From: Bacteroidales bacterium
Lineage (GTDB): Bacteria; Bacteroidota; Bacteroidia; Bacteroidales; Marinilabiliaceae
Length of the DNA stretch: 64,000 nucleotides
Assembly: GCA_024401395.1 (NCBI GenBank)
Contig: JAKSLD010000002.1
Span: forward strand, 155,939 to 219,938
Direction: 5' to 3'
This document shows positions 1 to 64,000 of this stretch, piece after piece. The notes below the pieces were generated by a model. The model was not told the origin of the DNA, made no database searches, and saw nothing but the letters and a program-made list of their open reading frames with translations. The first letter of the stretch is position 1. Each line of letters starts with the position of its first letter. The position numbers were made by a program, and so were the translations under genes.

Positions 1-892
1 GGTCGGCCAAGCCGAGGTCGGTTGCCAAGGCGAGGAACGAATAGCGGTAATTCACGAGATAAGAAGCGCGATGATCCTTACCGATAGGGCCCTCACTAGC
101 AGCCTCCAGGCCTAGCACACCAGCCTGGAACGTATGTTCATATTTCTGAGAATTACCATTACGCATCTTCATATCGAAGATACCAGAGACAGCATTATTA
201 TACTCAGAAGGGAAAGCAGAAGTAAAGAAATCAGAATTACCGATAACCTTAGTACTGAGAGAAGAGAATATACCGGCTCCGGCCACAGAGATATCGGCGA
301 AGTGGTTAGGGTTAGGTATCTCCACGCCCTCGATACGCCAAGCGAGCAGATGAGGGGCGTTACCGTGGATAGAGATACCATTAGTAGCTCCATCGGCACT
401 GACGCCAGCGAAAGAAGAAGCCAGACGAGCCGGGTCCTCCACTCCACCTGGAGTACGGCTTATCTCCTCCACAGAAAACATACGAGCGCCCACGGTCGCT
501 GTATTATTCAGAGGCATCTGTTTATTGACCTTAACCTTCACTACGACCTCATCTATAGTCTGGAGATCCTCAACCATAGGAATCTCGACTACGAGTTCCT
601 TACCAGCTATAAGAAGCTGTTCCTTAAGTTCCACGGGAGTATAGCCCACCATCTGAGCGCGCAAAGTATAACGGCCGACAGGGATATCGGGCATAGAGAA
701 GCAACCTTCGGTATCGGTCAGAGTACCATATCCAGGCACCTCCAGCAACTGAACAGTAGCGAAAGGAATCGGCATACCAGACGAGGCATCAGAGACGACA
801 CCCCTAATAGTCTGTCGAGGAGAAGTACCCTGAGCGAAAAGGGTTGTAATAGCGCAAAGAACTGAAATGACGTAAATAATTAAATGTTTCAT
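1..892 (-). CDS. TonB-dependent receptor with carboxypeptidase-regulatory-like N-terminus (partial, 5' part)
   Basis: Reading the minus strand from an ATG at 892 gives an open frame of about 297 codons that runs off the left edge with no stop. The product begins with a signal peptide (MKHLIIYVISVLCAITTLFAQ). A carboxypeptidase-regulatory/CarbopepD_reg-like beta-sandwich follows at about 28-115 (IRGVVSDASSGMPIPFATV, later VGRYTLRAQMVGYTP). A TonB plug domain occupies about 130-235, with EDPARLASSFAGVS, ISIHGNAP, WRIEGVEIPNPNHF and a later SEYNNAVSGIFDMKMRNGN. This is the Bacteroidota outer-membrane TonB receptor type that is not SusC (no SusC-style SLSGKVAGV motif seen). It would import a ligand energised by TonB/ExbBD; the ligand cannot be told. 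A near-consensus -7 element (TTACTTTG on the minus strand) lies at 930-937. The rest of the barrel is outside the window. Confidence 0.9.
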   Translation of the reverse strand, partial: MKHLIIYVISVLCAITTLFAQGTSPRQTIRGVVSDASSGMPIPFATVQLLEVPGYGTLTDTEGCFSMPDIPVGRYTLRAQMVGYTPVELKEQLLIAGKELVVEIPMVEDLQTIDEVVVKVKVNKQMPLNNTATVGARMFSVEEISRTPGGVEDPARLASSFAGVSADGATNGISIHGNAPHLLAWRIEGVEIPNPNHFADISVAGAGIFSSLSTKVIGNSDFFTSAFPSEYNNAVSGIFDMKMRNGNSQKYEHTFQAGVLGLEAASEGPIGKDHRASYLVNYRYSFLALATDLGLAD

Positions 893-1162
893 TTGTGATA
901 TTGTTGTTTGTCATCTGTTGTTTCGGCTGCAAAGTAACACAGTAAAAAGACGCGGGACAATAGACAGGGACGAACGGCGCGATTTTGGGGATATACAACT
1001 CGTTTTGGGGCGAATTTCGGTTATTAGGGGTGAAATACGGGCTAACAGAGGACAAACGGCAAGTAACAGAAGCGAGCGAGACGATGGGAATTGGGATAAG
1101 AAGAGAGGCAAAGGCATAAAAGAGAGGGATAAGAAGCAGAGAGGGGGCATATAAGTCGAGAG

Positions 1163-1260
1163 TATAGAAGACATTTGCCAGACCTATAGAAGACCAAGAG
1201 AAGACTAAGAGAAGACTAAGAGAAGACTAAGGGAAGACCCTTGTTCATCGTAAAATTTCA
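1163..1260 (+). repeat. 11-bp tandem array plus conserved core, copy 1
   Basis: TATAGAAGAC occurs at 1163 and again 22 bases later. Four 11-bp units follow (CCAAGAGAAGA, CTAAGAGAAGA twice, CTAAGGGAAGA) at 1194-1237. They run directly into the core CCCTTGTTCATCGTAAAATTT at 1238-1258. AAGGG-AAGA-CCCTT can form a 5-bp hairpin at the junction. The core ends 43 bases before the amn start codon and 12 bases before its -7 element. The same core occurs six more times in the window. Confidence 0.85.
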
Positions 1261-1270
1261 AAAAAAAGAG

Positions 1271-1278
1271 TATCTTTG
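1271..1278 (+). promoter_or_regulatory. Bacteroidota -7 promoter element for amn
   Basis: TATCTTTG matches the consensus TAnnTTTG exactly and lies 23 bases before the amn ATG. No clear TTG -33 box stands at the usual 19-21 base spacing. Confidence 0.7.
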
Positions 1279-1301
1279 TACAATTACAACTTGACAAGCG
1301 T

Positions 1302-2066
1302 ATGAAAACAAAAGAAGAGATTGTACACAATTGGCTTACACGTTACACTGGGAGGCCAGTAGAGACATTTCCAAAGTACGTTCTACTGACTAACTTCCAG
1401 AACTACGTAGAGATGTTTGCGAAGAAGAATGGAGTAGAAGTGTTACAAGCCAATATGCCAAACGCATCGAATGGGGATATTATCATCATCAATTTCGGTA
1501 TGGGTTCGGCAAATGCTGCTACTATTATGGACCTCTTATCAGCTGCGCGGCCTAAGGCGGTATTATTTTTAGGCAAATGCGGTGGATTGAAGAAGAAAAA
1601 CGAATTAGGAGATTTCATTCTTCCGCTGGCAGGCATCAGAGGAGAAGGTACGTCGAACGACTATTTTCCACCAGAAGTACCTGCGTTACCAGCATTCTCA
1701 TTACAGCGAGCAGTATCATCGGCGATAAGGAAGCGCAGACTAGACTACTGGACGGGTACGGTCTACACCACCAACAGGAGAGTCTGGGAGCACGATGACA
1801 ACTTCAAGAAATACTTGGAATCGATACGCGCCATGGGTATAGATATGGAGACCGCCACCCTATTTGCGGTAGGATTCCACAACGAGATACCAGTAGGAGC
1901 GCTTCTATTGATATCAGACCAGCCAATGATACCAGAAGGAGTAAAGACAGCTGCGAGCGACAAGAAAGTCACTGAGAACTTTGCTGAGCAGCACCTTGAG
2001 ATAGGCATTGAGTCGTTGACAGATATCATGAACGAGGGGCACTCCGTAAAGCACCTGAAGTGGTAA
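1302..2066 (+). CDS. amn: AMP nucleosidase, short Bacteroidota form
   Basis: The 254-residue product belongs to the PNP/UDP phosphorylase fold and resembles the short AMP nucleosidases of Bacteroidota, which lack the N-terminal regulatory domain of the E. coli enzyme. It should hydrolyse AMP to adenine and ribose 5-phosphate in the cytoplasm. Supporting sequence: IIINFGMGSANAATIMDLL, the nucleobase-site loop VLFLGKCGGLKKK, FILPLAGIRGEGTSNDYFP and the ribose-binding MGIDMETATLFAV near residue 185. The ATG is preceded by a good -7 element. It is followed after 124 bases by holA; the gap carries 11-bp repeats. The gene uses many ATA and AGG/AGA codons. Confidence 0.9.
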   Translation: MKTKEEIVHNWLTRYTGRPVETFPKYVLLTNFQNYVEMFAKKNGVEVLQANMPNASNGDIIIINFGMGSANAATIMDLLSAARPKAVLFLGKCGGLKKKNELGDFILPLAGIRGEGTSNDYFPPEVPALPAFSLQRAVSSAIRKRRLDYWTGTVYTTNRRVWEHDDNFKKYLESIRAMGIDMETATLFAVGFHNEIPVGALLLISDQPMIPEGVKTAASDKKVTENFAEQHLEIGIESLTDIMNEGHSVKHLKW

Positions 2067-2085
2067 GAAAAATTTATATTTCGTG

Positions 2086-2162
2086 TATATAGCGAGCATT
2101 AAGGGAGAGTTAAGAGAGCGTATAGAGAGCGTTAAGAGATTGAAGAGAAGAACAAGCATAAG
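2086..2162 (+). repeat. 11-bp periodic array, GTTAAGAGA type
   Basis: Seven consecutive degenerate 11-bp units fill the amn-holA gap: TATATAGCGAG, CATTAAGGGAG, AGTTAAGAGAG, CGTATAGAGAG, CGTTAAGAGAT, TGAAGAGAAGA, ACAAGCATAAG. No core element follows. The unit GAGCGTTAAGAGA recurs exactly in the arrays near 24.95 kb (minus strand) and 44.3 kb. Confidence 0.75.
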
Positions 2163-2190
2163 AAAGAAGGAGAAAAACTAAAGGTAAATA

Positions 2191-3240
2191 ATGGCGGCAA
2201 AGACATACGAAGGAATAATGAGGAATATATCGGCTAAGGAATTCAGTCCGATATATTTCTTATATGGTACGGAACCATACTACATAGACTCGATAGCCTC
2301 GAAGATAGAGCAAGAGGCGCTTCCTGAGGATATGAAGGCGTGGAACCAGACCGTCATATACGGCAGGGACGCGACGACAGAGACAATTATACACGAAGCC
2401 TGTATGTATCCGATGGGCGACCGGAGAGTAGTAATACTCAGGGAAGGTCAGGATTTGGAGAGTCAGAACAAAGGGAAGATAGACGGGCTGATACCCTATT
2501 GCAATCCCAAAGTGATGCAGCAGACGACAGTTCTTGTCATCTGCTACAAGATGACAGAAGAAAAGAAACCGGCCAGAATAATCAAGCTAGCTGCGGAAGT
2601 AGAAAAAGCCGGGGGAGTCGTATTAGAGACGAAGAGGCTATATGACAATCAAGTAGTAGCCTGGATAAACCAGTACGTCGGGTCGCAGCATATCACGATA
2701 GACTACAATGCGGCCGAGATGCTGGCAGAATATGTGGGAGTAGACATCTCCACCATAATTGCGTCGATAGAAAAGCTGAAAGTTGCTGTCGGAGGCAATC
2801 TGACCAACATAACGGCAGACATGATTCAGGCGCATATCGGTCTATCAAAAGACTACAACATATTCGAGTTCCGTTCGGCATTACTAAGCAGGAAAGTAGA
2901 CAAAGTCAACCGAATAGTAAAAGCATACGGAGCGAACGAGAAGCAGCATCAGATAATACCCATCATAGCCAACCTCTACCCAGTCTTCAGGAAGATATTG
3001 ACATATCACTACTGCAAGAACCAGAGTCAGAAAGAGATACTACAGGCAGTCGGAGAGAAGAGCGACTGGGCGTTGAGAGAAAATGTGATACAGCCAGCGC
3101 AGTATTACAATGCGCTGCAATGCTACAACATACTATTATTACTAGAAGAGTATGACATGAGGAGCAAGGGGTTGAACTACCCTTCCCTATCCACCGGAGA
3201 GCTGCTAAGAGAGCTAGTATTCCGAATAATGAATTGCTAA
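2191..3240 (+). CDS. holA: DNA polymerase III delta subunit
   Basis: The 349-residue product matches HolA, the clamp-loader delta subunit that opens the beta sliding clamp. Visible features: the N-terminal start of the AAA+-like domain (FSPIYFLYGTEPYYIDSIASKI), DRRVVILREGQDL around residue 80, the VLETKRLYDNQVVAWINQYV segment around 150, then an all-helical C-terminal domain with SLLEEYDMRSKG-like helix (LLLLEEYDMRSKGLN). HolA has no functional Walker motif, and none is seen here. It lies 17 bases upstream of mutS and is probably co-transcribed with it. Confidence 0.9.
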   Translation: MAAKTYEGIMRNISAKEFSPIYFLYGTEPYYIDSIASKIEQEALPEDMKAWNQTVIYGRDATTETIIHEACMYPMGDRRVVILREGQDLESQNKGKIDGLIPYCNPKVMQQTTVLVICYKMTEEKKPARIIKLAAEVEKAGGVVLETKRLYDNQVVAWINQYVGSQHITIDYNAAEMLAEYVGVDISTIIASIEKLKVAVGGNLTNITADMIQAHIGLSKDYNIFEFRSALLSRKVDKVNRIVKAYGANEKQHQIIPIIANLYPVFRKILTYHYCKNQSQKEILQAVGEKSDWALRENVIQPAQYYNALQCYNILLLLEEYDMRSKGLNYPSLSTGELLRELVFRIMNC

Positions 3241-3257
3241 CAGACATATAATCATAT

Positions 3258-5903
3258 ATGGCTAAGGAGACAGATCCATCACAAACGCCGTTGATGCGTC
3301 AGTATTATGCTATAAAGGCAAAGCACCCTGACGCTATACTACTATTCAGAGTAGGAGATTTTTATGAGACATTCTCAGAAGATGCCATAAAAGCCTCAGA
3401 AGTATTAGGCATTACCCTGACCAAGAGAGCCGGAGCAGAACTAGCCGGAGTTCCATATCACGCCATAGACACATACCTGCCGAAGTTGGTCCATGCCGGG
3501 CTACGAGTTGCCATCTGCGAGCAATTAGAAGACCCAAAGACCGTGAAAGGGCTTGTGAAGCGAGGCATAACAGAGCTAGTGACACCCGGTGTAGCTATAT
3601 CAGACGGAGTATTAGAGAACAAAGAAAACAACTTTCTGGCAGCAGTAGACCTGAGACAACCAGGGAGTTACGGCATCTCATTCCTAGACATCTCGACAGG
3701 CGAATTTCTGCTAGCGCAAGGATCTGCAGAGTACCTAGACAGGCTTATGGCATCATTCAAGCCAAAAGAGGTACTCTTTGAGAAAGGCAAGAGGCAGCAA
3801 TTCAACGAGATATTCGGCACAAAGCTAGTCACATACGCCTTTGACGACTGGGCATTCCAGCCAGATGCGGCGAAAGAGAGACTACGCAAGCACTTCCAGA
3901 CCCATTCGCTCAAAGGATTCGGCGTAGACAATATGGTTCAAGGCATCACTGCGGCAGGAGCCATCATGCACTACCTTGACGTGACACAACACGACAGGGT
4001 GAACCATATACAGAGAATAAACAGGATAGAAGCCGACAGCTATGTATGGCTTGACAAATTCTCGATAAGAAACCTAGAACTATTTGCGTCGGGAGTTGAC
4101 GGCATGACATCATTGACAGACGTCATTGACAAGAGCGTCACACCTATGGGCAGCCGTATGCTCAAGAGGTGGGTAGCCATGCCATTGAAAGACAAGAATA
4201 TAATCTGCAACAGACACAATACCGTTGAGACCCTCATAAAAGAGGGAGAGACCTCAGAAAAAATAGTCACTGCGCTACAGATAGTAGGTGATCTTGAGCG
4301 ACTAGTATCAAAAATAGCCACAGGAAGAGTATCGCCTAGGGAATTGATACAATTACAGAAGTCGTTCGAGGCCATCAAAGAGCTCAAGGAGCAGTTGGAC
4401 ACCATAGAAGACAAAGAAGTCACACGACACATACTATCCTTATCCGAAAGGCTCAACGGATGTGCCCAGATGAGAGACAGGATAAAGAGAGAGATACTAC
4501 CCGATCCGAATGTCAGCATAACCAAAGGCGGCGTCATAGCAGACGGCATCAATGCCGAATTAGACGACCTGAGGAAACTTACATATCACAGCAAGGCATA
4601 TCTGAACGAGATGCAGACCAGTCTCTCGGAAGTGAGCGGCATACCGAGTCTGAAGATATCATTCAACAATGTATTCGGATATTACATAGAAGTAAGGAAT
4701 ACCCACAAAGACAAAGTACCAGGAGACTGGATAAGGAAGCAGACCCTAGCCAATGCAGAGAGATATATCACTCCAGAGCTAAAAGAGTATGAAGACAAGA
4801 TACTCACGGCAGAAGAGAAGATGCTTGCTATAGAGGCAGAAGTATACTCCAGACTTGTATCAGACCTTCAGGAATTCATATCACCGATACAGCAAAATGC
4901 GGCAGTGCTGTCGGAATTAGACGTACTACACGCCTTTGCGGTACAAGCGAGAGAACAGAACTACTGCAAGCCAGTGATGATGGACAACGACGTACTAGAC
5001 ATCACAGACGGCAGACATCCAGTAATAGAAAAGCTACTTGCAGAAGGTATGGTATACACACCAAACAGTGTACACCTAGACACCCATGAGCAGCAGATAA
5101 TCATTGTTACCGGTCCGAATATGGCAGGTAAGAGTGCTTTACTGAGGCAGACAGCGCTGATAGTGCTTATGGCACAGATAGGCTCCTTCGTACCAGCCAC
5201 CAAGGCAGAGATAGGCATAGTAGACAAGATATTCACCAGAGTAGGAGCCAGCGACAACATATCAGCAGGAGAATCCACATTTATGGTAGAGATGAGCGAG
5301 GCAGCCAATATATTGAACAATGTAACGACTAGGAGCCTTGTGCTATTTGACGAATTAGGCCGAGGCACATCCACATACGACGGCATTTCATTAGCCTGGT
5401 CCATCGTAGAGTATCTGCACAACGTACCATCAGCGAGGGCGAAGACACTATTTGCGACACACTACCACGAGCTGAACGATATGGAGAGTCAGTATGACCG
5501 AATCAAGAACTACAACGTAGCGGTGAAAGAGGTCAACGGCAAAGTAATCTTTATGAGAAAACTCATGCCAGGCGGTTCGGCACACTCATTCGGTATACAC
5601 GTAGCGAAGCTGGCAGGTATGCCCAAGGCAGTAGTAGACAGAGCCGAAGACGTCTTGAAGCAGCTAGAAGCCCAGAGAGACAGCAACGCCACAGAAAAGA
5701 ATACAGACGGGCCTTCGGTACAAGTCAAGGCAGATCCATTGAGCGGATTAGCATCAGGATATCAGATGAGCATATTCCAGCTAGACGACCCAGTATTAAA
5801 GCAAGTGAGAGACGAGATAGCCGGATTAGACATCAACAATCTCACGCCACTAGAGGCATTGAACAAGCTCAATGAGATAAAGAAACTCTGCGGAGTCAGC
5901 TAA
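3258..5903 (+). CDS. mutS: DNA mismatch repair protein MutS
   Basis: Full-length MutS of 881 residues. The mismatch-reading motif F35-Y36-E37 sits in RVGDFYETF. The connector, lever and clamp domains follow. The C-terminal ABC-type ATPase shows the Walker A GPNMAGKS near 619-626, the MutS signature [14 protein letters not shown], Walker [17 protein letters not shown] near 695 and the H-loop ATHYHEL. It recognises mismatches and recruits MutL. The stop codon overlaps the stop of the convergent minus-strand gene by 4 bases, leaving no room for a terminator. Codon use is rich in ATA and AGA. Confidence 0.97.
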
Positions 5904-6673
5904 TAATCGTTAGAAATACGATTAGATACAATATCATAGAGAGTTGCCAGTTGAGGATTATCAGCCAGCAACTCTTTGTGCATTTGCATTATTACATCAT
6001 CGTGGCGACGTGCAGGACCAGTCTGAGCCGAACGAGGGTCAGCAGAGAGCGCCTTATCGACAGTCTGACGAATCAAGCTATCCAACAGATGAGGATCCAG
6101 ACCGGCAGTCGACATTATATCATAAGCCTCGACCAGCATACGGTTAGTGAAATTACTAGCCCATACAGCAGCCATGTGGAGAGTACGGCGTTGGGCAGAA
6201 TCAGCCTTAGTTATCGACTTATGAGGCATAGCAGACACCAAAGACTCCACCTCGGCAAGCGTCATAGGAGAATTACCCTCTATAAGCCATTCAATATTAT
6301 TATAGTCGAAAGAGACACCCTTACTGAAAGACTGACAAGGGTACAAGACACCATACTTCTCGAATTTTGACAATACAGCCATATCAGTAGAGCCAGAAGT
6401 ATGAAGGAGTACCGACTCAGGAGATACGCAAGGAAGGCTACGGGCTATGGAAGCGATAGCGCTGTCGGAAGAAGCAATGATATAGAAGTCGGCCACTGGG
6501 ACAGACATGATATCATTTGTATAAGCATAGGCATCGACCTCATCGGCAAGCTGCTGTGCATGTTCAAGAGTTCTACTCCAGATACACTCGATAGAGAGAT
6601 TCATCTGCTGGAACATACGTCCCAGATGAGTAGCCACGTTACCCGAACCCAGTATGACAACCGACTTAGCCAT
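5900..6673 (-). CDS. DUF2520 Rossmann-like oxidoreductase, ProC-like
   Basis: The 257-residue product starts with a dinucleotide-binding fold ([18 protein letters not shown], residues 5-22). The C-terminal helical domain contains [25 protein letters not shown] near residue 165, typical of the Rossmann-like/DUF2520 family related to pyrroline-5-carboxylate reductase and prephenate dehydrogenase. The substrate is unknown. It is the last gene of the mltG-ftsE-coaBC-DUF4835-recN operon; its ATG overlaps the recN stop (TAATG). Its 3' end overlaps that of the convergent mutS by 4 bases. Confidence 0.85.
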
Positions 6674-8328
6674 TATGCACCGAGAAGTTCCTTTGCGTTC
6701 TGGATAGCGGCATCAGAGATACGAGAACCGCTAAGCATCTTAGCAATCTCAGTAACACGCTCCTCAGGAGAGAGAGAACGGATATGCGAGATAGTGGTCT
6801 CTGCAGTATCCTGCTTATAGACCTGATAATGGCGATTACCCTTAGCGGCAACCTGAGGGAGGTGAGTAATAGCTATCACCTGCATATTAGAAGCCATCTG
6901 AGTCATGATACCACCCATCTTATCAGCGACATCACCAGAGACACCAGTATCAATCTCATCAAATATGATAGTCGGGAGATTCTTGCTTCGGCTGAGGAGA
7001 GACTTAATACTAAGCATCACACGAGACATTTCGCCGCCACTTGCCACCTTAGATATATCAGTAGGCGTACCACCTAAGTTAGCCGCAAAGAGGAAGTGAA
7101 TCTCATCATTACCAGTTGAGGTATATTTATCAGTACGGGCATGACCTATAGTAAATACCGCATTACGCATACCCATATCATGGAGATGCGACTCAACATA
7201 CTGCTTAATCTGGTCGAAGACAGAGAGACGTTTATTGCTCAAGGCATCAGCAACAGACTGAAGTTTTGACTGAACCTGAGACAATTCCTTACGGAGATCC
7301 TCCAGTTGCTCATCAAAATTAGTAATCAGACCCACCTTCCTTGAGAGCTCATCGCGAAGAGCAATAAGCGCATCCACATTCTCAACGCGATGCTTCTTCT
7401 CGAGAGAGTAGATAGCATTAAGACGAGAATCGACATACTCAAGGCGCTGAGGGTCGACATCAAGAGAGTCGCACACCTGAGAGAACGTGTGCATAAGATC
7501 CTCGATATCAATACGAGCCGACTCGATACGCTGGTGAGCATTTGTATCCTTAGGGAGAAACCTGTCGATTTTAGCTATATTATTAGTTAGCTGCTTAAGA
7601 GCAGGTATGACAGACATTTCAGAACCTTCAAGGATATTGACAGACTCAGAGAGCTGCATCTTGATATCCTCAGCATTAGCCAGTTTCTCCTGCTCCATCT
7701 CCAGCTCGACATCCTCGTGCTCCGTAAGTTTAAGATCCTGCAGTTCCTTCAGTTGGAATTGGAGATAATCCAGATCACGTTTCATGCGATCATTATCCTC
7801 CACCATCGATTTCTCCTTAGAGAGGAGGGCGGAATATTCAGAATATACAGTCTGATAGGCAGACAACTCCTTGTCGCACTGAGCTACGGTATCTACAATA
7901 TTCAGATGGAACGACTCATCAGACAAGAGAAGATTCTGATGTTGAGAATGAATATCAATCAGTTTATTACCCAGTTGCTTCAGGAAAGAGACATTTACCG
8001 GCTGTTCGTTCACGAAAGCACGCGACTTACCCGTAGGGAGAATTTCACGACGAATGATAGTCTGGTCGTCATAATCCACATCCTCCTCACTGAAGAGCGA
8101 CTTGAGATTGTATTTAGAGACATCGAACGTAGCCTCTACTACGCATTTCTGCTCCTTATTCTGCAGCACCTGCACATCAGCACGTCCACCCAGAAGCAAA
8201 CCCAGAGCTCCGAGCATAATAGACTTACCAGCACCTGTTTCACCCGTTATGACAGACATACCCTCATCGAATTCGATGGTAGAGCGTTCAATAAGTGCAT
8301 AGTTTGAAATATTGAGATTCTGGAGCAT
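6673..8328 (-). CDS. recN: DNA repair protein RecN
   Basis: A 551-residue SMC-like ATPase of normal length. Walker A GETGAGKS is at 29-36. Long coiled-coil arms with a central hinge occupy about 150-380. The ABC signature VASGGEMSRVMLSIK and Walker B PTIIFDEIDTGVSGDVADKMG are near 440-490. RecN helps hold and align broken DNA ends in recombinational repair. The ATG directly follows the stop of the DUF4835 gene, and the recN stop overlaps the next start, so translation is probably coupled along the operon. Confidence 0.96.
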   Translation of the reverse strand: MLQNLNISNYALIERSTIEFDEGMSVITGETGAGKSIMLGALGLLLGGRADVQVLQNKEQKCVVEATFDVSKYNLKSLFSEEDVDYDDQTIIRREILPTGKSRAFVNEQPVNVSFLKQLGNKLIDIHSQHQNLLLSDESFHLNIVDTVAQCDKELSAYQTVYSEYSALLSKEKSMVEDNDRMKRDLDYLQFQLKELQDLKLTEHEDVELEMEQEKLANAEDIKMQLSESVNILEGSEMSVIPALKQLTNNIAKIDRFLPKDTNAHQRIESARIDIEDLMHTFSQVCDSLDVDPQRLEYVDSRLNAIYSLEKKHRVENVDALIALRDELSRKVGLITNFDEQLEDLRKELSQVQSKLQSVADALSNKRLSVFDQIKQYVESHLHDMGMRNAVFTIGHARTDKYTSTGNDEIHFLFAANLGGTPTDISKVASGGEMSRVMLSIKSLLSRSKNLPTIIFDEIDTGVSGDVADKMGGIMTQMASNMQVIAITHLPQVAAKGNRHYQVYKQDTAETTISHIRSLSPEERVTEIAKMLSGSRISDAAIQNAKELLGA

Positions 8329-9237
8329 TTATTTCTTCTTGATTTTCTGATACTTACTGATATTACCCGGATCGGCAGCAGAGAGGTATTCCAGCACCTT
8401 AGTCTTTTCAATCTCCTGAGCTTCGCTGAATATACCCACTATCTCATCGCATTTGGCAGTGAAGAAGAGACCGAGCAGATAGGCATTACGCGATACATTC
8501 TGCTTCACCTTACGAAGTTTCTCTATACACGAGACTATCTGTTCCCTACCCTTTTCCACGCTCTCTGACATCTGGTCGAGCCCCTGCCTATGGTAATCAT
8601 ACAAGGCTGTATGGAAAGTACGGTGGTTATCATCCATAGCATTATTGATAAGCCAATAACGATTCTGGGTACCATCGTAAGACTTCCACCCGGAGAACTG
8701 CGATTTCTGAGCCTGATTACAGATATTTTCGGCCTTCTTCCAATAGATACTGCCGCCATTAGGAGAGAAGCTATCATAGTCGATACCCAACATCACGTAG
8801 ACATAGAAAGCGATGATAGGTATGAGATTATCCTGATCATAAGAAGACTCGTTGAATACAATAGGCTGACCCTCGTTGTAACGGAACTGAATGTCCTTAT
8901 CCTGCACATTCAGCATAGTCGTTGTATAAGCAGAGCCAAATACAGGTCGACGAAGCTGAACTGTAAGAGTACCCTTGAACTCATTACTAGACACCTGTTC
9001 AGTGATATTGAAATTCAGAGAACACTCTATACGTTCCGATGTCTCAAACTTGTCATTAGTCCATTTCTGCTCACGCATAAAGTCGTTCAAGGCATTACGC
9101 ATATTCTCATAGACCTGCTTATTCGTACCCTGAATAGAGGCCGACTGAACGTTAATCGAGCACATAAGCTCCTGGGCATACGTGCTGGATACAGAAAGAA
9201 TCAGACCTAGTAATATAAAGGCTATGAGATTTCTCAT
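8329..9237 (-). CDS. DUF4835 family periplasmic/outer-membrane-associated protein
   Basis: The 302-residue product has a signal peptide (MRNLIAFILLGLILSVSSTYAQ). It matches the DUF4835 family found across Bacteroidota (CSINVQSASIQGTN near the N-terminus, central VYVMLGIDYDSFSPNGG). This family has been linked to type IX secretion (PorD naming in some Bacteroidota annotations), but I cannot show that function from sequence. The ATG overlaps the coaBC stop (ATGA), and recN starts right after its stop. The order coaBC-DUF4835-recN is one I have seen in other Bacteroidota. Confidence 0.85.
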   Translation of the reverse strand: MRNLIAFILLGLILSVSSTYAQELMCSINVQSASIQGTNKQVYENMRNALNDFMREQKWTNDKFETSERIECSLNFNITEQVSSNEFKGTLTVQLRRPVFGSAYTTTMLNVQDKDIQFRYNEGQPIVFNESSYDQDNLIPIIAFYVYVMLGIDYDSFSPNGGSIYWKKAENICNQAQKSQFSGWKSYDGTQNRYWLINNAMDDNHRTFHTALYDYHRQGLDQMSESVEKGREQIVSCIEKLRKVKQNVSRNAYLLGLFFTAKCDEIVGIFSEAQEIEKTKVLEYLSAADPGNISKYQKIKKK

Positions 9238-10424
9238 TTATTGAAAGACTCCATATAATTGACGATATCCTTAGCCACATCCTTCTTCGACTTCAGCTCG
9301 TAGGACGTTGATTTACCAAGGCGGTCGATGATTGTCACCTTATTTGTATCGTGCATAAAGCCAGCTCCCTTGTCATTGAGGGAGTTAAGCACTATGAAAT
9401 CGAGATTCTTCGACTCCAGTTTATGCTGAGCGTTAGTAGCCTCGTCATTAGTCTCGAGAGCGAAACCTATCAGCATCTGGTTCTCCTTCTTCATACGCCC
9501 CATAGCACCTGCTATATCCTGAGTTGGATTAAGAGTGAGCGTCATAGGCCCTTTGCGCTTAATCTTATGGTCGGCGCATTCAGAAGGGGTAAAATCTGCC
9601 ACAGCAGCAGTCATTATAGCGCCATCAGTCTGTGGGAATATCTCACAGCACTTCTCGTACATCTGATTAGCCGACTCCACATTATGTCTGTGGATATTAG
9701 GATGTGTAGTCTTCAACTGGACTGGCCCGGCTATCAGTTCCACCTTTGCTCCCCTGTTAGCGAGTTCCTCAGCTATAGCGAAACCCATCTTTCCGGAAGA
9801 GTAGTTACCGATGAAACGTACCGAATCCATCTTCTCGTAAGTCGGACCCGCTGTAAGCATTATAGTCTTACCATTAAGCGGGCTAGTTGATTTACTTGAC
9901 AAGATACCGTTGACAGCAGCAAGAATCTGTTCAGGTTCTGCCATACGCCCCTTACCGACCAAACCACTAGCCAACTCGCCATCTTCCGGCTCAATTATTG
10001 TGACACCACGTTCGCGTAGAGTCTCGATATTCTTCTGAGTAGCAGGATGGCGATACATATCGAGATCCATTGAAGGAGCTATTGCCACAGGGCAACGCGC
10101 AGAGAGATATGTAGTGAGCAAGAGATTATCTGCTATGCCATTAGCCATCTTAGCCATAGTATTAGCTGTTGCAGGAGCGATGACCATAACATCAGACCAT
10201 ACGCCAAGGCTGACGTGGCTATTCCACTCGCCATTCTCCGGTGAGAAGAAATCGACCAATATAGGGTGCTTACACAGAGTAGCGATAGTCAATGGGGTGA
10301 TGAACTGCTTTGCCATAGGGGTCATCACAGCGCGCACGTCGTGGCCCTCCTTAACGAGGAGACGGATGAGGCTTGCTGTCTTATATGCCGCTATGCCACC
10401 TGTTATGCCTACGAGAATATTCAT
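9234..10424 (-). CDS. coaBC: Bifunctional phosphopantothenoylcysteine decarboxylase/synthetase
   Basis: The 396-residue CoaBC (Dfp) makes phosphopantothenoylcysteine and decarboxylates it in coenzyme A synthesis. The N-terminal flavoprotein CoaC domain shows ILVGITGGIAAYK, the catalytic histidine in NSHVSLGVWSDVMVIAPATANT and the substrate motif IAPSMDLDMY. The CoaB synthetase domain follows from about 190 with AGPTYEKMDSVRFIGNYSSGKMG and DFTP. One oddity: the flexible-flap motif reads LASGLVGKGRM, where E. coli Dfp has a catalytic cysteine (ACGDIGPGRM). It lies between the ftsE-like gene and DUF4835 in the operon. Confidence 0.95.
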   Translation of the reverse strand: MNILVGITGGIAAYKTASLIRLLVKEGHDVRAVMTPMAKQFITPLTIATLCKHPILVDFFSPENGEWNSHVSLGVWSDVMVIAPATANTMAKMANGIADNLLLTTYLSARCPVAIAPSMDLDMYRHPATQKNIETLRERGVTIIEPEDGELASGLVGKGRMAEPEQILAAVNGILSSKSTSPLNGKTIMLTAGPTYEKMDSVRFIGNYSSGKMGFAIAEELANRGAKVELIAGPVQLKTTHPNIHRHNVESANQMYEKCCEIFPQTDGAIMTAAVADFTPSECADHKIKRKGPMTLTLNPTQDIAGAMGRMKKENQMLIGFALETNDEATNAQHKLESKNLDFIVLNSLNDKGAGFMHDTNKVTIIDRLGKSTSYELKSKKDVAKDIVNYMESFNK

Positions 10425-10427
10425 AAC

Positions 10428-11135
10428 TTAAAAGAAATCAAGTTCCACTGTCTCTGGTTCGTTATCAAGGAGCATAGAGTTCTCGCACTTCAATGTACGA
10501 GCCTCGAAACGTCGGATAACATTATAATTGTGAGTAGCCATAACGATACTCTTACCGCTCTCCTTATTGATCTTTATCAAGAGATGCATCAACTGGTCGG
10601 TTGTATCTGGGTCGAGATTACCTGTAGGCTCATCTGCCAATATCAACTCTGGTTCGTTAAGCAATGCACGAGCAATGGCTACACGCTGCTGTTCGCCACC
10701 AGACAGCTGATGAGGCATCTTATAGCCCTTGTGTACCATATCCACCTGGGTAAGCACCTCGCGAATACGTCTGTCCATATCTGCCCGGTTCTTCCAGCCA
10801 GTAGCCTTGAGTACGAACAAGAGATTGTCATATACCGTACGGTCGCTCAGCAACTGGAAATCCTGAAAGACGATACCCATTTTACGGCGGAGGACAGGCA
10901 ATGTATTAGGCTTGATAGATGCGAGATCCATACCCAACACTTCGCCCTTGATACCATTGAATGGCAGTTCGCCGTATAGAGTCTTGAGGAGCGAAGACTT
11001 ACCGCTACCTACGCGACCTATGAGATATACCATCTCTCCCTTAGACACTGTGAGGCTGATATCGCGGAGGACTATATTATCCTCCTGCATTATGGTAGCC
11101 CCCTTGAGGGTTATTATATCGTTATTCTTTTCCAT
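10428..11135 (-). CDS. ftsE: FtsE-like ABC transporter ATP-binding protein
   Basis: An ABC ATPase of about 235 residues. It has Walker [11 protein letters not shown]-loop FQDFQLL, signature [15 protein letters not shown], Walker [14 protein letters not shown] and the H-loop ATHNY. The size and sequence fit FtsE, the cytoplasmic partner of FtsX that controls peptidoglycan hydrolases during division. I place the start at the ATG at 11135 ([12 protein letters not shown]). A 14-codon-longer reading to 11177 would overlap the end of mltG, and its N-terminus lacks family similarity. No ftsX lies next to it, but ftsE and ftsX are often apart in Bacteroidota. LolD is the alternative assignment. Confidence 0.8.
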
Positions 11136-11146
11136 TTCCTGTTCGT

Positions 11147-12205
11147 TTATCTGTAAATCTTCTGGCTGTTGAGCCACTTCTGGTATTCACGTGCGTTACG
11201 TTCGTGCTGGGCAGCAGTGCGTGCAAAATTATGCAGACCGCTGTAGTCGGGACGGGCGCACATAAAGAGATAGTCGTTCTTATCTGCATTCAGGACTGCA
11301 TCTATTGATGTCTGTGATGCTATACGGATAGGTCCTGGAGGCAATCCCTTATACTTATAGGTATTATATGGACTGTCTATCTCTTTATCGGCATTCAGTA
11401 CACGACGTATCGTGAAATCGCCCTTGCAGTATTTCAAAGTAGGACAAGCCTGGAGAAGCATTCCTTTGCGCAGACGGTTGAGATAGAGACCTGCGATAAT
11501 AGGATAATCGCTCACCTTATTTGTCTCTTCCTCTACGATTGAAGCCAATGTCACTACCTGTACAGGTGTGAGCCCCAGACTATCTGCCTTATGCTTACGC
11601 TTATCATTCCAGAATTTCTTGTACTCCTGATTCATACGTTCCACCCAGTCCTCGCCATTGGCAGTCCAGAAGAGATCATACGAATTTGGGAGATACATAG
11701 CAGGGATGGTCTGCTCTGTGAAGCCCATAGACTCCATCAGTTCCCTGTCCTGCATTGCAATGAGGATATCCAGCGAGTCGGCTTCGATATGACGAGCCAC
11801 CTTACCCGCAACCTGTGCAAGAGTACGGCAGTTGTTGAATGTCACACGCACTGCAGTCTGATTCCCACTTCGGATGAGATTAATGAGTCGGCGCGATGTC
11901 ATACCATTCTGAATGGTATAATGACCGTGTTTGAGGCTTCCCTCAGCACTCATCAGCTTCCCTATCAGCTTAAGATTATCCTTATCAGATATATACCCGT
12001 CTCTATCAAGGAGCTGACACAAATCATCAAGTGTCGCCCCAACAGGTACGTAGAGCGACGCTTGCTTTTTGTCTCCAAGGTCTATGACGGGCTTGGAAAT
12101 GGTCCTATAGCCCCCAATGCCTACTACTATGACAATCAAGGCAATCACAGCCATTATGATCAATGGCCACTTGCCGATGCGCTTGTTTCTGCTTGTAATA
12201 CTCAT
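11147..12205 (-). CDS. mltG: Endolytic murein transglycosylase MltG (YceG)
   Basis: A YceG/MltG family protein of about 352 residues. It has an N-terminal cytoplasmic stretch, one membrane span (WPLIIMAVIALIVIVVGIGGY) and a periplasmic lytic transglycosylase domain. The catalytic glutamate region reads LASIVEEETNKVSDYPIIAGLYLNRL, followed by LQACPTLKY and the typical C-terminal SPYNTYKYKGLPPGPI. MltG cuts nascent glycan strands. I chose the ATG at 12205; the frame stays open three codons further to a TTG. The gene begins the operon that runs to DUF2520. Confidence 0.92.
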   Translation of the reverse strand: MSITSRNKRIGKWPLIIMAVIALIVIVVGIGGYRTISKPVIDLGDKKQASLYVPVGATLDDLCQLLDRDGYISDKDNLKLIGKLMSAEGSLKHGHYTIQNGMTSRRLINLIRSGNQTAVRVTFNNCRTLAQVAGKVARHIEADSLDILIAMQDRELMESMGFTEQTIPAMYLPNSYDLFWTANGEDWVERMNQEYKKFWNDKRKHKADSLGLTPVQVVTLASIVEEETNKVSDYPIIAGLYLNRLRKGMLLQACPTLKYCKGDFTIRRVLNADKEIDSPYNTYKYKGLPPGPIRIASQTSIDAVLNADKNDYLFMCARPDYSGLHNFARTAAQHERNAREYQKWLNSQKIYR

Positions 12206-12211
12206 TGAGGG

Positions 12212-12219
12212 CAAAGTTA
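12212..12219 (-). promoter_or_regulatory. Possible -7 element immediately before mltG
   Basis: TAACTTTG on the minus strand matches TAnnTTTG but ends only 6 bases before the mltG ATG. If it is used, the transcript would be nearly leaderless. No TTG box is seen at the expected spacing, so it may be chance and mltG may be read from the GH3 promoter. Confidence 0.3.
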
Positions 12220-12235
12220 CTTAATTTTTTGTTAG

Positions 12236-14845
12236 TTATTCCGTTATGGAGAATGCAATCTTATCCACGGCATCAGAACTAGAGCCGTAGTAGATTACGT
12301 AATCACCAGGGACAACAGCCATCTTCTCTATCGTAGCATCATACCACGACAGCTCGAGTTCGCCTAATGTTATCTCTGCATTGCGAGTCTCTCCTGCCGA
12401 GATATTCATACGGGCAACACCGCGAAGAGTTTTTACAGGGCCTTCCTTATCTGATGGCTTGGCAAGATATACTTGTACTACCTCATCGGCAGCAATCTTA
12501 CCCGTGTTTGTCACAGGAATAGTTATCTTGAGTTCCTCTCCCTTCTTGATGCTCGCTGGCATCTGTGCCTTGCCGTACTTGAATGTGGTGTATGACAGAC
12601 CATAGCCGAATGGGAAGAGTGGCTTCTGTGATTTCATGAAACGGTATGTACGACCCTGCATTGTGTAATCTTCAAAGCCTGGAATCTGATCCTCGCTCTT
12701 GTAGAATGTGATAGGCAGACGACCGCTAGGCGATACTTTACCGAAGAGGACATCTGCTACTGCCTCTCCTGCTGCTTCGCCTCCATACCACGCTTGGAGT
12801 ATGGCATCGCAGCTCTTTGTCTCAGGCTCAAGTCCGATAGCCGAACCTGACAAGTTGACGAAAACAACCTTCTTGCCGGCTTTCTTCAACTCTTGAAGGA
12901 GTTCTCTCTGTACTTTCGGTAGCTGTATGCTCTCTCTGTCGCCACCCTTGAAGCCTGGTACCGAGACTGGCATCTCTTCGCCTTCGAGCTTTGGAGAGAT
13001 ACCGCCTACCATTACTACGGTCTCATAACCTGCTATCTCTTTTATTACCTCTGCTGGCTTGGTCTCAATAGCCTTACCTATGTCGAATCGCAATGCGCTG
13101 CGCTCTCTGTAGCTGACAAAGTCAAGTTCCACTGCGTGTTTCTCGCCTTTCTTTGTCTTGAAGGTATGGATTATTGTAGGTTCTGGAAGATTATAACCCA
13201 TCGTTATGCTGTCGCCATTGATTCTCAACACGTACGCACCTTGCGACTGTACCTCAACAGCTATCTCACAATCTTCTGAGCCTACGAAGTCTGTAGTGTA
13301 CTTGGCTGAGAACTTCTCAAGGTTGACGCCTGGAGCAAATACCGTAGCTCCTGCTGTAGAGAAGATAAGAGGATTGTTATATACTACCGATGTAACCATA
13401 TCGCCCTCTAGCTTCATATTGTTCCAATATTCTCCCTTGATGCCTTGCTGACCGTTCTCTTGCTTGCAGTTGTATATCTGGCTCTCCATTGTCATTCGTG
13501 TCACATAGTCGCAACCCTTGACATATTTCACGTTGTCACTGCCTGCAATGGCCTTGATACCGTCAAGAATTGTCACTGTGTGCATAGGGAAACCGTTATA
13601 GTTTGCCCATAGGGTCACTGAGTCTGTAGCATTAGGACCTACTACGGCTATCTTCTTGTCGGCCGAGAGTGGCAACACGTTGTTCTTATTCTGGAGAAGT
13701 ACAATACTCTCTGTAGCTATCTTTCTAGCCAAAGCGTGGTGCTCTGGAGAACATAGTATCTCATCCTTGAGCTTATTCCATGAAACCAGCTCTGGGTCGT
13801 CAAACTCTCCAAGCTGGAAACGTGCCTTGAGAAGACGTCTTACGGATGTATTTACACGCTCTTCTGTAACAAGACCTGCTGCTACTGCCTCATCGAGGTT
13901 GTCGTATGTCGAACCGCACTCGAGGTCTGTACCGCTCAATACTGCCTTAGCCGCTGTATGCTCTGCATCTGGCTCTGTACCGTGTCCCTTTGGTACTGCA
14001 TTGTAGAAATCGTTCAATGCCCAGCAGTCTGATACTACGATACCTTTATAGCCCCAGTCTTCACGAAGTATACGTGTAAGCAGACGTGAACTACCACAGC
14101 AAGGTTCGCCTTCGTATCTGTTGTATGCGCACATCACCTCTCTGACATCAGCTTTTGTCACAAGCTCCTTGAATGCCCAGAGATATGTCTCGTGAAGGTC
14201 GCGCGATGGAATATTCTCTGCATTGTATGTATGGCGGTTCCACTCCGGACCAGAATGCACAGCAAAGTGCTTTGCACAGGCGTGGAGTTTGTCGTAGCCA
14301 TTCTCGTCTGTCGACTGAAGACCTGTCACAACAGCCTTACCCATCTCGCCTGTAAGGTATGGATCCTCACCGTATGTCTCCTGACCACGTCCCCAGCGTG
14401 GATCACGGAATATATTGATATTTGGTGTCCATACCGTCAAGCCGGTATATCTGCCTCTGTTATTCTGTGCAAGGAACTGACGGTGCTTCACTCTCGCCTC
14501 GTCACTGATTGTCGTGAACACATCATGCACCAAAGGCACGTCAAAGGATGCTGCCATACCTATTGTCTGTGGAAATACCGTAGCATTGCCTGCTCTGGCT
14601 ACTCCATGAAGTACCTCATTCCACCAGTCGTACTCATGTATTCCAAGACGTGGAATAGCTTCTGATGAATTCTGCATAAGAGCCACCTTCTCTTCCAATG
14701 AGAGACGACCCATCAGATCTTCTACTCTCTCGTCTACCGAGAGCGACGAATCCATAAATGGATATTTGGTCGTAGACTGTGTCGAGCACCCCACAACCAT
14801 AAGCAACATACCTAATGATATAAAAATACGTAGCATACCGTGCAT
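12236..14845 (-). CDS. GH3 family glycoside hydrolase lipoprotein (beta-xylosidase/beta-glucosidase-like)
   Basis: The 869-residue product has a lipoprotein signal with lipobox LMVVGCS. The GH3 N-terminal barrel contains EAIPRLGIHEYDWWNEVLHG, NINIFRDPRWGRGQETYGEDPYL and CAKHFAVHSGPE. The catalytic nucleophile is D273 in GIVVSDCWALNDF. The GH3 C-terminal domain follows from about 370, is interrupted at about 470-590 by a PA14-like beta domain (GIKGEYWNN), and ends with a fibronectin III-like domain from about 755. The pattern fits xylosidase-type GH3 enzymes; exact specificity is uncertain. A TATCTTTG promoter element lies 26 bases upstream. The divergent neighbour is a carboxylesterase. A second GH3 gene of the same layout lies at 29.7-32.4 kb. 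Confidence 0.93.
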   Translation of the reverse strand: MHGMLRIFISLGMLLMVVGCSTQSTTKYPFMDSSLSVDERVEDLMGRLSLEEKVALMQNSSEAIPRLGIHEYDWWNEVLHGVARAGNATVFPQTIGMAASFDVPLVHDVFTTISDEARVKHRQFLAQNNRGRYTGLTVWTPNINIFRDPRWGRGQETYGEDPYLTGEMGKAVVTGLQSTDENGYDKLHACAKHFAVHSGPEWNRHTYNAENIPSRDLHETYLWAFKELVTKADVREVMCAYNRYEGEPCCGSSRLLTRILREDWGYKGIVVSDCWALNDFYNAVPKGHGTEPDAEHTAAKAVLSGTDLECGSTYDNLDEAVAAGLVTEERVNTSVRRLLKARFQLGEFDDPELVSWNKLKDEILCSPEHHALARKIATESIVLLQNKNNVLPLSADKKIAVVGPNATDSVTLWANYNGFPMHTVTILDGIKAIAGSDNVKYVKGCDYVTRMTMESQIYNCKQENGQQGIKGEYWNNMKLEGDMVTSVVYNNPLIFSTAGATVFAPGVNLEKFSAKYTTDFVGSEDCEIAVEVQSQGAYVLRINGDSITMGYNLPEPTIIHTFKTKKGEKHAVELDFVSYRERSALRFDIGKAIETKPAEVIKEIAGYETVVMVGGISPKLEGEEMPVSVPGFKGGDRESIQLPKVQRELLQELKKAGKKVVFVNLSGSAIGLEPETKSCDAILQAWYGGEAAGEAVADVLFGKVSPSGRLPITFYKSEDQIPGFEDYTMQGRTYRFMKSQKPLFPFGYGLSYTTFKYGKAQMPASIKKGEELKITIPVTNTGKIAADEVVQVYLAKPSDKEGPVKTLRGVARMNISAGETRNAEITLGELELSWYDATIEKMAVVPGDYVIYYGSSSDAVDKIAFSITE

Positions 14846-14870
14846 GAATTTATTAATGGTAGTAATAGCA

Positions 14871-14878
14871 CAAAGATA
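14871..14878 (-). promoter_or_regulatory. -7 promoter element for the GH3 gene
   Basis: TATCTTTG on the minus strand, an exact TAnnTTTG match, 25 bases before the GH3 ATG. A near match to the -33 box (TTTA) lies at about the right distance. Confidence 0.65.
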
Positions 14879-14918
14879 GTAAAAAGGTTGACTTCAGCTA
14901 AATTTCCGATACGTGTCA

Positions 14919-14982
14919 AATAAAAAAATTACGATGAACAAGGGACTTCCCTTATACTAGCGTATGGGTAGAAAGGAACTAT
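14919..14982 (-). repeat. 11-bp tandem array plus conserved core, copy 2
   Basis: On the minus strand the 11-bp units ATAGTTCCTTT, CTACCCATACG and CTAGTATAAGG lead into GAAGTCCCTTGTTCATCG and then TAATTTTTTTATTTG. AAGGG-AAGT-CCCTT can form a short hairpin at the junction. It is oriented with the GH3 gene, and its core ends about 74 bases before that start codon. Confidence 0.85.
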
Positions 14983-15017
14983 CTTAACATCAGAAGTATT
15001 GTAGACCATAATTATAT

Positions 15018-15025
15018 TATCTTTG
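15018..15025 (+). promoter_or_regulatory. -7 promoter element for the carboxylesterase gene
   Basis: TATCTTTG, an exact TAnnTTTG match, 25 bases before the ATG at 15051. Confidence 0.65.
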
Positions 15026-15050
15026 CAGCAGACAAACAAAAACCGCAAAA

Positions 15051-16592
15051 ATGAACAGAATGCATTATTTCTCTTTGGCTGTTGCTGCGTTCTCATTGGT
15101 ATTGGGTAGTTGCACCCAGAAGAACTCAGACGTGCCTGTTGCTAAAATCTCTACTGGTGCTATTGAAGGAACGATGGATGGTGGTGTCTATTCGTTCAAG
15201 GGTGTTCCTTATGCTCAAGCTGAACGCTTCATGCCTTCCAGAGCTTGCGATATGTGGATGGATACTCTTGTCTGCAAGGAGTATGGCCCTTGGGCTAAGC
15301 AGAATAATGATAATTCTGTAGAGGGAAAGGGTGATTTCCTCGCCAACGTATGGACTACTGGTCTGAATGATGGGGGCAAACGTCCTATCATGGTATGGAT
15401 CCATGGCGGTGGCTTCTCTTTCGGTTCGGGTAATGCCGACCCTACGGATGGGGCTGCTCTTGCTCGTAAGGGGGCAGTGACTATAACTCTCAACCATCGT
15501 CTGGGTGTTATGGGGTTCCTCGACCTGTCTGATTTTGGTGGCAAATGGGAACAGTCGGTGAATGTCGGTATGCGCGATATCATCAATGCCTTGAAATGGG
15601 CGAAGGCTAATGCGGAGGTATTTGGAGGCGACCCTGACAATATCACTATATTCGGCGAGTCTGGCGGCGGAGGAAAGGTAGGTACCTTGCTCTGTATGCC
15701 TGAGGCTAAGGGGCTGTTCCAACGCGCTATCATACAAAGTGGCGCAAAAATCAATATTACCGATAGCAGTATATCGAAGAAACTGGGCAACCGTGTAGTT
15801 GAGGCTCTGGGTCTTAATGCAGATAACCTCGACAATATTCAGACTATGGATTGCGACTCCCTGATGAGGGTCAGTGATATGTGTCAGGCAGAAATACTTG
15901 GCAGTCGAACTCCAGGCAGTATCAAGATGTGGGGATTTTGCCCTACTGCCGATGGCAAGACATTGCTTTCTCAGCCTTATACACCTGGCTTGTCAGAACT
16001 GGCTACAGATATTCCTATCATGATTGGCTCTACTTTCAATGAGCTGGAACGTAAATTCTATAACGACACTACTCTCGACCGAGCTAAGTTCGACGAGATA
16101 ATGGCTCAGCGCTATGGCGAGGATGCCAGGAAGTTCGAGGAGGCTTTCCTCTCGGCTTACCCTGACGGCTCACTAGCTGATATCCTAGGCATTGACAGTA
16201 ATATACGTACTCTTACATTGGCCACAGCTGATGCTGTTTCGGCTGTCAATAATGCCCCTGTCTATGTGTACTTGCTTACATGGGTGTCTGATTTTGACGA
16301 GGGAGGCAGTGGCTGTTACCACTCTCTGGATATCCCTTTGTGCTTCAACAACCCTTATGATGAGCGTTATCAGGTTAAGGCGGGCGACACTAAGGCGGCT
16401 ACTATCGCCGACAAGATGAGCGACTTGTGGTTCAGCTTCGCAAAAAACGGGAAGCCAGAGGCTAAGGGCGTTCCTGCCTGGGAGCCTTACACTAAGGCGA
16501 ATGGCGCGACTCTTATTCTCGATAATAACTGCGAAATGAAATACAACTTCGACAGAGCTCTCGAGGATATGCTCTACGAACGCTTGAAATAA
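15051..16592 (+). CDS. Type B carboxylesterase lipoprotein
   Basis: A 513-residue alpha/beta-hydrolase of the carboxylesterase type B family with a lipoprotein signal (LVLGSCTQ). The oxyanion region reads MVWIHGGGFSFGSGN. The nucleophile S204 sits in FGESGGGG, where the family normally has GESAGG. A glutamate (STFNELERKF) and the histidine of GCYHSLDIPLCF complete the likely triad. It probably removes acyl groups from plant cell-wall polysaccharide or other esters at the cell surface, in line with the divergent GH3 gene. Its codons end mostly in T (GCT, GGT, GTT, CTT), unlike amn-holA-mutS on the same strand. The 3' end is 6 bases from the convergent Omp85-like gene. Confidence 0.9.
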   Translation: MNRMHYFSLAVAAFSLVLGSCTQKNSDVPVAKISTGAIEGTMDGGVYSFKGVPYAQAERFMPSRACDMWMDTLVCKEYGPWAKQNNDNSVEGKGDFLANVWTTGLNDGGKRPIMVWIHGGGFSFGSGNADPTDGAALARKGAVTITLNHRLGVMGFLDLSDFGGKWEQSVNVGMRDIINALKWAKANAEVFGGDPDNITIFGESGGGGKVGTLLCMPEAKGLFQRAIIQSGAKINITDSSISKKLGNRVVEALGLNADNLDNIQTMDCDSLMRVSDMCQAEILGSRTPGSIKMWGFCPTADGKTLLSQPYTPGLSELATDIPIMIGSTFNELERKFYNDTTLDRAKFDEIMAQRYGEDARKFEEAFLSAYPDGSLADILGIDSNIRTLTLATADAVSAVNNAPVYVYLLTWVSDFDEGGSGCYHSLDIPLCFNNPYDERYQVKAGDTKAATIADKMSDLWFSFAKNGKPEAKGVPAWEPYTKANGATLILDNNCEMKYNFDRALEDMLYERLK

Positions 16593-16598
16593 TATTTT

Positions 16599-17765
16599 TC
16601 AGAATGCCTCTTTGACATTCAGGTAAAAGCCGTGGTCTCCATGTGTGCCCCTGCCATAATCAAGGCGTATATTCATGCCTGATTTTGGGAATACTTTAAA
16701 CCTCAACCCGGCACCTATCACACCGTGAGCATCCTTGAAGGCCTCTTTGGCAGCATCTGTCGCCTTGCCTACGCCTGTGAAGACAGTAGCGCCTAATCGC
16801 CAGAACAGTGGGGTTCGCCACTCTACTTGGGTAAACCATGCTATATCGCCCAGGTACTTGAGATTATGCCCCACCGCTCTGTCAAGCCGGGTTCCGCCGA
16901 AGGTAGGCAGCAGGTGCATAGGTGTCTTACCTGAAGCATTAGAGATATAGGCCTGTGCAGCAAGCACAGTCTTTTTCAGGGAGAAATATTTACGATAGTC
17001 GGTCGTCATCGTCATAAAGTTGAGAAATTTACCATAATTGGCATTTCTCCAACCGTCTATCTCATAGTCGAACAAGGAACCAGACGTAGGCCAGTCGTTA
17101 TTGTCGCGCGTATCTCGTCTCACTCTGAGACCTAAGCCGAACGAAGAGCAACTGCTATTGTCCAGCAGCGCCTCTATCTGATATTGCTGAGCCTCATCGC
17201 GTGCCTCTATATCTTTGTAGCTGGCGTAGTAATATCGCAGGGTGGGTCCTGCCTCCCAGTTGGACTTCCCTACTCTCATCATCATAGTCGGGTTGGCCGA
17301 CAAAGTGCGTGTAAGCATCTCCGCAGCTACGTCCTTTTTCCCATTACCCATAAGGTAATACTCGTCGGGTAAGCGCATCCACTCTATCTTACCGACCATA
17401 GTGATATCCTCTGTGGGATAGAGATCCATATCGAGCTGTACCTCCCACATCTTTTTTGTGGACACCAGAAGACCCATCACAATGGACGATTGGCGGTCAG
17501 TGTACGACTTACTTTGCATTATAGGCATAAGTCCTACCTCCAGTCCTGTGCGATGACCATACGAAGCGGCAGGATAGACAGCGAACGAATAACGTGAAGA
17601 ATCTGGATTATAGGTAACTAAGTCCAGCACTTTTTCGGCGAGACCGATAAGCCTGTCCAGCACATTCTGAGTGGTATCAGCAGTAGTGGGATAAACAACC
17701 CTGCCCTGAGCCTCGACAAGCATCAAGGCGCAAAGCAGGGTTGTTATGAGTATTCGGATATTCAT
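16599..17765 (-). CDS. Omp85/BamA-like outer membrane beta-barrel (surface antigen D15 family)
   Basis: The 388-residue protein has a signal peptide (MNIRILITTLLCALMLVEAQG). Its C-terminal portion is typical of the Omp85 barrel: GGTRLDRAVGHNLKYLG, then FTQVEWRTPLFWRLGATVFTGVG and the terminal MNIRLDYGRGTHGDHGFYLNVKEAF, ending in phenylalanine as barrel insertion signals do. There are no POTRA domains at this length, so it is not BamA itself. It resembles the short BamA/TamA-family barrels that are common in Bacteroidota and whose function is poorly defined. Its ATG overlaps the miaB stop (TAATG), so the two are probably one transcript. Confidence 0.85.
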   Translation of the reverse strand: MNIRILITTLLCALMLVEAQGRVVYPTTADTTQNVLDRLIGLAEKVLDLVTYNPDSSRYSFAVYPAASYGHRTGLEVGLMPIMQSKSYTDRQSSIVMGLLVSTKKMWEVQLDMDLYPTEDITMVGKIEWMRLPDEYYLMGNGKKDVAAEMLTRTLSANPTMMMRVGKSNWEAGPTLRYYYASYKDIEARDEAQQYQIEALLDNSSCSSFGLGLRVRRDTRDNNDWPTSGSLFDYEIDGWRNANYGKFLNFMTMTTDYRKYFSLKKTVLAAQAYISNASGKTPMHLLPTFGGTRLDRAVGHNLKYLGDIAWFTQVEWRTPLFWRLGATVFTGVGKATDAAKEAFKDAHGVIGAGLRFKVFPKSGMNIRLDYGRGTHGDHGFYLNVKEAF

Positions 17766-19099
17766 TAATCAGCAATCTTCTTGGCGAGGAGTGTAGCTTG
17801 CGTGGCATCATAGACACGCACTCGAACCAAGTCGCCTTTCTTATGCCCCTCTGCAGGGAACACCACAGCCTTATTCTGTGAAGTACGTCCCATAAGATCG
17901 TCCTTAGAACGCTTAGAGTAGCCCTCTACCAATACCTCAAACTCCTTACCTATATCTTTCTTGTTGCTCTCAAGTGAGAGTACATTCTGAAGGTCGATGA
18001 GTTCCTTGAGGCGTCGTCCCTTAACCTCTGGAGTGACATTATCTGGCAGATTCTTAGCGGCGAATGTACCAGGGCGCTCAGAGTATTGGAACATAAATGC
18101 AGAATCGTAACCTACCCACTTCATAAGGTCGAGAGTCATCTGATGATCCTCCTCTGTCTCCGAGTGGAATCCGCAGAATACATCTGTAGTGATGCCGCAA
18201 TCTGGTATTATGCGACGGATGGCATTGATACGGTCTTTGTACCACTCTGCTGTGTACTTGCGGTTCATAAGCTTCAATATCCTGTCGGAACCCGACTGCA
18301 ATGGCAGGTGGATATGACGGCAAAGATTCTTATGAGAAGCAATAACACTGAGGGTCTCATCCGACATATCCTTAGGGTTAGAGGTAGTGAAACGTATTCT
18401 CATATCAGGGAATGTCTCAGCCACTAGTGCGAGAAGGCCAGGGAAGAGTAGATTCTTCGATGAATCTGCCTCACATATATAATTGTACGAGTTGACATTC
18501 TGTCCAAGGAGTGTTACCTCACGATAGCCACGGCCCTGCAAGTCGCGTATCTCATTGAGAATGCTCTCTGGCTCACGGCTACGCTCACGACCACGGGTAT
18601 AAGGTACTATACAATAGGAACAGAAATTATTGCAGCCGCGCATTATGCTTACGAAAGCAGAGATATTACCGGCAGAGAGTCGGCGAGGGATGATGCTCTT
18701 GTAGGTCTCTGTAGTAGAGAGCTGGACATTGATAGCTTTCTCACCAGCCTCGGCAGCCATAATGAGGTTAGGCATATCCATATAGCTATCCGGACCTGCC
18801 ACAAGATTCACTCCATTCTCGAAAAGAGTCTGCTGTGTACGCTCTGCCATACAGCCGATGACACCCAGCACCAGGCCTGGTTTCTCGTTACGCAGGGCCG
18901 AAAGCTCGCGCAAGCGTCCGAGAACTCGTTGCTCCGCATTGTCTCGAATACTGCAAGTATTCAGCAGGATGGCATCTGCCTTCTTGGCATCGTCTGTCAT
19001 CTCATAGCCCACGGTCTGCATCACTGCAGCAACGACTTCTGTATCTGCCACATTCATCTGGCAGCCATAGGTCTCTATGTATAATTGCTTGTTCTCCAT
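17765..19099 (-). CDS. miaB: tRNA-2-methylthio-N6-dimethylallyladenosine synthase MiaB
   Basis: The 444-residue methylthiotransferase places the ms2 group on i6A37 of tRNAs. The N-terminal UPF0004 domain carries three iron-sulfur cysteines (YGCQMN, LNTCSI, VIGCMAE). The radical SAM CxxxCxxC is in GCNNFCSYCIVPYTRGRERSR near 155. A TRAM domain ends the protein (from about 375). Length and motifs match MiaB rather than MtaB or RimO. A -7 element precedes it at 19118-19125. Confidence 0.95.
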   Translation of the reverse strand: MENKQLYIETYGCQMNVADTEVVAAVMQTVGYEMTDDAKKADAILLNTCSIRDNAEQRVLGRLRELSALRNEKPGLVLGVIGCMAERTQQTLFENGVNLVAGPDSYMDMPNLIMAAEAGEKAINVQLSTTETYKSIIPRRLSAGNISAFVSIMRGCNNFCSYCIVPYTRGRERSREPESILNEIRDLQGRGYREVTLLGQNVNSYNYICEADSSKNLLFPGLLALVAETFPDMRIRFTTSNPKDMSDETLSVIASHKNLCRHIHLPLQSGSDRILKLMNRKYTAEWYKDRINAIRRIIPDCGITTDVFCGFHSETEEDHQMTLDLMKWVGYDSAFMFQYSERPGTFAAKNLPDNVTPEVKGRRLKELIDLQNVLSLESNKKDIGKEFEVLVEGYSKRSKDDLMGRTSQNKAVVFPAEGHKKGDLVRVRVYDATQATLLAKKIAD

Positions 19100-19117
19100 A
19101 AATTTCTATTTACGGTG

Positions 19118-19125
19118 CAAATTTA
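19118..19125 (-). promoter_or_regulatory. -7 promoter element for miaB
   Basis: TAAATTTG on the minus strand, an exact TAnnTTTG match, 18 bases before the miaB ATG. Confidence 0.6.
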
Positions 19126-19172
19126 GTTCGTTTTTGCGTAAAATTACGTAATGTCATGTTCTTTGGGCTCCA

Positions 19173-19180
19173 TAAATTTG
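19173..19180 (+). promoter_or_regulatory. -7 promoter element for the 46-codon gene
   Basis: TAAATTTG, an exact TAnnTTTG match, 27 bases before the ATG at 19208. It is arranged divergently with the miaB promoter. Confidence 0.55.
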
Positions 19181-19207
19181 CAGTCATAAAAGAAATAGAT
19201 AACGATT

Positions 19208-19348
19208 ATGAAGTTCAAACATATTTTTTTCGCGCTATTTACAATTGCTAGCGTATTGACAATTATTATTTGTGGAGAAAAACTGAAAGTTACTAAAAAT
19301 TACTATGGTTCAGAGATAGAACCTAATCCTACGGCTATTATCGGTTAG
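19208..19348 (+). CDS. Small membrane-anchored hypothetical protein, 46 residues
   Basis: An ATG at 19208 opens 46 codons ending at TAG 19346-19348. The N-terminal half is a membrane span or signal anchor (KFKHIFFALFTIASVLTIII), followed at once by cysteine 22 and then a short polar tail ending in SEIEPNPTAIIG. An exact -7 element lies 27 bases upstream, and a strong bidirectional terminator stands 70 bases downstream. That gives a complete transcription unit in the miaB-carB gap. I recognise no family. ICGEKL could be a weak lipobox. Without comparative data it could be chance. Confidence 0.5.
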   Translation: MKFKHIFFALFTIASVLTIIICGEKLKVTKNYYGSEIEPNPTAIIG

Positions 19349-19415
19349 TTTTATACTGATCGCGCACACTCTCCTTTTTGCACTAATCGATATAGTCTGT
19401 TGGGATGTTCCCCCT

Positions 19416-19455
19416 AAAAAAAATCCCTAGGTCATGCGGCCTAGGGATTTTTTTT
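19416..19455. terminator. Bidirectional rho-independent terminator (small gene / carB)
   Basis: The perfect 8-bp stem TCCCTAGG / CCTAGGGA has an 8-base loop and is flanked by A8 on the left and T8 on the right. It can terminate both the plus-strand small gene and the minus-strand carB, whose stop is 18 bases away. Confidence 0.9.
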
Positions 19456-19472
19456 CAGCAGTATTCTATCGA

Positions 19473-22400
19473 TTACAACTTGTACTCTTGCCAGCTCTTG
19501 ATCTTGATATCCTCGAGCTTAACGGAAGTAAAGGCGTTGATGAATGCCTTCGCAAGACGAACATTAGTCATCAATGGAATATTGTGGTCGATTGCTCCAC
19601 GACGTATCTTGTAGCCGTTTGTAAGCTCTCTCTTTGTCTGGTTCTTAGGAACATTGACAATGAGGTCGAACTTATGGTTTGCAATCATATCCATTACATT
19701 ATTCTCGCCGTTCTCGTCTGGCCAGCTTACTGTAGTAGCCTTAACGCCATTCTCGTTCAGGAACTTAGCTGTACCTGCAGTAGCGTAGATCTCATAGCCG
19801 TTGGCAACAAGTGCCTGTGCTGGCTCTAGGAGGTCTACCTTGCCCTTAGGAGCGCCTGATGAGAGGAGGATCGACTTCTTTGGGAGCGAGTAGCCTGTAG
19901 CGATGAGAGCGTTGAGAAGAGCCTCATTTACGTCATCACCCAAACAACCTACCTCACCAGTAGACGACATATCTACGCCAAGAACTGGGTCGGCATTCTG
20001 CAAACGAGCGAATGAGAACTGTGAAGCCTTGACACCAACATAGTCGATATCAAATTCTCCCTTCTCTGGACGTGTATAAGGTGCATCAAGCATAATCTTT
20101 GTAGCTGTCTCAATGAAGTTATGCTTGAGTATCTTTGATACGAATGGGAACGAACGTGATGCACGGAGGTTACACTCGATTACCTTCACCATATTGTTCT
20201 TAGCGAGGAACTGGATGTTGAAAGGACCCGAGATATTGAGCTCCTTGGCAATCTGACGTGCGATATTCTTAATCTTGCGTACTGTAGCGAAGTAGATGTT
20301 CTGTGCTGGGAAGAGCATTGTAGCATCACCTGAGTGAACACCTGCGAACTCAACGTGCTCAGAAATAGCGTACTCAACAACCTCACCCTTGTCGGCTACG
20401 GCGTCGAACTCTATCTCTTTTGTATCTTGCATGAACTGTGATACTACGACTGGGAACTCCTTAGATACTTCTGTAGCCATCTTGAGGAAGCGCTCGAGCT
20501 GATCGTTATCGTAGCAGACATTCATTGCAGCTCCCGAGAGTACGTATGATGGACGAACCAATACTGGGAAGCCTACCTGGTCAATGAATGCCTTGATGTC
20601 GTCCATTGATGTCAATGCACGCCATGCTGGCTGGTCAATGCCGAGCTTGTCAAGCATAGCGGAGAACTTATCGCGGTTCTCTGCACGGTCAATATCTACA
20701 GGACTTGTACCGAGAACTGGCACTCCGCGACGGTGGAGCTTCATGGCAAGGTTGTTTGGTATCTGACCTCCTACTGATACGATTACACCCTTAGGAGCCT
20801 CAAGGTCAATAACGTCAAGTACACGCTCGAGTGAGAGCTCGTCGAAGTAGAGACGGTCACACATATCGTAGTCTGTCGATACTGTCTCAGGGTTGTAGTT
20901 GATCATGATCGACTTATACCCGAGCTTCCTTGCTGTGTTGATGGCATTTACCGAACACCAGTCGAACTCTACTGATGAACCGATACGGTATGCGCCTGAA
21001 CCAAGAACGACTACCGACTTCTCGTTCTTGTAATACTCAATATCGTGTCCCTCTACTGCGTATGTCACATAGAGGTAGTTTGTCAACTCTGGATGCTCGC
21101 TGGCAACAGTATTGATGCGCTTAACAGCAGGAACAATACCCTTGGCCTTACGATACTTTCTGACGTCGAGGTTCTTCTTCTCCATGTTGCCTTCTTCGTT
21201 CTTGAGTACGAAACGGGCAATCTGGAAATCTGAGAAACCTGCAACCTTAGCCTCTTTCAGGAGTGCATCAGGAAGTTCCTCGAGCTTGTTGTATGACTGA
21301 AGCTTGTGCTCTATATCAACGATATTCTTAAGTCTGTCGAGGAACCAAACGTCGATCTTTGTCAGCTCCTCAATACGCTTTGGTGTGTAGCCCTCTTCGA
21401 GTGCCTGTGCAATAGCGAAGATACGGAGGTCGGTTGGGTTCTGAAGTTCCTCATCGAGATTATCGAACTTAACATGGTCGTTGCCTACAAAGCCGTGCAT
21501 ACCCTGACCGATCATACGCAGGCCTTTCTGTATCATCTCTTCGAATGAGCGACCGATTGACATGATCTCGCCTACCGACTTCATTGATGAGCCTATCAAA
21601 CGGCTTACACCAGAGAACTTGGTAAGGTCCCAACGAGGAATCTTACATATCATATAGTCGAGGCTAGGTGCTACGTATGCCGAGTTAGGTGTACCCATCT
21701 CACCAATCTGGTCGAGTGTGTAGCCAAGGGCAATCTTAGCAGCAACGAAAGCCAATGGATAACCTGTGGCTTTAGATGCAAGAGCGGACGAACGTGAGAG
21801 TCGTGCATTGACCTCGATGATACGGTAGTCGTTTGTCTCTGCGTTGAATGCGAACTGTATGTTACACTCTCCTACGATATTGAGGTGACGTACGCACTTG
21901 ATTGTAATATCCTGAAGGAACTTAACCTGCTGCTCTGTAAGTGAGCATGTAGGTGCAACTACGATCGACTCTCCTGTGTGTATGCCAAGTGGGTCGAAGT
22001 TCTCCATTGATGCAACAGTGAAGCAGTGGTCGTTGGCGTCTCGGATACACTCGAACTCTATCTCCTTCCAGCCCTTGAGGGATTCTTCTACGAGTACCTG
22101 TGGAGCGAATGTAAATGCGCTCTCGGCAAGTTCCTTGAATGTATTCTCATCAGGACAGATACCTGAACCAAGACCACCGAGGGCATAAGCAGAACGAATC
22201 ATGATAGGGAAGCCTATCTTATGAGCAGCAGCGAGTGCATCTGTCATGTTCTCACAGGCCTGACTGACTGGTGTCTTGAGTTCTGCCTTGTCGAGCTCTT
22301 TTACGAAGAGGTCACGGTCCTCTGTGTTCATGATAGCCTCTACACTGGTACCGAGAACCTTAACGCCATACTCTGCAAGAGTACCGCTCTGGTAGAGTGC

Positions 22401-22694
22401 AGTACCAACATTCAAGCCGGTCTGTCCACCCCAAGCGAGCATGATGCCATCAGGACGCTCCTTCTTGATGATTTCTGTAATGAAGTGAGGTGTAATAGGC
22501 AAGAAATATACCTTGTCTGCAATACCCTCTGACGTCTGGATGGTTGCGATGTTAGGATTTACCAACACGCTGCTGATACCCTCTTCGCGCAAAGCCTTCA
22601 GCGCTTGAGAACCAGAATAGTCGAACTCACCTGCCTGACCGATTTTCAGCGCACCTGAGCCTAAGACTAGTACCTTGTTGAGTTTACTTTTCAT
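19473..22694 (-). CDS. carB: Carbamoyl-phosphate synthase large subunit
   Basis: Full-length CarB of 1073 residues with two ATP-grasp halves, starting with KVLVLGSGALKIGQAGEFDYSG and, near residue 555, KSVVVLGSGAYRIGSSVEFDWCSVN. A C-terminal MGS-like allosteric domain lies from about 935 (KKSILLSSGAPKGKVDLL, LNENGVKATTVSWPDENGENN). It makes carbamoyl phosphate from glutamine-derived ammonia, bicarbonate and two ATP for arginine and pyrimidine synthesis. The small subunit gene carA, usually adjacent, is not in the window. Codon use is of the highly expressed type (ATC, AAG, GAG). It has its own promoter and terminator. Confidence 0.97.
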   Translation of the reverse strand: MKSKLNKVLVLGSGALKIGQAGEFDYSGSQALKALREEGISSVLVNPNIATIQTSEGIADKVYFLPITPHFITEIIKKERPDGIMLAWGGQTGLNVGTALYQSGTLAEYGVKVLGTSVEAIMNTEDRDLFVKELDKAELKTPVSQACENMTDALAAAHKIGFPIMIRSAYALGGLGSGICPDENTFKELAESAFTFAPQVLVEESLKGWKEIEFECIRDANDHCFTVASMENFDPLGIHTGESIVVAPTCSLTEQQVKFLQDITIKCVRHLNIVGECNIQFAFNAETNDYRIIEVNARLSRSSALASKATGYPLAFVAAKIALGYTLDQIGEMGTPNSAYVAPSLDYMICKIPRWDLTKFSGVSRLIGSSMKSVGEIMSIGRSFEEMIQKGLRMIGQGMHGFVGNDHVKFDNLDEELQNPTDLRIFAIAQALEEGYTPKRIEELTKIDVWFLDRLKNIVDIEHKLQSYNKLEELPDALLKEAKVAGFSDFQIARFVLKNEEGNMEKKNLDVRKYRKAKGIVPAVKRINTVASEHPELTNYLYVTYAVEGHDIEYYKNEKSVVVLGSGAYRIGSSVEFDWCSVNAINTARKLGYKSIMINYNPETVSTDYDMCDRLYFDELSLERVLDVIDLEAPKGVIVSVGGQIPNNLAMKLHRRGVPVLGTSPVDIDRAENRDKFSAMLDKLGIDQPAWRALTSMDDIKAFIDQVGFPVLVRPSYVLSGAAMNVCYDNDQLERFLKMATEVSKEFPVVVSQFMQDTKEIEFDAVADKGEVVEYAISEHVEFAGVHSGDATMLFPAQNIYFATVRKIKNIARQIAKELNISGPFNIQFLAKNNMVKVIECNLRASRSFPFVSKILKHNFIETATKIMLDAPYTRPEKGEFDIDYVGVKASQFSFARLQNADPVLGVDMSSTGEVGCLGDDVNEALLNALIATGYSLPKKSILLSSGAPKGKVDLLEPAQALVANGYEIYATAGTAKFLNENGVKATTVSWPDENGENNVMDMIANHKFDLIVNVPKNQTKRELTNGYKIRRGAIDHNIPLMTNVRLAKAFINAFTSVKLEDIKIKSWQEYKL

Positions 22695-22727
22695 ATATTA
22701 TGGGAATATTAATTGGCGTAAATTATG

Positions 22728-22735
22728 CAAAAGTA
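22728..22735 (-). promoter_or_regulatory. -7 promoter element for carB
   Basis: TACTTTTG on the minus strand, an exact TAnnTTTG match, 33 bases before the carB ATG. Confidence 0.6.
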
Positions 22736-22853
22736 GCTCTTTTTTTCTACACCCCCGTCATCAAAGATACCTTATTATACCAAAAGCTCTTCAATTTACG
22801 AGTTTTACGCAAAAAAACAACGCAAATGTACGACACCCGAAAACGGCGCTGCT

Positions 22854-22902
22854 TCATTACGACGCATTACAACGCAATAAGCATCAATAAGACGCATTAA
22901 AC
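22854..22902. repeat. Short periodic repeat around GACGCATTA
   Basis: GACGCATTA occurs twice, with related CAACGCAATAA and GCATCAATAAG between, in roughly 11-bp steps. It lies between the carB promoter and the terminator of the surface-protein gene. It resembles the other 11-bp arrays in period but not in sequence. Confidence 0.4.
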
Positions 22903-22906
22903 AAAA

Positions 22907-22936
22907 AAGAGACGCTGCCCACTGGCAACGTCTCTT
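22907..22936 (-). terminator. Rho-independent terminator after the surface-protein gene
   Basis: AAGAGACG-TGCC pairs with GGCA-CGTCTCTT around a 4-base loop, with one mismatch. On the minus strand it is followed by TTTTTTG. It lies 35 bases past the stop of the gene that ends at 22972. Confidence 0.85.
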
Positions 22937-22971
22937 AATTTATTTGCTTTATCGTTGTTCTCTACAATGGT

Positions 22972-24594
22972 TTACAATTCGCGACCAGAGAGGTCGTACT
23001 TCTTGTCGCCACGTATGATGACTACCTTTCCGTTCTCGATGGTCTTGACAGCCTTCTGTGCCTTGTCGGCGTTGATGCGCTCGATAGCTGTAGGTACCAA
23101 GCTCTTCTCTACCACCTTGTAAGGATATTCAGCCTTTGTAGCCTCGTCATCATTATCCACCACAACATAGCCCTCAGCTACGCAGTCCGATGGGTCCATA
23201 GAGAAGATGCCTCCAAAGACGATTGGCTTACCTAAATCTCTATAGTACAAATAAGGAGCCTTAAACTTTCCGCCGTTAATGATTAGTTCATTTGGTGCTT
23301 GAACGAAACAAGCATCCAACACACCTATGTATGTACCCTCGTTTATCACTAATGGACCTCCGCTACCGACAGCGTCTCCACTTTCCCCAATGTTCTCTAC
23401 AATACCATCCCCTACTATTGTCAGTTTGTTAACGTCCACATAAATTATGGCATCATCCTCACAATTGCCTGTGATGTTATGACCATTGAGGTCAAGTGTG
23501 ATGTCGGCATCAGAGTTTTTGTTGGCAAGAAGTTCTTCATCTGGCAAAGTTATATCGCCAAGAAGCTTGACAGTGGCTGTGCCTTCGATACTTGCAAAAT
23601 CCGTTCTGAACTCTTCTGCATTATAGTAGTCTGTCACATTCTCGCCAATGGTAATCTGGGCGAGAGGAACTGTTGACCTCTTGTCGAGATAAAAACTCAC
23701 TTCGCTGCCAGTCTTTACTCCAATTCTTGTAAGTTCGCCATTTTCGATATAAAAGACATAGTCATTTCCTGTCATCCCACAGAAATAACCATCATTCCCT
23801 TCATTTGAAAAACAAATCATTATAGAGGCTAGAGGCTCGGGTTGGTTCTCACCTATAGTCACCATCAATTGACCTTCGTTTACAAAGAATTTCACTCCGT
23901 AACCAGAATAAATATCATCGCCCATCAGCGAAGCGAGATAATTGCAGACTGCCTGATTGCCTGCCATCTTGTAAGGATACTCAGCCTTTGTCTCCTCGTC
24001 GTCATTAGGTATTGCCACAGAGTAAAAATGTATGCAGTCAAATGATGGATCTATAGAAAAGAGACCGCCATTGACGAAAGGCTTATCGAATCCATCGAAG
24101 TACATGGAAGAAACTTTGAACTTACCGTTATTGATAATCACTTCACTTCCAACAGTACAATAACATATTGCTGCTCCACATAGGTATGAGCCTCCGTTTA
24201 CCTCCGCAACACCGCCATCGTAGGCACCAAATGCTGCACCTCCATCGGTATCGTTCTCTATCAATCCCTCTCCGTTTACTGAGAGAAGGCCCTTAACCTC
24301 TATTACGCCGACGTGTGATGCATTAGCTTTGATGCTATGACCATTGAGATCCAGCGAGATGATGGAAGCAGTATTGTAGTTGTTGATATTCCTGTTTAGT
24401 GGCAACGTTATATCGCCAAGAAGCTTGACGCTTGCTGTACCTTCAATTGCATAGTATGCATCAAGGAAACTCTCAACATCATAATAATCCGTCGTCTTCT
24501 CGCCGATGGTGATTTGGGCGATTGTCGGCACAATTGCCCACGACTGCACTGCTGCTATGAGCAACAGGCTGAAAAAAGATAGAAATCTCTTCAT
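22972..24594 (-). CDS. Secreted surface protein with two duplicated beta-repeat modules and type IX-like C-terminus
   Basis: I start at the ATG at 24594 because it opens a clear signal peptide (MKRFLSFFSLLLIAAVQSWA); the frame stays open 25 codons further upstream. The mature protein has two similar modules of about 190 residues, each beginning AQITIGE..TDYY, then EGTA.VKLLGDITLP, LDLNGH.I, a glycine/asparagine-rich stretch (INGGKFK), GG.FS.DPS and ending ATKAEYPYK. This suggests a right-handed beta-helix or adhesin. A linker with SEVSFYLDKR lies between them. The C-terminus (AVKTIENGKVVIIRGDKKY then DLSGREL) resembles type IX secretion C-terminal signals of Bacteroidales. No enzyme motif is seen. 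It probably sits on the cell surface. Confidence 0.7.
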   Translation of the reverse strand: MKRFLSFFSLLLIAAVQSWAIVPTIAQITIGEKTTDYYDVESFLDAYYAIEGTASVKLLGDITLPLNRNINNYNTASIISLDLNGHSIKANASHVGVIEVKGLLSVNGEGLIENDTDGGAAFGAYDGGVAEVNGGSYLCGAAICYCTVGSEVIINNGKFKVSSMYFDGFDKPFVNGGLFSIDPSFDCIHFYSVAIPNDDEETKAEYPYKMAGNQAVCNYLASLMGDDIYSGYGVKFFVNEGQLMVTIGENQPEPLASIMICFSNEGNDGYFCGMTGNDYVFYIENGELTRIGVKTGSEVSFYLDKRSTVPLAQITIGENVTDYYNAEEFRTDFASIEGTATVKLLGDITLPDEELLANKNSDADITLDLNGHNITGNCEDDAIIYVDVNKLTIVGDGIVENIGESGDAVGSGGPLVINEGTYIGVLDACFVQAPNELIINGGKFKAPYLYYRDLGKPIVFGGIFSMDPSDCVAEGYVVVDNDDEATKAEYPYKVVEKSLVPTAIERINADKAQKAVKTIENGKVVIIRGDKKYDLSGREL

Positions 24595-24704
24595 GGATTG
24601 TTTTTGAAAATTTATAACTGTTATTTTTGGGTATATACTGTGTGTCTTATGGAAAATGAAGACACACAAAACCCGTCACGAAACTAAAAATTTGCCTCAA
24701 TTCC

Positions 24705-24746
24705 GCAATAAACTTTTTGACGAACTGCAATAATTTTTGACGAACG
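24705..24746. repeat. Tandem 20-bp direct repeat upstream of the surface-protein gene
   Basis: GCAATAA followed by (AC)TTTTTGACGAAC occurs twice in a row, the second copy lacking two bases. It lies 110-150 bases before the surface-protein start and could be a pair of regulator sites. Confidence 0.6.
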
Positions 24747-24824
24747 ACATATTTTGGCCGTTTTTTTTTGGGGGGGGTCAAGCGTTTTTTAGTGTCTTCC
24801 TAATCGTTTGTTATCGCTTTGTAG

Positions 24825-24844
24825 AGACGGTGTGTACACCGTCT
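24825..24844. repeat. REP-like palindrome with AGACGG arms
   Basis: AGACGGTGT and ACACCGTCT flank a GT centre. The sequence context GTAGAGACGG is similar to the stems of the terminators at 22907 and 55169 (AGAGACG ... CGTCTC). There is no T tract, so a terminator role is not supported. Confidence 0.5.
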
Positions 24845-24935
24845 TGTTAGCCACCACCTCCTAGAACTACTACCTTCTCCTAGAACCACCTCCCTCTCCA
24901 AAAAAACAAAACATATAAAAATCATATCCCCCTAC

Positions 24936-24990
24936 CTCTCTATACACTCTCTTAACGCTCTCTTAATACAGCCTTAATACAGAAAGGACC
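24936..24990 (-). repeat. 11-bp periodic array, GTTAAGAGA type, minus orientation
   Basis: Plus-strand units CTCTCTATACA, CTCTCTTAACG, CTCTCTTAATA, CAGCCTTAATA and CAGAAAGGACC are each 11 bases with no gaps. Read on the minus strand they contain GAGCGTTAAGAGAG, the same unit as in the arrays at 2.1 and 44.3 kb. The purine-rich strand is co-directional with both flanking genes. Confidence 0.75.
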
Positions 24991-25370
24991 CAGAGCCAAC
25001 TTCCAGCAATAATAAATCTTATCTTTATCTAAAAACCAACTCCCTTCTCCTCACCTCGTCACACACAGAGCTTCTCTGTTGATACCCCCAGGTAGTCTGC
25101 TAGCTCGGCTTTCGCGTGTGAGGAAATGATACCCAGGTTACAAGGTTACAAAGGTTACAAACTTCACAAACGACTTCCCCTTACCCAACAAATACCTTGC
25201 TGAGCGGTCTAAAATCAAGCATACAGGTGGTAAATTTCGTGCGAAATCAATGAAAAGGAAGGGATATAGGATGTGCTTGGGGCACGCAGATCCAGGAGGA
25301 TTTAGTTCTACCAGGGGCACCGCCCTCGGTAGCAGACAGGCAAATATCACCTATACGACCATAGAAAACA

Positions 25371-25400
25371 AAAGCCGAACGCTACCTAGCATTCGGCTTT
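25371..25400 (-). terminator. Rho-independent terminator after the Rpn gene
   Basis: AAAGCCGAACGCT / AGCATTCGGCTTT form a 13-bp stem with one mismatch and a 4-base loop, followed on the minus strand by TTTGTTTTC. It starts 22 bases after the stop. Confidence 0.9.
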
Positions 25401-25421
25401 GTGAATATTTTGCTGCTGAAA

Positions 25422-26387
25422 TCATAGTGATTCTATCTCTTCCTGCGATAGACCAGTCCCCTGAACTATCGTGGCTATATCAACGCCTAGGCTCTTGAAC
25501 GCCCTCGCAATCTCAAGTTGCTTCTTTCTTTCGCCTTTGGCTTCTCCTTGCTCTATACCTTGCTGTAGCCCTTGTTCAAGTCCTTGTTCAAGTCCTTGCT
25601 GCAGCCCCTGTTCTCTACCTTGCTTCAATCCCTGTTCGAGCCCTTGTTCAAGGGCCATCTCCATGCGTAGCTTGCGGGATAGCTCCAGGTTGTACGCATC
25701 CAAATAGTGCTTATAACTGATGTCATAAGCTTCACGGTCTTCGGGCGACAGCTGATGGTACTCTGCCACCTGCTCCAATCTCTTGAAGATCGGCATATCT
25801 TCGGCGTTTGTCAGTTGCTGCATGCTGTGCATGTTTTTGAGATTATACATCCACGTATCTATTTTTGTTCCGCTTTGCAACGGCTCTTCTATGGTCAACG
25901 GTATCTGCAGGCAGACCATCCGTATCTTGTCCGTAAACGGCTTGCTTGTGGTTGTGTCTACAAGCTTGACGTCGTGTCTTTGAAATGATTCCTGCGGACC
26001 ATTATTATCGAACAGTTCAAAATTAGTAAAGATTATTGAATATACAGCCTTCAAACAGCCATAATTCCAACCCTTTCCTGCTTCGCCTTGCTTTGCCACA
26101 TCGCGGGCAATGTAATACACCATACGGTCGCGGAAGCCCAGCGTAAACTCGTTCTGCATCTCTACGATAATCTTCTCGCCGCTGGATGTTGTGCAATGGA
26201 TGTCGTAGATTACTGTCTTGTCCTCCTCGGAGTCGCCCTTTATTTCCTTATCGGAATAGACTAAATCGGTGAACTGCACCTCGCCCTCGAACAAATCGTT
26301 GAGGAATGCGAGCAGAATGTCCTTGTTGCCAAAGATTCGCTTGAAGCCGAAATCTGTGAGCGGACTAATAAAGCGTTTTTCTTCCAT
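25422..26387 (-). CDS. Rpn family recombination-promoting nuclease / PD-(D/E)XK transposase-like protein
   Basis: The 321-residue product begins with the family hallmark ISPLTDFGFKRIFGNKDILLAFLNDLF. The PD-(D/E)XK core is visible: an aspartate in VIYDIHCTTSSGEK and the E-x-Q of IIVEMQNE, followed by DRMVYYIARDVAKQGEAG. From about residue 240 a tetrapeptide repeat xQGx runs about nine times (LEQGLEQGLKQGREQGL type) before a helical tail (LGVDIATIVQGTGLSQEEIESL). These genes occur in many scattered copies in Bacteroidota genomes; E. coli RpnA is a related DNA endonuclease that promotes RecA-independent recombination. The DNA of the repeat has a 12-bp period and may vary in copy number. Confidence 0.88.
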   Translation of the reverse strand: MEEKRFISPLTDFGFKRIFGNKDILLAFLNDLFEGEVQFTDLVYSDKEIKGDSEEDKTVIYDIHCTTSSGEKIIVEMQNEFTLGFRDRMVYYIARDVAKQGEAGKGWNYGCLKAVYSIIFTNFELFDNNGPQESFQRHDVKLVDTTTSKPFTDKIRMVCLQIPLTIEEPLQSGTKIDTWMYNLKNMHSMQQLTNAEDMPIFKRLEQVAEYHQLSPEDREAYDISYKHYLDAYNLELSRKLRMEMALEQGLEQGLKQGREQGLQQGLEQGLEQGLQQGIEQGEAKGERKKQLEIARAFKSLGVDIATIVQGTGLSQEEIESL

Positions 26388-26508
26388 GCTCTGGTTAATT
26401 AATTTATACTTTTGATGGAGCGAATATAGGGATTATTTTTATTGCTCGTACAGATTTGTGTGGTTTTTTGTCTTTTTGCCAAGACACGAAACTACAAGGA
26501 ACAAAGAA

Positions 26509-26534
26509 GGCTGAGTCAATGCCTTGACCCAGCC
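26509..26534 (-). terminator. Probable terminator after the TonB receptor gene
   Basis: GGCTG-GTCAA pairs with TTGAC-CAGCC (one internal mismatch), followed on the minus strand by TTCTTTGTT. It lies about 30 bases past the receptor stop. Confidence 0.7.
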
Positions 26535-26565
26535 CCCTCGGATTAATAGTATTAGTATGATTTTA

Positions 26566-29529
26566 TTAGAATGCGCAAGTCATACCAAGAGTGTAGAGAC
26601 CCTCGATCTTATCACCATAGAGGAACTCAACTTTCTTATTATTCAACAAGTTGTGTGCTGAAAGGAAGAACTCGATATTTGCATTAGGGTGATAACCGAC
26701 CTTAGCGTTTACAGTGAAACGAGGGTTGAGCTTATCTACGCCGAATGATGTAAGATACTCGCGACCAGACATGAAGTTTGCAAAAGCAGCGATGTTAACC
26801 TGGCTGATAGGCTTGTAGATGAGGCCTGCCATACCGTAGAAACCAGGAGTAGCCTTATGCTTGTGACCATTCTCAAGAGGTGGCTGAACGAACTCGCTGT
26901 TACCGAGAGTTGCGTTCATCTGCTCATCCATACGGACATCGTACTTCAAGGCATAGTACATTGACAATGGGTGGTTGACTACTACTCCATTCTCATCTGT
27001 GTAAGATGTTGCGCCTGCCTGAGCTGCTGCATAGAGAGCAGCCATAGTTTCAGCCTGCTGAGCAGGGTTCATCTTACCATAAGACTGAGCGATATAATCG
27101 TCTGCGTGAGGATTGTTGAGAACTGTCTGTAGCAATGACATACCAGCATTGATATCACCACCAGAAGCGATGACTGACTGAGCAAACCCCATCATCAACT
27201 CTTGCACTGCAGCGCCAGATTTTGCACCTGCAATCTGCAACTGAGAAGAAAGAGCTTCGTTCTGACTATAGGCATAATAATTGTCGATGATAGTCTTCTG
27301 AACATTCAAGTTGAACTTAGTAATCAACTTTGGCGAGATGATCCAGTCGATACCCAAGCTCACACCCATCTGTCTAACCTCGTAAGGAAGGTTATCAAAC
27401 TTAATGTAAGCCTCCTTATTGAAAATGTTATGAACATTGAGCTGACCCATAGCCTGACCGAAAGCAGCCTGAGTTGCACCTGCCATTGCGCCCATGAATT
27501 GCTGATCGCCCTCAGGACCTGCAGGGAACATATCTCTGCTGATAGAAGAAGTACTCTGCTCCACAGCGTTCTTTGCCACATCGGCCAAGCGCATGATTGT
27601 TTCAGGAGAGAGCTTAAATCTAGCAGTATTACTCATCAAAGCTCCATAATCACGGCTCCAAGACACGAATGCCTCTGCATCAATAAGCACCTTGTTTGAA
27701 GGTCTCCAACGATAACCCAACTCGATATTATCCATATTGGTCATATCGAAATCATCGTTACCTACGAAGTGCAATACATTAGGCCACAAGATATTTGTAC
27801 GCTCAACAGTCAATGCTGATGAAGTATTAACCATTGTCATTGAACGGTTAGCACGGCCATAGCTCAAACGAAGGAAGTTATCATCATTGAAGAGATAGTT
27901 GGCAACGAACTGATATGATGTATTCCATGTATCTGGAATAGAAGTCTTATCTGAACGGAGAGCCGCGATGAGTCGCAAGTTGCCGAAGTTAGCATTGAAG
28001 CGAACCGATGGAGCGAAAGTACTTACATCAGCTTCGCCATCGAAGAAACCACCGAGTTTCTGATAACCGCTCTTAGCCTGAGTGGCAGTCCCCATACCCT
28101 TGCCATAGTCGAAATATGGGGTAACATCCTTATACTTGATGTATTGGTATGTAACACCTGGGCGTATAGCGAAATGGTCTCCGATGCTGAAATCATACTC
28201 TGCAGCAACGTTATAAGTGAAAGGCTTAACATTGAAACCAGGAACACCTACAGCATAATTATTCTCACCTGCCATAAAATCGGCATTCAACGAAAGACCA
28301 TAGAGGCGAGCGTTCATGTTACCATAGTAAGTCTCAGAAGTACGGTTCTCGAACGACATATAGCTGTCGCCCACCTGAGTAGCCATAACATCTGAATTCT
28401 GGTAACCGAACGAGAGGTCGAATCGGACATCACTGTTTGGGACTATGGTTACATAACCATTGATACCTGTAGTGTGACGAGACACCGATGGATCCTTGTA
28501 CTTATTGTTCAAGTTACGCTCAGGCATATTGGTCTCGAAGAGGTAATAGTCCATCTCACCACTTTGAGGATTAGGAGATGTGATGACCTGCATAAGGTTT
28601 TTGATATCATCTACCTCGATATAACCTCCATTAGAAGCATCCTTCAACGCGCCCTGCTGTACGTATGCGCCAAGCTGGGCTTGCGAGAATGGCTGGTTGA
28701 TACCAGGAAGCTGAGCTGTTCTATCTGCGAAGAACAGACCGTGCTGAGGCATAACGTAGAGTTTATCAGTCGAACGGTCGCGACGCTGGGTATTGAAAGT
28801 AAGGCCTACAGAGAACTTATCAGTGAACGACTTGCGGAGTGCGAAGTCGACAACATATGTATCGCTGTTTCCCATCTGGCAGCTACCGCTGACATTCTTT
28901 GATGTTGGATTAGGCTTTTCAGTAATGATATTGATTACACCCTGAACTGCGTTACCACCATAGAGAGCCGAGCTAGCGCCACGCACTACCTCGATACGCT
29001 CAATATCCTCGATAGAGATTGGGAGCATATCGAAGTTGATAGCACCCATTGCGTAGTTGTGAGCCACACGACCATCAATCATCAAGAGGGTATTTGCATT
29101 CTCAGAATAAAGGAGAAGGTTATTGTCTGGGATGTTGTTCAAACCACGGAGTTGAACATCATACATACCATTTGTCTTCTCTTGCACGATCACACCAGGA
29201 ATAAGGCGGAAAGCCTCCTCAATGGTAGTGAGACCGTAGGTACGCATCTCGCTTCGGGTAAGAACGGAAGAAGAAAGTGGACTAGTGAAAGCGTCCTCCT
29301 CCTCTTTCGATGCGGAAGATACATTCTTGTTCATAATCATCGCGAAGAGTTCGTCTACGCTTGATACGCCAAGGGTTTCAACGGCAGCCATCAAATCCTC
29401 CAAAGAGAGATCAGAAAGCTCCTCGATAGACATTGCCATAATCTGCTCTTTTGTCAGATTTGTCTGTGCGTTACTCATTCCCATAACGAATGCGAGAAGG
29501 AGAATAATGGCGGTGAATCTTAGTTTCAT
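26566..29529 (-). CDS. TonB-dependent outer membrane receptor
   Basis: The product is about 987 residues. I start at the ATG at 29529 (signal peptide MKLRFTAIILLLAFVMGMSNAQ); the four codons upstream begin with TTG. After a helical, acidic segment (LTKEQIMAMSIEELSDLSLEDLMAAVE) a TonB plug follows: TSPLSSSVLTRSEMRTYGLTTIEEAFRLIPGV, VQLRGLN, IDGRVAH and IERIEVVRGASSALYGGNAVQGVINIIT. The remainder is a 22-strand-type barrel ending GKVGYHPNANIEFFLSAHNLL...LGMTCAF. It lacks a CarboxypepD_reg domain and resembles colicin I/vitamin-type receptors more than SusC. The ligand is unknown. No riboswitch is seen in the 205-base upstream gap. Confidence 0.9.
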   Translation of the reverse strand: MKLRFTAIILLLAFVMGMSNAQTNLTKEQIMAMSIEELSDLSLEDLMAAVETLGVSSVDELFAMIMNKNVSSASKEEEDAFTSPLSSSVLTRSEMRTYGLTTIEEAFRLIPGVIVQEKTNGMYDVQLRGLNNIPDNNLLLYSENANTLLMIDGRVAHNYAMGAINFDMLPISIEDIERIEVVRGASSALYGGNAVQGVINIITEKPNPTSKNVSGSCQMGNSDTYVVDFALRKSFTDKFSVGLTFNTQRRDRSTDKLYVMPQHGLFFADRTAQLPGINQPFSQAQLGAYVQQGALKDASNGGYIEVDDIKNLMQVITSPNPQSGEMDYYLFETNMPERNLNNKYKDPSVSRHTTGINGYVTIVPNSDVRFDLSFGYQNSDVMATQVGDSYMSFENRTSETYYGNMNARLYGLSLNADFMAGENNYAVGVPGFNVKPFTYNVAAEYDFSIGDHFAIRPGVTYQYIKYKDVTPYFDYGKGMGTATQAKSGYQKLGGFFDGEADVSTFAPSVRFNANFGNLRLIAALRSDKTSIPDTWNTSYQFVANYLFNDDNFLRLSYGRANRSMTMVNTSSALTVERTNILWPNVLHFVGNDDFDMTNMDNIELGYRWRPSNKVLIDAEAFVSWSRDYGALMSNTARFKLSPETIMRLADVAKNAVEQSTSSISRDMFPAGPEGDQQFMGAMAGATQAAFGQAMGQLNVHNIFNKEAYIKFDNLPYEVRQMGVSLGIDWIISPKLITKFNLNVQKTIIDNYYAYSQNEALSSQLQIAGAKSGAAVQELMMGFAQSVIASGGDINAGMSLLQTVLNNPHADDYIAQSYGKMNPAQQAETMAALYAAAQAGATSYTDENGVVVNHPLSMYYALKYDVRMDEQMNATLGNSEFVQPPLENGHKHKATPGFYGMAGLIYKPISQVNIAAFANFMSGREYLTSFGVDKLNPRFTVNAKVGYHPNANIEFFLSAHNLLNNKKVEFLYGDKIEGLYTLGMTCAF

Positions 29530-29670
29530 CGTGTTGTCCAATAAAAAAATACTAACTACTAAATTAAACGCTTAATTGTCCCTATATACGCCCTTTCGTG
29601 GACGTTAGTTTATTAAAAAATGTATAATCAGTCAAAAAAACACTATTACGCCGACTGAGGGAAAACAAAA

Positions 29671-29707
29671 CTGTCCGACACCGGGAAGGAACCACGGCAT
29701 CGGACAG
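29671..29707 (-). terminator. Rho-independent terminator after the second GH3 gene
   Basis: CTGTCCGA / TCGGACAG form an 8-bp stem extended by CCG / CGG inside, followed on the minus strand by TTTTGTTTTC. It lies 28 bases past the GH3 stop. Confidence 0.85.
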
Positions 29708-29734
29708 CACATTAACTATATGATACTCTTCACT

Positions 29735-32392
29735 TTACCTCACCTCGAACGAGACAGCTTTAAGATCCTGGTCACGAGAAGAGTTGCCGTATAGGATCTG
29801 GTACTTACCTGCGAAGACATCCAAATCGTCCTTCGATTCGCTGTAGTAAGAGAAAGCATCTGGAGAGAGAGTAAGCTTCACGTCGGCGCTCTTGCCCTTT
29901 GCTATCTCTACACGCTTGTATGCTTTGAGAGACTTGATAGGGGCATCAGGGTTTGTAAGACTCTTGACATAGACTTGAACAACCTCTGCGCCATCGAGAG
30001 AACCCGTATTCTTCACTGGAATAGTGATATCAACGCTCTCGCCCTTCTTGACAGTCTTTTTGGACAACTTAGCCTTACCGAACTCGAAGCTGGTATAGCT
30101 CAAACCATAGCCGAAAGCATATTGAGGTTCACCCTTGAAATAGCGGTAGGTACGGTTCTCCATATTATAGTCCTTGATATCAGGGAGCTGAGATGTAGAC
30201 TTATAGAAAGTTATAGGGAGCTTAGCAGATGGGTTATAGTCACCGAAGAGGACATCAGCGACAGCAGTACCCCCCTCTTGACCTGCATACCAAGCCTGGA
30301 GGAGAGCATCGCAGTTGGTATCCACGCCCTCGAAGCCGATAACCGAGCCAGAACAGTTGACATAAACTACAGGCTTACCTGTAGAGCGCATCTCGGCGAG
30401 GAACTTCTGCTGAATCTCGGGAAGTTCGATAGTTGTACGTTCGTGACCCTCACCCTCCTGAGAAGGTGTGATGCCACCTACATATATAATTACCTCTGCA
30501 TCCTTGATCTTATCCTTGAGTGCTACGAAATCGAGAGGTTTCTGAACAAAAGCCTCGAGAGAGAGACGAGAGACCTGACCCTCCTTATCCGAGGTATAGA
30601 GAATCTCAATATCGTAGGTCTTACCTTGCTCGACATCAGTAGTAACAGCCTTTGGACGGCGGAAGAACTGAATCATGAGTTCCTGACGCTGAGCCTCAGT
30701 AAGTTCCATGCCTGGAACAAAATCAAAAGAGAGTTTAGCCGGATGGTGTTCACCCACAACCTCACCATTAAGCTTAGCCACGAACTCTGTACCGCGGATA
30801 TTGAGCATAAGCTTACCAGTGAAATCAGCGGTATATTTTGCGGTATAGCGAGCAGAGAAATCGTGAGTTGGGACACCATTACCGAAACCATAGCCACCTT
30901 CGGTCTGGTAATCGATCTTATCGGCGTGAGCAACAACGACAGGTTCGCCCTCGAAAGAGCGATTGCCATAATACTCAGCCTTGAAGCCCACCTGACCATC
31001 GGCTTTGATATTCTGACCCTGAGGAATCTGGAGGTAGTCATATTCGATTTCGCAACCCTTGTCAGAGATAATCTTTGCATTAGGGAGCTTATTCTGAATA
31101 CCCTGAAGGATAGTAACGCAGTGTGTAGGAGTACCACTATAGTTACCACGCATCATGATTGGGTCGTCGATATTAGGACCTACGACAGCGACAGTCTTGA
31201 TATTCTTGCTAAGAGGAAGAACATTCTTATCGTTCTTGAGGAGGACCTGACTCTCCTGCGCCATCAATAGAGCATGGTCGCGATGCTTCTGACAGTCGAC
31301 CACAGAACCAGGGATATTATAATAAGGGCTAACCTCATCAGGATCGAGGAGACCCAGGGAGAAGCGGCCATAGAGGACACGTCGGAGCGAGATATCGAGG
31401 TCAGACTCCTTAATGAGACCCTCCTTCACGGCATCGATGAGAGAATTATAGCACTTACCACACTCGAGGTCGGTACCGTGGAGCACTGCATCAGCGCTTG
31501 CATCGGCAGGACCCTTATGAGTCTCGTGACGTCCCTTAGAATAGAAATCATTGATAGCGTCGCAGTCGGTGAGAATGATACCCTTATAATTCCAGCGATC
31601 GCGGAGAATATCTATGAGCAGACGTCCGCTAGAGCAGCAAGGTTCGCCATCCAAGGCAGAATAGGCGCACATAACCTCCTGCACGTTGCCCTCAACGACG
31701 AGTGCCTTGAAAGCAGGGAGGTATGACTCCCAGAGGTCGCGTTTAGAAACCACAGCATTAAACTGGTGGCGCAGAGGCTCAGGTCCGCTGTGAACGGCAT
31801 AATGCTTAGCGCAAGCGTGAGTCTTGAAATGGAGAGTATCAGTACCCTGCATACCGAGGACTACGTTAACGCCCATACGAGAAAGGAGGTAAGGATCCTC
31901 ACCATAGCTCTCCTGAGCACGACCCCAGCGAGGGTCACGGATAAGGTTCACATTAGGAGCCCAGAAAGTAAGGTTTGGAATCCAAGAGACATAAGGACCG
32001 ATATCGCCATCGCGAGAGATAGAATTATAACGACCGCGAGCCTCATCAGAGACCATGGTATATGTGGCCAACTGCCCGTCGTCATCGAAAGTAGATGCGA
32101 GAGCAATAGCCTGAGGAAATACAGTCACATCACTGACGCCCATAAGGCCATGACAAGCTTCGCCCCACCAGTTATAGGCAGGAATACTAAGACGAGGAAT
32201 AGCCAGAGAGCGGTTCATCATCATGCTGACCTTCTCTTCGAGAGTCAGTTGCTGCATGAGGTTGTCGATACGCTCTTCGATAGGGAGATTGTAATTCCAG
32301 AAAGAGTGGTCGTCGCACCCATTATCCTGTGCGAACGACTGGACCGGCAAGAGGAACATAGCCAGTGCCAATGGTAGTTTTTTTAGGTTCAT
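29735..32392 (-). CDS. GH3 family glycoside hydrolase, secreted (beta-xylosidase/beta-glucosidase-like)
   Basis: I start at the ATG at 32392, which opens a signal peptide (MNLKKLPLALAMFLLPVQSFAQ); the frame is open 23 codons further. The product is about 885 residues. GH3 N-terminal motifs are SLAIPRLSIPAYNWWGEACHG, NVNLIRDPRWGRAQESYGEDPYL and CAKHYAVHSGPE. The nucleophile is D276 in GIILTDCDAINDF. The C-terminal domain carries a PA14-like insertion (GFKAEYYGNRSFEGEP) and ends with a fibronectin III-like domain (VDITIPVKNTGSLDGAEVVQVYV). The layout is that of the GH3 at 12.2-14.8 kb, but with a cleavable signal rather than a lipobox. It has a complete promoter and terminator of its own. Exact sugar specificity is uncertain. 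Confidence 0.93.
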   Translation of the reverse strand: MNLKKLPLALAMFLLPVQSFAQDNGCDDHSFWNYNLPIEERIDNLMQQLTLEEKVSMMMNRSLAIPRLSIPAYNWWGEACHGLMGVSDVTVFPQAIALASTFDDDGQLATYTMVSDEARGRYNSISRDGDIGPYVSWIPNLTFWAPNVNLIRDPRWGRAQESYGEDPYLLSRMGVNVVLGMQGTDTLHFKTHACAKHYAVHSGPEPLRHQFNAVVSKRDLWESYLPAFKALVVEGNVQEVMCAYSALDGEPCCSSGRLLIDILRDRWNYKGIILTDCDAINDFYSKGRHETHKGPADASADAVLHGTDLECGKCYNSLIDAVKEGLIKESDLDISLRRVLYGRFSLGLLDPDEVSPYYNIPGSVVDCQKHRDHALLMAQESQVLLKNDKNVLPLSKNIKTVAVVGPNIDDPIMMRGNYSGTPTHCVTILQGIQNKLPNAKIISDKGCEIEYDYLQIPQGQNIKADGQVGFKAEYYGNRSFEGEPVVVAHADKIDYQTEGGYGFGNGVPTHDFSARYTAKYTADFTGKLMLNIRGTEFVAKLNGEVVGEHHPAKLSFDFVPGMELTEAQRQELMIQFFRRPKAVTTDVEQGKTYDIEILYTSDKEGQVSRLSLEAFVQKPLDFVALKDKIKDAEVIIYVGGITPSQEGEGHERTTIELPEIQQKFLAEMRSTGKPVVYVNCSGSVIGFEGVDTNCDALLQAWYAGQEGGTAVADVLFGDYNPSAKLPITFYKSTSQLPDIKDYNMENRTYRYFKGEPQYAFGYGLSYTSFEFGKAKLSKKTVKKGESVDITIPVKNTGSLDGAEVVQVYVKSLTNPDAPIKSLKAYKRVEIAKGKSADVKLTLSPDAFSYYSESKDDLDVFAGKYQILYGNSSRDQDLKAVSFEVR

Positions 32393-32429
32393 TATACTGT
32401 ATTGAATATGTTGTGTTATGTTTTTTGTG

Positions 32430-32461
32430 CAAAGATAAACAAAAATAGATTTTGTCAGCAA
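32430..32461 (-). promoter_or_regulatory. Full Bacteroidota promoter (-33 and -7) of the second GH3 gene
   Basis: On the minus strand TTG at 32461-32459 is followed by 21 bases and then TATCTTTG at 32437-32430. This matches both boxes and the 19-21 base spacing. The -7 box is 37 bases before the ATG. Confidence 0.8.
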
Positions 32462-32480
32462 GAAATCTATTACTGCAAAA

Positions 32481-32513
32481 AATCCCGCACAACTACGTGA
32501 GTCATACGGGATT
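32481..32513 (-). terminator. Rho-independent terminator after the sensor kinase gene
   Basis: AATCCCG / CGGGATT arms, with AC / GT pairs inside, followed on the minus strand by TTTTTTGC. It lies 35 bases past the kinase stop and close to the GH3 promoter. Confidence 0.8.
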
Positions 32514-32547
32514 CTTAATACTTATAGCGACAGTCTTCTTATCGTAC

Positions 32548-33441
32548 TTACTTCGCATCCTCGGAGTAAGGAATGATGATAGCTACCCTAGTACCCATAG
32601 GATTAGAATTGTCATCAACGAGGTCGGTAATTGAATAGCAGGCATCACGTTTAGCATGATTAACCTCCTGGAGACGCTCATGAGTGAGCTTGAGAATTGC
32701 TGAATTACGGCCTATCTTACCCTTATTATACTCGGCAGCGGCCTTACGACCGATACCATTATCAATGATTTCACATTCGATGGTCTGCTCATCATTGCGG
32801 TCATTGATATTAATAGTTATGAAACCATCGGAAGAGTTCTTATGTGCCAGACCATAAAGGACCGCATTCTCCACAAACGGCTGGATGAGCATAGGTGGAA
32901 CGAAAAGCTTTTCGTCATCTACAGTACCATTGATATTGATCTTGTAGTTGAATTTATTACCATAGCGAACTCGTTCAAGATCGAGGTAGAGAGAGAGAGC
33001 CAGCAAATCGACAGAGAGTAGGACCTGCTGCTTTCTAGAATTATCAAAATTCAAACGCAAGAGCTTGGTGAAATTAGTCAAGCTACTTTCAGCGTTCTCC
33101 AGTTCATTATCAGAGATAGAATTCTGGATATAATTAAGAGTATTGAAGACCAGCTGAGGATTCATCTGGTGACGCAAGAGCGCACGTTCTGTCTCCAAAG
33201 TCTTCAATCTGAGAGTTTTCTGTCTATTGATCCTGTAGAGGCTGTAGACCCAAAACAATAGCAAGGCAACAACGACAACGACGGAAACAGTACAGAAATA
33301 GGCCTCTTTAGAATCAGAGGCAGACTGAGAAGCATTACTTCCCAGAGTATAGAGAGAATCTGCTGAGAAAGCAGAAAGATTGTCTGCCAGAGACTCTGCA
33401 GGAGCAAACAAAGCGACGAAAAGTAATAGACAAAAGGACAT
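32548..33441 (-). CDS. LytS/YehU-type membrane histidine kinase lacking the usual phosphoacceptor histidine
   Basis: I start at the ATG at 33441; a TTG lies four codons upstream. The 297-residue product has a signal or first membrane segment, a short periplasmic stretch, a membrane span at about 50-69 (TVSVVVVVALLLFWVYSLY) and a His_kinase (PF06580) domain. The family motif NPHFLFN here reads NPQLVFN (residues 94-100), so position 96 is glutamine (codon CAG, 33156-33154). A histidine lies five residues earlier (RHQMNP). The ATP-binding part is kept: PPMLIQPFVENAVLYGL and IDNGIGRKAA. There is no sensor TPR region and no LytTR regulator next to it. It may be a pseudokinase or use another residue. 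Confidence 0.85.
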   Translation of the reverse strand: MSFCLLLFVALFAPAESLADNLSAFSADSLYTLGSNASQSASDSKEAYFCTVSVVVVVALLLFWVYSLYRINRQKTLRLKTLETERALLRHQMNPQLVFNTLNYIQNSISDNELENAESSLTNFTKLLRLNFDNSRKQQVLLSVDLLALSLYLDLERVRYGNKFNYKININGTVDDEKLFVPPMLIQPFVENAVLYGLAHKNSSDGFITININDRNDEQTIECEIIDNGIGRKAAAEYNKGKIGRNSAILKLTHERLQEVNHAKRDACYSITDLVDDNSNPMGTRVAIIIPYSEDAK

Positions 33442-33605
33442 TTTATTAATCAAGGCATGAGTTATTATTCATGTAAATGTATACATTATCAGAGTACCGA
33501 CGATATACGATGCAAAAATAGTTGATTAAAATCAAATAATCGCACTACTACGATTTTAAAGCACAAAATAGTGCAACAGTCAGCGAGACAGGACAGTCAG
33601 AGGAC

Positions 33606-33663
33606 CTACTGTACTCTATGGCTAGTCATAGAGAAGTCCCTTGTTCATCGTAAATTTTTTATT
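33606..33663 (+). repeat. 11-bp units plus conserved core, copy 3
   Basis: CTACTGTACTC and CTAGTCATAGA are 11-mers starting with CTA; the second abuts GAAGTCCCTTGTTCATCG at 33633, which continues as TAAATTTTTTATT. It is the first of two elements in tandem upstream of wbpE. Confidence 0.8.
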
Positions 33664-33665
33664 CT

Positions 33666-33750
33666 GTACACTCGGACTATACTCGGGCTACATTCGGTCT
33701 ACATTCGGTCTACACTTGGAGAAGTCCCTTGTTCATCGTAATTTTTTATT
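33666..33750 (+). repeat. 11-bp tandem array plus conserved core, copy 4
   Basis: Five perfect-length units (GTACACTCGGA, CTATACTCGGG, CTACATTCGGT twice, CTACACTTGGA) run without gaps into GAAGTCCCTTGTTCATCG at 33721, then TAATTTTTTATTTGCG. This is the clearest example of array-plus-core. The core ends 98 bases before the wbpE start. Confidence 0.9.
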
Positions 33751-33847
33751 TGCGACATAGAGACGGCGAAGAGCAAAAGACGAGAAAAATACAATATTGG
33801 CATTAAATCATTAACTTTACGCCACTAAAAATACTTTTAACGAAGGT

Positions 33848-34990
33848 ATGAATGTAAATATGGTTGACTTAGGTGCGTTACATACACGCCTAGCCAAAGA
33901 ACTCGACCCTGCCATTATGAATGTGGTAAGGAGTGGAGCATATATAAAGGGACCTGACGTGAGTGCCTTTGAAGAAGAGTTAGCGAAATATCTAGGAGTC
34001 AAGCACGTTATAAGCTGCGCCAACGGCACAGATGCGCTACAGTTGGCCCTTATGTCACTAGACATTCCAAAGGGGGCACAGATAATCACCACGGCACAAT
34101 CTTTTATTGCCACGGCAGAAGCTGCGGCACTTTTGGGGTATGAACCAGTGTTCGTAGATGTGAAAGACGACTACAATATCGACGAAAAACTGATAGAAGC
34201 CGCCATTACAGAAAAGACAGCAGCGATAATACCAGTCCACCTGTTCGGCAAGTCGTGCGATTTATCCGCCATTATAAAGATCGCCAACAAATATTCCCTA
34301 CACATCATAGAAGACACAGCGCAAGCGCTAGGTGCGGAATATGAGATAGACGGAGAGCGGAAGAAAGCAGGTACGGCAGGGACAATCGGTTGCACCTCAT
34401 TTTTCCCGACCAAGAATCTAGGCTGTATGGGAGACGGAGGTGCGGTATGGACCAACGATGACAACCTAGCCCGCAAGTTGAGGATGCTGGCATCTCATGG
34501 TTCAGAGAAGAAATATCACAATACAGCGATAGGCATCAACTCGAGATTAGACACCATACAAGCAGCCGTACTGAGAGTCAAACTGAGGTATCTAGACGAG
34601 TTCAACAAGCGCAGACGCGAGATAGCCGTAATGTACAACAGATTGCTGGCAGACATGGAGCAATACATTACATTACCAGAAGCAGACGAACAGACATCGC
34701 GACATGTATTCCATCAATATACCATAGCGCTCAAAAGAGGAGGAGTCCAAGAGCGAGAGGCTATACGCGAAGCATTGAAAGAAAGAGGAATAGCCACAAT
34801 GGTATATTTCCCTGTTGCGCTACATAAGCTGCCAGTATTTGCGGAGAAAAACAAAGAGACCCATCTGCCCAATGCAGAAAAGCTAGCCGACAGAGTCATA
34901 GCACTACCGATGCACACAGAACTAAAAAAAGAAGAAGTGGAATACGTCTGTCAGGCATTACGAGAAGCGACAAAAGAGGCATTCTCGTGA
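33848..34990 (+). CDS. wbpE: DegT/DnrJ/EryC1/StrS aminotransferase, WbpE-like
   Basis: A 380-residue PLP-dependent sugar aminotransferase. Visible motifs are GAYIKGPDVSAFEEELAKYLG, CANGTDALQLAL, the PLP-binding EDTAQALGAEY and K189 in SFFPTKNLGCMGDGGA, which forms the Schiff base. With the next two genes it matches the WbpE step: transamination of UDP-2-acetamido-3-keto-glucuronate to the 3-amino sugar. The trio wbpE-wbpD-wbpB leads to UDP-2,3-diacetamido-2,3-dideoxy-glucuronate. The symbol rests on family and neighbourhood; WbpA (UDP-GlcNAc dehydrogenase) and WbpI (epimerase) are not in the window. Codons are rich in ATA and AGA. Confidence 0.85.
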   Translation: MNVNMVDLGALHTRLAKELDPAIMNVVRSGAYIKGPDVSAFEEELAKYLGVKHVISCANGTDALQLALMSLDIPKGAQIITTAQSFIATAEAAALLGYEPVFVDVKDDYNIDEKLIEAAITEKTAAIIPVHLFGKSCDLSAIIKIANKYSLHIIEDTAQALGAEYEIDGERKKAGTAGTIGCTSFFPTKNLGCMGDGGAVWTNDDNLARKLRMLASHGSEKKYHNTAIGINSRLDTIQAAVLRVKLRYLDEFNKRRREIAVMYNRLLADMEQYITLPEADEQTSRHVFHQYTIALKRGGVQEREAIREALKERGIATMVYFPVALHKLPVFAEKNKETHLPNAEKLADRVIALPMHTELKKEEVEYVCQALREATKEAFS

Positions 34991-35044
34991 AGCGGCGAAA
35001 ATACGTTTGGAAATTATTAACATAATAAGTTGATAATAATTCAC

Positions 35045-35052
35045 TATTTTTG
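35045..35052 (+). promoter_or_regulatory. Possible -7 element before wbpD
   Basis: TATTTTTG matches TAnnTTTG, 40 bases before the wbpD start. wbpD may therefore have a promoter besides read-through from wbpE. Confidence 0.45.
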
Positions 35053-35092
35053 CGAGGGGAAATAAGTTCCCGACATAATACCTGAGACTGCA

Positions 35093-35665
35093 TTGGATTA
35101 TTTCGTACACGAGACATCGGTCATAGATCACCCTTGCGAGATAGGCAAAGGGAGCAAAGTGTGGCATTTCTGTCACATTATGGCAGGTGCGCACATTGGA
35201 GAAAACTGCAACCTCGGTCAGAATGTCATGATTGGCAGCGGTGTCAGGATTGGCGACAGAGTCAAGATACAAAACAACGTATCCATATATAAAGGAGTAG
35301 AGGTAGAAGACGACGTATTTATCGGTCCATCCGCAGTATTTACCAACGTCATCAATCCGAGAAGCTTTATTGAAAGGAAAGACGAATTCAGGCAGACCCT
35401 GCTAAAGAAAGGGTCCACCATAGGAGCCAACTCGACCATAGTATGCGGAGTAGAGATAGGAGAATATGCGCTCATTGGGGCTGGAAGCACCGTTACAAAA
35501 GACGTGAAGCCATACGCGTTAGTAATGGGAGTACCGGCGAGACAGACAGGATGGGTGAGCAAGAATGGGCAGAAACTAGAATTTGACGAAAAGGGAATTG
35601 CGATATGTCCTGCTACCGGAGAAAAGTATCATCTGGCAGACAGGAAGGTAGAACAAGAAGATTAA
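35093..35665 (+). CDS. wbpD: WbpD-like left-handed beta-helix N-acetyltransferase
   Basis: A 190-residue hexapeptide-repeat acyltransferase: [49 protein letters not shown], then the signature [10 protein letters not shown] and [23 protein letters not shown]. It should acetylate the 3-amino group of UDP-2-acetamido-3-amino-glucuronate using acetyl-CoA. The start is TTG at 35093: homologues begin MDYFVHE, and no in-frame ATG lies between the upstream stop at 35063 and this codon. It follows wbpE after about 100 bases and is 9 bases before wbpB. Confidence 0.87.
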
Positions 35666-35674
35666 CAAACACTA

Positions 35675-36679
35675 ATGAAAACAGTAGAGTTTGCGATTGT
35701 GGGACTTGGCATGATAGGCAAGCGACACAAACAACATATAGACAACAACAAATACGCACATCTTGCGGCAGTCTGCGATATAAGGTCGCGAGAAGAGATA
35801 GAGTTGGGAGAAGACATCCCGCTTTATGGCACTATAGCAGAAATGCTAAGAGAGCATCCAGAAGTTGAGGTAGTCAGCATAGCGACGCCAAACGGGCTAC
35901 ATGCAGAGATGGCCATAGAAATACTCAAATCGGGCAAAAGTCCGATTATAGAAAAGCCTATGGCGCTCACCATAGAAGATGCCAAGAGGGTTACAGAGAC
36001 AGCCAAGCGAATGGGGAAAGACATATTCCCTGTGATGCAGAACAGATATTCGCCCCCATCAGTATGGCTGAAAGAAATTATGGAGAAACGATTGCTCGGA
36101 GATATCAGCATGGTAATGGTCAACTGCTTCTGGAACAGAGACCAGCGATATTACAAGTCGGGGCACTGGCATGGTACAGCAGACATGGACGGAGGAGTGC
36201 TCTTCACACAATTCTCCCACTTTGTAGACATATTACTTTGGCTACTTGACAGTAAAGTTGAAGTAAAGAATGCCACGATGGACAATCTTACGCATGAAGG
36301 AGTCACTCCATTTGCAGACAGCGGAGTAGTAACATTCCGCAAAGAGAAGACCATCGGCACATTCAACTTCAGCACATCAATCTGGGACAAAAACCTAGAA
36401 TCGTCCATAACCATTATCGGGACAAAGGGTACCGTAAGAGTAGCCGGGCAATATATGGACAGCGTAGTAGAGTGTCATATTGACAATTACGAGATGCCAG
36501 AACTAGCCCCTTGCAATGCACCGAACAACTACGGAGGCTACAAGGGGTCGGCTGCCAACCATTGCTACGTCATAGAGAATGTGGTAAATACGGTAAACGG
36601 GGAAGAAAGGCCTCACGTATCTCCAGAAGAAGCACTCAGAGTGATAGAATTCATCTGTGATGCCTACAAGTGTTGTTAA
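35675..36679 (+). CDS. wbpB: Gfo/Idh/MocA family sugar-nucleotide 3-dehydrogenase, WbpB-like
   Basis: A 334-residue oxidoreductase with an N-terminal Rossmann fold (FAIVGLGMIGKRHKQHI, residues 6-22), the family EKP motif (PIIEKPMAL, near 94) and the C-terminal domain motif DMDGGVLFTQFSHFVDILLWLL. The N-terminus, the context and QNRYSPP fit WbpB, which oxidises UDP-GlcNAcA at C3. WbpB recycles its cofactor with 2-oxoglutarate in P. aeruginosa. It completes the wbpE-wbpD-wbpB cluster. Confidence 0.87.
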   Translation: MKTVEFAIVGLGMIGKRHKQHIDNNKYAHLAAVCDIRSREEIELGEDIPLYGTIAEMLREHPEVEVVSIATPNGLHAEMAIEILKSGKSPIIEKPMALTIEDAKRVTETAKRMGKDIFPVMQNRYSPPSVWLKEIMEKRLLGDISMVMVNCFWNRDQRYYKSGHWHGTADMDGGVLFTQFSHFVDILLWLLDSKVEVKNATMDNLTHEGVTPFADSGVVTFRKEKTIGTFNFSTSIWDKNLESSITIIGTKGTVRVAGQYMDSVVECHIDNYEMPELAPCNAPNNYGGYKGSAANHCYVIENVVNTVNGEERPHVSPEEALRVIEFICDAYKCC

Positions 36680-36731
36680 CTAGTATTAAAGTGCGTAACG
36701 AAGTCAGAAGGTTTTCGTAGATAAAGACGTC

Positions 36732-38186
36732 ATGTCAACCAATATTAAGCTCATATTAAACATGTTAGGTGCATTACTACTCATATTGAGTGGTTTTATG
36801 GCTGTACCTGCATTTCTTGGGTGGCTATATGACGAAGATATAGCTCTAGTGTTTTTTTGTTCTGCGCTATTCACAGCCCTAGTGGGGTTGATATTGAAGT
36901 TCACGACCAAAGGGCACGCACATACCATAAGTAAAAAAGACTCATACATACTAGTCACATCCGTATGGTCGACATTTACCCTGTTTGGCATTATACCATA
37001 TTACATAGGCAATGATATGTCCTTCATTGACTCACTATTCGAGTCGATGTCGGGATTCACTACCACAGGAAGTACCGTTTTGCCACATATAGATGCAGCG
37101 CCACATTCATTATTGCTATGGCGTTCCATGACACAGTGGATAGGCGGCATGGGTATCATCACGCTGTCGGCCGTACTATTTCCGGCATTAGGCATTGGAG
37201 GTATGCAGATGTTCACCGCCGAGGCCTCAATCAACAGAAGTGACAGAGTACACCCTAAAATAAATGAGGTGGCTCGTTATGCGTGGGTATTCTACATTGT
37301 ACTTACACTTTTAGAGATAATACTACTCAGATTAGGGGGGATGCCGATATTTGAAGCAGTATGTCACTCCTTCTCTACCCTATCTACAGGAGGATTCTCA
37401 CCACATGCGGCAAGTATAGGATTCTACAATTCAGCATATATTGACTATGTGGTAATGGTGTTCATGTTCCTTGGCGGAGTAAACTTCACATTGTTCTATG
37501 CCATGCTATTCAACAAATGGGGCAAGGTAATCAACGACGATGAGTTGAGGACATACGTGTGGGTCATAGCGATATGCGCCGCATCAATAGCCGTACCACT
37601 ATTCCATGCAGAAGGCAATGTGGCAGACGGAGAATACTGCGTCAGGAGATCACTCTTTCACGTAATCAGTGTAATGACATCAACAGGATTCACGATAGAC
37701 AACTACTCCATGTGGCCTTCGATAGCCACTACGATAACCGTGCTGCTTATGGTTACCGGTACCTGTACCTCATCTACATCCGGCGGATTGAAGTTCATGC
37801 GTATTTTGGTAACGATAAGATACATAAAAGGAGAATTCCGAAGGATGATACACCCATCAGCGGTAGTACCAGTCAAATACAATGACACGCCATTGAATCC
37901 AGCCGATTTAAGAAGCGTCACGCTATTCCTACTGTTCTATTTCATGGTAATGATATTCGGTGTGATATTCATATCATTTGACGGATTGGAATTTGAAGAT
38001 GCGTTTGGATTAGGAGCAAATTCGCTAGGCGACATAGGCATCAGCGTCGGCTCGTTCGGTCCTGATGGTGACATAGCCAGTCTTTCGACATACACCAAGA
38101 GCATAATGATATTACTTATGCTCCTCGGTCGACTTGAGATATTTACAGTAGTTGTTCTGTTTGTTCCGTCGTTCTGGAAGAGATAG
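36732..38186 (+). CDS. trkH: TrkH family potassium uptake protein
   Basis: A 484-residue polytopic membrane protein with the four pore loops of the Trk/Ktr superfamily: ESMSGFTTTGSTVL, HSFSTLSTGGFSP, MTSTGFTIDNYSMWP and ANSLGDIGISVGSFGPDG. It is probably the K+-translocating subunit. The cytoplasmic NAD-binding partner TrkA is not adjacent. It follows wbpB by 52 bases; whether they are co-transcribed is uncertain. Confidence 0.93.
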   Translation: MSTNIKLILNMLGALLLILSGFMAVPAFLGWLYDEDIALVFFCSALFTALVGLILKFTTKGHAHTISKKDSYILVTSVWSTFTLFGIIPYYIGNDMSFIDSLFESMSGFTTTGSTVLPHIDAAPHSLLLWRSMTQWIGGMGIITLSAVLFPALGIGGMQMFTAEASINRSDRVHPKINEVARYAWVFYIVLTLLEIILLRLGGMPIFEAVCHSFSTLSTGGFSPHAASIGFYNSAYIDYVVMVFMFLGGVNFTLFYAMLFNKWGKVINDDELRTYVWVIAICAASIAVPLFHAEGNVADGEYCVRRSLFHVISVMTSTGFTIDNYSMWPSIATTITVLLMVTGTCTSSTSGGLKFMRILVTIRYIKGEFRRMIHPSAVVPVKYNDTPLNPADLRSVTLFLLFYFMVMIFGVIFISFDGLEFEDAFGLGANSLGDIGISVGSFGPDGDIASLSTYTKSIMILLMLLGRLEIFTVVVLFVPSFWKR

Positions 38187-38221
38187 GCTACAAGAATAAA
38201 GGAAATACAACATAATTATAT

Positions 38222-39664
38222 ATGAAAAAGCGTACTCTAATTGAGAATGTAGAGATAACGGATGTAGCTGCAGAAGGCAAAGCTCTGTTCAGACATGAAG
38301 ACAGAGTAGTGTTCGTTACTGGCGCGGTACCAGGTGACTTCGCAGATGTAGAGATTACAAAAAAACGTTCGTCCTATTGGGAAGGCAAGGTCGTGCGTAT
38401 TGTTACCCCATCGAAGATAAGAATCGAGCCAAAGTGTGCAGATTTCGGACTTTGCGGAGGTTGCAAGTGGCAGCATCTCCCATACGAAGAGCAATTGAAA
38501 TACAAGCAGAGGGAAGTTGTGAGCAACCTCACCCGTCTTGGTCATCTCACATTGCCACAAGAAGAGACGATATGTGCATCAGAAAAGCAGTTTGAGTATC
38601 GCAACAAACTAGAGTACACATTCTCCAACCGTCGTTGGCTTACAGGAGAAGAAGTCGGTGAGAACCGCAGGAGAACAGAAGCAGGTCTGCCACAGCTAGA
38701 GATGAGATGTGCAGGATTTCACGTACCAGGACTATTTGACAAGGTAGTCAACATAGAGAAATGTCACCTCCAGCCATATCCATCGAACGAGATACGCGAT
38801 TTCATACGCGACTGGGGCATGGAACATAATGTTGATTTCTACGATCTCAAAGAGCAGCACGGATTCCTACGCACATTAATCATCCGTACATCATCTACTG
38901 GAGAGATAATGGTAATCCTCACACTCGGAAGAGAGCAGAAGAAAGAGAGAGAGGCATTGCTATCAGAACTCAAGGCAAAATTCCCTGAGATTACATCACT
39001 ACTCTACGTCATCAACGAGAAGCATAATGACACGATTACTGACCAAGAGATATGTGTATTCTCGGGACAAGACTACATCATGGAGCAGATGGGCGATGTA
39101 AAATATAAAGTCGGCCCTAAGTCATTCTACCAGACAAACAGTGCTCAAGCACAGAGGCTGTATGAGATTGCACGAGACAAGGCACACCTTACAGGCAATG
39201 AAGTAGTATATGACCTCTACACAGGTACAGGAACGATAGCCAACTTCGTAGCAAGGCAGTGCAAGAAGGTAGTCGGAATTGAATATGTACCAGAAGCCAT
39301 AGAAGATGCAAAGGTCAACAGTCAGATAAACAACATCACCAATACAGAATTCTTTGCTGGAGACATGAAAGATGTGCTGACTGCAGATTTCATTGCCAAG
39401 CATGGCAAACCAGACGTGATGATAGTAGACCCGCCACGTGCAGGTATGCACCCTGATGTAGTGAAGACCATACTAGATGCGTCGCCATCACGAATAGTAT
39501 ATGTAAGCTGCAATTCAGCCACACAGGCAAGAGACCTTCAGATGATGGCACACGCATACAAAGTAGTATCTCTTCGTGCGGTAGATATGTTCCCACAGAC
39601 CCACCATGTGGAGAGTGTAGTAGAACTGGAGCTCATTCCAGAATCAGAAAGGACACAAGAATAA
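38222..39664 (+). CDS. rlmD: 23S rRNA (uracil-C5)-methyltransferase RlmD
   Basis: A 480-residue RumA/TrmA-family m5U methyltransferase. It has an N-terminal TRAM domain (residues 1-60), the iron-sulfur cysteine cluster CADFGLCGGCKWQH, the SAM-binding DLYTGTGTIANFVA, VIVDPPRAGMHPDVV and the catalytic cysteine in RIVYVSCNSATQARDL. Bacteroidota have several paralogues, so the target uridine (1939 or 747) is inferred. The transporter gene starts 4 bases after its stop. Confidence 0.9.
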   Translation: MKKRTLIENVEITDVAAEGKALFRHEDRVVFVTGAVPGDFADVEITKKRSSYWEGKVVRIVTPSKIRIEPKCADFGLCGGCKWQHLPYEEQLKYKQREVVSNLTRLGHLTLPQEETICASEKQFEYRNKLEYTFSNRRWLTGEEVGENRRRTEAGLPQLEMRCAGFHVPGLFDKVVNIEKCHLQPYPSNEIRDFIRDWGMEHNVDFYDLKEQHGFLRTLIIRTSSTGEIMVILTLGREQKKEREALLSELKAKFPEITSLLYVINEKHNDTITDQEICVFSGQDYIMEQMGDVKYKVGPKSFYQTNSAQAQRLYEIARDKAHLTGNEVVYDLYTGTGTIANFVARQCKKVVGIEYVPEAIEDAKVNSQINNITNTEFFAGDMKDVLTADFIAKHGKPDVMIVDPPRAGMHPDVVKTILDASPSRIVYVSCNSATQARDLQMMAHAYKVVSLRAVDMFPQTHHVESVVELELIPESERTQE

Positions 39665-39668
39665 GACA

Positions 39669-40613
39669 ATGGAACGCATTATTGCTTTCATAAAGAACTG
39701 GACCCTCCCGCTTGCGATGCTTGCGGGAGTGCTCATATATCTAGCATTCGCTCATCTGGATTTTCTACAACCTACCAAGCCTATGGTACATGCTGTAGAC
39801 AAGATATTGACGCCAGGATTGATATTCGCGCAGCTGCTACTGACATTCTGCAAGGTAAATCCGAGAGAATTCAGATTCAGGAAATGGCATTTCGAGCTAT
39901 TGGCATTCCAATTAGTATTAGGCTTGATATGCGCTGGTGCGGCAATATATCTTGATTGGCAGCCACTACTATTCCAAGGAGCATTGATATGCTTTATATG
40001 TCCTACGGCAACGGCAGCAGCCGTCATTACAGCCAAGTTAGGAGGCAATGCAGAGACACTGATTACGTACACCTTCATGGTAAATATACTTACAGCGATA
40101 TTCGTTCCTCTAGTATTTCCATTAGTATATAATCAGGCAGACATGACCTTCTGGGAAGCATTCTGGCTAATACTCCAGAAAGTATTTCCGTTGCTCATAT
40201 TCCCATTCCTATTGGCACAACTTCTGAGGTATTGCTGGAAGGGGGCTCACAGATGGCTCAAAGAGCACGCGGGAATGGCATTCTATATCTGGGCAGTAGC
40301 GTTGGCTATGGTAATGGGCAAGACTGCTAAAAGCATTGTGGATGATTCCGAGCAGATGCATATCATATTCCTGCTAGCTGGAGTCAGCCTAGCCTGCTGT
40401 GTAATACAATTTGCCATCGGCAAGACCCTTGGCACGAGATATAACGACAGGCTTTCGGCTGGTCAGGCATTAGGGCAGAAGAATACCGTATTTGCAATAT
40501 GGATGGCATATACATACCTGCCACCTATCACATCGGTAGCACCAGGAGCGTATGTGCTGTGGCAAAATATTATCAATTCATATCAACTCTGGAAATCTCG
40601 TAAGAAGAAATGA
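39669..40613 (+). CDS. BASS superfamily (bile acid:sodium symporter-like) transporter
   Basis: A 314-residue protein with about 9-10 membrane spans. The fold is suggested by LTPGLIFAQLLLTFCKVNPREF and by LICFICPTATAAAVITAKLGGNAETLITYTF, a crossing-helix region typical of the BASS family, and by the C-terminal SAGQALGQKNTVFAIWMAYTYLPP. The substrate is unknown; Bacteroidota members are often annotated simply as transporters. It sits between rlmD and ispE, overlapping ispE by ATGA. Confidence 0.8.
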   Translation: MERIIAFIKNWTLPLAMLAGVLIYLAFAHLDFLQPTKPMVHAVDKILTPGLIFAQLLLTFCKVNPREFRFRKWHFELLAFQLVLGLICAGAAIYLDWQPLLFQGALICFICPTATAAAVITAKLGGNAETLITYTFMVNILTAIFVPLVFPLVYNQADMTFWEAFWLILQKVFPLLIFPFLLAQLLRYCWKGAHRWLKEHAGMAFYIWAVALAMVMGKTAKSIVDDSEQMHIIFLLAGVSLACCVIQFAIGKTLGTRYNDRLSAGQALGQKNTVFAIWMAYTYLPPITSVAPGAYVLWQNIINSYQLWKSRKKK

Positions 40614-41443
40614 TATCATTTGCTAACTGTAAGATAAATCTCGGGCTTAACATTATCAATAAGCGTCCGGACGGGTATCACAATATAGAGACACTCTTCT
40701 TTCCACTACACCAGGCAGACATACTTGAAGTAGTATTACCTGGAGAAGAACTGTCGGAAGGTCACGACTACCTTCTCAAGCAGACTGGCATTGTGGTAGA
40801 CTGTCCGCCAGAGAAGAACATACTAGTCAAGGCACTCAATGCGCTGAAAGAGGTGAGAGATATTCCCTGTGTCTTCATGCACCTGCACAAGCAAGTACCT
40901 ATGGGTGCTGGTCTTGGTGGTGGCAGTTCGGATGCTGCGCAATTGATCAAGACATTGAATAGCATGCTTGACCTCAACCTGAGCATAGAAGAGATGGAGA
41001 AGATACTTGCCAAAGTTGGTGCAGACTGTCCATTCTTCGTTCAGAATAAGCCTTCCCTAGCATCTGGCATAGGAGAAATACTACGTCCAGTAGAGTTTGA
41101 CACGCTGAAAGGCAAGTATATCAGACTAATCAAGCCAGAGATACACGTATCTACAGCAGAAGCTTATGCTGGAGTCGCTCCTCGCGAGCCAGAGATACAT
41201 ATTGAAGAGATTATCAAGAGACCGATTGAAGAATGGCAAGGGTTATTAGTGAATGATTTTGAGGAATCAGTATTCAAAGCCCACCCGCAACTTGCTGAAA
41301 TAAAGCAATGGTTGATAGACAATGGTGCAATTTATGCAGCGATGTCAGGTAGCGGTTCAACAATATTTGGTATATTTGACCAGCCGTTCTACGAAGAATG
41401 CAACATTACAGAAGCTGCTCAATGGACAGAAAGCATTGAATAA
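40610..41443 (+). CDS. ispE: 4-diphosphocytidyl-2-C-methyl-D-erythritol kinase
   Basis: A 277-residue GHMP kinase of the MEP isoprenoid pathway. N-terminal ANCKINLGLNIINKRPDGYHNIETLFFPL is characteristic of IspE. The ATP-binding glycine loop is PMGAGLGGGSSDAA (about 97-110), and GADCPFF and MSGSGSTIFGIF follow. It phosphorylates CDP-ME in the cytoplasm. The start overlaps the transporter stop. Confidence 0.95.
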   Translation: MISFANCKINLGLNIINKRPDGYHNIETLFFPLHQADILEVVLPGEELSEGHDYLLKQTGIVVDCPPEKNILVKALNALKEVRDIPCVFMHLHKQVPMGAGLGGGSSDAAQLIKTLNSMLDLNLSIEEMEKILAKVGADCPFFVQNKPSLASGIGEILRPVEFDTLKGKYIRLIKPEIHVSTAEAYAGVAPREPEIHIEEIIKRPIEEWQGLLVNDFEESVFKAHPQLAEIKQWLIDNGAIYAAMSGSGSTIFGIFDQPFYEECNITEAAQWTESIE

Positions 41444-41506
41444 TAATTGGGTAACTTTCGGAGCATATCTTACGTACGAACAAAGAAAATAAAAAACTAT
41501 CGAGCT

Positions 41507-42343
41507 ATGAAGAAAATAATAGTCCCATTGGATTTCTCTGAGACGTCACTATGTGCGCTAAAAACAGGCATCAAAATTGCCAATAAGCTTAATGCGGAAC
41601 TACGTATAGTGTATGTAGACAACAAAGAGAACCTGGCAAAAGGATTCGAGCTTCTCGGCCATTCTGAAACAACACAGGCCCAGCAGCTGCTTGACAGCCT
41701 TTTGTTGGAGAACCGTCAGGCCTATTATGTAAAAGGTGGCAAGATGGATTACAAGATACGTAACGGTATCGTTGCAGAGGAGATTATCGGTCAGGCTAAG
41801 TATGACGACGCTGTAATGATCGTTATGGGTTCTCACGGTGTATCAGGTATCACAAAGAGCTGGATTGGAGGCAATGCATACCGCATCATCTGCAATGCGC
41901 CTTGTCCTGTATTGGTTATCCGTCCAGATATGGTATACGATGATAAGTTCAGCCATATTGCAGTACCTATTGAACTTGCCAAATCGTCGCGCTACAAGAT
42001 TCCTGTAGTAGGTGGTATATGTAAGTTGTTCGGCTCTAAGGCGACACTTATCGGTATCCGTCGTTCAGGACTCAAGTATATCCTCCAACGCATCACAAGC
42101 AGTGTATCTCAGGTTGAGAAATATCTGACATCTTACGGCATTGAGGTTGAGAAGACTACCATTATATCTGGTAGCGATGCCAACGAGAAGTTCCTTGAGG
42201 CTGCACACTGTTCGGATGCTGATATGATTACTCTTGATGTGACTAATGCTGGTTCGTTCTTCATGGACCGTTTCCAGACATTCCTCATATCTTTGGTGAA
42301 CAATTCAAAATGTCCTGTATTGGCTATTCCAATTAAGGCATAA
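41507..42343 (+). CDS. Universal stress protein, two UspA domains
   Basis: I start at the ATG at 41507 (MKKIIVPLDFSETSLCALKTG); the frame continues 20 codons up to a TTG without homology. The 278-residue product has a first Usp domain with a canonical nucleotide-binding motif (MGSHGVSGITKSWIGGNAYRIICNAPCPVLVIRP) and a second, degenerate domain (SHIAVPIELAKSSRYK ... CSDADMITLDVTNAGSFFMDRF ... KCPVLAIPI). It probably acts in stress or energy sensing; the exact role is unknown. Codon use (CGT, GTT, GGT) suggests high expression. Confidence 0.88.
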   Translation: MKKIIVPLDFSETSLCALKTGIKIANKLNAELRIVYVDNKENLAKGFELLGHSETTQAQQLLDSLLLENRQAYYVKGGKMDYKIRNGIVAEEIIGQAKYDDAVMIVMGSHGVSGITKSWIGGNAYRIICNAPCPVLVIRPDMVYDDKFSHIAVPIELAKSSRYKIPVVGGICKLFGSKATLIGIRRSGLKYILQRITSSVSQVEKYLTSYGIEVEKTTIISGSDANEKFLEAAHCSDADMITLDVTNAGSFFMDRFQTFLISLVNNSKCPVLAIPIKA

Positions 42344-42387
42344 TGGATTGCGAATGCGCCTCAAACATATTTACACGAAAATTGGAA

Positions 42388-42795
42388 ATGAGATTATTGA
42401 CAATACTGCTTGCGTTGCTGTTCGGAGTATTTGCGCAAGCACAAAGTGTAGGAACAGTAGACGTGGAGTTCAGTTCGGCTCGACTGGATTCTCTTATGTC
42501 TATTAACCAGCGCACGAACTACAACCAGACCAGACTTGAGGGGTATCGCATACAGATATACTCAGGTTCGGGTGTGGCATCCAAGAAAGAGGCCGAGGAG
42601 ATAGAAGCCAAAGCCTTGAAATTGTTTCCACGAGAAAAAATCTACCTGCGATACTATGCTCCATTCTGGCGCGTAAAGATAGGAGACTATCGTTTCCGCA
42701 GTGAGGCTATGGTACTTCTCGCGCAAGTGAAGAGACATTTCCCTGGTGCTTACACGGTAAGAGATAACGAAGTCTCAAAAAAATCATTCAAGTAG
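42388..42795 (+). CDS. Secreted SPOR-domain protein
   Basis: I start at the ATG at 42388, which opens a signal peptide (MRLLTILLALLFGVFAQAQ). The 135-residue product ends in a SPOR-type domain of about 75 residues: GYRIQIYSGSGVASKKEAEEIEAKALKLFP, YYAPFWRVKIGDYRFRSEA and LAQVKRHFPGAYTV. SPOR domains bind denuded peptidoglycan. It lies 9 bases upstream of nfo. Confidence 0.82.
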   Translation: MRLLTILLALLFGVFAQAQSVGTVDVEFSSARLDSLMSINQRTNYNQTRLEGYRIQIYSGSGVASKKEAEEIEAKALKLFPREKIYLRYYAPFWRVKIGDYRFRSEAMVLLAQVKRHFPGAYTVRDNEVSKKSFK

Positions 42796-42804
42796 TCCTT
42801 TGCC

Positions 42805-43644
42805 ATGAAATTCATCGGAGCACACGTCAGTGCATCAGGAGGATTGCACAATGCACCTGTCAATGCAAAAGAAATTGGTGCTACAGCCTTTGCGTTATTC
42901 ACCAAGAATCAACGTCAATGGCTTGCAAAACCTTTGACCGATGGTGAGATTTCCGCTTTCAAGCAAGAGTGCGAAACTAAGGGCTATACTGCAGATCAGA
43001 TATTACCTCACGATTCCTACCTTATCAATCTAGGCAATCCTGACGATGAGGCGGTACGCAAGAGCATTGACTCCTTCACAGAGGAGATGCACCGTTGCGA
43101 GCAATTAGGATTGAAACTACTGAATTTTCACCCAGGGTCGCATCTCAATGGAATAGAGGTATCAGCGTGTCTGGACAGAATTGCAGAGGGTATCAACGAG
43201 GCTATTTCCAAGACAAACAATGTAGTTGCCGTAATAGAAAACACAGCGGGGCAAGGTACCAACCTTGGTTTCGCGTTGTGGCAATTAGGGCATATAATAA
43301 AAGAAATCAACGACAAGAGTCGTGTGGGCATCTGCATAGATACCTGTCATGCTTTTGCTGCGGGATATGACATATCATCCGAGGCCGGGTACGAGTCGTT
43401 CTGGGAGGAATTTGACCGAGAGATAGGGTTAGGCTATCTCAGGGGGATGCACCTGAATGATGCGATGAAGCCCTGCGGTTCGCGTGTCGACCGACATTCC
43501 AGCATTGGCGCTGGGTTTATAGGCATTGAGGCTTTCCAGCGGATAATCAAAGACAAACGGACAGACAACATTCCTTTGGTTCTAGAGACTCCAGATGAGT
43601 CGATATGGGCTAAGGAAATAGAACTACTGAAGAATTTTGCTTAA
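42805..43644 (+). CDS. nfo: Endonuclease IV
   Basis: A 279-residue AP endonuclease of TIM-barrel fold for base-excision repair. It begins [16 protein letters not shown]. Further metal-binding motifs are [63 protein letters not shown] and VLETPDE. All the usual Zn ligands appear present. Its last codons overlap the start of the DUF4294 gene. Confidence 0.96.
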
Positions 43645-44230
43645 GTATCTATTCTATATATTACTTCTAGCCACGTCGTTTGCCACCACCCTTTCGGCAC
43701 AATCAGCAAACGATCCGACCGTAATACGCCGTGCCATAATCATAGACGGCGACACAATCCCTAATATCATACTACAGGAAGTCCGCTCGTATGGGCGACA
43801 CAGATTCAAGACAAAGCGTCAGGAGATACGCTACACCCGCTTGGTGCGTAATGTCAAGAAAGCGCTCCCATACGCCCGTATGTGTGCCAAGGAGATAGAG
43901 CTGATAAACGAAGGTCTGGCTATAATCCAAACAGAAGAAGGGCGCAAAGAGTACCTGAAAACCAAGGAGAAAGAGCTGTTCGCCAAATTTGAGCAGCCTC
44001 TCAGGCATCTGACAATATCACAGGGTAAGATTCTGATAAAACTGATAGACCGAGAGACAGGAAATACCAGTTATGAACTTATCAAGTCTCTCAAAGGGCG
44101 TTTTGCGGCTTTCTTATGGCAAGGCGTAGCGCGTCTGTTCGGGTCTAACCTCAAAAGCGAATACGATTCAGCTGCCACAGATGCTGAGATAGAGAATATT
44201 GTACTACTTATAGACGAAGGACTAATATGA
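43637..44230 (+). CDS. DUF4294 family secreted protein
   Basis: A 197-residue product with a signal peptide ([21 protein letters not shown]) and a DUF4294 domain: [69 protein letters not shown]. The family is found in Bacteroidota and has no known function. The start codon appears to be TTG at 43637, overlapping the end of nfo by 8 bases; the next ATG is far inside the domain. It is followed by an 11-bp array and comEC. Confidence 0.82.
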
Positions 44231-44265
44231 AAACTATAGATTATCCGTAAAAGGAAGCTACTCTC

Positions 44266-44330
44266 TGTATATAGAGTGTGTTATGGGTGTATTAAGAGAG
44301 CGTTAAGAGAATGTTAAAGATTACACACTC
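44266..44330 (+). repeat. 11-bp periodic array, GTTAAGAGA type
   Basis: Units TGTATATAGAG, TGTGTTATGGG, TGTATTAAGAG, AGCGTTAAGAG and AATGTTAAAGA follow one another exactly every 11 bases in the DUF4294-comEC gap. The unit GAGCGTTAAGAGA is identical to units in the arrays at 2.1 and 24.95 kb. Confidence 0.75.
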
Positions 44331-44354
44331 ATTATAAACTAAAATTTTATTATT

Positions 44355-45911
44355 ATGTCGCCACTAATTACATATCTGATTGCCTTTCTGTGCGGAATAG
44401 CATTACAACATTGCTACCCTATCCATATTGAATATCTTTCTGGTGTAACTGCAGGGCTACTCGCTCTGGCTGCCATAGGACTAGCTGTTATCAGGCGCAA
44501 AGCAATACTCTTAGATTACAGACCGTGCAGAATAATTGCCTTGATTCTGGTTCTCCTGTTCGCATATACATATTCCGATTTAAGGAGTGCGCAAATAAAA
44601 AATTACGATGAACAAGGGAGATCCACGGACGCTGAACGGATGCAGGAAGTATGCAGAGAGAAGCTAGAGGCAGAGAAAATAGAAGGAAAGAATCTAGCTT
44701 TAATCAACGCTATAATACTGGGAGACAAAGGATTACTCTCAGACGAGCAGAAAAAAGCGTTTCGAGACACTGGCACTATGCATATTCTGGTAGTAAGCGG
44801 CATGCACGTGGGGTTGATATACCTGACAATAAGTATCGGATTTGCCATATTCGGGCTGAAACGCAATGCGATTGCCAAACTAGTATCCATAGGATTAGTA
44901 TGGGTATATGCCATAACAACAGGACTAGCCCCCTCTGTATGTCGCGCCAGCCTGATGATATCATTCGTGGTCATCATACCTATAATAAACGCACGCATAG
45001 AGCACAAGGACGCAGTGTACCTGTCATTGATAGCACTTTTGCTGTACGACCCCGGCCTGATAAGTTCTTACAGCCTTTGGCTCAGCTATATTTCTGTATA
45101 TGCACTGATACAGTCGTCGTGGCTGATAGAGAAAATTACGGATCGTATTCCATTGAAAATCATACGTTACTCCGCACAATTATGCCTTGTGTCCTGCGTA
45201 TGCCAAGTAGCTACTGCCCCTATAATACTATCGTTCAACGATTATTTTCCTACATTCTTTGCCGTCAACAATCTAATGATAGTACCCCTGCTCTCGCCTT
45301 TGCTGCTTTTATCTATGGGGGTAATTGCCACACCACACAGCATAGCACAGCATATTGCGCCATTGGTCAACTATCTACTGTCGAAGATGGACGACTACAC
45401 CCAATATGCACAGACGTGGCATCTGGCGAGCATACACCTCCCAGGGTACACAAGTATTGAAATAGCCATTATGACTATCACAATAGTGCTACTGTTTACT
45501 GTAATAGGGGCTTGGAGAGGCAAGTACAGAAATATATGCGGATATCTATTTGGAATATCATGCCTTATCTGCACTGGGTACACGATATTCCTCGACGGAG
45601 AGAGTCGGAACATACCAGACCAACTGATATTATGGAGAAGATTTGACAAGACCAATATCAGTCTATATTCAGACAGAAAGATGACGCACTACCTTGCAGA
45701 CACTACAGAAATATATTCGATACGGGAATGCGAGAGGCTACGAAAAGAATTCAGGGTAGCAGAGAACAAGATTCTTCCGCTATGCCAACCATTGAGGATA
45801 CGCGACGAGAAGAATGAAATATCAATAAAAAAAGATGGTGTAGCATATATTAACGGAGATATTATTGACTTACAGTTGCTACAAGAGAGGTCGGTGAGGA
45901 TAGAATTATGA
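44355..45911 (+). CDS. comEC: ComEC/Rec2 family DNA uptake channel protein, short form
   Basis: A 518-residue polytopic membrane protein with an N-terminal DUF4131-like part and the Competence domain. The hallmark is TGTMHILVVSGMHVGLIYLTI, followed by TGLAPSVCRASLMISF and LSYISVYALI. It has no metallo-beta-lactamase domain and seems shorter than many Bacteroidota ComEC proteins. It would carry single-stranded DNA across the inner membrane. Residues about 82-90 (IKNYDEQGR) are encoded by a copy of the dispersed repeat core in antisense orientation. The tRNA-Met terminator follows. Confidence 0.85.
   Translation: MSPLITYLIAFLCGIALQHCYPIHIEYLSGVTAGLLALAAIGLAVIRRKAILLDYRPCRIIALILVLLFAYTYSDLRSAQIKNYDEQGRSTDAERMQEVCREKLEAEKIEGKNLALINAIILGDKGLLSDEQKKAFRDTGTMHILVVSGMHVGLIYLTISIGFAIFGLKRNAIAKLVSIGLVWVYAITTGLAPSVCRASLMISFVVIIPIINARIEHKDAVYLSLIALLLYDPGLISSYSLWLSYISVYALIQSSWLIEKITDRIPLKIIRYSAQLCLVSCVCQVATAPIILSFNDYFPTFFAVNNLMIVPLLSPLLLLSMGVIATPHSIAQHIAPLVNYLLSKMDDYTQYAQTWHLASIHLPGYTSIEIAIMTITIVLLFTVIGAWRGKYRNICGYLFGISCLICTGYTIFLDGESRNIPDQLILWRRFDKTNISLYSDRKMTHYLADTTEIYSIRECERLRKEFRVAENKILPLCQPLRIRDEKNEISIKKDGVAYINGDIIDLQLLQERSVRIEL
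44591..44617 (-). repeat. Conserved repeat core inside comEC, copy 7
   Basis: Read on the minus strand: CCCTTGTTCATCG followed by TAATTTTTTATTTGCGC. The match to the intergenic cores is essentially perfect, and it shares the TTTGCG tail with copy 4. It lacks the 11-bp units and the GAAGT start. The reading frame of comEC is kept. Confidence 0.85.
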
Positions 45912-45930
45912 GATATAGACATAAAAAAAA

Positions 45931-45962
45931 CAATCTTGCAATGCCGAAGCACTACAAGATTG
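45931..45962 (-). terminator. Rho-independent terminator of the tRNA-Met gene
   Basis: A 14-bp stem (two wobble pairs) is closed by a UUCG tetraloop: CAATCTTGTAGTGC-TTCG-GCATTGCAAGATTG on the minus strand, followed by T8. It starts 13 bases after the tRNA 3' end. It may also serve comEC from the other side (A8 precedes it). Confidence 0.92.
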
Positions 45963-45974
45963 CCATCTTCCGTG

Positions 45975-46048
45975 TACCGAGTCCCAGGATTGAACTGGGG
46001 ACCTCATGATTATGAATCATGCGCTCTAACCAGCTGAGCTAACTCGGC
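45975..46048 (-). tRNA. tRNA-Met (anticodon CAT)
   Basis: A 74-base cloverleaf on the minus strand: acceptor GCCGAGT / ACTCGGT with a G1-U72 wobble, D arm GCTC-AGCTGGTTA-GAGC, anticodon arm CATGA-TTCATAA-TCATG with anticodon CAT, and T arm CCCAG-TTCAATC-CTGGG. The discriminator base is A and CCA is not encoded. It lacks the C1xA72 mismatch and the three G-C pairs typical of initiator tRNA. It is therefore elongator Met or, less likely, the Ile2 tRNA whose CAT is modified to lysidine. Confidence 0.95.
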
Positions 46049-46093
46049 ATCTTTGGTTTTTGCATCGTTCCGTTTCCTTCCCGATTGCGAGTG

Positions 46094-46124
46094 CAAAGGT
46101 AGATACTATTTTATTACTACGCAA
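46094..46124 (-). promoter_or_regulatory. Full Bacteroidota promoter of the tRNA-Met gene
   Basis: On the minus strand TTG (46124-46122), 20 bases, then TACCTTTG (46101-46094). Both boxes and their spacing fit the consensus. The tRNA 5' end is 45 bases downstream of the -7 box. Confidence 0.85.
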
Positions 46125-46134
46125 TAGGGACCCC

Positions 46135-46155
46135 CACTTTTTTTACTAAAAAGTG
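46135..46155 (-). terminator. Weak hairpin after the GHL10 gene
   Basis: CACTTTTT / AAAAAGTG form an 8-bp stem with a 5-base loop 5 bases past the stop. There is no following T tract on the minus strand, so this is only a possible terminator. Confidence 0.4.
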
Positions 46156-46159
46156 CAAA

Positions 46160-47680
46160 TTACTCCTTTACTGAGCAACGCTCACTGAGAGGTGTTTCTC
46201 TTCTTGTCTTAAGGACTGCTGATACTCTATATACGTATTTCTCTCTGTCTCTTCGAGATAGCGCCGGATGGATATCCCAGTACATATCCGACGTTATTCC
46301 CATTACATCTTTAGCCGTAAGCAGTTCAGCTTCCCTCGTTTTGGACTGACGATATACGACATAATATCTGACATTAGCAGTATCGGCTTCATTTTTCAAA
46401 GTCCACCTCAAACAATCGTCATCTCTCTTGAGATTTTTTATCTCTGCATTAATTATGGTATCGGTCGCTTCAAAATCTACAAAAGACGGACTAGTGTACA
46501 ATACGTTCTTCATCCGATCCTGCAAGCCATTGATATTCCGCAAGAACTGACGGTAGCTGAAAAAGACACTGCCACTCAATTTATTATTTTTTCTTACCTT
46601 AAGAATCTGATCTTCAATCTCATTAACCTTTCCCCACACCTTAGCTGGCGAAGAATTAACCTTAAAGACAGCGTGGCCGACGAAGACTTTAAGATGGTCG
46701 CTAGCCACACCAGACCACCAATTAGCAAGTTCATCGAAGTCAGCTGCCGGATTACCTGCCTCCCAGTAAATCTGAGGCACGAGATAATCGACTATACCAC
46801 GACGTGCCCAATCGTAGACATCGGCATAGAGCACATCATAATTCGTAATACCAGCGCGAGTCTTTGAGCCTCGAGGGTCGACCGACTTATTTCTCCATAC
46901 GCCGAAAGGAGATACTCCGAACATAACCCAAGGCTTTATACTTTTTATACTAGAATAGACATCAGATATTACAGTAGAAACATTACTTCTGCGCCAATCT
47001 GCCACCGACATTCGGCCAGTATTGTATCTCTCGAACGACGAAAAATCAGAGATAGTCTCATTAGCGACGGGGTAAGGATAGAAATAATCATCAAAATGAA
47101 TACCGTCAACGTCATATCTTGTCACAACATCGTTCACTACAGACAACACATAGTTTCTAGCCTCAGGGATACCCGGATCCAGGAACTGCTTGCCGCCGTA
47201 TGATATAACCCACTCAGGATGGGTAGTCATAATATGCGTACCAGTCGGCTGATACTCAACAGAAGGAGAGACGCGGAAAGGGTTAAGCCAAGCATGAAGT
47301 TCGATACCATTCTTATGGCACTGCTCTATCCAATATGACAACGCATCAAAATCAGCGTAATTCTCCAAGAGCGAAGTATCTGAACAGATAAAAGGGGACA
47401 AAGATTCAATACTACTCTTATATATAGCATCAGAAGAGGGTCTGATCTGAAGAAAAATTGCATTCAGTCCCCACGATTTAGAATCGGCAATTATCTTATC
47501 GGCCTCCTTTTTCAATACCTCAACAGGCAGATTAGGAGAAGAAGGCCAATCTATATTACCGACCGTAGCCACCCACACGCCGCGCATCTCACGATGCATA
47601 GACGACAGATTTCTAGACGTTTGTGTAAAGACTGCAGAAGTGCAGAATATGCAAATAACGAATGTTATTAACGCCCTCAT
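46160..47680 (-). CDS. GHL10 / DUF187 family glycoside hydrolase-like protein
   Basis: I start at the ATG at 47680, which opens a signal peptide (MRALITFVICIFCTSAVFTQ); the frame is open 31 codons further. The 506-residue product has a TIM-barrel GHL10 domain: EMRGVWVATVGNIDWPSSPNL, NAIFLQIRPSSDAIYKSSIE, ELHAWLNPFRVSP, DVDGIHFDDYFYPYP and VSPFGVWRN. A C-terminal fibronectin-like region follows from about 410. Bacterial members such as DigH act on peptidoglycan glycans after amidase cleavage, so cell-wall turnover is possible. It lies downstream of engB. Confidence 0.87.
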   Translation of the reverse strand: MRALITFVICIFCTSAVFTQTSRNLSSMHREMRGVWVATVGNIDWPSSPNLPVEVLKKEADKIIADSKSWGLNAIFLQIRPSSDAIYKSSIESLSPFICSDTSLLENYADFDALSYWIEQCHKNGIELHAWLNPFRVSPSVEYQPTGTHIMTTHPEWVISYGGKQFLDPGIPEARNYVLSVVNDVVTRYDVDGIHFDDYFYPYPVANETISDFSSFERYNTGRMSVADWRRSNVSTVISDVYSSIKSIKPWVMFGVSPFGVWRNKSVDPRGSKTRAGITNYDVLYADVYDWARRGIVDYLVPQIYWEAGNPAADFDELANWWSGVASDHLKVFVGHAVFKVNSSPAKVWGKVNEIEDQILKVRKNNKLSGSVFFSYRQFLRNINGLQDRMKNVLYTSPSFVDFEATDTIINAEIKNLKRDDDCLRWTLKNEADTANVRYYVVYRQSKTREAELLTAKDVMGITSDMYWDIHPALSRRDREKYVYRVSAVLKTRRETPLSERCSVKE

Positions 47681-47738
47681 TGCTTGAGCTACATTAGTGT
47701 ATTGTGTTGGTCGGGAAAAATAACTACTTAATATAAAA

Positions 47739-48350
47739 TCAAACGTTTGCATCTTCCAAATCTTTGCAAACACTATCTATATAATTAAGCACCTCATCCC
47801 TACCCACGCTATGAGCAGATGATGTAACAAAATATTGAGGCATCTCCTCCCACTCCTCCAGCATACGGGTCCTATAGCGCTCCAGGCTCTCAGCCAACTG
47901 TTTTTCAGTGAGTTTATCTGCCTTAGTAAAGATTATAGCAAATGGGATACCATTCTCTCCCAAGAACTGCATAAATTCCAAGTCTATCTTCTGAGGCTCA
48001 TGGCGAGAATCCACCAAAACAAACAAGCAAGCCATAGACTCACGCTCAAGGATATAGCTCTTGATGATTTTCTGGAAATCTTCTTTGACAGACTTTGACA
48101 CCTTGGCATAGCCATAGCCAGGCAGGTCGACAATATAGAATTTATCATTTATCAAGAAATGATTTATCAGCTGAGTCTTACCTGGCGTAGCAGATACCTT
48201 TGCGAGAGCAATACGGTTGCACAGCATATTTATCAATGACGACTTACCTACATTACTTCGTCCGATAAATGCGAAATCCCACCTATTGTCGGTAGGACAT
48301 TGGTCTACAGCCGAACTACTCTTAACAAAATCTGACTTGGATACTATCAT
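47739..48350 (-). CDS. engB: Ribosome biogenesis GTPase EngB/YsxC
   Basis: A 203-residue small GTPase that assists assembly of the large ribosomal subunit. G1 is GRSNVGKSSL (about 31-40), switch region VSATPGKTQLINHF, G3 VDLPGYGYAK, G4 FTKADK and G5-like TSSAHSVGRDEVLNYI. Length and motifs are standard. It probably shares a transcript with the 110-residue gene and the phosphatase genes upstream. Confidence 0.95.
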   Translation of the reverse strand: MIVSKSDFVKSSSAVDQCPTDNRWDFAFIGRSNVGKSSLINMLCNRIALAKVSATPGKTQLINHFLINDKFYIVDLPGYGYAKVSKSVKEDFQKIIKSYILERESMACLFVLVDSRHEPQKIDLEFMQFLGENGIPFAIIFTKADKLTEKQLAESLERYRTRMLEEWEEMPQYFVTSSAHSVGRDEVLNYIDSVCKDLEDANV

Positions 48351-48366
48351 TTCTGTATTTATTATT

Positions 48367-48699
48367 CTATTTCAATGTAATGCAGACACCCTCTTCTCCA
48401 TCAGGTGCCGTAACACGTTGAGAACCCTCAGGAGCCATTTTATCCAGCTCCTCCATGCTAATATGCCGCGAAGGTACAACAATGAATCCATATATTGGCA
48501 TGTGGAATGACACAAATGCCGAACGCAAGTCTATATATAAACGCTCAATATTCGTCAGAGTAATAAACTCTGGCGTCATAAGAGCGTAGTTACCAGCTCC
48601 TTCCAAATAGTAGTTTTCATAGTTCAGCAAGAAATCACGCAATTCAGTACCTTGCCTGATATCTACCACCTCTTTCAGAAAATCATCAATAGTCGACAT
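48367..48699 (-). CDS. Unknown 110-residue cytoplasmic protein
   Basis: I do not recognise the family. The product has no signal peptide or membrane segment. It starts with a helical stretch (STIDDFLKEVVDIRQGTELRDFLLNYENYYLEG). A mixed middle (MTPEFITLTNIERLYIDLRSAF) and a beta-like end (MPIYGFIVVPSRHISMEEL, GEEGVCITLK) follow. It sits 16 bases upstream of engB and 12 bases downstream of two TPR-SpoIIE phosphatase genes on the same strand. The spacing suggests a shared transcript and makes it a candidate partner or target of the phosphatases; that is inference only. Confidence 0.7.
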   Translation of the reverse strand: MSTIDDFLKEVVDIRQGTELRDFLLNYENYYLEGAGNYALMTPEFITLTNIERLYIDLRSAFVSFHMPIYGFIVVPSRHISMEELDKMAPEGSQRVTAPDGEEGVCITLK

Positions 48700-48711
48700 A
48701 TTAGTAAATAT

Positions 48712-50961
48712 TTATGCGATTCTCATTCCGACCATCAAAATATCATCAGTCTGTTCATTATCCCCCATCCAATCGTCCAAATAACCAATCAAGCACTGAC
48801 GCTGGTCAGGCATACTATACTCCCTATATTTAGCAAGCAACTCTATCATATTATTTCGTTTCAGCTTCTTGCCATTAGGTCCACCCAACTGAGACTCATA
48901 ACCATCACTCATCAGGTAGAGGCAATCGCCAGGAGATGTTTCCAGTGTAATCTCCTCGAACGGACGCTTCATAAACTCAGGGTCAATATCTCCGATGGAG
49001 CGTTTTACACCAGCAAGTCTCTGCACATCACCATTAACTTTAATCAAGTAGGCATTATGGCGCGCCAACGACAAAGTTATCTTTTTTGTCTCCTCGTCAA
49101 TACATATCATAGAAGCATCCACGCTGTCATTTCCGTGAGTAGTATCATTAGTCTGCAATATAGTCCTGATATTATTATCAAGTTCGGACACCAAAGAGAC
49201 GGCGCTTGGATTCTCCATTGACAAAGCAATATCATTAAGAATGGTCGAGCTAACCATTGCGATAAATGCGCCAGGAATACCATGTCCTGTAGCATCTCCC
49301 ACGCAGATACACTTTTTACGACCACACTGAGCAGTCCAATAGAAGTCGCCACTAATCATCGCACAAGGCCTGTATATAACAAAGACCTGAGAGAACATTT
49401 CGCTGGAAATAGTGCTAGAATCAGGCAACATACTATACTGGATGCGGCTAGCATACTCCATCTGCTCGTGCAACTGCTTATTTTTTCTTCGCAACTCCAC
49501 CTCGATCTTTTCCAGGACCTTAGTCTGATACTTAACCTCACGCTCAAGGTTGAGATTGACAAGTTTCACCTGTGCGCTATGCCTCTTCGTCCTCATGGTA
49601 CGTATCACGACGAATGTCAACACAATAAAAAGAGCTGCTATGACACTGACAGCTATCCACACCTGTCTGACTACGCGGATATCATTAATCTGCGACAACT
49701 GATGCTGAATCTGAAGTTTCTGAGAAATGACAGTAGCATCTCGTTTATGTCTAAGAGTCTTATATGCAAGATTGTGGCTGATACTCTCCTGTTTCAGAGA
49801 GTCCATCATATGCAATCTTTTCTTGTATATCTCAAATGAAGACTTATAATCCTCACTTGCATAGGCGAACCACGACTTATAGGCCAGGTATAACGAATAC
49901 TGCATCACATCCGTCTCCTTATAATAAGCCTCATCCACTCTATTCAGAAGCGCGCGAGCCGAGTCTAGTTGAGAAGATGCTATAAGATAGCGGGTCAGCA
50001 ACATTTCAGACTTCAAGTACCTCTGCTCTTTCGGAACAGACAGTTCCAATTCGTGCAACTGCTTAAGGTACGCCCCTGCCGCATCATAATTCTCCTGCTT
50101 GATATTATACAGCGACAAAACCTGCAGAGCCTCAACCTTACTCTTGTGAGGCAATATCGAGTCGGCGACACAACCAGACAACATATCAATACATTGTCTT
50201 TGCAAGGCAGTATTACGAATAGAATCAGACAGATAATACAACGAGACATTATATGTACAAACCTGCTGGACATCACCTGGCTCCATCATAGACTCCATAG
50301 AAGATATATAGTGGCGTGCCGTGGAGACATCACCCAATGCGAAATAGACCTTATACAGACACTCCAGTATTCGGAATCTGTACGAACCATCTATTCCCTC
50401 ATTTTCGCAATACTCCAACAACAACTGAAGACCTTCAATCGCCTCGGCATACCTTCCTGCCTTATACTCCTGGCCATGGACATATATCTGGGCCTGAATA
50501 TACAGTTTTCGTTCGCCAAGCTCCTTAGCTATATTTGACGAACGCTGGTACAGGCGCAATGCCTCCTTCACATTACCATTCTCCTGTTCTATCTTAGCCA
50601 ACAAGTCGAGAGCCCTCAACTTAAGCAGCATATCATTCTCACCTGATTTATCTCGATCGAAGAAATCCAGCACATCGCGCAGCAGAGCCCTACTCTTCAC
50701 CTTATCGCCAGCATGATACAGCATATAGGCCTTACGTTCGCGTACGCAAGTCTTCTGGTAATCGGACATAGCGACAGCTGCAGCCTTATCCACATACAAC
50801 ATTGCGCTATCCAGTTTACCCTCTATCTTAAACTTCGACGCGCTATCAAGCAGTGCATGAAACGTTTTCCTAGAACTGTCATCATGCTGGGTACACGCAG
50901 AGAGCGCGACTACCAGAGTAGCGACAACCAGGGACAAATATGTATATATTGTTTTTTGCAT
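48712..50961 (-). CDS. TPR-containing SpoIIE-type PP2C phosphatase (downstream paralogue)
   Basis: A 749-residue sensor phosphatase. It has an N-terminal lipoprotein-like signal (LVVALSACTQ), then a TPR solenoid of about 350 residues. One membrane span (QVWIAVSVIAALFIVLTFVVI, near 440) and a coiled coil (VKYQTKVLEKIEVELRRKNKQLHEQ) follow. A C-terminal SpoIIE/PP2C domain keeps the metal-binding aspartates: MISGDFYWT, VGDATGHGIPGAF and NEQTDDILMVGMRI. It should dephosphorylate a serine/threonine protein, in other systems an anti-sigma antagonist or STAS protein. It starts 3 bases after the stop of its paralogue. No STAS or anti-sigma gene is adjacent. Confidence 0.9.
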   Translation of the reverse strand: MQKTIYTYLSLVVATLVVALSACTQHDDSSRKTFHALLDSASKFKIEGKLDSAMLYVDKAAAVAMSDYQKTCVRERKAYMLYHAGDKVKSRALLRDVLDFFDRDKSGENDMLLKLRALDLLAKIEQENGNVKEALRLYQRSSNIAKELGERKLYIQAQIYVHGQEYKAGRYAEAIEGLQLLLEYCENEGIDGSYRFRILECLYKVYFALGDVSTARHYISSMESMMEPGDVQQVCTYNVSLYYLSDSIRNTALQRQCIDMLSGCVADSILPHKSKVEALQVLSLYNIKQENYDAAGAYLKQLHELELSVPKEQRYLKSEMLLTRYLIASSQLDSARALLNRVDEAYYKETDVMQYSLYLAYKSWFAYASEDYKSSFEIYKKRLHMMDSLKQESISHNLAYKTLRHKRDATVISQKLQIQHQLSQINDIRVVRQVWIAVSVIAALFIVLTFVVIRTMRTKRHSAQVKLVNLNLEREVKYQTKVLEKIEVELRRKNKQLHEQMEYASRIQYSMLPDSSTISSEMFSQVFVIYRPCAMISGDFYWTAQCGRKKCICVGDATGHGIPGAFIAMVSSTILNDIALSMENPSAVSLVSELDNNIRTILQTNDTTHGNDSVDASMICIDEETKKITLSLARHNAYLIKVNGDVQRLAGVKRSIGDIDPEFMKRPFEEITLETSPGDCLYLMSDGYESQLGGPNGKKLKRNNMIELLAKYREYSMPDQRQCLIGYLDDWMGDNEQTDDILMVGMRIA

Positions 50962-50964
50962 CTG

Positions 50965-53256
50965 CTATATCGTTATTCCCATCAACAAAATATCGTCTGT
51001 CTGGACACTAGCACCCTTCCATATATTCAGTTCCTGTCTGATATATGAGTGCCTTTCAGCCTGGTCCAATTCCAATGACGATTTAATGATATCTGCCAAA
51101 CCGACCATTTTCAGTTTCTGCATTGTCTCGCCATTAAGCATAGATGTCAGGCCATCGGTATACAAATAAATACTATCGCCCTTCTCCATCTTGAAAGAAG
51201 TATCACCAAAGACAAAGACACTTTCACCGTCATCCTTCTTAGGATATACAGGATATACCTTGTCATTATGGGTATACATCATACCTTGAGAAGAACACGA
51301 CACGTTCATCATTCCAGACTCCACATCATATATGACTACGGTCATATCAATCTGCCGATTGAGCGTTGGCATCATACTTACCAGTCGACCATTGATTTTA
51401 GTCAAGACGGCAGAAGCCGAGGCGCTAGCTCCAATTCTATGTACAACATCATTGACGAGAGTCAGACCGACCATAGACATCATAGCTCCAGGTATACCAT
51501 GCCCAGCTCCATCGCCTGCGCAGATAATAATACGATTCTCAATCTTAGAGTACCAATAGAAATCGCCGCTGGTAATTTCGTAAGGCTTAAAGAGAACCAT
51601 AGCTTCGCTGAACCAACCAGGCTGAAGCAATATCTCGCTGTCAGGCAAGAGACCTTGCTGGATACGCTTAGCATAGGCCTGACTTCTCAATATATCTGCA
51701 TTTCTGATACTTATAAGGTCATTCTGCTTTCGCAGCTCTACAGTCTGAGCATCCACCTCCTCTTTCAGGCGTTGCTGAAGCATAAGGTTCTTATTCTCAT
51801 CCTCCTTTTGAGCGCGTCGTCTGTTGATAAAAATCAAAATCAAGCCAGAAAGCAGAATAAAAAGAGCTACAAACATAATGAACAGCGACTGATACTCTAG
51901 ATTCACGGCATCCTCACTACGTTGAGAGATTTCAGCCTTCTGCTTCAAAATTGTCGGGTCGGTCTGATATATGTATGCCAAATCAGCTTCTCGTGCCTGG
52001 GCATGAGAAAGAGCCACACTATCAGACAATGCAGAATGCATATTCAGTATGTACGCTGCCATTTTATACTGGCCAGTTCCAGTATAAATACGCTCATAAG
52101 TTGTATAATAAGCATCCGAATAATCCAAATGGTGCATCAAGACAGTGTTGTATGGGATAGCATCCATATACTCCTTTGCCTTGTTATACTGTCCCCTTAT
52201 GACAAAATTATGAGCTCGGGTTAAATGTATCAAGTTTTTGGAATACCGTTCATCGTAACTAAAAGGCTCTGAGAATTCGACTAGTCGCTCACACTTATCC
52301 AGATACTGGTCACTCTCTGAAGCATTAAACAAAAGAGTCATCAATTTTGCCCTCTGCAGGTAACACTGCCAGTCATACACTTCCAAATCAACCAAGTCCC
52401 TAATTCTAATAGCCTCATCTGAGACCTGCAAAGCCTGCTCATGCTTACGGAAAGACATCAGATGGTCGGCCTTGTTAAGTAAATATTTAAGAGTCAAATA
52501 ATAATTCAACTCATAGGCCTTCTCCTTCTCCATCTCTCTTTGGCAGTTTTCTACCATCTCACTAGATTTAAGAGTAGAATATATTCTTGACAACAACAAA
52601 CGGCATAAGAATCTTCCGAATACATAATTCTCCTCATTACATTTGTTCATTGCCTCGCGAGCCTTCTGAGCAGACTGAACCAACATATCGGCACGGGCAA
52701 AAGCTTCAGCCTGATATATGATACTGAGAGCGTAAGTCCTCTTCAAATTCAATGAAACAGACACTTCGCCCATACGTCTGAAATATTGCACTGCTCTAGG
52801 TCTGTTATAGAACATATCATACTGGCCGCCAGCATTAAGAGCAATTATCAATGCTTTGGTAGCTCTTGGGGACGCAGTTCTCTCGAGATATGTTATAGCC
52901 GATTGGATGTTATGATTTGATGCTGGAGCCTTACCCTTCATCAACAACAGAGACTCTGACAATACAGAGTAGTAATAGTAAGATGTAGAGTCCTTGATAG
53001 CCTTTTTAGCCTGACTGCACCAATACTCCGCAGCTCTGACGTCATAGCGCAAGTATGACGCGGCAGCCGAATCCAGTGTAGCATAGCACCAATCAGCCAC
53101 TACATCCGAGCCCTCGTTATAATCATTAGAGATATAGACCTCTGGCAATTCTTCTGCTGACCGAGCTTTTGCAGGCAAACACGAAATGCAGAGCCCTATA
53201 ATAAGCATTATAAGACCCTGCAAAATATGTCTGTATCTAAGCATATCGTAAATCAT
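50965..53256 (-). CDS. TPR-containing SpoIIE-type PP2C phosphatase (upstream paralogue)
   Basis: A protein of about 763 residues with the layout of the next gene. It has a signal peptide (LIMLIIGLCISCLPAKA), a TPR solenoid, a membrane span (LFIMFVALFILLSGLILIFI, near 465) and a coiled coil (QRLKEEVDAQTVELRKQNDLI). The SpoIIE/PP2C domain has ITSGDFYWYS, CAGDGAGHGIPGAMMSMVG and SVQTDDILLMGI. I start at the ATG at 53256; an ATG at 53244 is equally possible and a TTG lies at 53277. Periplasmic TPRs probably sense a ligand or protein and control the cytoplasmic phosphatase. Confidence 0.9.
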   Translation of the reverse strand: MIYDMLRYRHILQGLIMLIIGLCISCLPAKARSAEELPEVYISNDYNEGSDVVADWCYATLDSAAASYLRYDVRAAEYWCSQAKKAIKDSTSYYYYSVLSESLLLMKGKAPASNHNIQSAITYLERTASPRATKALIIALNAGGQYDMFYNRPRAVQYFRRMGEVSVSLNLKRTYALSIIYQAEAFARADMLVQSAQKAREAMNKCNEENYVFGRFLCRLLLSRIYSTLKSSEMVENCQREMEKEKAYELNYYLTLKYLLNKADHLMSFRKHEQALQVSDEAIRIRDLVDLEVYDWQCYLQRAKLMTLLFNASESDQYLDKCERLVEFSEPFSYDERYSKNLIHLTRAHNFVIRGQYNKAKEYMDAIPYNTVLMHHLDYSDAYYTTYERIYTGTGQYKMAAYILNMHSALSDSVALSHAQAREADLAYIYQTDPTILKQKAEISQRSEDAVNLEYQSLFIMFVALFILLSGLILIFINRRRAQKEDENKNLMLQQRLKEEVDAQTVELRKQNDLISIRNADILRSQAYAKRIQQGLLPDSEILLQPGWFSEAMVLFKPYEITSGDFYWYSKIENRIIICAGDGAGHGIPGAMMSMVGLTLVNDVVHRIGASASASAVLTKINGRLVSMMPTLNRQIDMTVVIYDVESGMMNVSCSSQGMMYTHNDKVYPVYPKKDDGESVFVFGDTSFKMEKGDSIYLYTDGLTSMLNGETMQKLKMVGLADIIKSSLELDQAERHSYIRQELNIWKGASVQTDDILLMGITI

Positions 53257-53322
53257 TCTCCAAAGAGACCTATACAATATGCTTTTTTACTAAAAAATAT
53301 GTCTAAATGTTACAATCCGCGG

Positions 53323-53718
53323 CTATTTAACAGCCACTACTTCAACCTCTACCCTAGCGCCCATAGGGAGAGCTGCGGCAGCGAATGTACTTCTTGCCGG
53401 AGCCTGCTCCTTGAAGCACTCGCCATATATAGCATTAAACTTTGCGAACTCAGAAATATCAGCCAGTAAGCAAGTGGTTTTCACTACATTAGCATAAGTC
53501 ATACCAGCCTCAGCAAGGATAGCGCCTACATTCTTCATTACCTGTCGGGTCTGCTCCTCTATGCCGCCCTCGACCAACTTACCCTCAGCAGGATTGATTG
53601 CAATCTGACCAGAAGCATACAATGTCTTCTCGCCAGAATCGAGAGTAACCAGTATAGCCTGACTATATGGGCCTATTGCGGCTGGCGCATTTGAAGTAAT
53701 AATCTGCTCTTTCTTCAT
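53323..53718 (-). CDS. ridA: RidA family enamine/imine deaminase
   Basis: A 131-residue YjgF/YER057c/UK114 protein. The conserved N-terminal NAPAAIGPYSQAI, the central GQIAINPAEGKLV and GIEEQTRQVMKNVGAILAEAG, and the C-terminal ARSTFAAAALPMGARVEVEVVAV with the active-site arginine are all present. It hydrolyses reactive enamines such as 2-aminoacrylate. The start is 2 bases after the CPBP gene stop, so it is probably co-transcribed. Confidence 0.95.
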   Translation of the reverse strand: MKKEQIITSNAPAAIGPYSQAILVTLDSGEKTLYASGQIAINPAEGKLVEGGIEEQTRQVMKNVGAILAEAGMTYANVVKTTCLLADISEFAKFNAIYGECFKEQAPARSTFAAAALPMGARVEVEVVAVK

Positions 53719-53720
53719 AA

Positions 53721-54551
53721 CTATCCTTTTTTAAGTTTACGTGCGAATGACATCAGCAATATTGAAGCGACTACGCCCAATACGGCAGTAAATACAGAAG
53801 CTTCAGGACCGAACTCTCCGCCAGTAATTATATCAGAACCAGACACCTCAGAAACAAACAACGAATAATCGCTGCCATTACCCGATACAGGATATCCGAA
53901 CACTACACCCTGAATATAATTCCAAGCGAGGTGCAATCCGACAGGCATCCATAATGTATTAGAAACGTGATAAGCGACACCAAGAAGCAAGCCAGCCTCA
54001 ATAGCAATAGACAAGCACGACATTACCGTAGCATTGTCATTGAAAATATGTACAAATCCGAAAACAACGCTTGAGACCACCAAAGCGATTAGCAGTCCAA
54101 ACCTATCCCTAATGTATCTGAACAAGAATCCGCGGAAAATAATCTCCTCGCCTACTGCTACAAGGAAATAGAAACAGAAATAATTGAAAAATGCGCCGAA
54201 ATAGAATTCACTACATTCTACAACTGTATAGCTATTGCACAGATAGAGGATCAGTGTAATGGTACACATAAATACTGCACCTACTGCAAATCCCCATGAC
54301 GAATCGGGCAAAAACCTCTTATAAGACAACTCAGATGGCTTACGATGCTCCAATAACAACACAAAGCCATAATAGAGAGCCAGCATAAGACATGCGGCAA
54401 AAGTAAATCCGAAAGCATTAGCATATACATCTTCAAAAATATACCCCAAAGTTGGAGAGAGAGCGTATATGATAAAAAAAACTACAAAGCCAGCTAAAAG
54501 TTTTAGCACCCACTTCCACAATGGGAAATCTTTCATTGTTAGTTCAGACAT
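53721..54551 (-). CDS. CPBP (ABI/Rce1-like) family intramembrane glutamic protease
   Basis: A 276-residue protein with about 7-8 membrane spans. The CPBP motifs are VGEEIIFRGFLFRYI (EExxxR), VFGFVHIFND (FxxxH) and GLHLAWNYIQG (HxxxN). Bacterial members are implicated in bacteriocin immunity or membrane protein processing; the substrate is unknown. Promoter element TAACTTTG lies at 54580-54587. Downstream is ridA. Confidence 0.88.
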   Translation of the reverse strand: MSELTMKDFPLWKWVLKLLAGFVVFFIIYALSPTLGYIFEDVYANAFGFTFAACLMLALYYGFVLLLEHRKPSELSYKRFLPDSSWGFAVGAVFMCTITLILYLCNSYTVVECSEFYFGAFFNYFCFYFLVAVGEEIIFRGFLFRYIRDRFGLLIALVVSSVVFGFVHIFNDNATVMSCLSIAIEAGLLLGVAYHVSNTLWMPVGLHLAWNYIQGVVFGYPVSGNGSDYSLFVSEVSGSDIITGGEFGPEASVFTAVLGVVASILLMSFARKLKKG

Positions 54552-54579
54552 ACGTATTCACTATGTTATTACAACTATG

Positions 54580-54587
54580 CAAAGTTA
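54580..54587 (-). promoter_or_regulatory. -7 promoter element for the CPBP-ridA unit
   Basis: TAACTTTG on the minus strand, an exact TAnnTTTG match, 28 bases before the ATG. A TTTG lies 18-19 bases upstream as a possible -33 box. Confidence 0.65.
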
Positions 54588-54707
54588 TAAGTATAATTGG
54601 AAAAACAAAAATACTAAGGAACAGACACCAATTCTCACGGCGGTTTCATAAAAGCCAGACATAGAACCTTGCCTTGACCAAGCAGATACGTTATTAGAAG
54701 GTTCCTT

Positions 54708-54774
54708 CTACCCTCTGTCTAGATACGGGCTACATAGGGAGAAGTCCCTTGTTCATCGCAATTTTTTATTAAAA
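54708..54774 (+). repeat. 11-bp tandem array plus conserved core, copy 5
   Basis: CTACCCTCTGT, CTAGATACGGG and CTACATAGGGA run into GAAGTCCCTTGTTCATCG at 54741 (next base C instead of T), then AATTTTTTATTAAAATCA. AGGGA-GAAG-TCCCT can form a 5-bp hairpin. Both flanking genes are on the minus strand, so this copy is antisense to them and abuts the stop of the DUF486 gene. Confidence 0.88.
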
Positions 54775-55143
54775 TCACTTCTTGAAGATGAAGTACACAG
54801 CCAATATCAAGAATACGAATCCGACTATATGGTTCCAGCGGAGGTGCTCATTAGGGAACAGCGCCAAAGTAAAGATGGTGAAGACAGAAAGAGATATAAC
54901 CTCCTGAATAACCTTAAGTTGAATTAGATTAAAAGGGCCGCCATTGTCGATGAATCCGATGCGGTTAGCAGGAACCTGGCAACAATATTCAAAAAAGGCT
55001 ATTCCCCACGAAATAACTATGACGCCGAACAATCCCCATTTCTGCATAAGAGGGAGATGACCAAAACGCAAGTGACCATACCAAGCGAAAGTCATAAAAG
55101 TATTGCTCAGCAACAAGAGCAAGATTGAATAGAAACCCTGCAT
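54775..55143 (-). CDS. DMT family protein (DUF486)
   Basis: A 122-residue protein with four membrane helices: FYSILLLLLSNTFMTFAWYGHL, WGLFGVIVISWGIAFFEYCCQVPANR, LIQLKVIQEVISLSVFTIFTLALF and HIVGFVFLILAVYFIF. It is a DUF486 member, probably a small drug/metabolite transporter-like protein. The substrate is unknown. It lies downstream of the proS terminator. Confidence 0.88.
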   Translation of the reverse strand: MQGFYSILLLLLSNTFMTFAWYGHLRFGHLPLMQKWGLFGVIVISWGIAFFEYCCQVPANRIGFIDNGGPFNLIQLKVIQEVISLSVFTIFTLALFPNEHLRWNHIVGFVFLILAVYFIFKK

Positions 55144-55168
55144 AATAGTATCAGATTGAGAGAAAAAA

Positions 55169-55193
55169 GAGACGGAGTATATAACCCCGTCTC
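55169..55193 (-). terminator. Rho-independent terminator after proS
   Basis: GAGACGG / CCGTCTC 7-bp stem with an 11-base loop, followed on the minus strand by TTTTTTCTC. It lies 22 bases past the proS stop. The stem resembles the terminator at 22907. Confidence 0.85.
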
Positions 55194-55214
55194 ATATATT
55201 GAAAAAAAATCTTT

Positions 55215-56690
55215 TTAGTAAGAGATTGCGAAGAGCGCTCTCTGGTGAGAAGGTTTGCCAGTATAGATACACTTACCCTCCTCTGGGACACTATCGAGAG
55301 GAATACAACGGATAGTTGCCTTAGTCTCCTCCTTGATCTTCTCCTCAGTCTCAGTAGTACCATCCCAGTGAGCCGAGATAAATCCACCCTTTTCACTGAG
55401 GACCTTCTTGAACTCATCGTATGTATCGACCTTAGTAATCATTGAGTCGCGGAATGCGAGAGCCTTCTGGTAGATATTAGCCTGAATCTCATCGAGGAGT
55501 ACCTTAATGCTCTGAGCGAGGCCCTCGAAAGGCATCTGCTGCTTAGTGAGAGTATCGCGGCGAGCGATTTCAGCCTCACCCTTCTCGAGATCGCGAGGAC
55601 CCATAGCTACGCGAACAGGGACACCCTTAAGTTCATACTCAGCAAACTTCCAACCTGGCTTCTTCTGATCATTGTCATCGAACTTAACGCTGATACCGAG
55701 AGCCTTGAGGTCGGCAGCGAGAGCATTAGCCTTCTCAGCGATAGCTGCAAGTTCCTCAGGTTTCTTGTAGATAGGAACGATTACCACCTGAATTGGAGCC
55801 AACTTAGGAGGAAGTACGAGACCATTATCATCAGAGTGGCTCATAATGAGAGCACCCATAAGACGAGTTGAAACGCCCCAAGAAGTAGCCCATACATACT
55901 CGAGCTTATTCTCCTTGTTTACGAACTGCACATCGAAAGCCTTAGCAAAGTTCTGGCCGAGGAAGTGAGAAGTACCACTCTGGAGAGCCTTACCATCCTG
56001 CATAAGAGCCTCAATAGTATAAGTATCGAGAGCGCCGGCGAAACGTTCGTTAGCCGACTTAACACCCTTAACTACAGGGACAGCCATCCAATTCTCAGCG
56101 AAATCAGCATAAACACGAAGCATCTTCTGAGCCTCAGCCTCAGCCTCCTCACGAGTAGCGTGAGCGGTGTGGCCCTCCTGCCAAAGGAACTCAGCAGTAC
56201 GGAGGAAGAGACGAGTACGCATCTCCCAGCGCATTACGTTAGCCCACTGGTTACAGAGAATAGGAAGATCACGATAAGAAGAAATCCAATTCTTATATGT
56301 ATTCCAGATAATTGTTTCCGATGTAGGACGGATAATAAGTTCCTCCTCGAGTTTAGCCTGTGGGTCAACCACTACGCCCTTACCATCAGGGTCGTTCATA
56401 AGACGATGGTGAGTAACCACTGCACACTCCTTAGCGAAGCCCTCTACGTGCTCAGCCTCGCGGCTGAGGAACGACTTAGGAATGAGGAGAGGAAAGTAAG
56501 CATTCACGTGACCTGTCTCTTTGAACATATCATCGAGGGCGCGCTGCATCTTTTCCCAGATTGCGTATCCATAAGGTTTGATAACCATACAGCCACGTAC
56601 GGCTGACTGCTCAGCAAGGTCGGCCTTTACGACCAACTCGTTGTACCACTGCGAGTAATTCTCGCTACGAGGTGTAAGTTCTTTAGCCAT
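55215..56690 (-). CDS. proS: Prolyl-tRNA synthetase, short (archaeal/eukaryotic-like) type
   Basis: A 491-residue class II synthetase. Motifs: [21 protein letters not shown] near the N-terminus, class II motif 2 [57 protein letters not shown], and the anticodon-binding domain [18 protein letters not shown]. It ends with the short zinc-binding-like C-terminal domain typical of this type (AISY terminus). It lacks the bacterial editing insertion. A TAACTTTG promoter element lies at 56728-56735. Confidence 0.96.
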
Positions 56691-56727
56691 TGTATATTTT
56701 TTCCTAATTTATTCCAAAAGACGAACG

Positions 56728-56735
56728 CAAAGTTA
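56728..56735 (-). promoter_or_regulatory. -7 promoter element for proS
   Basis: TAACTTTG on the minus strand, an exact TAnnTTTG match, 37 bases before the proS ATG. Confidence 0.65.
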
Positions 56736-56772
56736 CTAATCTTTTGTTACGTAGGTTTTAATAGAACTAATT

Positions 56773-58698
56773 TTATACATTGAATGTATTGACAACTGCT
56801 GTCAATTTAGCCGATTGGTTCTTCAGCTTAGCCACATAATCCATCATTCGGTCAGCTGCGCCAGCAGTCTGCTGGGTACCATCGTTCAAAGAGACGATAG
56901 CCGAAGAAATCTGCGACACGGCACCAGTCTGCATATAAGTATTCTCATTCACCTTCTTGACAAGAGCCAAAGTCTCTGCCATTTCAGGTTGCAACGCCAA
57001 TATACTCTTTGCGGCATCCAAAGATATCTCATTAGACCGCAGAGTCAGCTGTTCGATATGCTCCGACACAACGCGGCACTGATCGGCCAGTTTATTAACC
57101 TCCCCAGCCACAACGGTAAAACCCTTACCGGCGGCACCAGCTCTAGCAGCCTCGATAGCGGCATTCAAAGAAAGAATTGTAGTTTTATTAGCGATATCCC
57201 TTATCTGCTCAAGATAATCCGATATCAACTGAATCTGTTCAGAAGCGTCAGACACCTTATTAGCTCCCACATTTACGCCCTCCTTAGTAGACTCAGTAAT
57301 CTTCAACGCATTCTCCGTGTGTCTATAGTTATCAGACGAAGCCGACGAAATCTCCTGAATAGTTGTTGTCAGCTCCTCCATAGAAGAAGCCTGCTGCATA
57401 GTCTGTTCAGATATTGCGCCAAGACCCGACTCAATCTCACGAGCAGTATCATTGACCATCTCAGCAGTTTTCTGAATAGTATTGATTGTATTCTTAATAG
57501 AATCATTCATAGTAGATATTGAGGTCAGCATCTGTCCCACCTCATCTTTAGACACCTTATGCAAATCGACCTCCGTCGTGAAGTCGCCCTTAGCCATAGC
57601 GTTGATATACTCAGTAATGACCGTGATAGGACCGACCAAACGGCGCATCAAAATCAAAAATACAAGAGCGATAAGCAGCAAGCCCACCAACCCCATTCCA
57701 AGGAACTTAAAGAAATCGGCCCTAGCCTCGTCTATAATCTTATCGTAGGACACCCAAGCAGACAAAGCCCAATAGTCACCCTCGGGGCTCACCTTGACAG
57801 GCACGATAGAGAGATAATGCTCGTCACCATTCTCGGTCACCATAGAATTGACAGTATTACCCTTAGCCACCTGAGCAATCTGCTCACTATTATAAGAATC
57901 AATATCCTTTATTGACGTGCCCTTCATCTTAGAATCAGAGCTAGCGATTATAGTTCCATCCGGAGCTATAAGGCTAAAATGGGCATCTCCACCAGAAACG
58001 ATAGGCATAAGAGTCTCCTGATAGCTATCCAAAGAAATATCGATACCGAACATACCAATGAACTTACCGCTAGAATTCTTCATTGGCACACAAACAGAAG
58101 CCTCAAGAACAGGCTTATCCAATGCGCCCTCATAATCCTCATAATACGGATTAGTCACAGCAGGCTTACACTCCACGTGCAACTTATGGTACAAGCCCTC
58201 AGGATTTTCGCCCTCGAGATCCAATATATCCACTCTATCGCCACCAGCAGTTGGCAAAGCCTTAGTCGAGCGGTATCTACCATACTCCTCGCCCCAATTC
58301 CTATCATAGGTAAATCTCTGCCAGCAATACCAGGCAGACATATAATGCTGAGAATTATTCAACAATATCTGAGCCATCTGATCGCTAAGCTGGAATCTCT
58401 GATTTTTCTCCAGAGAGACCAAAGTCTCCATCTGAGCGCCAATAGTCATACACTGCTCCATATCGCCATATAGCTGGAGTTCGATTTTAGAAGCCAAAGA
58501 GGCAGCCTGATAATCGGCCGTACTCTCAGCCACCTTACGTTTATCCTGATAATTAGAATAACTCTGATAAGAGATCAGCACCAGATAGATAACCACTATT
58601 GGCAGGAATACCTGACAAAGAATTTTAGCTGTCAAAGAAGAGCTGACAGCATCTCGCACCTGCCTACCCTTGTTGTGAAGTTGTCTGTTAACTCCCAT
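56773..58698 (-). CDS. Methyl-accepting chemotaxis-type sensor protein with dCache domain
   Basis: I start at the ATG at 58698 (MGVNRQLHNKGRQ); the frame is open 26 codons further. The product is about 641 residues. Membrane span 1 (VFLPIVVIYLVLISY, near 30) is followed by a periplasmic dCache-like sensor (PYYEDYEGALDKPVLEASVCVPMKNSSGKFIGMFGIDISLDSYQ). Membrane span 2 (LGMGLVGLLLIALVFLILM), HAMP (GPITVITEYINAMAKGDFTTEV) and a long signalling coiled coil come next. The hairpin tip IANKTTILSLNAAIEAARAGAAGKGFTVVAGEVNKLA is well conserved. No CheA, CheW or methylation enzymes are nearby and most Bacteroidales have no flagella, so its output is unclear. Confidence 0.92.
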   Translation of the reverse strand: MGVNRQLHNKGRQVRDAVSSSLTAKILCQVFLPIVVIYLVLISYQSYSNYQDKRKVAESTADYQAASLASKIELQLYGDMEQCMTIGAQMETLVSLEKNQRFQLSDQMAQILLNNSQHYMSAWYCWQRFTYDRNWGEEYGRYRSTKALPTAGGDRVDILDLEGENPEGLYHKLHVECKPAVTNPYYEDYEGALDKPVLEASVCVPMKNSSGKFIGMFGIDISLDSYQETLMPIVSGGDAHFSLIAPDGTIIASSDSKMKGTSIKDIDSYNSEQIAQVAKGNTVNSMVTENGDEHYLSIVPVKVSPEGDYWALSAWVSYDKIIDEARADFFKFLGMGLVGLLLIALVFLILMRRLVGPITVITEYINAMAKGDFTTEVDLHKVSKDEVGQMLTSISTMNDSIKNTINTIQKTAEMVNDTAREIESGLGAISEQTMQQASSMEELTTTIQEISSASSDNYRHTENALKITESTKEGVNVGANKVSDASEQIQLISDYLEQIRDIANKTTILSLNAAIEAARAGAAGKGFTVVAGEVNKLADQCRVVSEHIEQLTLRSNEISLDAAKSILALQPEMAETLALVKKVNENTYMQTGAVSQISSAIVSLNDGTQQTAGAADRMMDYVAKLKNQSAKLTAVVNTFNV

Positions 58699-58870
58699 GT
58701 GTTTGTTGTCTGTATGTCTTAGAAATGTCAGATTTATGGCAACAACGCCTCCAATCCGGCACAAAATTACACACAAAAATCAGTCAATCAGCAATTAACC
58801 ACCCTAAAATATCAGGTTTTAATTCCTACACGTTGAATAAACACATCTACTCAGCAACTCCCCGAATTTC

Positions 58871-58882
58871 GCAAACGTTTGC
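58871..58882. promoter_or_regulatory. Palindrome GCAAACGTTTGC, LacI-family-type operator candidate
   Basis: A perfect 12-bp palindrome with central CG, as in operators of LacI/PurR-family regulators (PurR box ACGCAAACGTTTGCGT). The flanks here are TC and AA, so the match to the full PurR box is partial. It is 173 bases before the chemoreceptor start and 261 before the CLC start. No such regulator gene is in the window. Confidence 0.4.
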
Positions 58883-58931
58883 AATTCATACACATACGAT
58901 AATACAACAGAAAACAGTCGCAAGGTATGGG

Positions 58932-58990
58932 GAAGACCCTTTCTAGTATAAGAGAGCACCCTTGTTCATCGTAATTTTTTATTAAAATCA
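58932..58990 (+). repeat. 11-bp units plus conserved core, copy 6
   Basis: GAAGACCCTTT (an 11-mer resembling the core start), CTAGTATAAGA, then GAGCACCCTTGTTCATCG and TAATTTTTTATTAAAATCA. The unit CTAGTATAAG is shared with copy 2 and the AAAATCA tail with copy 5. It is oriented with the CLC gene. Confidence 0.85.
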
Positions 58991-59113
58991 ACCATTATAC
59001 GATTGTCAATAACGATATGACAGTGCCAAGGGAAGCCCCATTTCAAGAGTTCGAGACACTTTGCTTTAGCGTTTTTTAACTAACTGAGATTACCCCATTT
59101 CCTCATACTGACG

Positions 59114-59121
59114 TATATTTG
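59114..59121 (+). promoter_or_regulatory. -7 promoter element for the CLC channel gene
   Basis: TATATTTG, an exact TAnnTTTG match, 22 bases before the ATG. Confidence 0.6.
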
Positions 59122-59143
59122 TGCGTGTAAAAGAAGACAACAG

Positions 59144-60952
59144 ATGTTTAGGCTCTTTAGAAAAGTAGTAGAATATTCACATAATTCAGCAGAACGTATT
59201 ACCGAGCAACAGATGATGTGGCATGAAGGTCGCTACTTCGTCATACTGCTCAGTTTTATCGTCGGGCTATGTAGCGGCATAGCTGCTGTCTTGCTAAAGC
59301 ACGCCATATCCTTCGTCAAGGAGTTCGTCGTAGACAATTTCGCTTCCAAGGATTACAACATACTCCTCCTCATTTCCCCTGCCATAGGTATCCTGATATC
59401 CCTGTTACTTGTCCGCTACTTCATAAAAGACAACCTCGGACACGGCATTACAAAGATACTTCATGCCATATCACAGAACGGCAGTTCATTGAAAAAGCAC
59501 CACAGCTACGCCAGCATCATCACCTCATCATTTACCATTGGTTTCGGTGGATCTGTTGGAGCCGAGGCTCCTATTGCGCTTACCGGAGCCAGTCTTGGTT
59601 CGAATATTGCAAAATTCTTCCATCTTGACTACAAGACCGTCACACTACTGATGGCGTGCGGTGCGGCGGGCGGTATTGCCGGTGTATTCAAGGCCCCTAT
59701 AGCAGGTATGATTTTCACGCTCGAGATTCTGATGCTCAACATTACGCTTGCAAGTATCATACCATTGCTGGTATCAGCCATTACAGCCACGAGTGTGACA
59801 TTCTTCTTTTTAGGTCGCAGTGTAGAATTCTCCTCAGAGCTTGCGTCCTCATTCAACATGCACGACATCCCCTTCTTCATACTATTCGGTATATTCACAG
59901 GTATCGTTGCGCTTACCTTTACACGTTCCCTCTGGTTTTTCGAGAAACGCATAGCCAAGGTAACAAACCCATACGTCAAATGGTGCGTTGGTTCCATATT
60001 CCTAGGCTTGCTCATCTTCATTTTCCCACCACTCTATGGTGAGGGTTATGGAACGATAGAAAACCTTCTCTCAGGAGAGATATGGAAAATCTTCGAAGGG
60101 TCACCATTGGCGATGCTAGGAGATGATCACGACATACTATTACTGACACTCTTCGCATTAGGCGTAATAATATTCAAGCCTTTTGCCACAGCCACAACGA
60201 CAGGAGCAGGAGGAGTAGGTGGCACATTTGCCCCATCACTATTTCTTGGAGGTGTATGTGGATTCTTCTTTGTATCGGTACTCCACTTCGTGGGAGCAGA
60301 CAGTCTGTCCATCCCATGCTTCACGTTAGTAGGCATGGCAGGAGTGATGAGCGGTGTGATGCACGCTCCGCTGACCTCAATCTTCCTTATCGCAGAGATT
60401 ACAAACGGATACGAACTTTTAGTCCCATTGATGATAGTTGCTACGGTGTCGCACGTCACGATGAGCTATTTTGAGCCAAACAGCATCTACACCAAGCCAC
60501 TTGCGGACAAAGGAGAGCTACTTACCCACGAGAGAGACAAGGCAGTGCTTACGCTTATGCACCTTGACCGTGTGATAGAGACCGATTTTGTAACCGTTCG
60601 TTCCGACCAGACACTTGGTCAGCTCGTCTCCGTTATCTCCAAATCCAATCGTAATCTTTTCCCTGTACTATCCTCACGAGGAGAATTAATAGGCATAGTG
60701 ACGTTAAATGACATACGTACCATTATGTTCAACAGTGATATGTATGAAACAACATTTGTGCGCGATGTCATGGTCATACCTCCTGCGCTCATCCGCTCAG
60801 AAGAGACGATGGAGAGTGTTATGGACAAGTTTGAGACTACCGGAGCGTGGAACCTACCAGTAGTCCAAGGGCGTCGCTATGTAGGATTCGTATCAAAGAG
60901 TAAAATATTCTCGGTATACCGTCGAGTACTTACCCACGTAAGTTATGAGTAA
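59144..60952 (+). CDS. CLC family chloride channel/transporter with CBS domains
   Basis: A 602-residue protein with the CLC membrane domain (about 30-440). Selectivity-filter segments are GFGGSVGAEAPIALTGASLGSNIAKFF (the gating glutamate within GAEAP, where ecClcA has GREGP), GGIAGVFKAPIAGMIFTLE and TGAGGVGGTFAPSLFLGGVCG. Two C-terminal CBS domains follow from about 465 (VSVISKSNRNLFPVLSSRGELIGIVTLNDIRTIM; VMDKFETTGAWNLPVVQGRRYVGFVSKSKI). It exchanges or conducts Cl- or a related anion, probably under nucleotide control. Its end overlaps the DUF3078 gene by 8 bases. Confidence 0.93.
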   Translation: MFRLFRKVVEYSHNSAERITEQQMMWHEGRYFVILLSFIVGLCSGIAAVLLKHAISFVKEFVVDNFASKDYNILLLISPAIGILISLLLVRYFIKDNLGHGITKILHAISQNGSSLKKHHSYASIITSSFTIGFGGSVGAEAPIALTGASLGSNIAKFFHLDYKTVTLLMACGAAGGIAGVFKAPIAGMIFTLEILMLNITLASIIPLLVSAITATSVTFFFLGRSVEFSSELASSFNMHDIPFFILFGIFTGIVALTFTRSLWFFEKRIAKVTNPYVKWCVGSIFLGLLIFIFPPLYGEGYGTIENLLSGEIWKIFEGSPLAMLGDDHDILLLTLFALGVIIFKPFATATTTGAGGVGGTFAPSLFLGGVCGFFFVSVLHFVGADSLSIPCFTLVGMAGVMSGVMHAPLTSIFLIAEITNGYELLVPLMIVATVSHVTMSYFEPNSIYTKPLADKGELLTHERDKAVLTLMHLDRVIETDFVTVRSDQTLGQLVSVISKSNRNLFPVLSSRGELIGIVTLNDIRTIMFNSDMYETTFVRDVMVIPPALIRSEETMESVMDKFETTGAWNLPVVQGRRYVGFVSKSKIFSVYRRVLTHVSYE

Positions 60953-62318
60953 CACGCGATTATTTAGAAATATAATTCTAACACTCGCTCTACTATACTT
61001 CGGCTTGTCCAGCACGTCGGCCCAAGTATGGCGGGGTTCTCTGTATGTACCCGAGATTGAATATGTAGTCTACAACGATACGGCACTGGTATTCATGACC
61101 GACCTCAGCACAGACAGCACGTACAAGTATGAAGTCAGTCGTGAAGAAGAATTCCTCCGTGCCACTTCCGGCGATTATACCAATATGCTTATGGAGCTGA
61201 TGGTCATTCCACAATCGTTACACATCCATTATTTTCCATCCAATCCACAAATAGACAATCTCAAGTCGCTCGGGCATAGTATGACGTCACTAGAAACCGG
61301 CGATGAGCTGAGAGATTGGATAAAAGACAGGTCTGTATCACTATCAGACATCAGACGCAAGACAGCAGTCAAGCATCCAGACCTGGTCAAAACAGTATGG
61401 AGTCAGGTTCCAGAACCTTGGAGAGAAGCCAAAGAAGGAAGGAAGAAGAAACTCACAGACAACGACAATAAGACACTCGCGCAGATGTTTTATGAAGACT
61501 ACGAGGTTGCGACCAAGATGAAATCACTTCCAAAGAAAGAGAAAAGTCGCTGGGCGCTCAGTGGTGAAGAAAATATGCAGATGTCCCAGATGTTCATCAA
61601 CAAACATTGGGCGAAGGGCGGTGAGAAGAACATCTCATTGTCCAGTGATATGAGAGCGCAAGCAATATACACATACAACAGACATTCCTGGGAGAATAAC
61701 GGCACCCACAAAGTAGGTTTCACCCACACCTCCACCATGGGTACCCGCGTATCCAACGACGCCTTTGAATTATCTACAAAATACGGTTTCAAGGCTGCCA
61801 ATAAGTGGTACTATTCATATATGACCACCTTCAAGACCCAGTTATTCCGTAACTACGCGAGCAACGACAAAGAGAAGGCGAACCTAAAATCTACTATGCT
61901 CTCCCCTGCATATATACAGCTGGTTGTCGGTATGGATTACAAAGTAACAGATCTCTCGGTACTTCTCTCACCATATACTGCATCCATCACTGTAGTAGCG
62001 GACACGTCAGATATTGACCAGACCAAATACGGTGTATCAAAGAACCGTCGCAGTTCCTGGGTAAACGGTTTTTCTGTCAACACGACATGGAAAAAGACGA
62101 TTACATACGGCGTGACATACTCCACAAAAATGGAGCTATTCTATGAATACTTCCGCAAAAACGGACAGAAACGCTTCAACTGGGAAAATGTCATAGACAT
62201 GCAGATAAACCGTTTTCTCACCACACGTCTCCTTACTACGCTTCGTTTCTTCGACAACGAGAAAGAGAAATTCCAGTTCAAGGAGAACTTCACCATAGCA
62301 TTCAAATATAAATTCTGA
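60945..62318 (+). CDS. DUF3078 family outer membrane protein
   Basis: A 457-residue product with a signal peptide (LFRNIILTLALLYFGLSSTSAQ). The C-terminal half is beta-rich and matches DUF3078 (WAKGGEKNISLSSDMRAQAIYTYNRHSWENNGTHKVGFTHTSTMG ... FKYKF), ending in phenylalanine like barrel proteins. The N-terminal half is a helical, charged region (EPWREAKEGRKKKLTDNDNKTLAQMFYEDYEVATKMKSLPK). The function is unknown. It overlaps the CLC gene and is followed 8 bases later by the DUF5063 gene. Confidence 0.82.
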   Translation: MSNTRLFRNIILTLALLYFGLSSTSAQVWRGSLYVPEIEYVVYNDTALVFMTDLSTDSTYKYEVSREEEFLRATSGDYTNMLMELMVIPQSLHIHYFPSNPQIDNLKSLGHSMTSLETGDELRDWIKDRSVSLSDIRRKTAVKHPDLVKTVWSQVPEPWREAKEGRKKKLTDNDNKTLAQMFYEDYEVATKMKSLPKKEKSRWALSGEENMQMSQMFINKHWAKGGEKNISLSSDMRAQAIYTYNRHSWENNGTHKVGFTHTSTMGTRVSNDAFELSTKYGFKAANKWYYSYMTTFKTQLFRNYASNDKEKANLKSTMLSPAYIQLVVGMDYKVTDLSVLLSPYTASITVVADTSDIDQTKYGVSKNRRSSWVNGFSVNTTWKKTITYGVTYSTKMELFYEYFRKNGQKRFNWENVIDMQINRFLTTRLLTTLRFFDNEKEKFQFKENFTIAFKYKF

Positions 62319-62326
62319 CATACATA

Positions 62327-62848
62327 ATGAATATCGAATTCCTCACCGTAGCTCGTGAGTATTGCCTACTCATTGAGAATTGTCCTAAATATACCCCTGC
62401 TGATTTTCGCAAGGTAGCTGCACGTATGTTGGCATACCTATATGTCCGAGCATCCGTACTGCCAGAAGATGGAGAAGAACTACTTGACGGCGACCTTATG
62501 GAGTATGTAGACGAATTCGAATACCAGAACATGTGGTCACAGCTATCTGAGAAAATAGGAGATGATGATTCATACATCAAGGTAGTAGACATACGTCGTG
62601 ACGAAGAGGTAGCCCAAGGTTCCATTTCAGAAGATATGGCAGATATCTATCAGAGCCTCAAAAATTACGTTATGCGCTGTCAGATGAATATAGACGACAT
62701 ATCCAACGATGCGCAGATACTCGTCCAGCGAGAGTTTACAGATTTCTGGGGAGCATCCTTAACCAACGCTCTTATGGCGCTTCACGCAGCCAACACCCAA
62801 CCATCCGAAGAGGCTGATGACGATATTGCAGATCCTCAGTTCAATTAA
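62327..62848 (+). CDS. DUF5063 domain protein
   Basis: A 173-residue cytoplasmic, acidic, mostly helical protein. The DUF5063 pattern is FLTVAREYCLLIENCPKYTPADFRKVAARMLAYLYVRASVLP, then YQSLKNYVMRCQMNIDDISNDAQILVQREFTDFWGASLTNALMALH. The function is unknown. It is probably in one operon with the CLC and DUF3078 genes; the helicase start follows 51 bases after its stop. Confidence 0.82.
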   Translation: MNIEFLTVAREYCLLIENCPKYTPADFRKVAARMLAYLYVRASVLPEDGEELLDGDLMEYVDEFEYQNMWSQLSEKIGDDDSYIKVVDIRRDEEVAQGSISEDMADIYQSLKNYVMRCQMNIDDISNDAQILVQREFTDFWGASLTNALMALHAANTQPSEEADDDIADPQFN

Positions 62849-62899
62849 CCTCTATCATTTTACACTAAAAAGACGAACGATCGTTATCTTAGCAGCCCT

Positions 62900-64000
62900 A
62901 TGGATTCTCTCAACCCAGCCCAACGAGCAGCCGTCATGGCTACCGAAGGACCAGTGCAAGTTATAGCAGGCGCAGGTTCCGGTAAGACACGTGTTCTTAC
63001 TATGCGTATAGCATATCTACTCCAGAATGGAATAAAGCCTTGGAATATCCTTGCGCTCACCTTTACTAACAAAGCCGCACGAGAGATGAAAGAGCGCATC
63101 GCCTCTATCGTGGGTCCGAACTTAGCTTCCCAGCTATGGATGGGAACATTCCACTCGATATTTGCAAAGATTCTTCGCATGGAAGCTAAGAATCTTGGGT
63201 TCACATCAGATTTCACAATATATGATACCCAAGATACTAAGCAGACAATCCATAGAATTTTAAAAGATCTGGATCTAGACACATCAGATTATAAAGATTC
63301 AGCAGTTCTCAATGCCATATCCACTGCCAAGAACGACCTAGTTTTCCCAAATCAGTATGCTGGAGTTGAGGCGTATGTAGCAAGAGACAAGCAAGGAGGG
63401 CGTACCCGTCTAGGAGAAGTATATTCCATGTACATGAATTTCTGTCGGCAGTCAAATGCAATGGACTTCGACGACTTATTGCTATATACCAATGTTCTCT
63501 TTAAGGAACACCCAGAAATTCTAGCCAAATATCAAGATCGCTTCGTATATACTCTAGTCGACGAGTATCAAGATACCAACCATGCCCAGTATTATATAGT
63601 ACGTCGGCTTGCAGAAAAATACAAGAATATATGCGTAGTGGGAGATGATGCGCAATCCATCTATAGCTTCCGAGGAGCCCGAATAGAGAATATTCTACGC
63701 TTCCGCAATGACTATCCAGAGCATCAGCTATTCAAGTTGGAACAGAACTACCGTTCCACCCAGATGATAGTCAATGCGGCCAATTCTCTCATCACGCACA
63801 ACGTATCGCAGATACCAAAGACCATCTTCTCCGAGCAAGAAGAGGGAGACAAACTACGTGTACACGCCTCAGACAGCGACCGTGAGCAAGCTACGTCCAT
63901 AGTCTCAAATATTGTAGGAAGCATACGCCATAATGGTCGGAAGCCATCCGACTTTGCCATTCTCTATCGAAATCACGCTCAGACACGAGAACTTGAGGAG
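62900..64000 (+). CDS. UvrD/PcrA-type superfamily 1 DNA helicase (partial, 5' part)
   Basis: An ATG at 62900 opens a frame that continues to the right edge (about 367 codons). It begins SLNPAQRAAVMATEGPVQVIAGAGSGKTRVLTMRIAYLL (Q-motif and Walker A GAGSGKT, near 26). LALTFTNKAAREMKERI (Ia), MGTFHSIFAKIL, MDFDDLLLYTNVLF, YTLVDEYQDTNHAQY (Walker B, DEYQD), VVGDDAQSIYSFRGA (III) and FKLEQNYRSTQMIVNAAN (IV) follow. This is the helicase that unwinds DNA in nucleotide-excision and mismatch repair. PcrA and UvrD cannot be separated from this part. A near-consensus TATCTTAG lies just upstream. Confidence 0.95.
   Translation, partial: MDSLNPAQRAAVMATEGPVQVIAGAGSGKTRVLTMRIAYLLQNGIKPWNILALTFTNKAAREMKERIASIVGPNLASQLWMGTFHSIFAKILRMEAKNLGFTSDFTIYDTQDTKQTIHRILKDLDLDTSDYKDSAVLNAISTAKNDLVFPNQYAGVEAYVARDKQGGRTRLGEVYSMYMNFCRQSNAMDFDDLLLYTNVLFKEHPEILAKYQDRFVYTLVDEYQDTNHAQYYIVRRLAEKYKNICVVGDDAQSIYSFRGARIENILRFRNDYPEHQLFKLEQNYRSTQMIVNAANSLITHNVSQIPKTIFSEQEEGDKLRVHASDSDREQATSIVSNIVGSIRHNGRKPSDFAILYRNHAQTRELEE

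What the first reader, a model, noticed from the sequence alone, without database searches (positions are those of the whole stretch)
1163..58990. A dispersed element: 11-bp CTA-starting tandem units followed by a conserved core
The core GAAGTCCCTTGTTCATCG plus TAATTTTTTATT occurs seven times in 64 kb: 1238, 14919-14949 (minus), 33633, 33721, 44591-44617 (minus), 54741 and 58959. An 18-mer should not recur by chance. In copies 2-6 the bases directly before the core are 11-bp units, mostly starting with CTA (for example CTACATTCGGT twice, CTAGTATAAGG, CTACATAGGGA); copy 1 has four such units. The unit sequences differ between loci while length and phase are kept. Copies 1, 2, 4 and 5 can pair across the array-core junction (AAGGG-AAGN-CCCTT or AGGGA-GAAG-TCCCT). 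Four loci lie upstream of and co-directional with a gene. I know of no described element like this. It could be a small non-autonomous mobile element, a regulator-binding array or a transcribed RNA motif.
Basis: seen in the sequence. Interest (0 to 1): 0.85.

Follow-up and report, generated by a model that had tools for sequence, protein, structure and literature searches.

The report
Genome-wide signal built on 11-base steps
A small group of related gut bacteria carries one to three hundred copies of a short, almost invariant DNA signal, usually preceded by variable 11-base units in exact step, a pattern that looks like a site read by a protein on the double helix rather than ordinary repeat debris.

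Summary
In detail: all seven copies are in the window (0.04 expected). The same genome holds 307 cores (160 +, 147 -; reversed-pattern control 1); three relatives in the genus hold 120-166, the other eleven 0-2. A profile search rang in 4 of 71 genomes of the family.

The core has two discrete types, A (CCCTTG|TTCATCGYAA) and B (ATAAGG|TTGCTCGCAR), both followed by a T-tract. The 11-bp step runs through core and T-tract: 37 of 43 dissimilar inter-core linkers (44-220 bp) are exact multiples of 11, as are 18 of 18 pairs read from a second genome's listing. Core heptamers with T-tract: A 169 exact, 0 one-mismatch; B 66 and 5. One locus differs between species by exactly two units. Some orthologous sites keep a core while the array is rewritten.

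Orientation is neutral to genes; there is no general hairpin and no promoter phasing. Best reading: a double-stranded DNA recognition signal kept by selection or drive, most like a DNA uptake signal. The function is inferred. Main rival: a modular non-autonomous repeat (BrickBuilt/BOX kind).

The parts
1168..1262 (+). copy 1: 11-bp array (1180-1239) and type A core 1233-1250, degenerate T-tract, upstream of the nucleoside phosphorylase-family gene at 1302
14917..14969 (-). copy 2: units, type A core (14932-14949) and T-tract, between a GH3 gene and a carboxylesterase gene
33612..33663 (+). copy 3: unit, type A core 33633-33650 and T-tract
33664..33751 (+). copy 4: five 11-bp units (33667-33720), type A core 33721-33738 and T-tract; spaced 88 bp (8 x 11) from copy 3, upstream of a DegT-family gene
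44593..44627 (-). copy 5: type A core and T-tract antisense inside the comEC reading frame (encodes QIKNYDEQG on the gene's strand)
54719..54772 (+). copy 6: units, type A core 54741-54758 and T-tract, between two minus-strand genes
58933..58985 (+). copy 7: unit, type A core 58954-58971 and T-tract, between divergent MCP and CLC genes
2094..2139 (.). 11-bp array (GAGCGTTAAGA-type units) without an A or B core
   Evidence: (4.2 copies)
24936..24982 (.). 11-bp array without an A or B core
   Evidence: (two rows)
44292..44317 (.). 11-bp array without an A or B core, upstream of comEC
   Evidence: (2.4 copies)
44355..45911 (+). comEC, Pfam Competence PF03772, the gene that hosts copy 5

Best explanation
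It is a clade-specific family of dispersed recognition signals read as double-stranded DNA. Shown by sequence: (1) each signal ends in a nearly invariant 22-bp piece, one of two discrete cores (TTCATCGYAA or TTGCTCGCAR) plus a T-tract; (2) before it stand degenerate 11-bp units whose consensus fades with distance; (3) the 11-bp register is almost always exact through units, core and T-tract; (4) the signal lies mostly between genes, in either orientation to them, with almost no decayed copies; (5) some sites are shared between species while the arrays are rewritten. Inferred: a very specific, probably oligomeric DNA-binding machine contacts the core and steps along the units, one contact per 11 bp, and the signals are kept and homogenised by recombination-linked selection rather than by a transposase of their own. 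Of known systems, DNA uptake signal sequences behave most like this, so the most likely role is to mark self DNA for uptake or recombination. The binding protein is unknown and competence of this clade is not shown.
For: 307 cores in the own genome, 166, 132 and 120 in three relatives, 0-2 in the other eleven of the genus. Register: 37 of 43 dissimilar linkers exact; 42 of 45 own and 22 of 24 relatives' pairs; 18 of 18 in the printed part of the G010 listing. Strict core: A 169 exact, 0 one-mismatch; B 66 and 5; in the unselected window the 15-mer occurs with 0, 1 and 2 mismatches 6, 1 and 0 times. Neutral orientation: 25 with and 23 against transcription in tandem pairs; strands 160:147. Shared sites: 14 of 57 core-adjacent genes of relatives hit own core-adjacent genes, against 6 of 155 others (Fisher P 3e-5). 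comEC holds an A core in own and a B core in G011 at the aligned codons, and a second A core in G011 in a gap-free stretch. Few short gaps between clusters: 4 against 10.7 expected in G010 (P 0.0045), 1 against 5.6 in own (P 0.0065). The traits of uptake signals listed in PMC1626085 are largely shared. ComEC and DprA are present.
Against: Density is one core per 10.8 kb, against about one per kb for USS and DUS. Copying between loci is seen (L008/L009, L019/L020). In a ketoacyl synthase the three G011 cores lie in an inserted linker, not in a gap-free stretch. Both core types live in one genome. CV of spacing is no lower than random (P 0.37 and 0.31), and I set the interval cut-offs after seeing the data. 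G011 cores are unequal on the two strands, 76:44 (P 0.0045; tandem copies not collapsed). Most loci behind the 169:0 count were chosen by exact core. Long arrays are not known for uptake signals. No binding protein was found.
Confidence: 0.4

Rival explanations
1. A modular non-autonomous dispersed repeat of the BrickBuilt or BOX kind: a fixed end plus a variable number of minisatellite units, spread by an unidentified enzyme acting in trans, with no host function. The register persists because units duplicate and recombine in whole units.
For: Same two-ended element at two loci with different flanks, differing by 11 bp; 58 identical bp at L019/L020; unit gain or loss of 22 bp; intergenic bias; BrickBuilt in another Bacteroidales has repeats with leader and tail.
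Against: Almost no decayed copies although some sites are shared between species; no gap at the G011 comEC C-terminal core; most copies have one end only (4 end-pair rows, two loci, among 151 ends); no Y1 transposase.
Confidence: 0.3
2. Sites for chromosome organisation or segregation: a nucleoid or partition protein polymerises along the array from the core, one subunit per 11 bp, as ParR does on the 11-bp repeats of plasmid R1 parC.
For: Exact 11-bp register; few short gaps between sites; orientation neutral to genes; R1 ParR needs two 11-bp repeats (PMC9426499 passage).
Against: Hundreds of sites rather than one centromere; no RHH_1 protein found in 4 of 4 carriers (a weak test); hypervariable units; presence in 4 of 15 genus genomes only.
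Confidence: 0.15
3. Operator arrays for a regulator of neighbouring genes.
For: Tandem 11-bp steps fit head-to-tail DNA-binding domains (general knowledge); only 7 of the 82 between two called genes are convergent.
Against: No significant phase to promoter-like boxes (29 and 22 cases) or to starts and stops (56 each); class counts roughly follow intergenic length in the window; neighbours of the window copies look functionally unrelated.
Confidence: 0.08
4. An RNA-level element: terminator, attenuator or small RNA.
For: T-tract, and in some copies an AAGGG/CCCTT or GAACA/TGTTC stem.
Against: Stems of 4 bp or more in 25 of 89 (first) and 26 of 89 (second) copies; orientation neutral to genes; only a tRNA found by Rfam in the window.
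Confidence: 0.04

Closest known systems
Uptake signal sequences / DNA uptake sequences (Pasteurellaceae USS, Neisseria DUS; PMC1626085, passages and section 7 seen)
   Same: Strict core with very few near-misses, both strands, non-coding preference with some coding copies, AT tract on one side, clade dialects, presence at some shared sites in relatives.
   Different: About ten times rarer; preceded by long arrays in an exact 11-bp register; two core types in one genome; some copies clearly copied between loci; uptake not tested.
BrickBuilt MITE of Porphyromonas gingivalis (PMC4596501, abstract, outline and 12 passages seen)
   Same: Same order; intergenic; tandem units beside fixed flank modules; imperfect units that vary between loci; unit number differs between strains.
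   Different: 23-nt unit and 19 copies with terminal inverted repeats and leader/tail of up to about 300 nt; here 11 bp, 307 cores, usually one 22-bp end, two core types.
parC centromere of plasmid R1, bound by ParR (PMC9426499, passages seen)
   Same: Direct 11-bp repeats read in steps.
   Different: One plasmid locus beside its own parMR genes; here hundreds of chromosomal loci with changing units and no known partner.
TAACTGA repeats of Beggiatoaceae, also in five Bacteroidetes (PMC4679880, abstract and outline seen)
   Same: 169 sets of short intergenic direct repeats in one genome.
   Different: 7-base unit of fixed sequence, mostly just upstream of start codons.
BOX elements of Streptococcus pneumoniae (recalled, not looked up)
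   Same: Modular dispersed repeats with a variable number of an inner module.
   Different: Larger modules; no 11-bp register known to me.

Membership tests
USS/DUS uptake signals | Strong over-representation of a short core in the genome and close relatives | tested here: met
   307, 166, 132, 120 cores in four genomes; 0-2 in eleven others; reversed control 0-2
USS/DUS uptake signals | Many more perfect than singly mismatched cores | tested here: met
   A 169:0, B 66:5 (loci mostly chosen by exact core); unselected window 6 exact, 1 with one and 0 with two mismatches over 15 bases
USS/DUS uptake signals | No orientation bias | tested here: met
   160:147 in own; 25 with and 23 against transcription. 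Exception: 76:44 in G011, tandem copies not collapsed
USS/DUS uptake signals | More regular spacing than random | tested here: inconclusive
   Fewer gaps under 4 kb (P 0.0045 and 0.0065) but CV not lower (P 0.37 and 0.31); cut-offs chosen after seeing the data
USS/DUS uptake signals | About one copy per kb | tested here: not met
   One per 10.8 kb
USS/DUS uptake signals | Arise by substitution, not insertion (gap test in coding copies) | tested here: inconclusive
   G011 comEC C-terminal core gap-free; comEC N-terminal core in a variable loop with small gaps; ketoacyl synthase cores in an inserted linker; copying at L008/L009 and L019/L020
USS/DUS uptake signals | Raises DNA uptake | not testable with these tools
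   needs a cultured strain
MITE (BrickBuilt kind) | Terminal inverted repeats at both ends | tested here: not met
   A facing end was found in 4 of 151 end rows, i.e. two loci, in the own loci held
MITE (BrickBuilt kind) | Target-site duplication and empty sites | tested here: inconclusive
   Relatives too diverged at the window sites compared
REP/RAYT | Y1 (PF01797) transposase in the genome | tested here: not met
   0 of 1 own genome; family rang in 5 of 14 controls
parC-like centromere | Partner RHH protein | tested here: inconclusive
   PF01402 in 0 of 4 carriers, 2 of 11 non-carriers; ParR-type RHH may escape this model
Structured RNA / intrinsic terminator | Conserved stem | tested here: not met
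   25 of 89 and 26 of 89 copies for two possible stems

The most novel reading that the evidence does not exclude
This clade has a self-DNA recognition signal of a kind not described before: a strict core with two dialects, read together with a run of 11-bp units in exact register, so that the length of the array and not its sequence is constrained, like a reading frame for a DNA-binding polymer. It would be the first uptake or recombination signal in the Bacteroidota known to me.
Probability: 0.3. Interest if true: 0.9.

Novelty: new variant of a known kind. Interest (0 to 1): 0.72.

Why it matters
An 11-bp frame that survives large sequence change is unusual evidence, from sequence alone, that something reads DNA in fixed steps. 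If the sites are uptake signals, gut Bacteroidales would have a self-DNA filter that shapes gene exchange, with two dialects in one genome and related species preferring different ones. If they organise the chromosome, they give a clade-specific system with hundreds of natural test sites. If they are only a mobile repeat, the near absence of decayed copies needs explaining. Each reading can be tested by pull-down and by DNA uptake assay.

Tried and rejected
Rejected or unproductive. RNA hairpin as a general feature: 25 of 89. Leader peptide on the reverse strand (ATG AAC AAG GG): the B core lacks the ATG, so dropped. Phage origin: the A core with T-tract matched two contigs, one phage lineage, at an ORF start, which I take as probable chance; stricter A and B patterns matched 0 viral contigs. 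RAYT: 0 of 1. IS91-type Y2 transposase: 0 of 15, but 0 of 14 controls rang too, so uninformative. RHH_1: 0 of 4 carriers. Cargo between B cores near contig ends: by eye no transposase among the ORF starts printed for L103-L105 (no family search was run on them). Phasing to promoter-like boxes, starts or stops: none significant. My first idea that the c1 site is occupied in G011 was wrong: that core lies in the comEC C-terminus. Empty-site comparison at c1 and c6 was too diverged to judge.

Limits. Gene calls are greedy ORF picks. One search had 90 A rows, one of them a phage contig: 82 between two called genes, 6 inside an ORF, 2 lacking a neighbour. Profile searches score at most 150 or 80 candidates per genome, so those counts are lower bounds. 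Listings are cut; the G010 pairs and the intervals come from the printed part. In one search, loci L232-L261, many of them from relatives, were wrongly put in the own set; nothing here rests on that call.
Full report
OBSERVATION. The seven copies are in the window at the stated places to within 5 bp; 0.04 are expected by chance. A sequence-only profile built from 48 genome copies (36 A, 12 B) finds the same seven at E 6.4e-8 or better; the next hit, E 0.01, is part of copy 1's array. Period 11 is found by Tandem Repeats Finder, and lag 11 gives the most repeat regions in the window. The genome (3.30 Mb, 47 contigs) holds 120 exact CCCTTGTTCATCG and 0 of the pattern read backwards.

ANATOMY. 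Comparing copies showed a second core in the same frame. Type A reads CTAGTATAAGG|GAAGTCCCTTG|TTCATCGTAAT|TTTTTTATTTT and type B reads CTAGTATAAGG|GAAGTATAAGG|TTGCTCGCAGT|TTTTTTATTTT. Over 89 A copies a CTA-led consensus repeats at each 11-bp step and fades over about five units. Unit left halves are most often CTAGT, CTAGA, CTACA or CTATA; right halves CCTATA, CTCGGG, ATAAGG or CTCGGT. Positions 3-4 of the core are CA in 175 and GC in 69 of 248 distinct cores typed in carriers' loci; 4 have another pair.

THE 11-BP REGISTER. Adjacent same-strand cores within 400 bp are spaced by exact multiples of 11 in 42 of 45 own and 22 of 24 relatives' cases; the 4 inverted pairs share one residue, but two of them are copies of one element. 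Merging linkers of equal length at least 80% alike leaves 43, of which 37 are exact, from 44 to 220 bp, although T-runs vary from 4 to 8 and some linkers hold other repeats; the six exceptions are off by 1 (three), 2 (two) and 4 (one). In G010, whose printed cores are mostly type B, 18 of 18 pairs read off the printed part of the listing are exact. Recombination in whole units could hold a register without selection, so this alone does not prove function; but the T-tract piece keeps its 11-base length by substitution.

DISTRIBUTION. With the two-type pattern, own, G010, G008 and G011 have 307, 166, 132 and 120 cores; the other eleven genomes of the genus have 0-2, like the reversed control. 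The profile gives 155, 139, 144 and 114 matches (candidates capped), one marginal match in G001 and none in ten, and 4 of 71 genomes of the family. Stretches of four genomes without cores (G003, G012, G015, G020; 290,762 bases) gave no profile match. The own genome's name was not shown.

CONTEXT. Of 90 A rows (one a phage contig), 82 lie between two called genes: 27 divergent, 25 and 23 in tandem pairs with and against transcription, 7 convergent. This roughly follows intergenic length in the window (966, 3260, 289 bp). Of 147 own cores, 10 fall in ORFs of 150 aa or more, some probably spurious. There is no significant phase to promoter-like boxes, starts or stops.

EVOLUTION. In a 264-column segment an own locus and its G010 counterpart differ by 3 substitutions and one 22-bp gap, two units; the longer match is only 83.8% identical. 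In G011 and own, a gene 99% identical in protein (85% in DNA) is followed by two cores in both, 77 and 88 bp apart, with different arrays. At another site the core stays in three species while array and flanks diverge. Genes next to relatives' cores match own core-adjacent genes in 14 of 57 cases, against 6 of 155 for other genes (Fisher P 3e-5); not all 14 keep the orientation and at least one looks paralogous. At the window loci few sites in the three carrier relatives are occupied: a B core upstream of the GH3 gene in G008 (c2), a weak B-like match in G011 (c7) and a B core in G011 (c5); the rest were empty or not comparable. Copying between loci also occurs: L008/L009 carry the same two-ended element 19 kb apart, differing by 11 bp, and L019/L020 share 58 identical bp with different flanks.

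CODING COPIES. Copy 5 lies antisense inside comEC and encodes QIKNYDEQG. G011 has a B core at the aligned codons; G008 and G010 have neither. Small gaps lie near this site. G011 comEC also has an A core near its C-terminus in a gap-free stretch of the protein alignment. In a ketoacyl synthase own has one B core, and G011 has three cores 66 bp apart in a linker that own lacks. A B-like match in DegT of G008 and G010 sits on a conserved LARK motif and may follow from the protein.

STRICTNESS. In carriers' loci the A heptamer with T-tract occurs 169 times exactly and 0 times with one mismatch; B 66 and 5. Most of these loci were picked by exact core, so the unselected window matters more: the 15-mer TTCATCGYAAWTTTT occurs with 0, 1, 2 and 3 mismatches 6, 1, 0 and 5 times; a G011 sample gives 7, 1, 1 and 21, a non-carrier 0, 0, 3 and 21. 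In that G011 sample the profile scores are lower and more graded (28.8 to 12.7 bits). A decaying mobile repeat should leave many copies with one to three mismatches.

MECHANISM. The facts point to double-stranded DNA read by a very specific machine with an 11-bp step. PMC1626085 lists traits of uptake signals: strict core, no orientation bias, somewhat regular spacing, preference for non-coding DNA with coding copies, AT-rich motifs on one side, clade dialects, origin by substitution. Here most are met, density is not, and the gap test is divided. Spacing is suggestive only: gaps under 4 kb are 4 of 62 against 10.7 expected in G010 (P 0.0045) and 1 of 30 against 5.6 in own (P 0.0065), but the CV is not lower than random, and I set the cut-offs after seeing the data. 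ComEC and a DprA gene are present. I therefore say 'works like an uptake signal', not 'is a USS'.

LITERATURE. Searches for 11-bp or intergenic repeats in Bacteroidales or Bacteroidetes and for uptake sequences in Bacteroidetes listed no paper that I recognised as describing this element; the library is open-access only and I saw listings, not whole texts. BrickBuilt (PMC4596501) is the nearest repeat by plan. PMC7965970, on Riemerella, mentions USS/DUS only for other bacteria in the passages seen.

Noticed in passing
L012, L034, L058, L087 (own genome): A second dispersed element: imperfect palindromes of 93-97 bp beginning GAGTAATTGAG and ending CTCAATTACTC, next to some arrays.
   Followed up: partly
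L160, L181 (G011); L087, L091 (own genome): Arrays of CTAG at about 9-bp steps (CTAGTTGTT-like), another tandem repeat type, sometimes inside inter-core linkers.
   Followed up: no
L126, L246: Short palindromes of the GACGGAGCA/TGCTCCGTC kind beside cores in G008 and G011.
   Followed up: no
L101:688-709, L102:517-538: Two IMG/VR contigs of one phage lineage carry the A core with T-tract exactly at the start of an ORF; probably chance.
   Followed up: partly
L085, L167: A ketoacyl synthase with a variable linker that has grown in G011 by three element copies 66 bp apart, kept in the reading frame.
   Followed up: partly
L156 versus L142: G008 and G010 match at 97% up to one point, then G008 has about 1 kb extra before the match resumes near an element.
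   Followed up: no
window 25546-25652: A 12/24/36-bp tandem repeat (CCTTGTTCAAG-like) inside an ORF, of another period than the 11-bp arrays.
   Followed up: no
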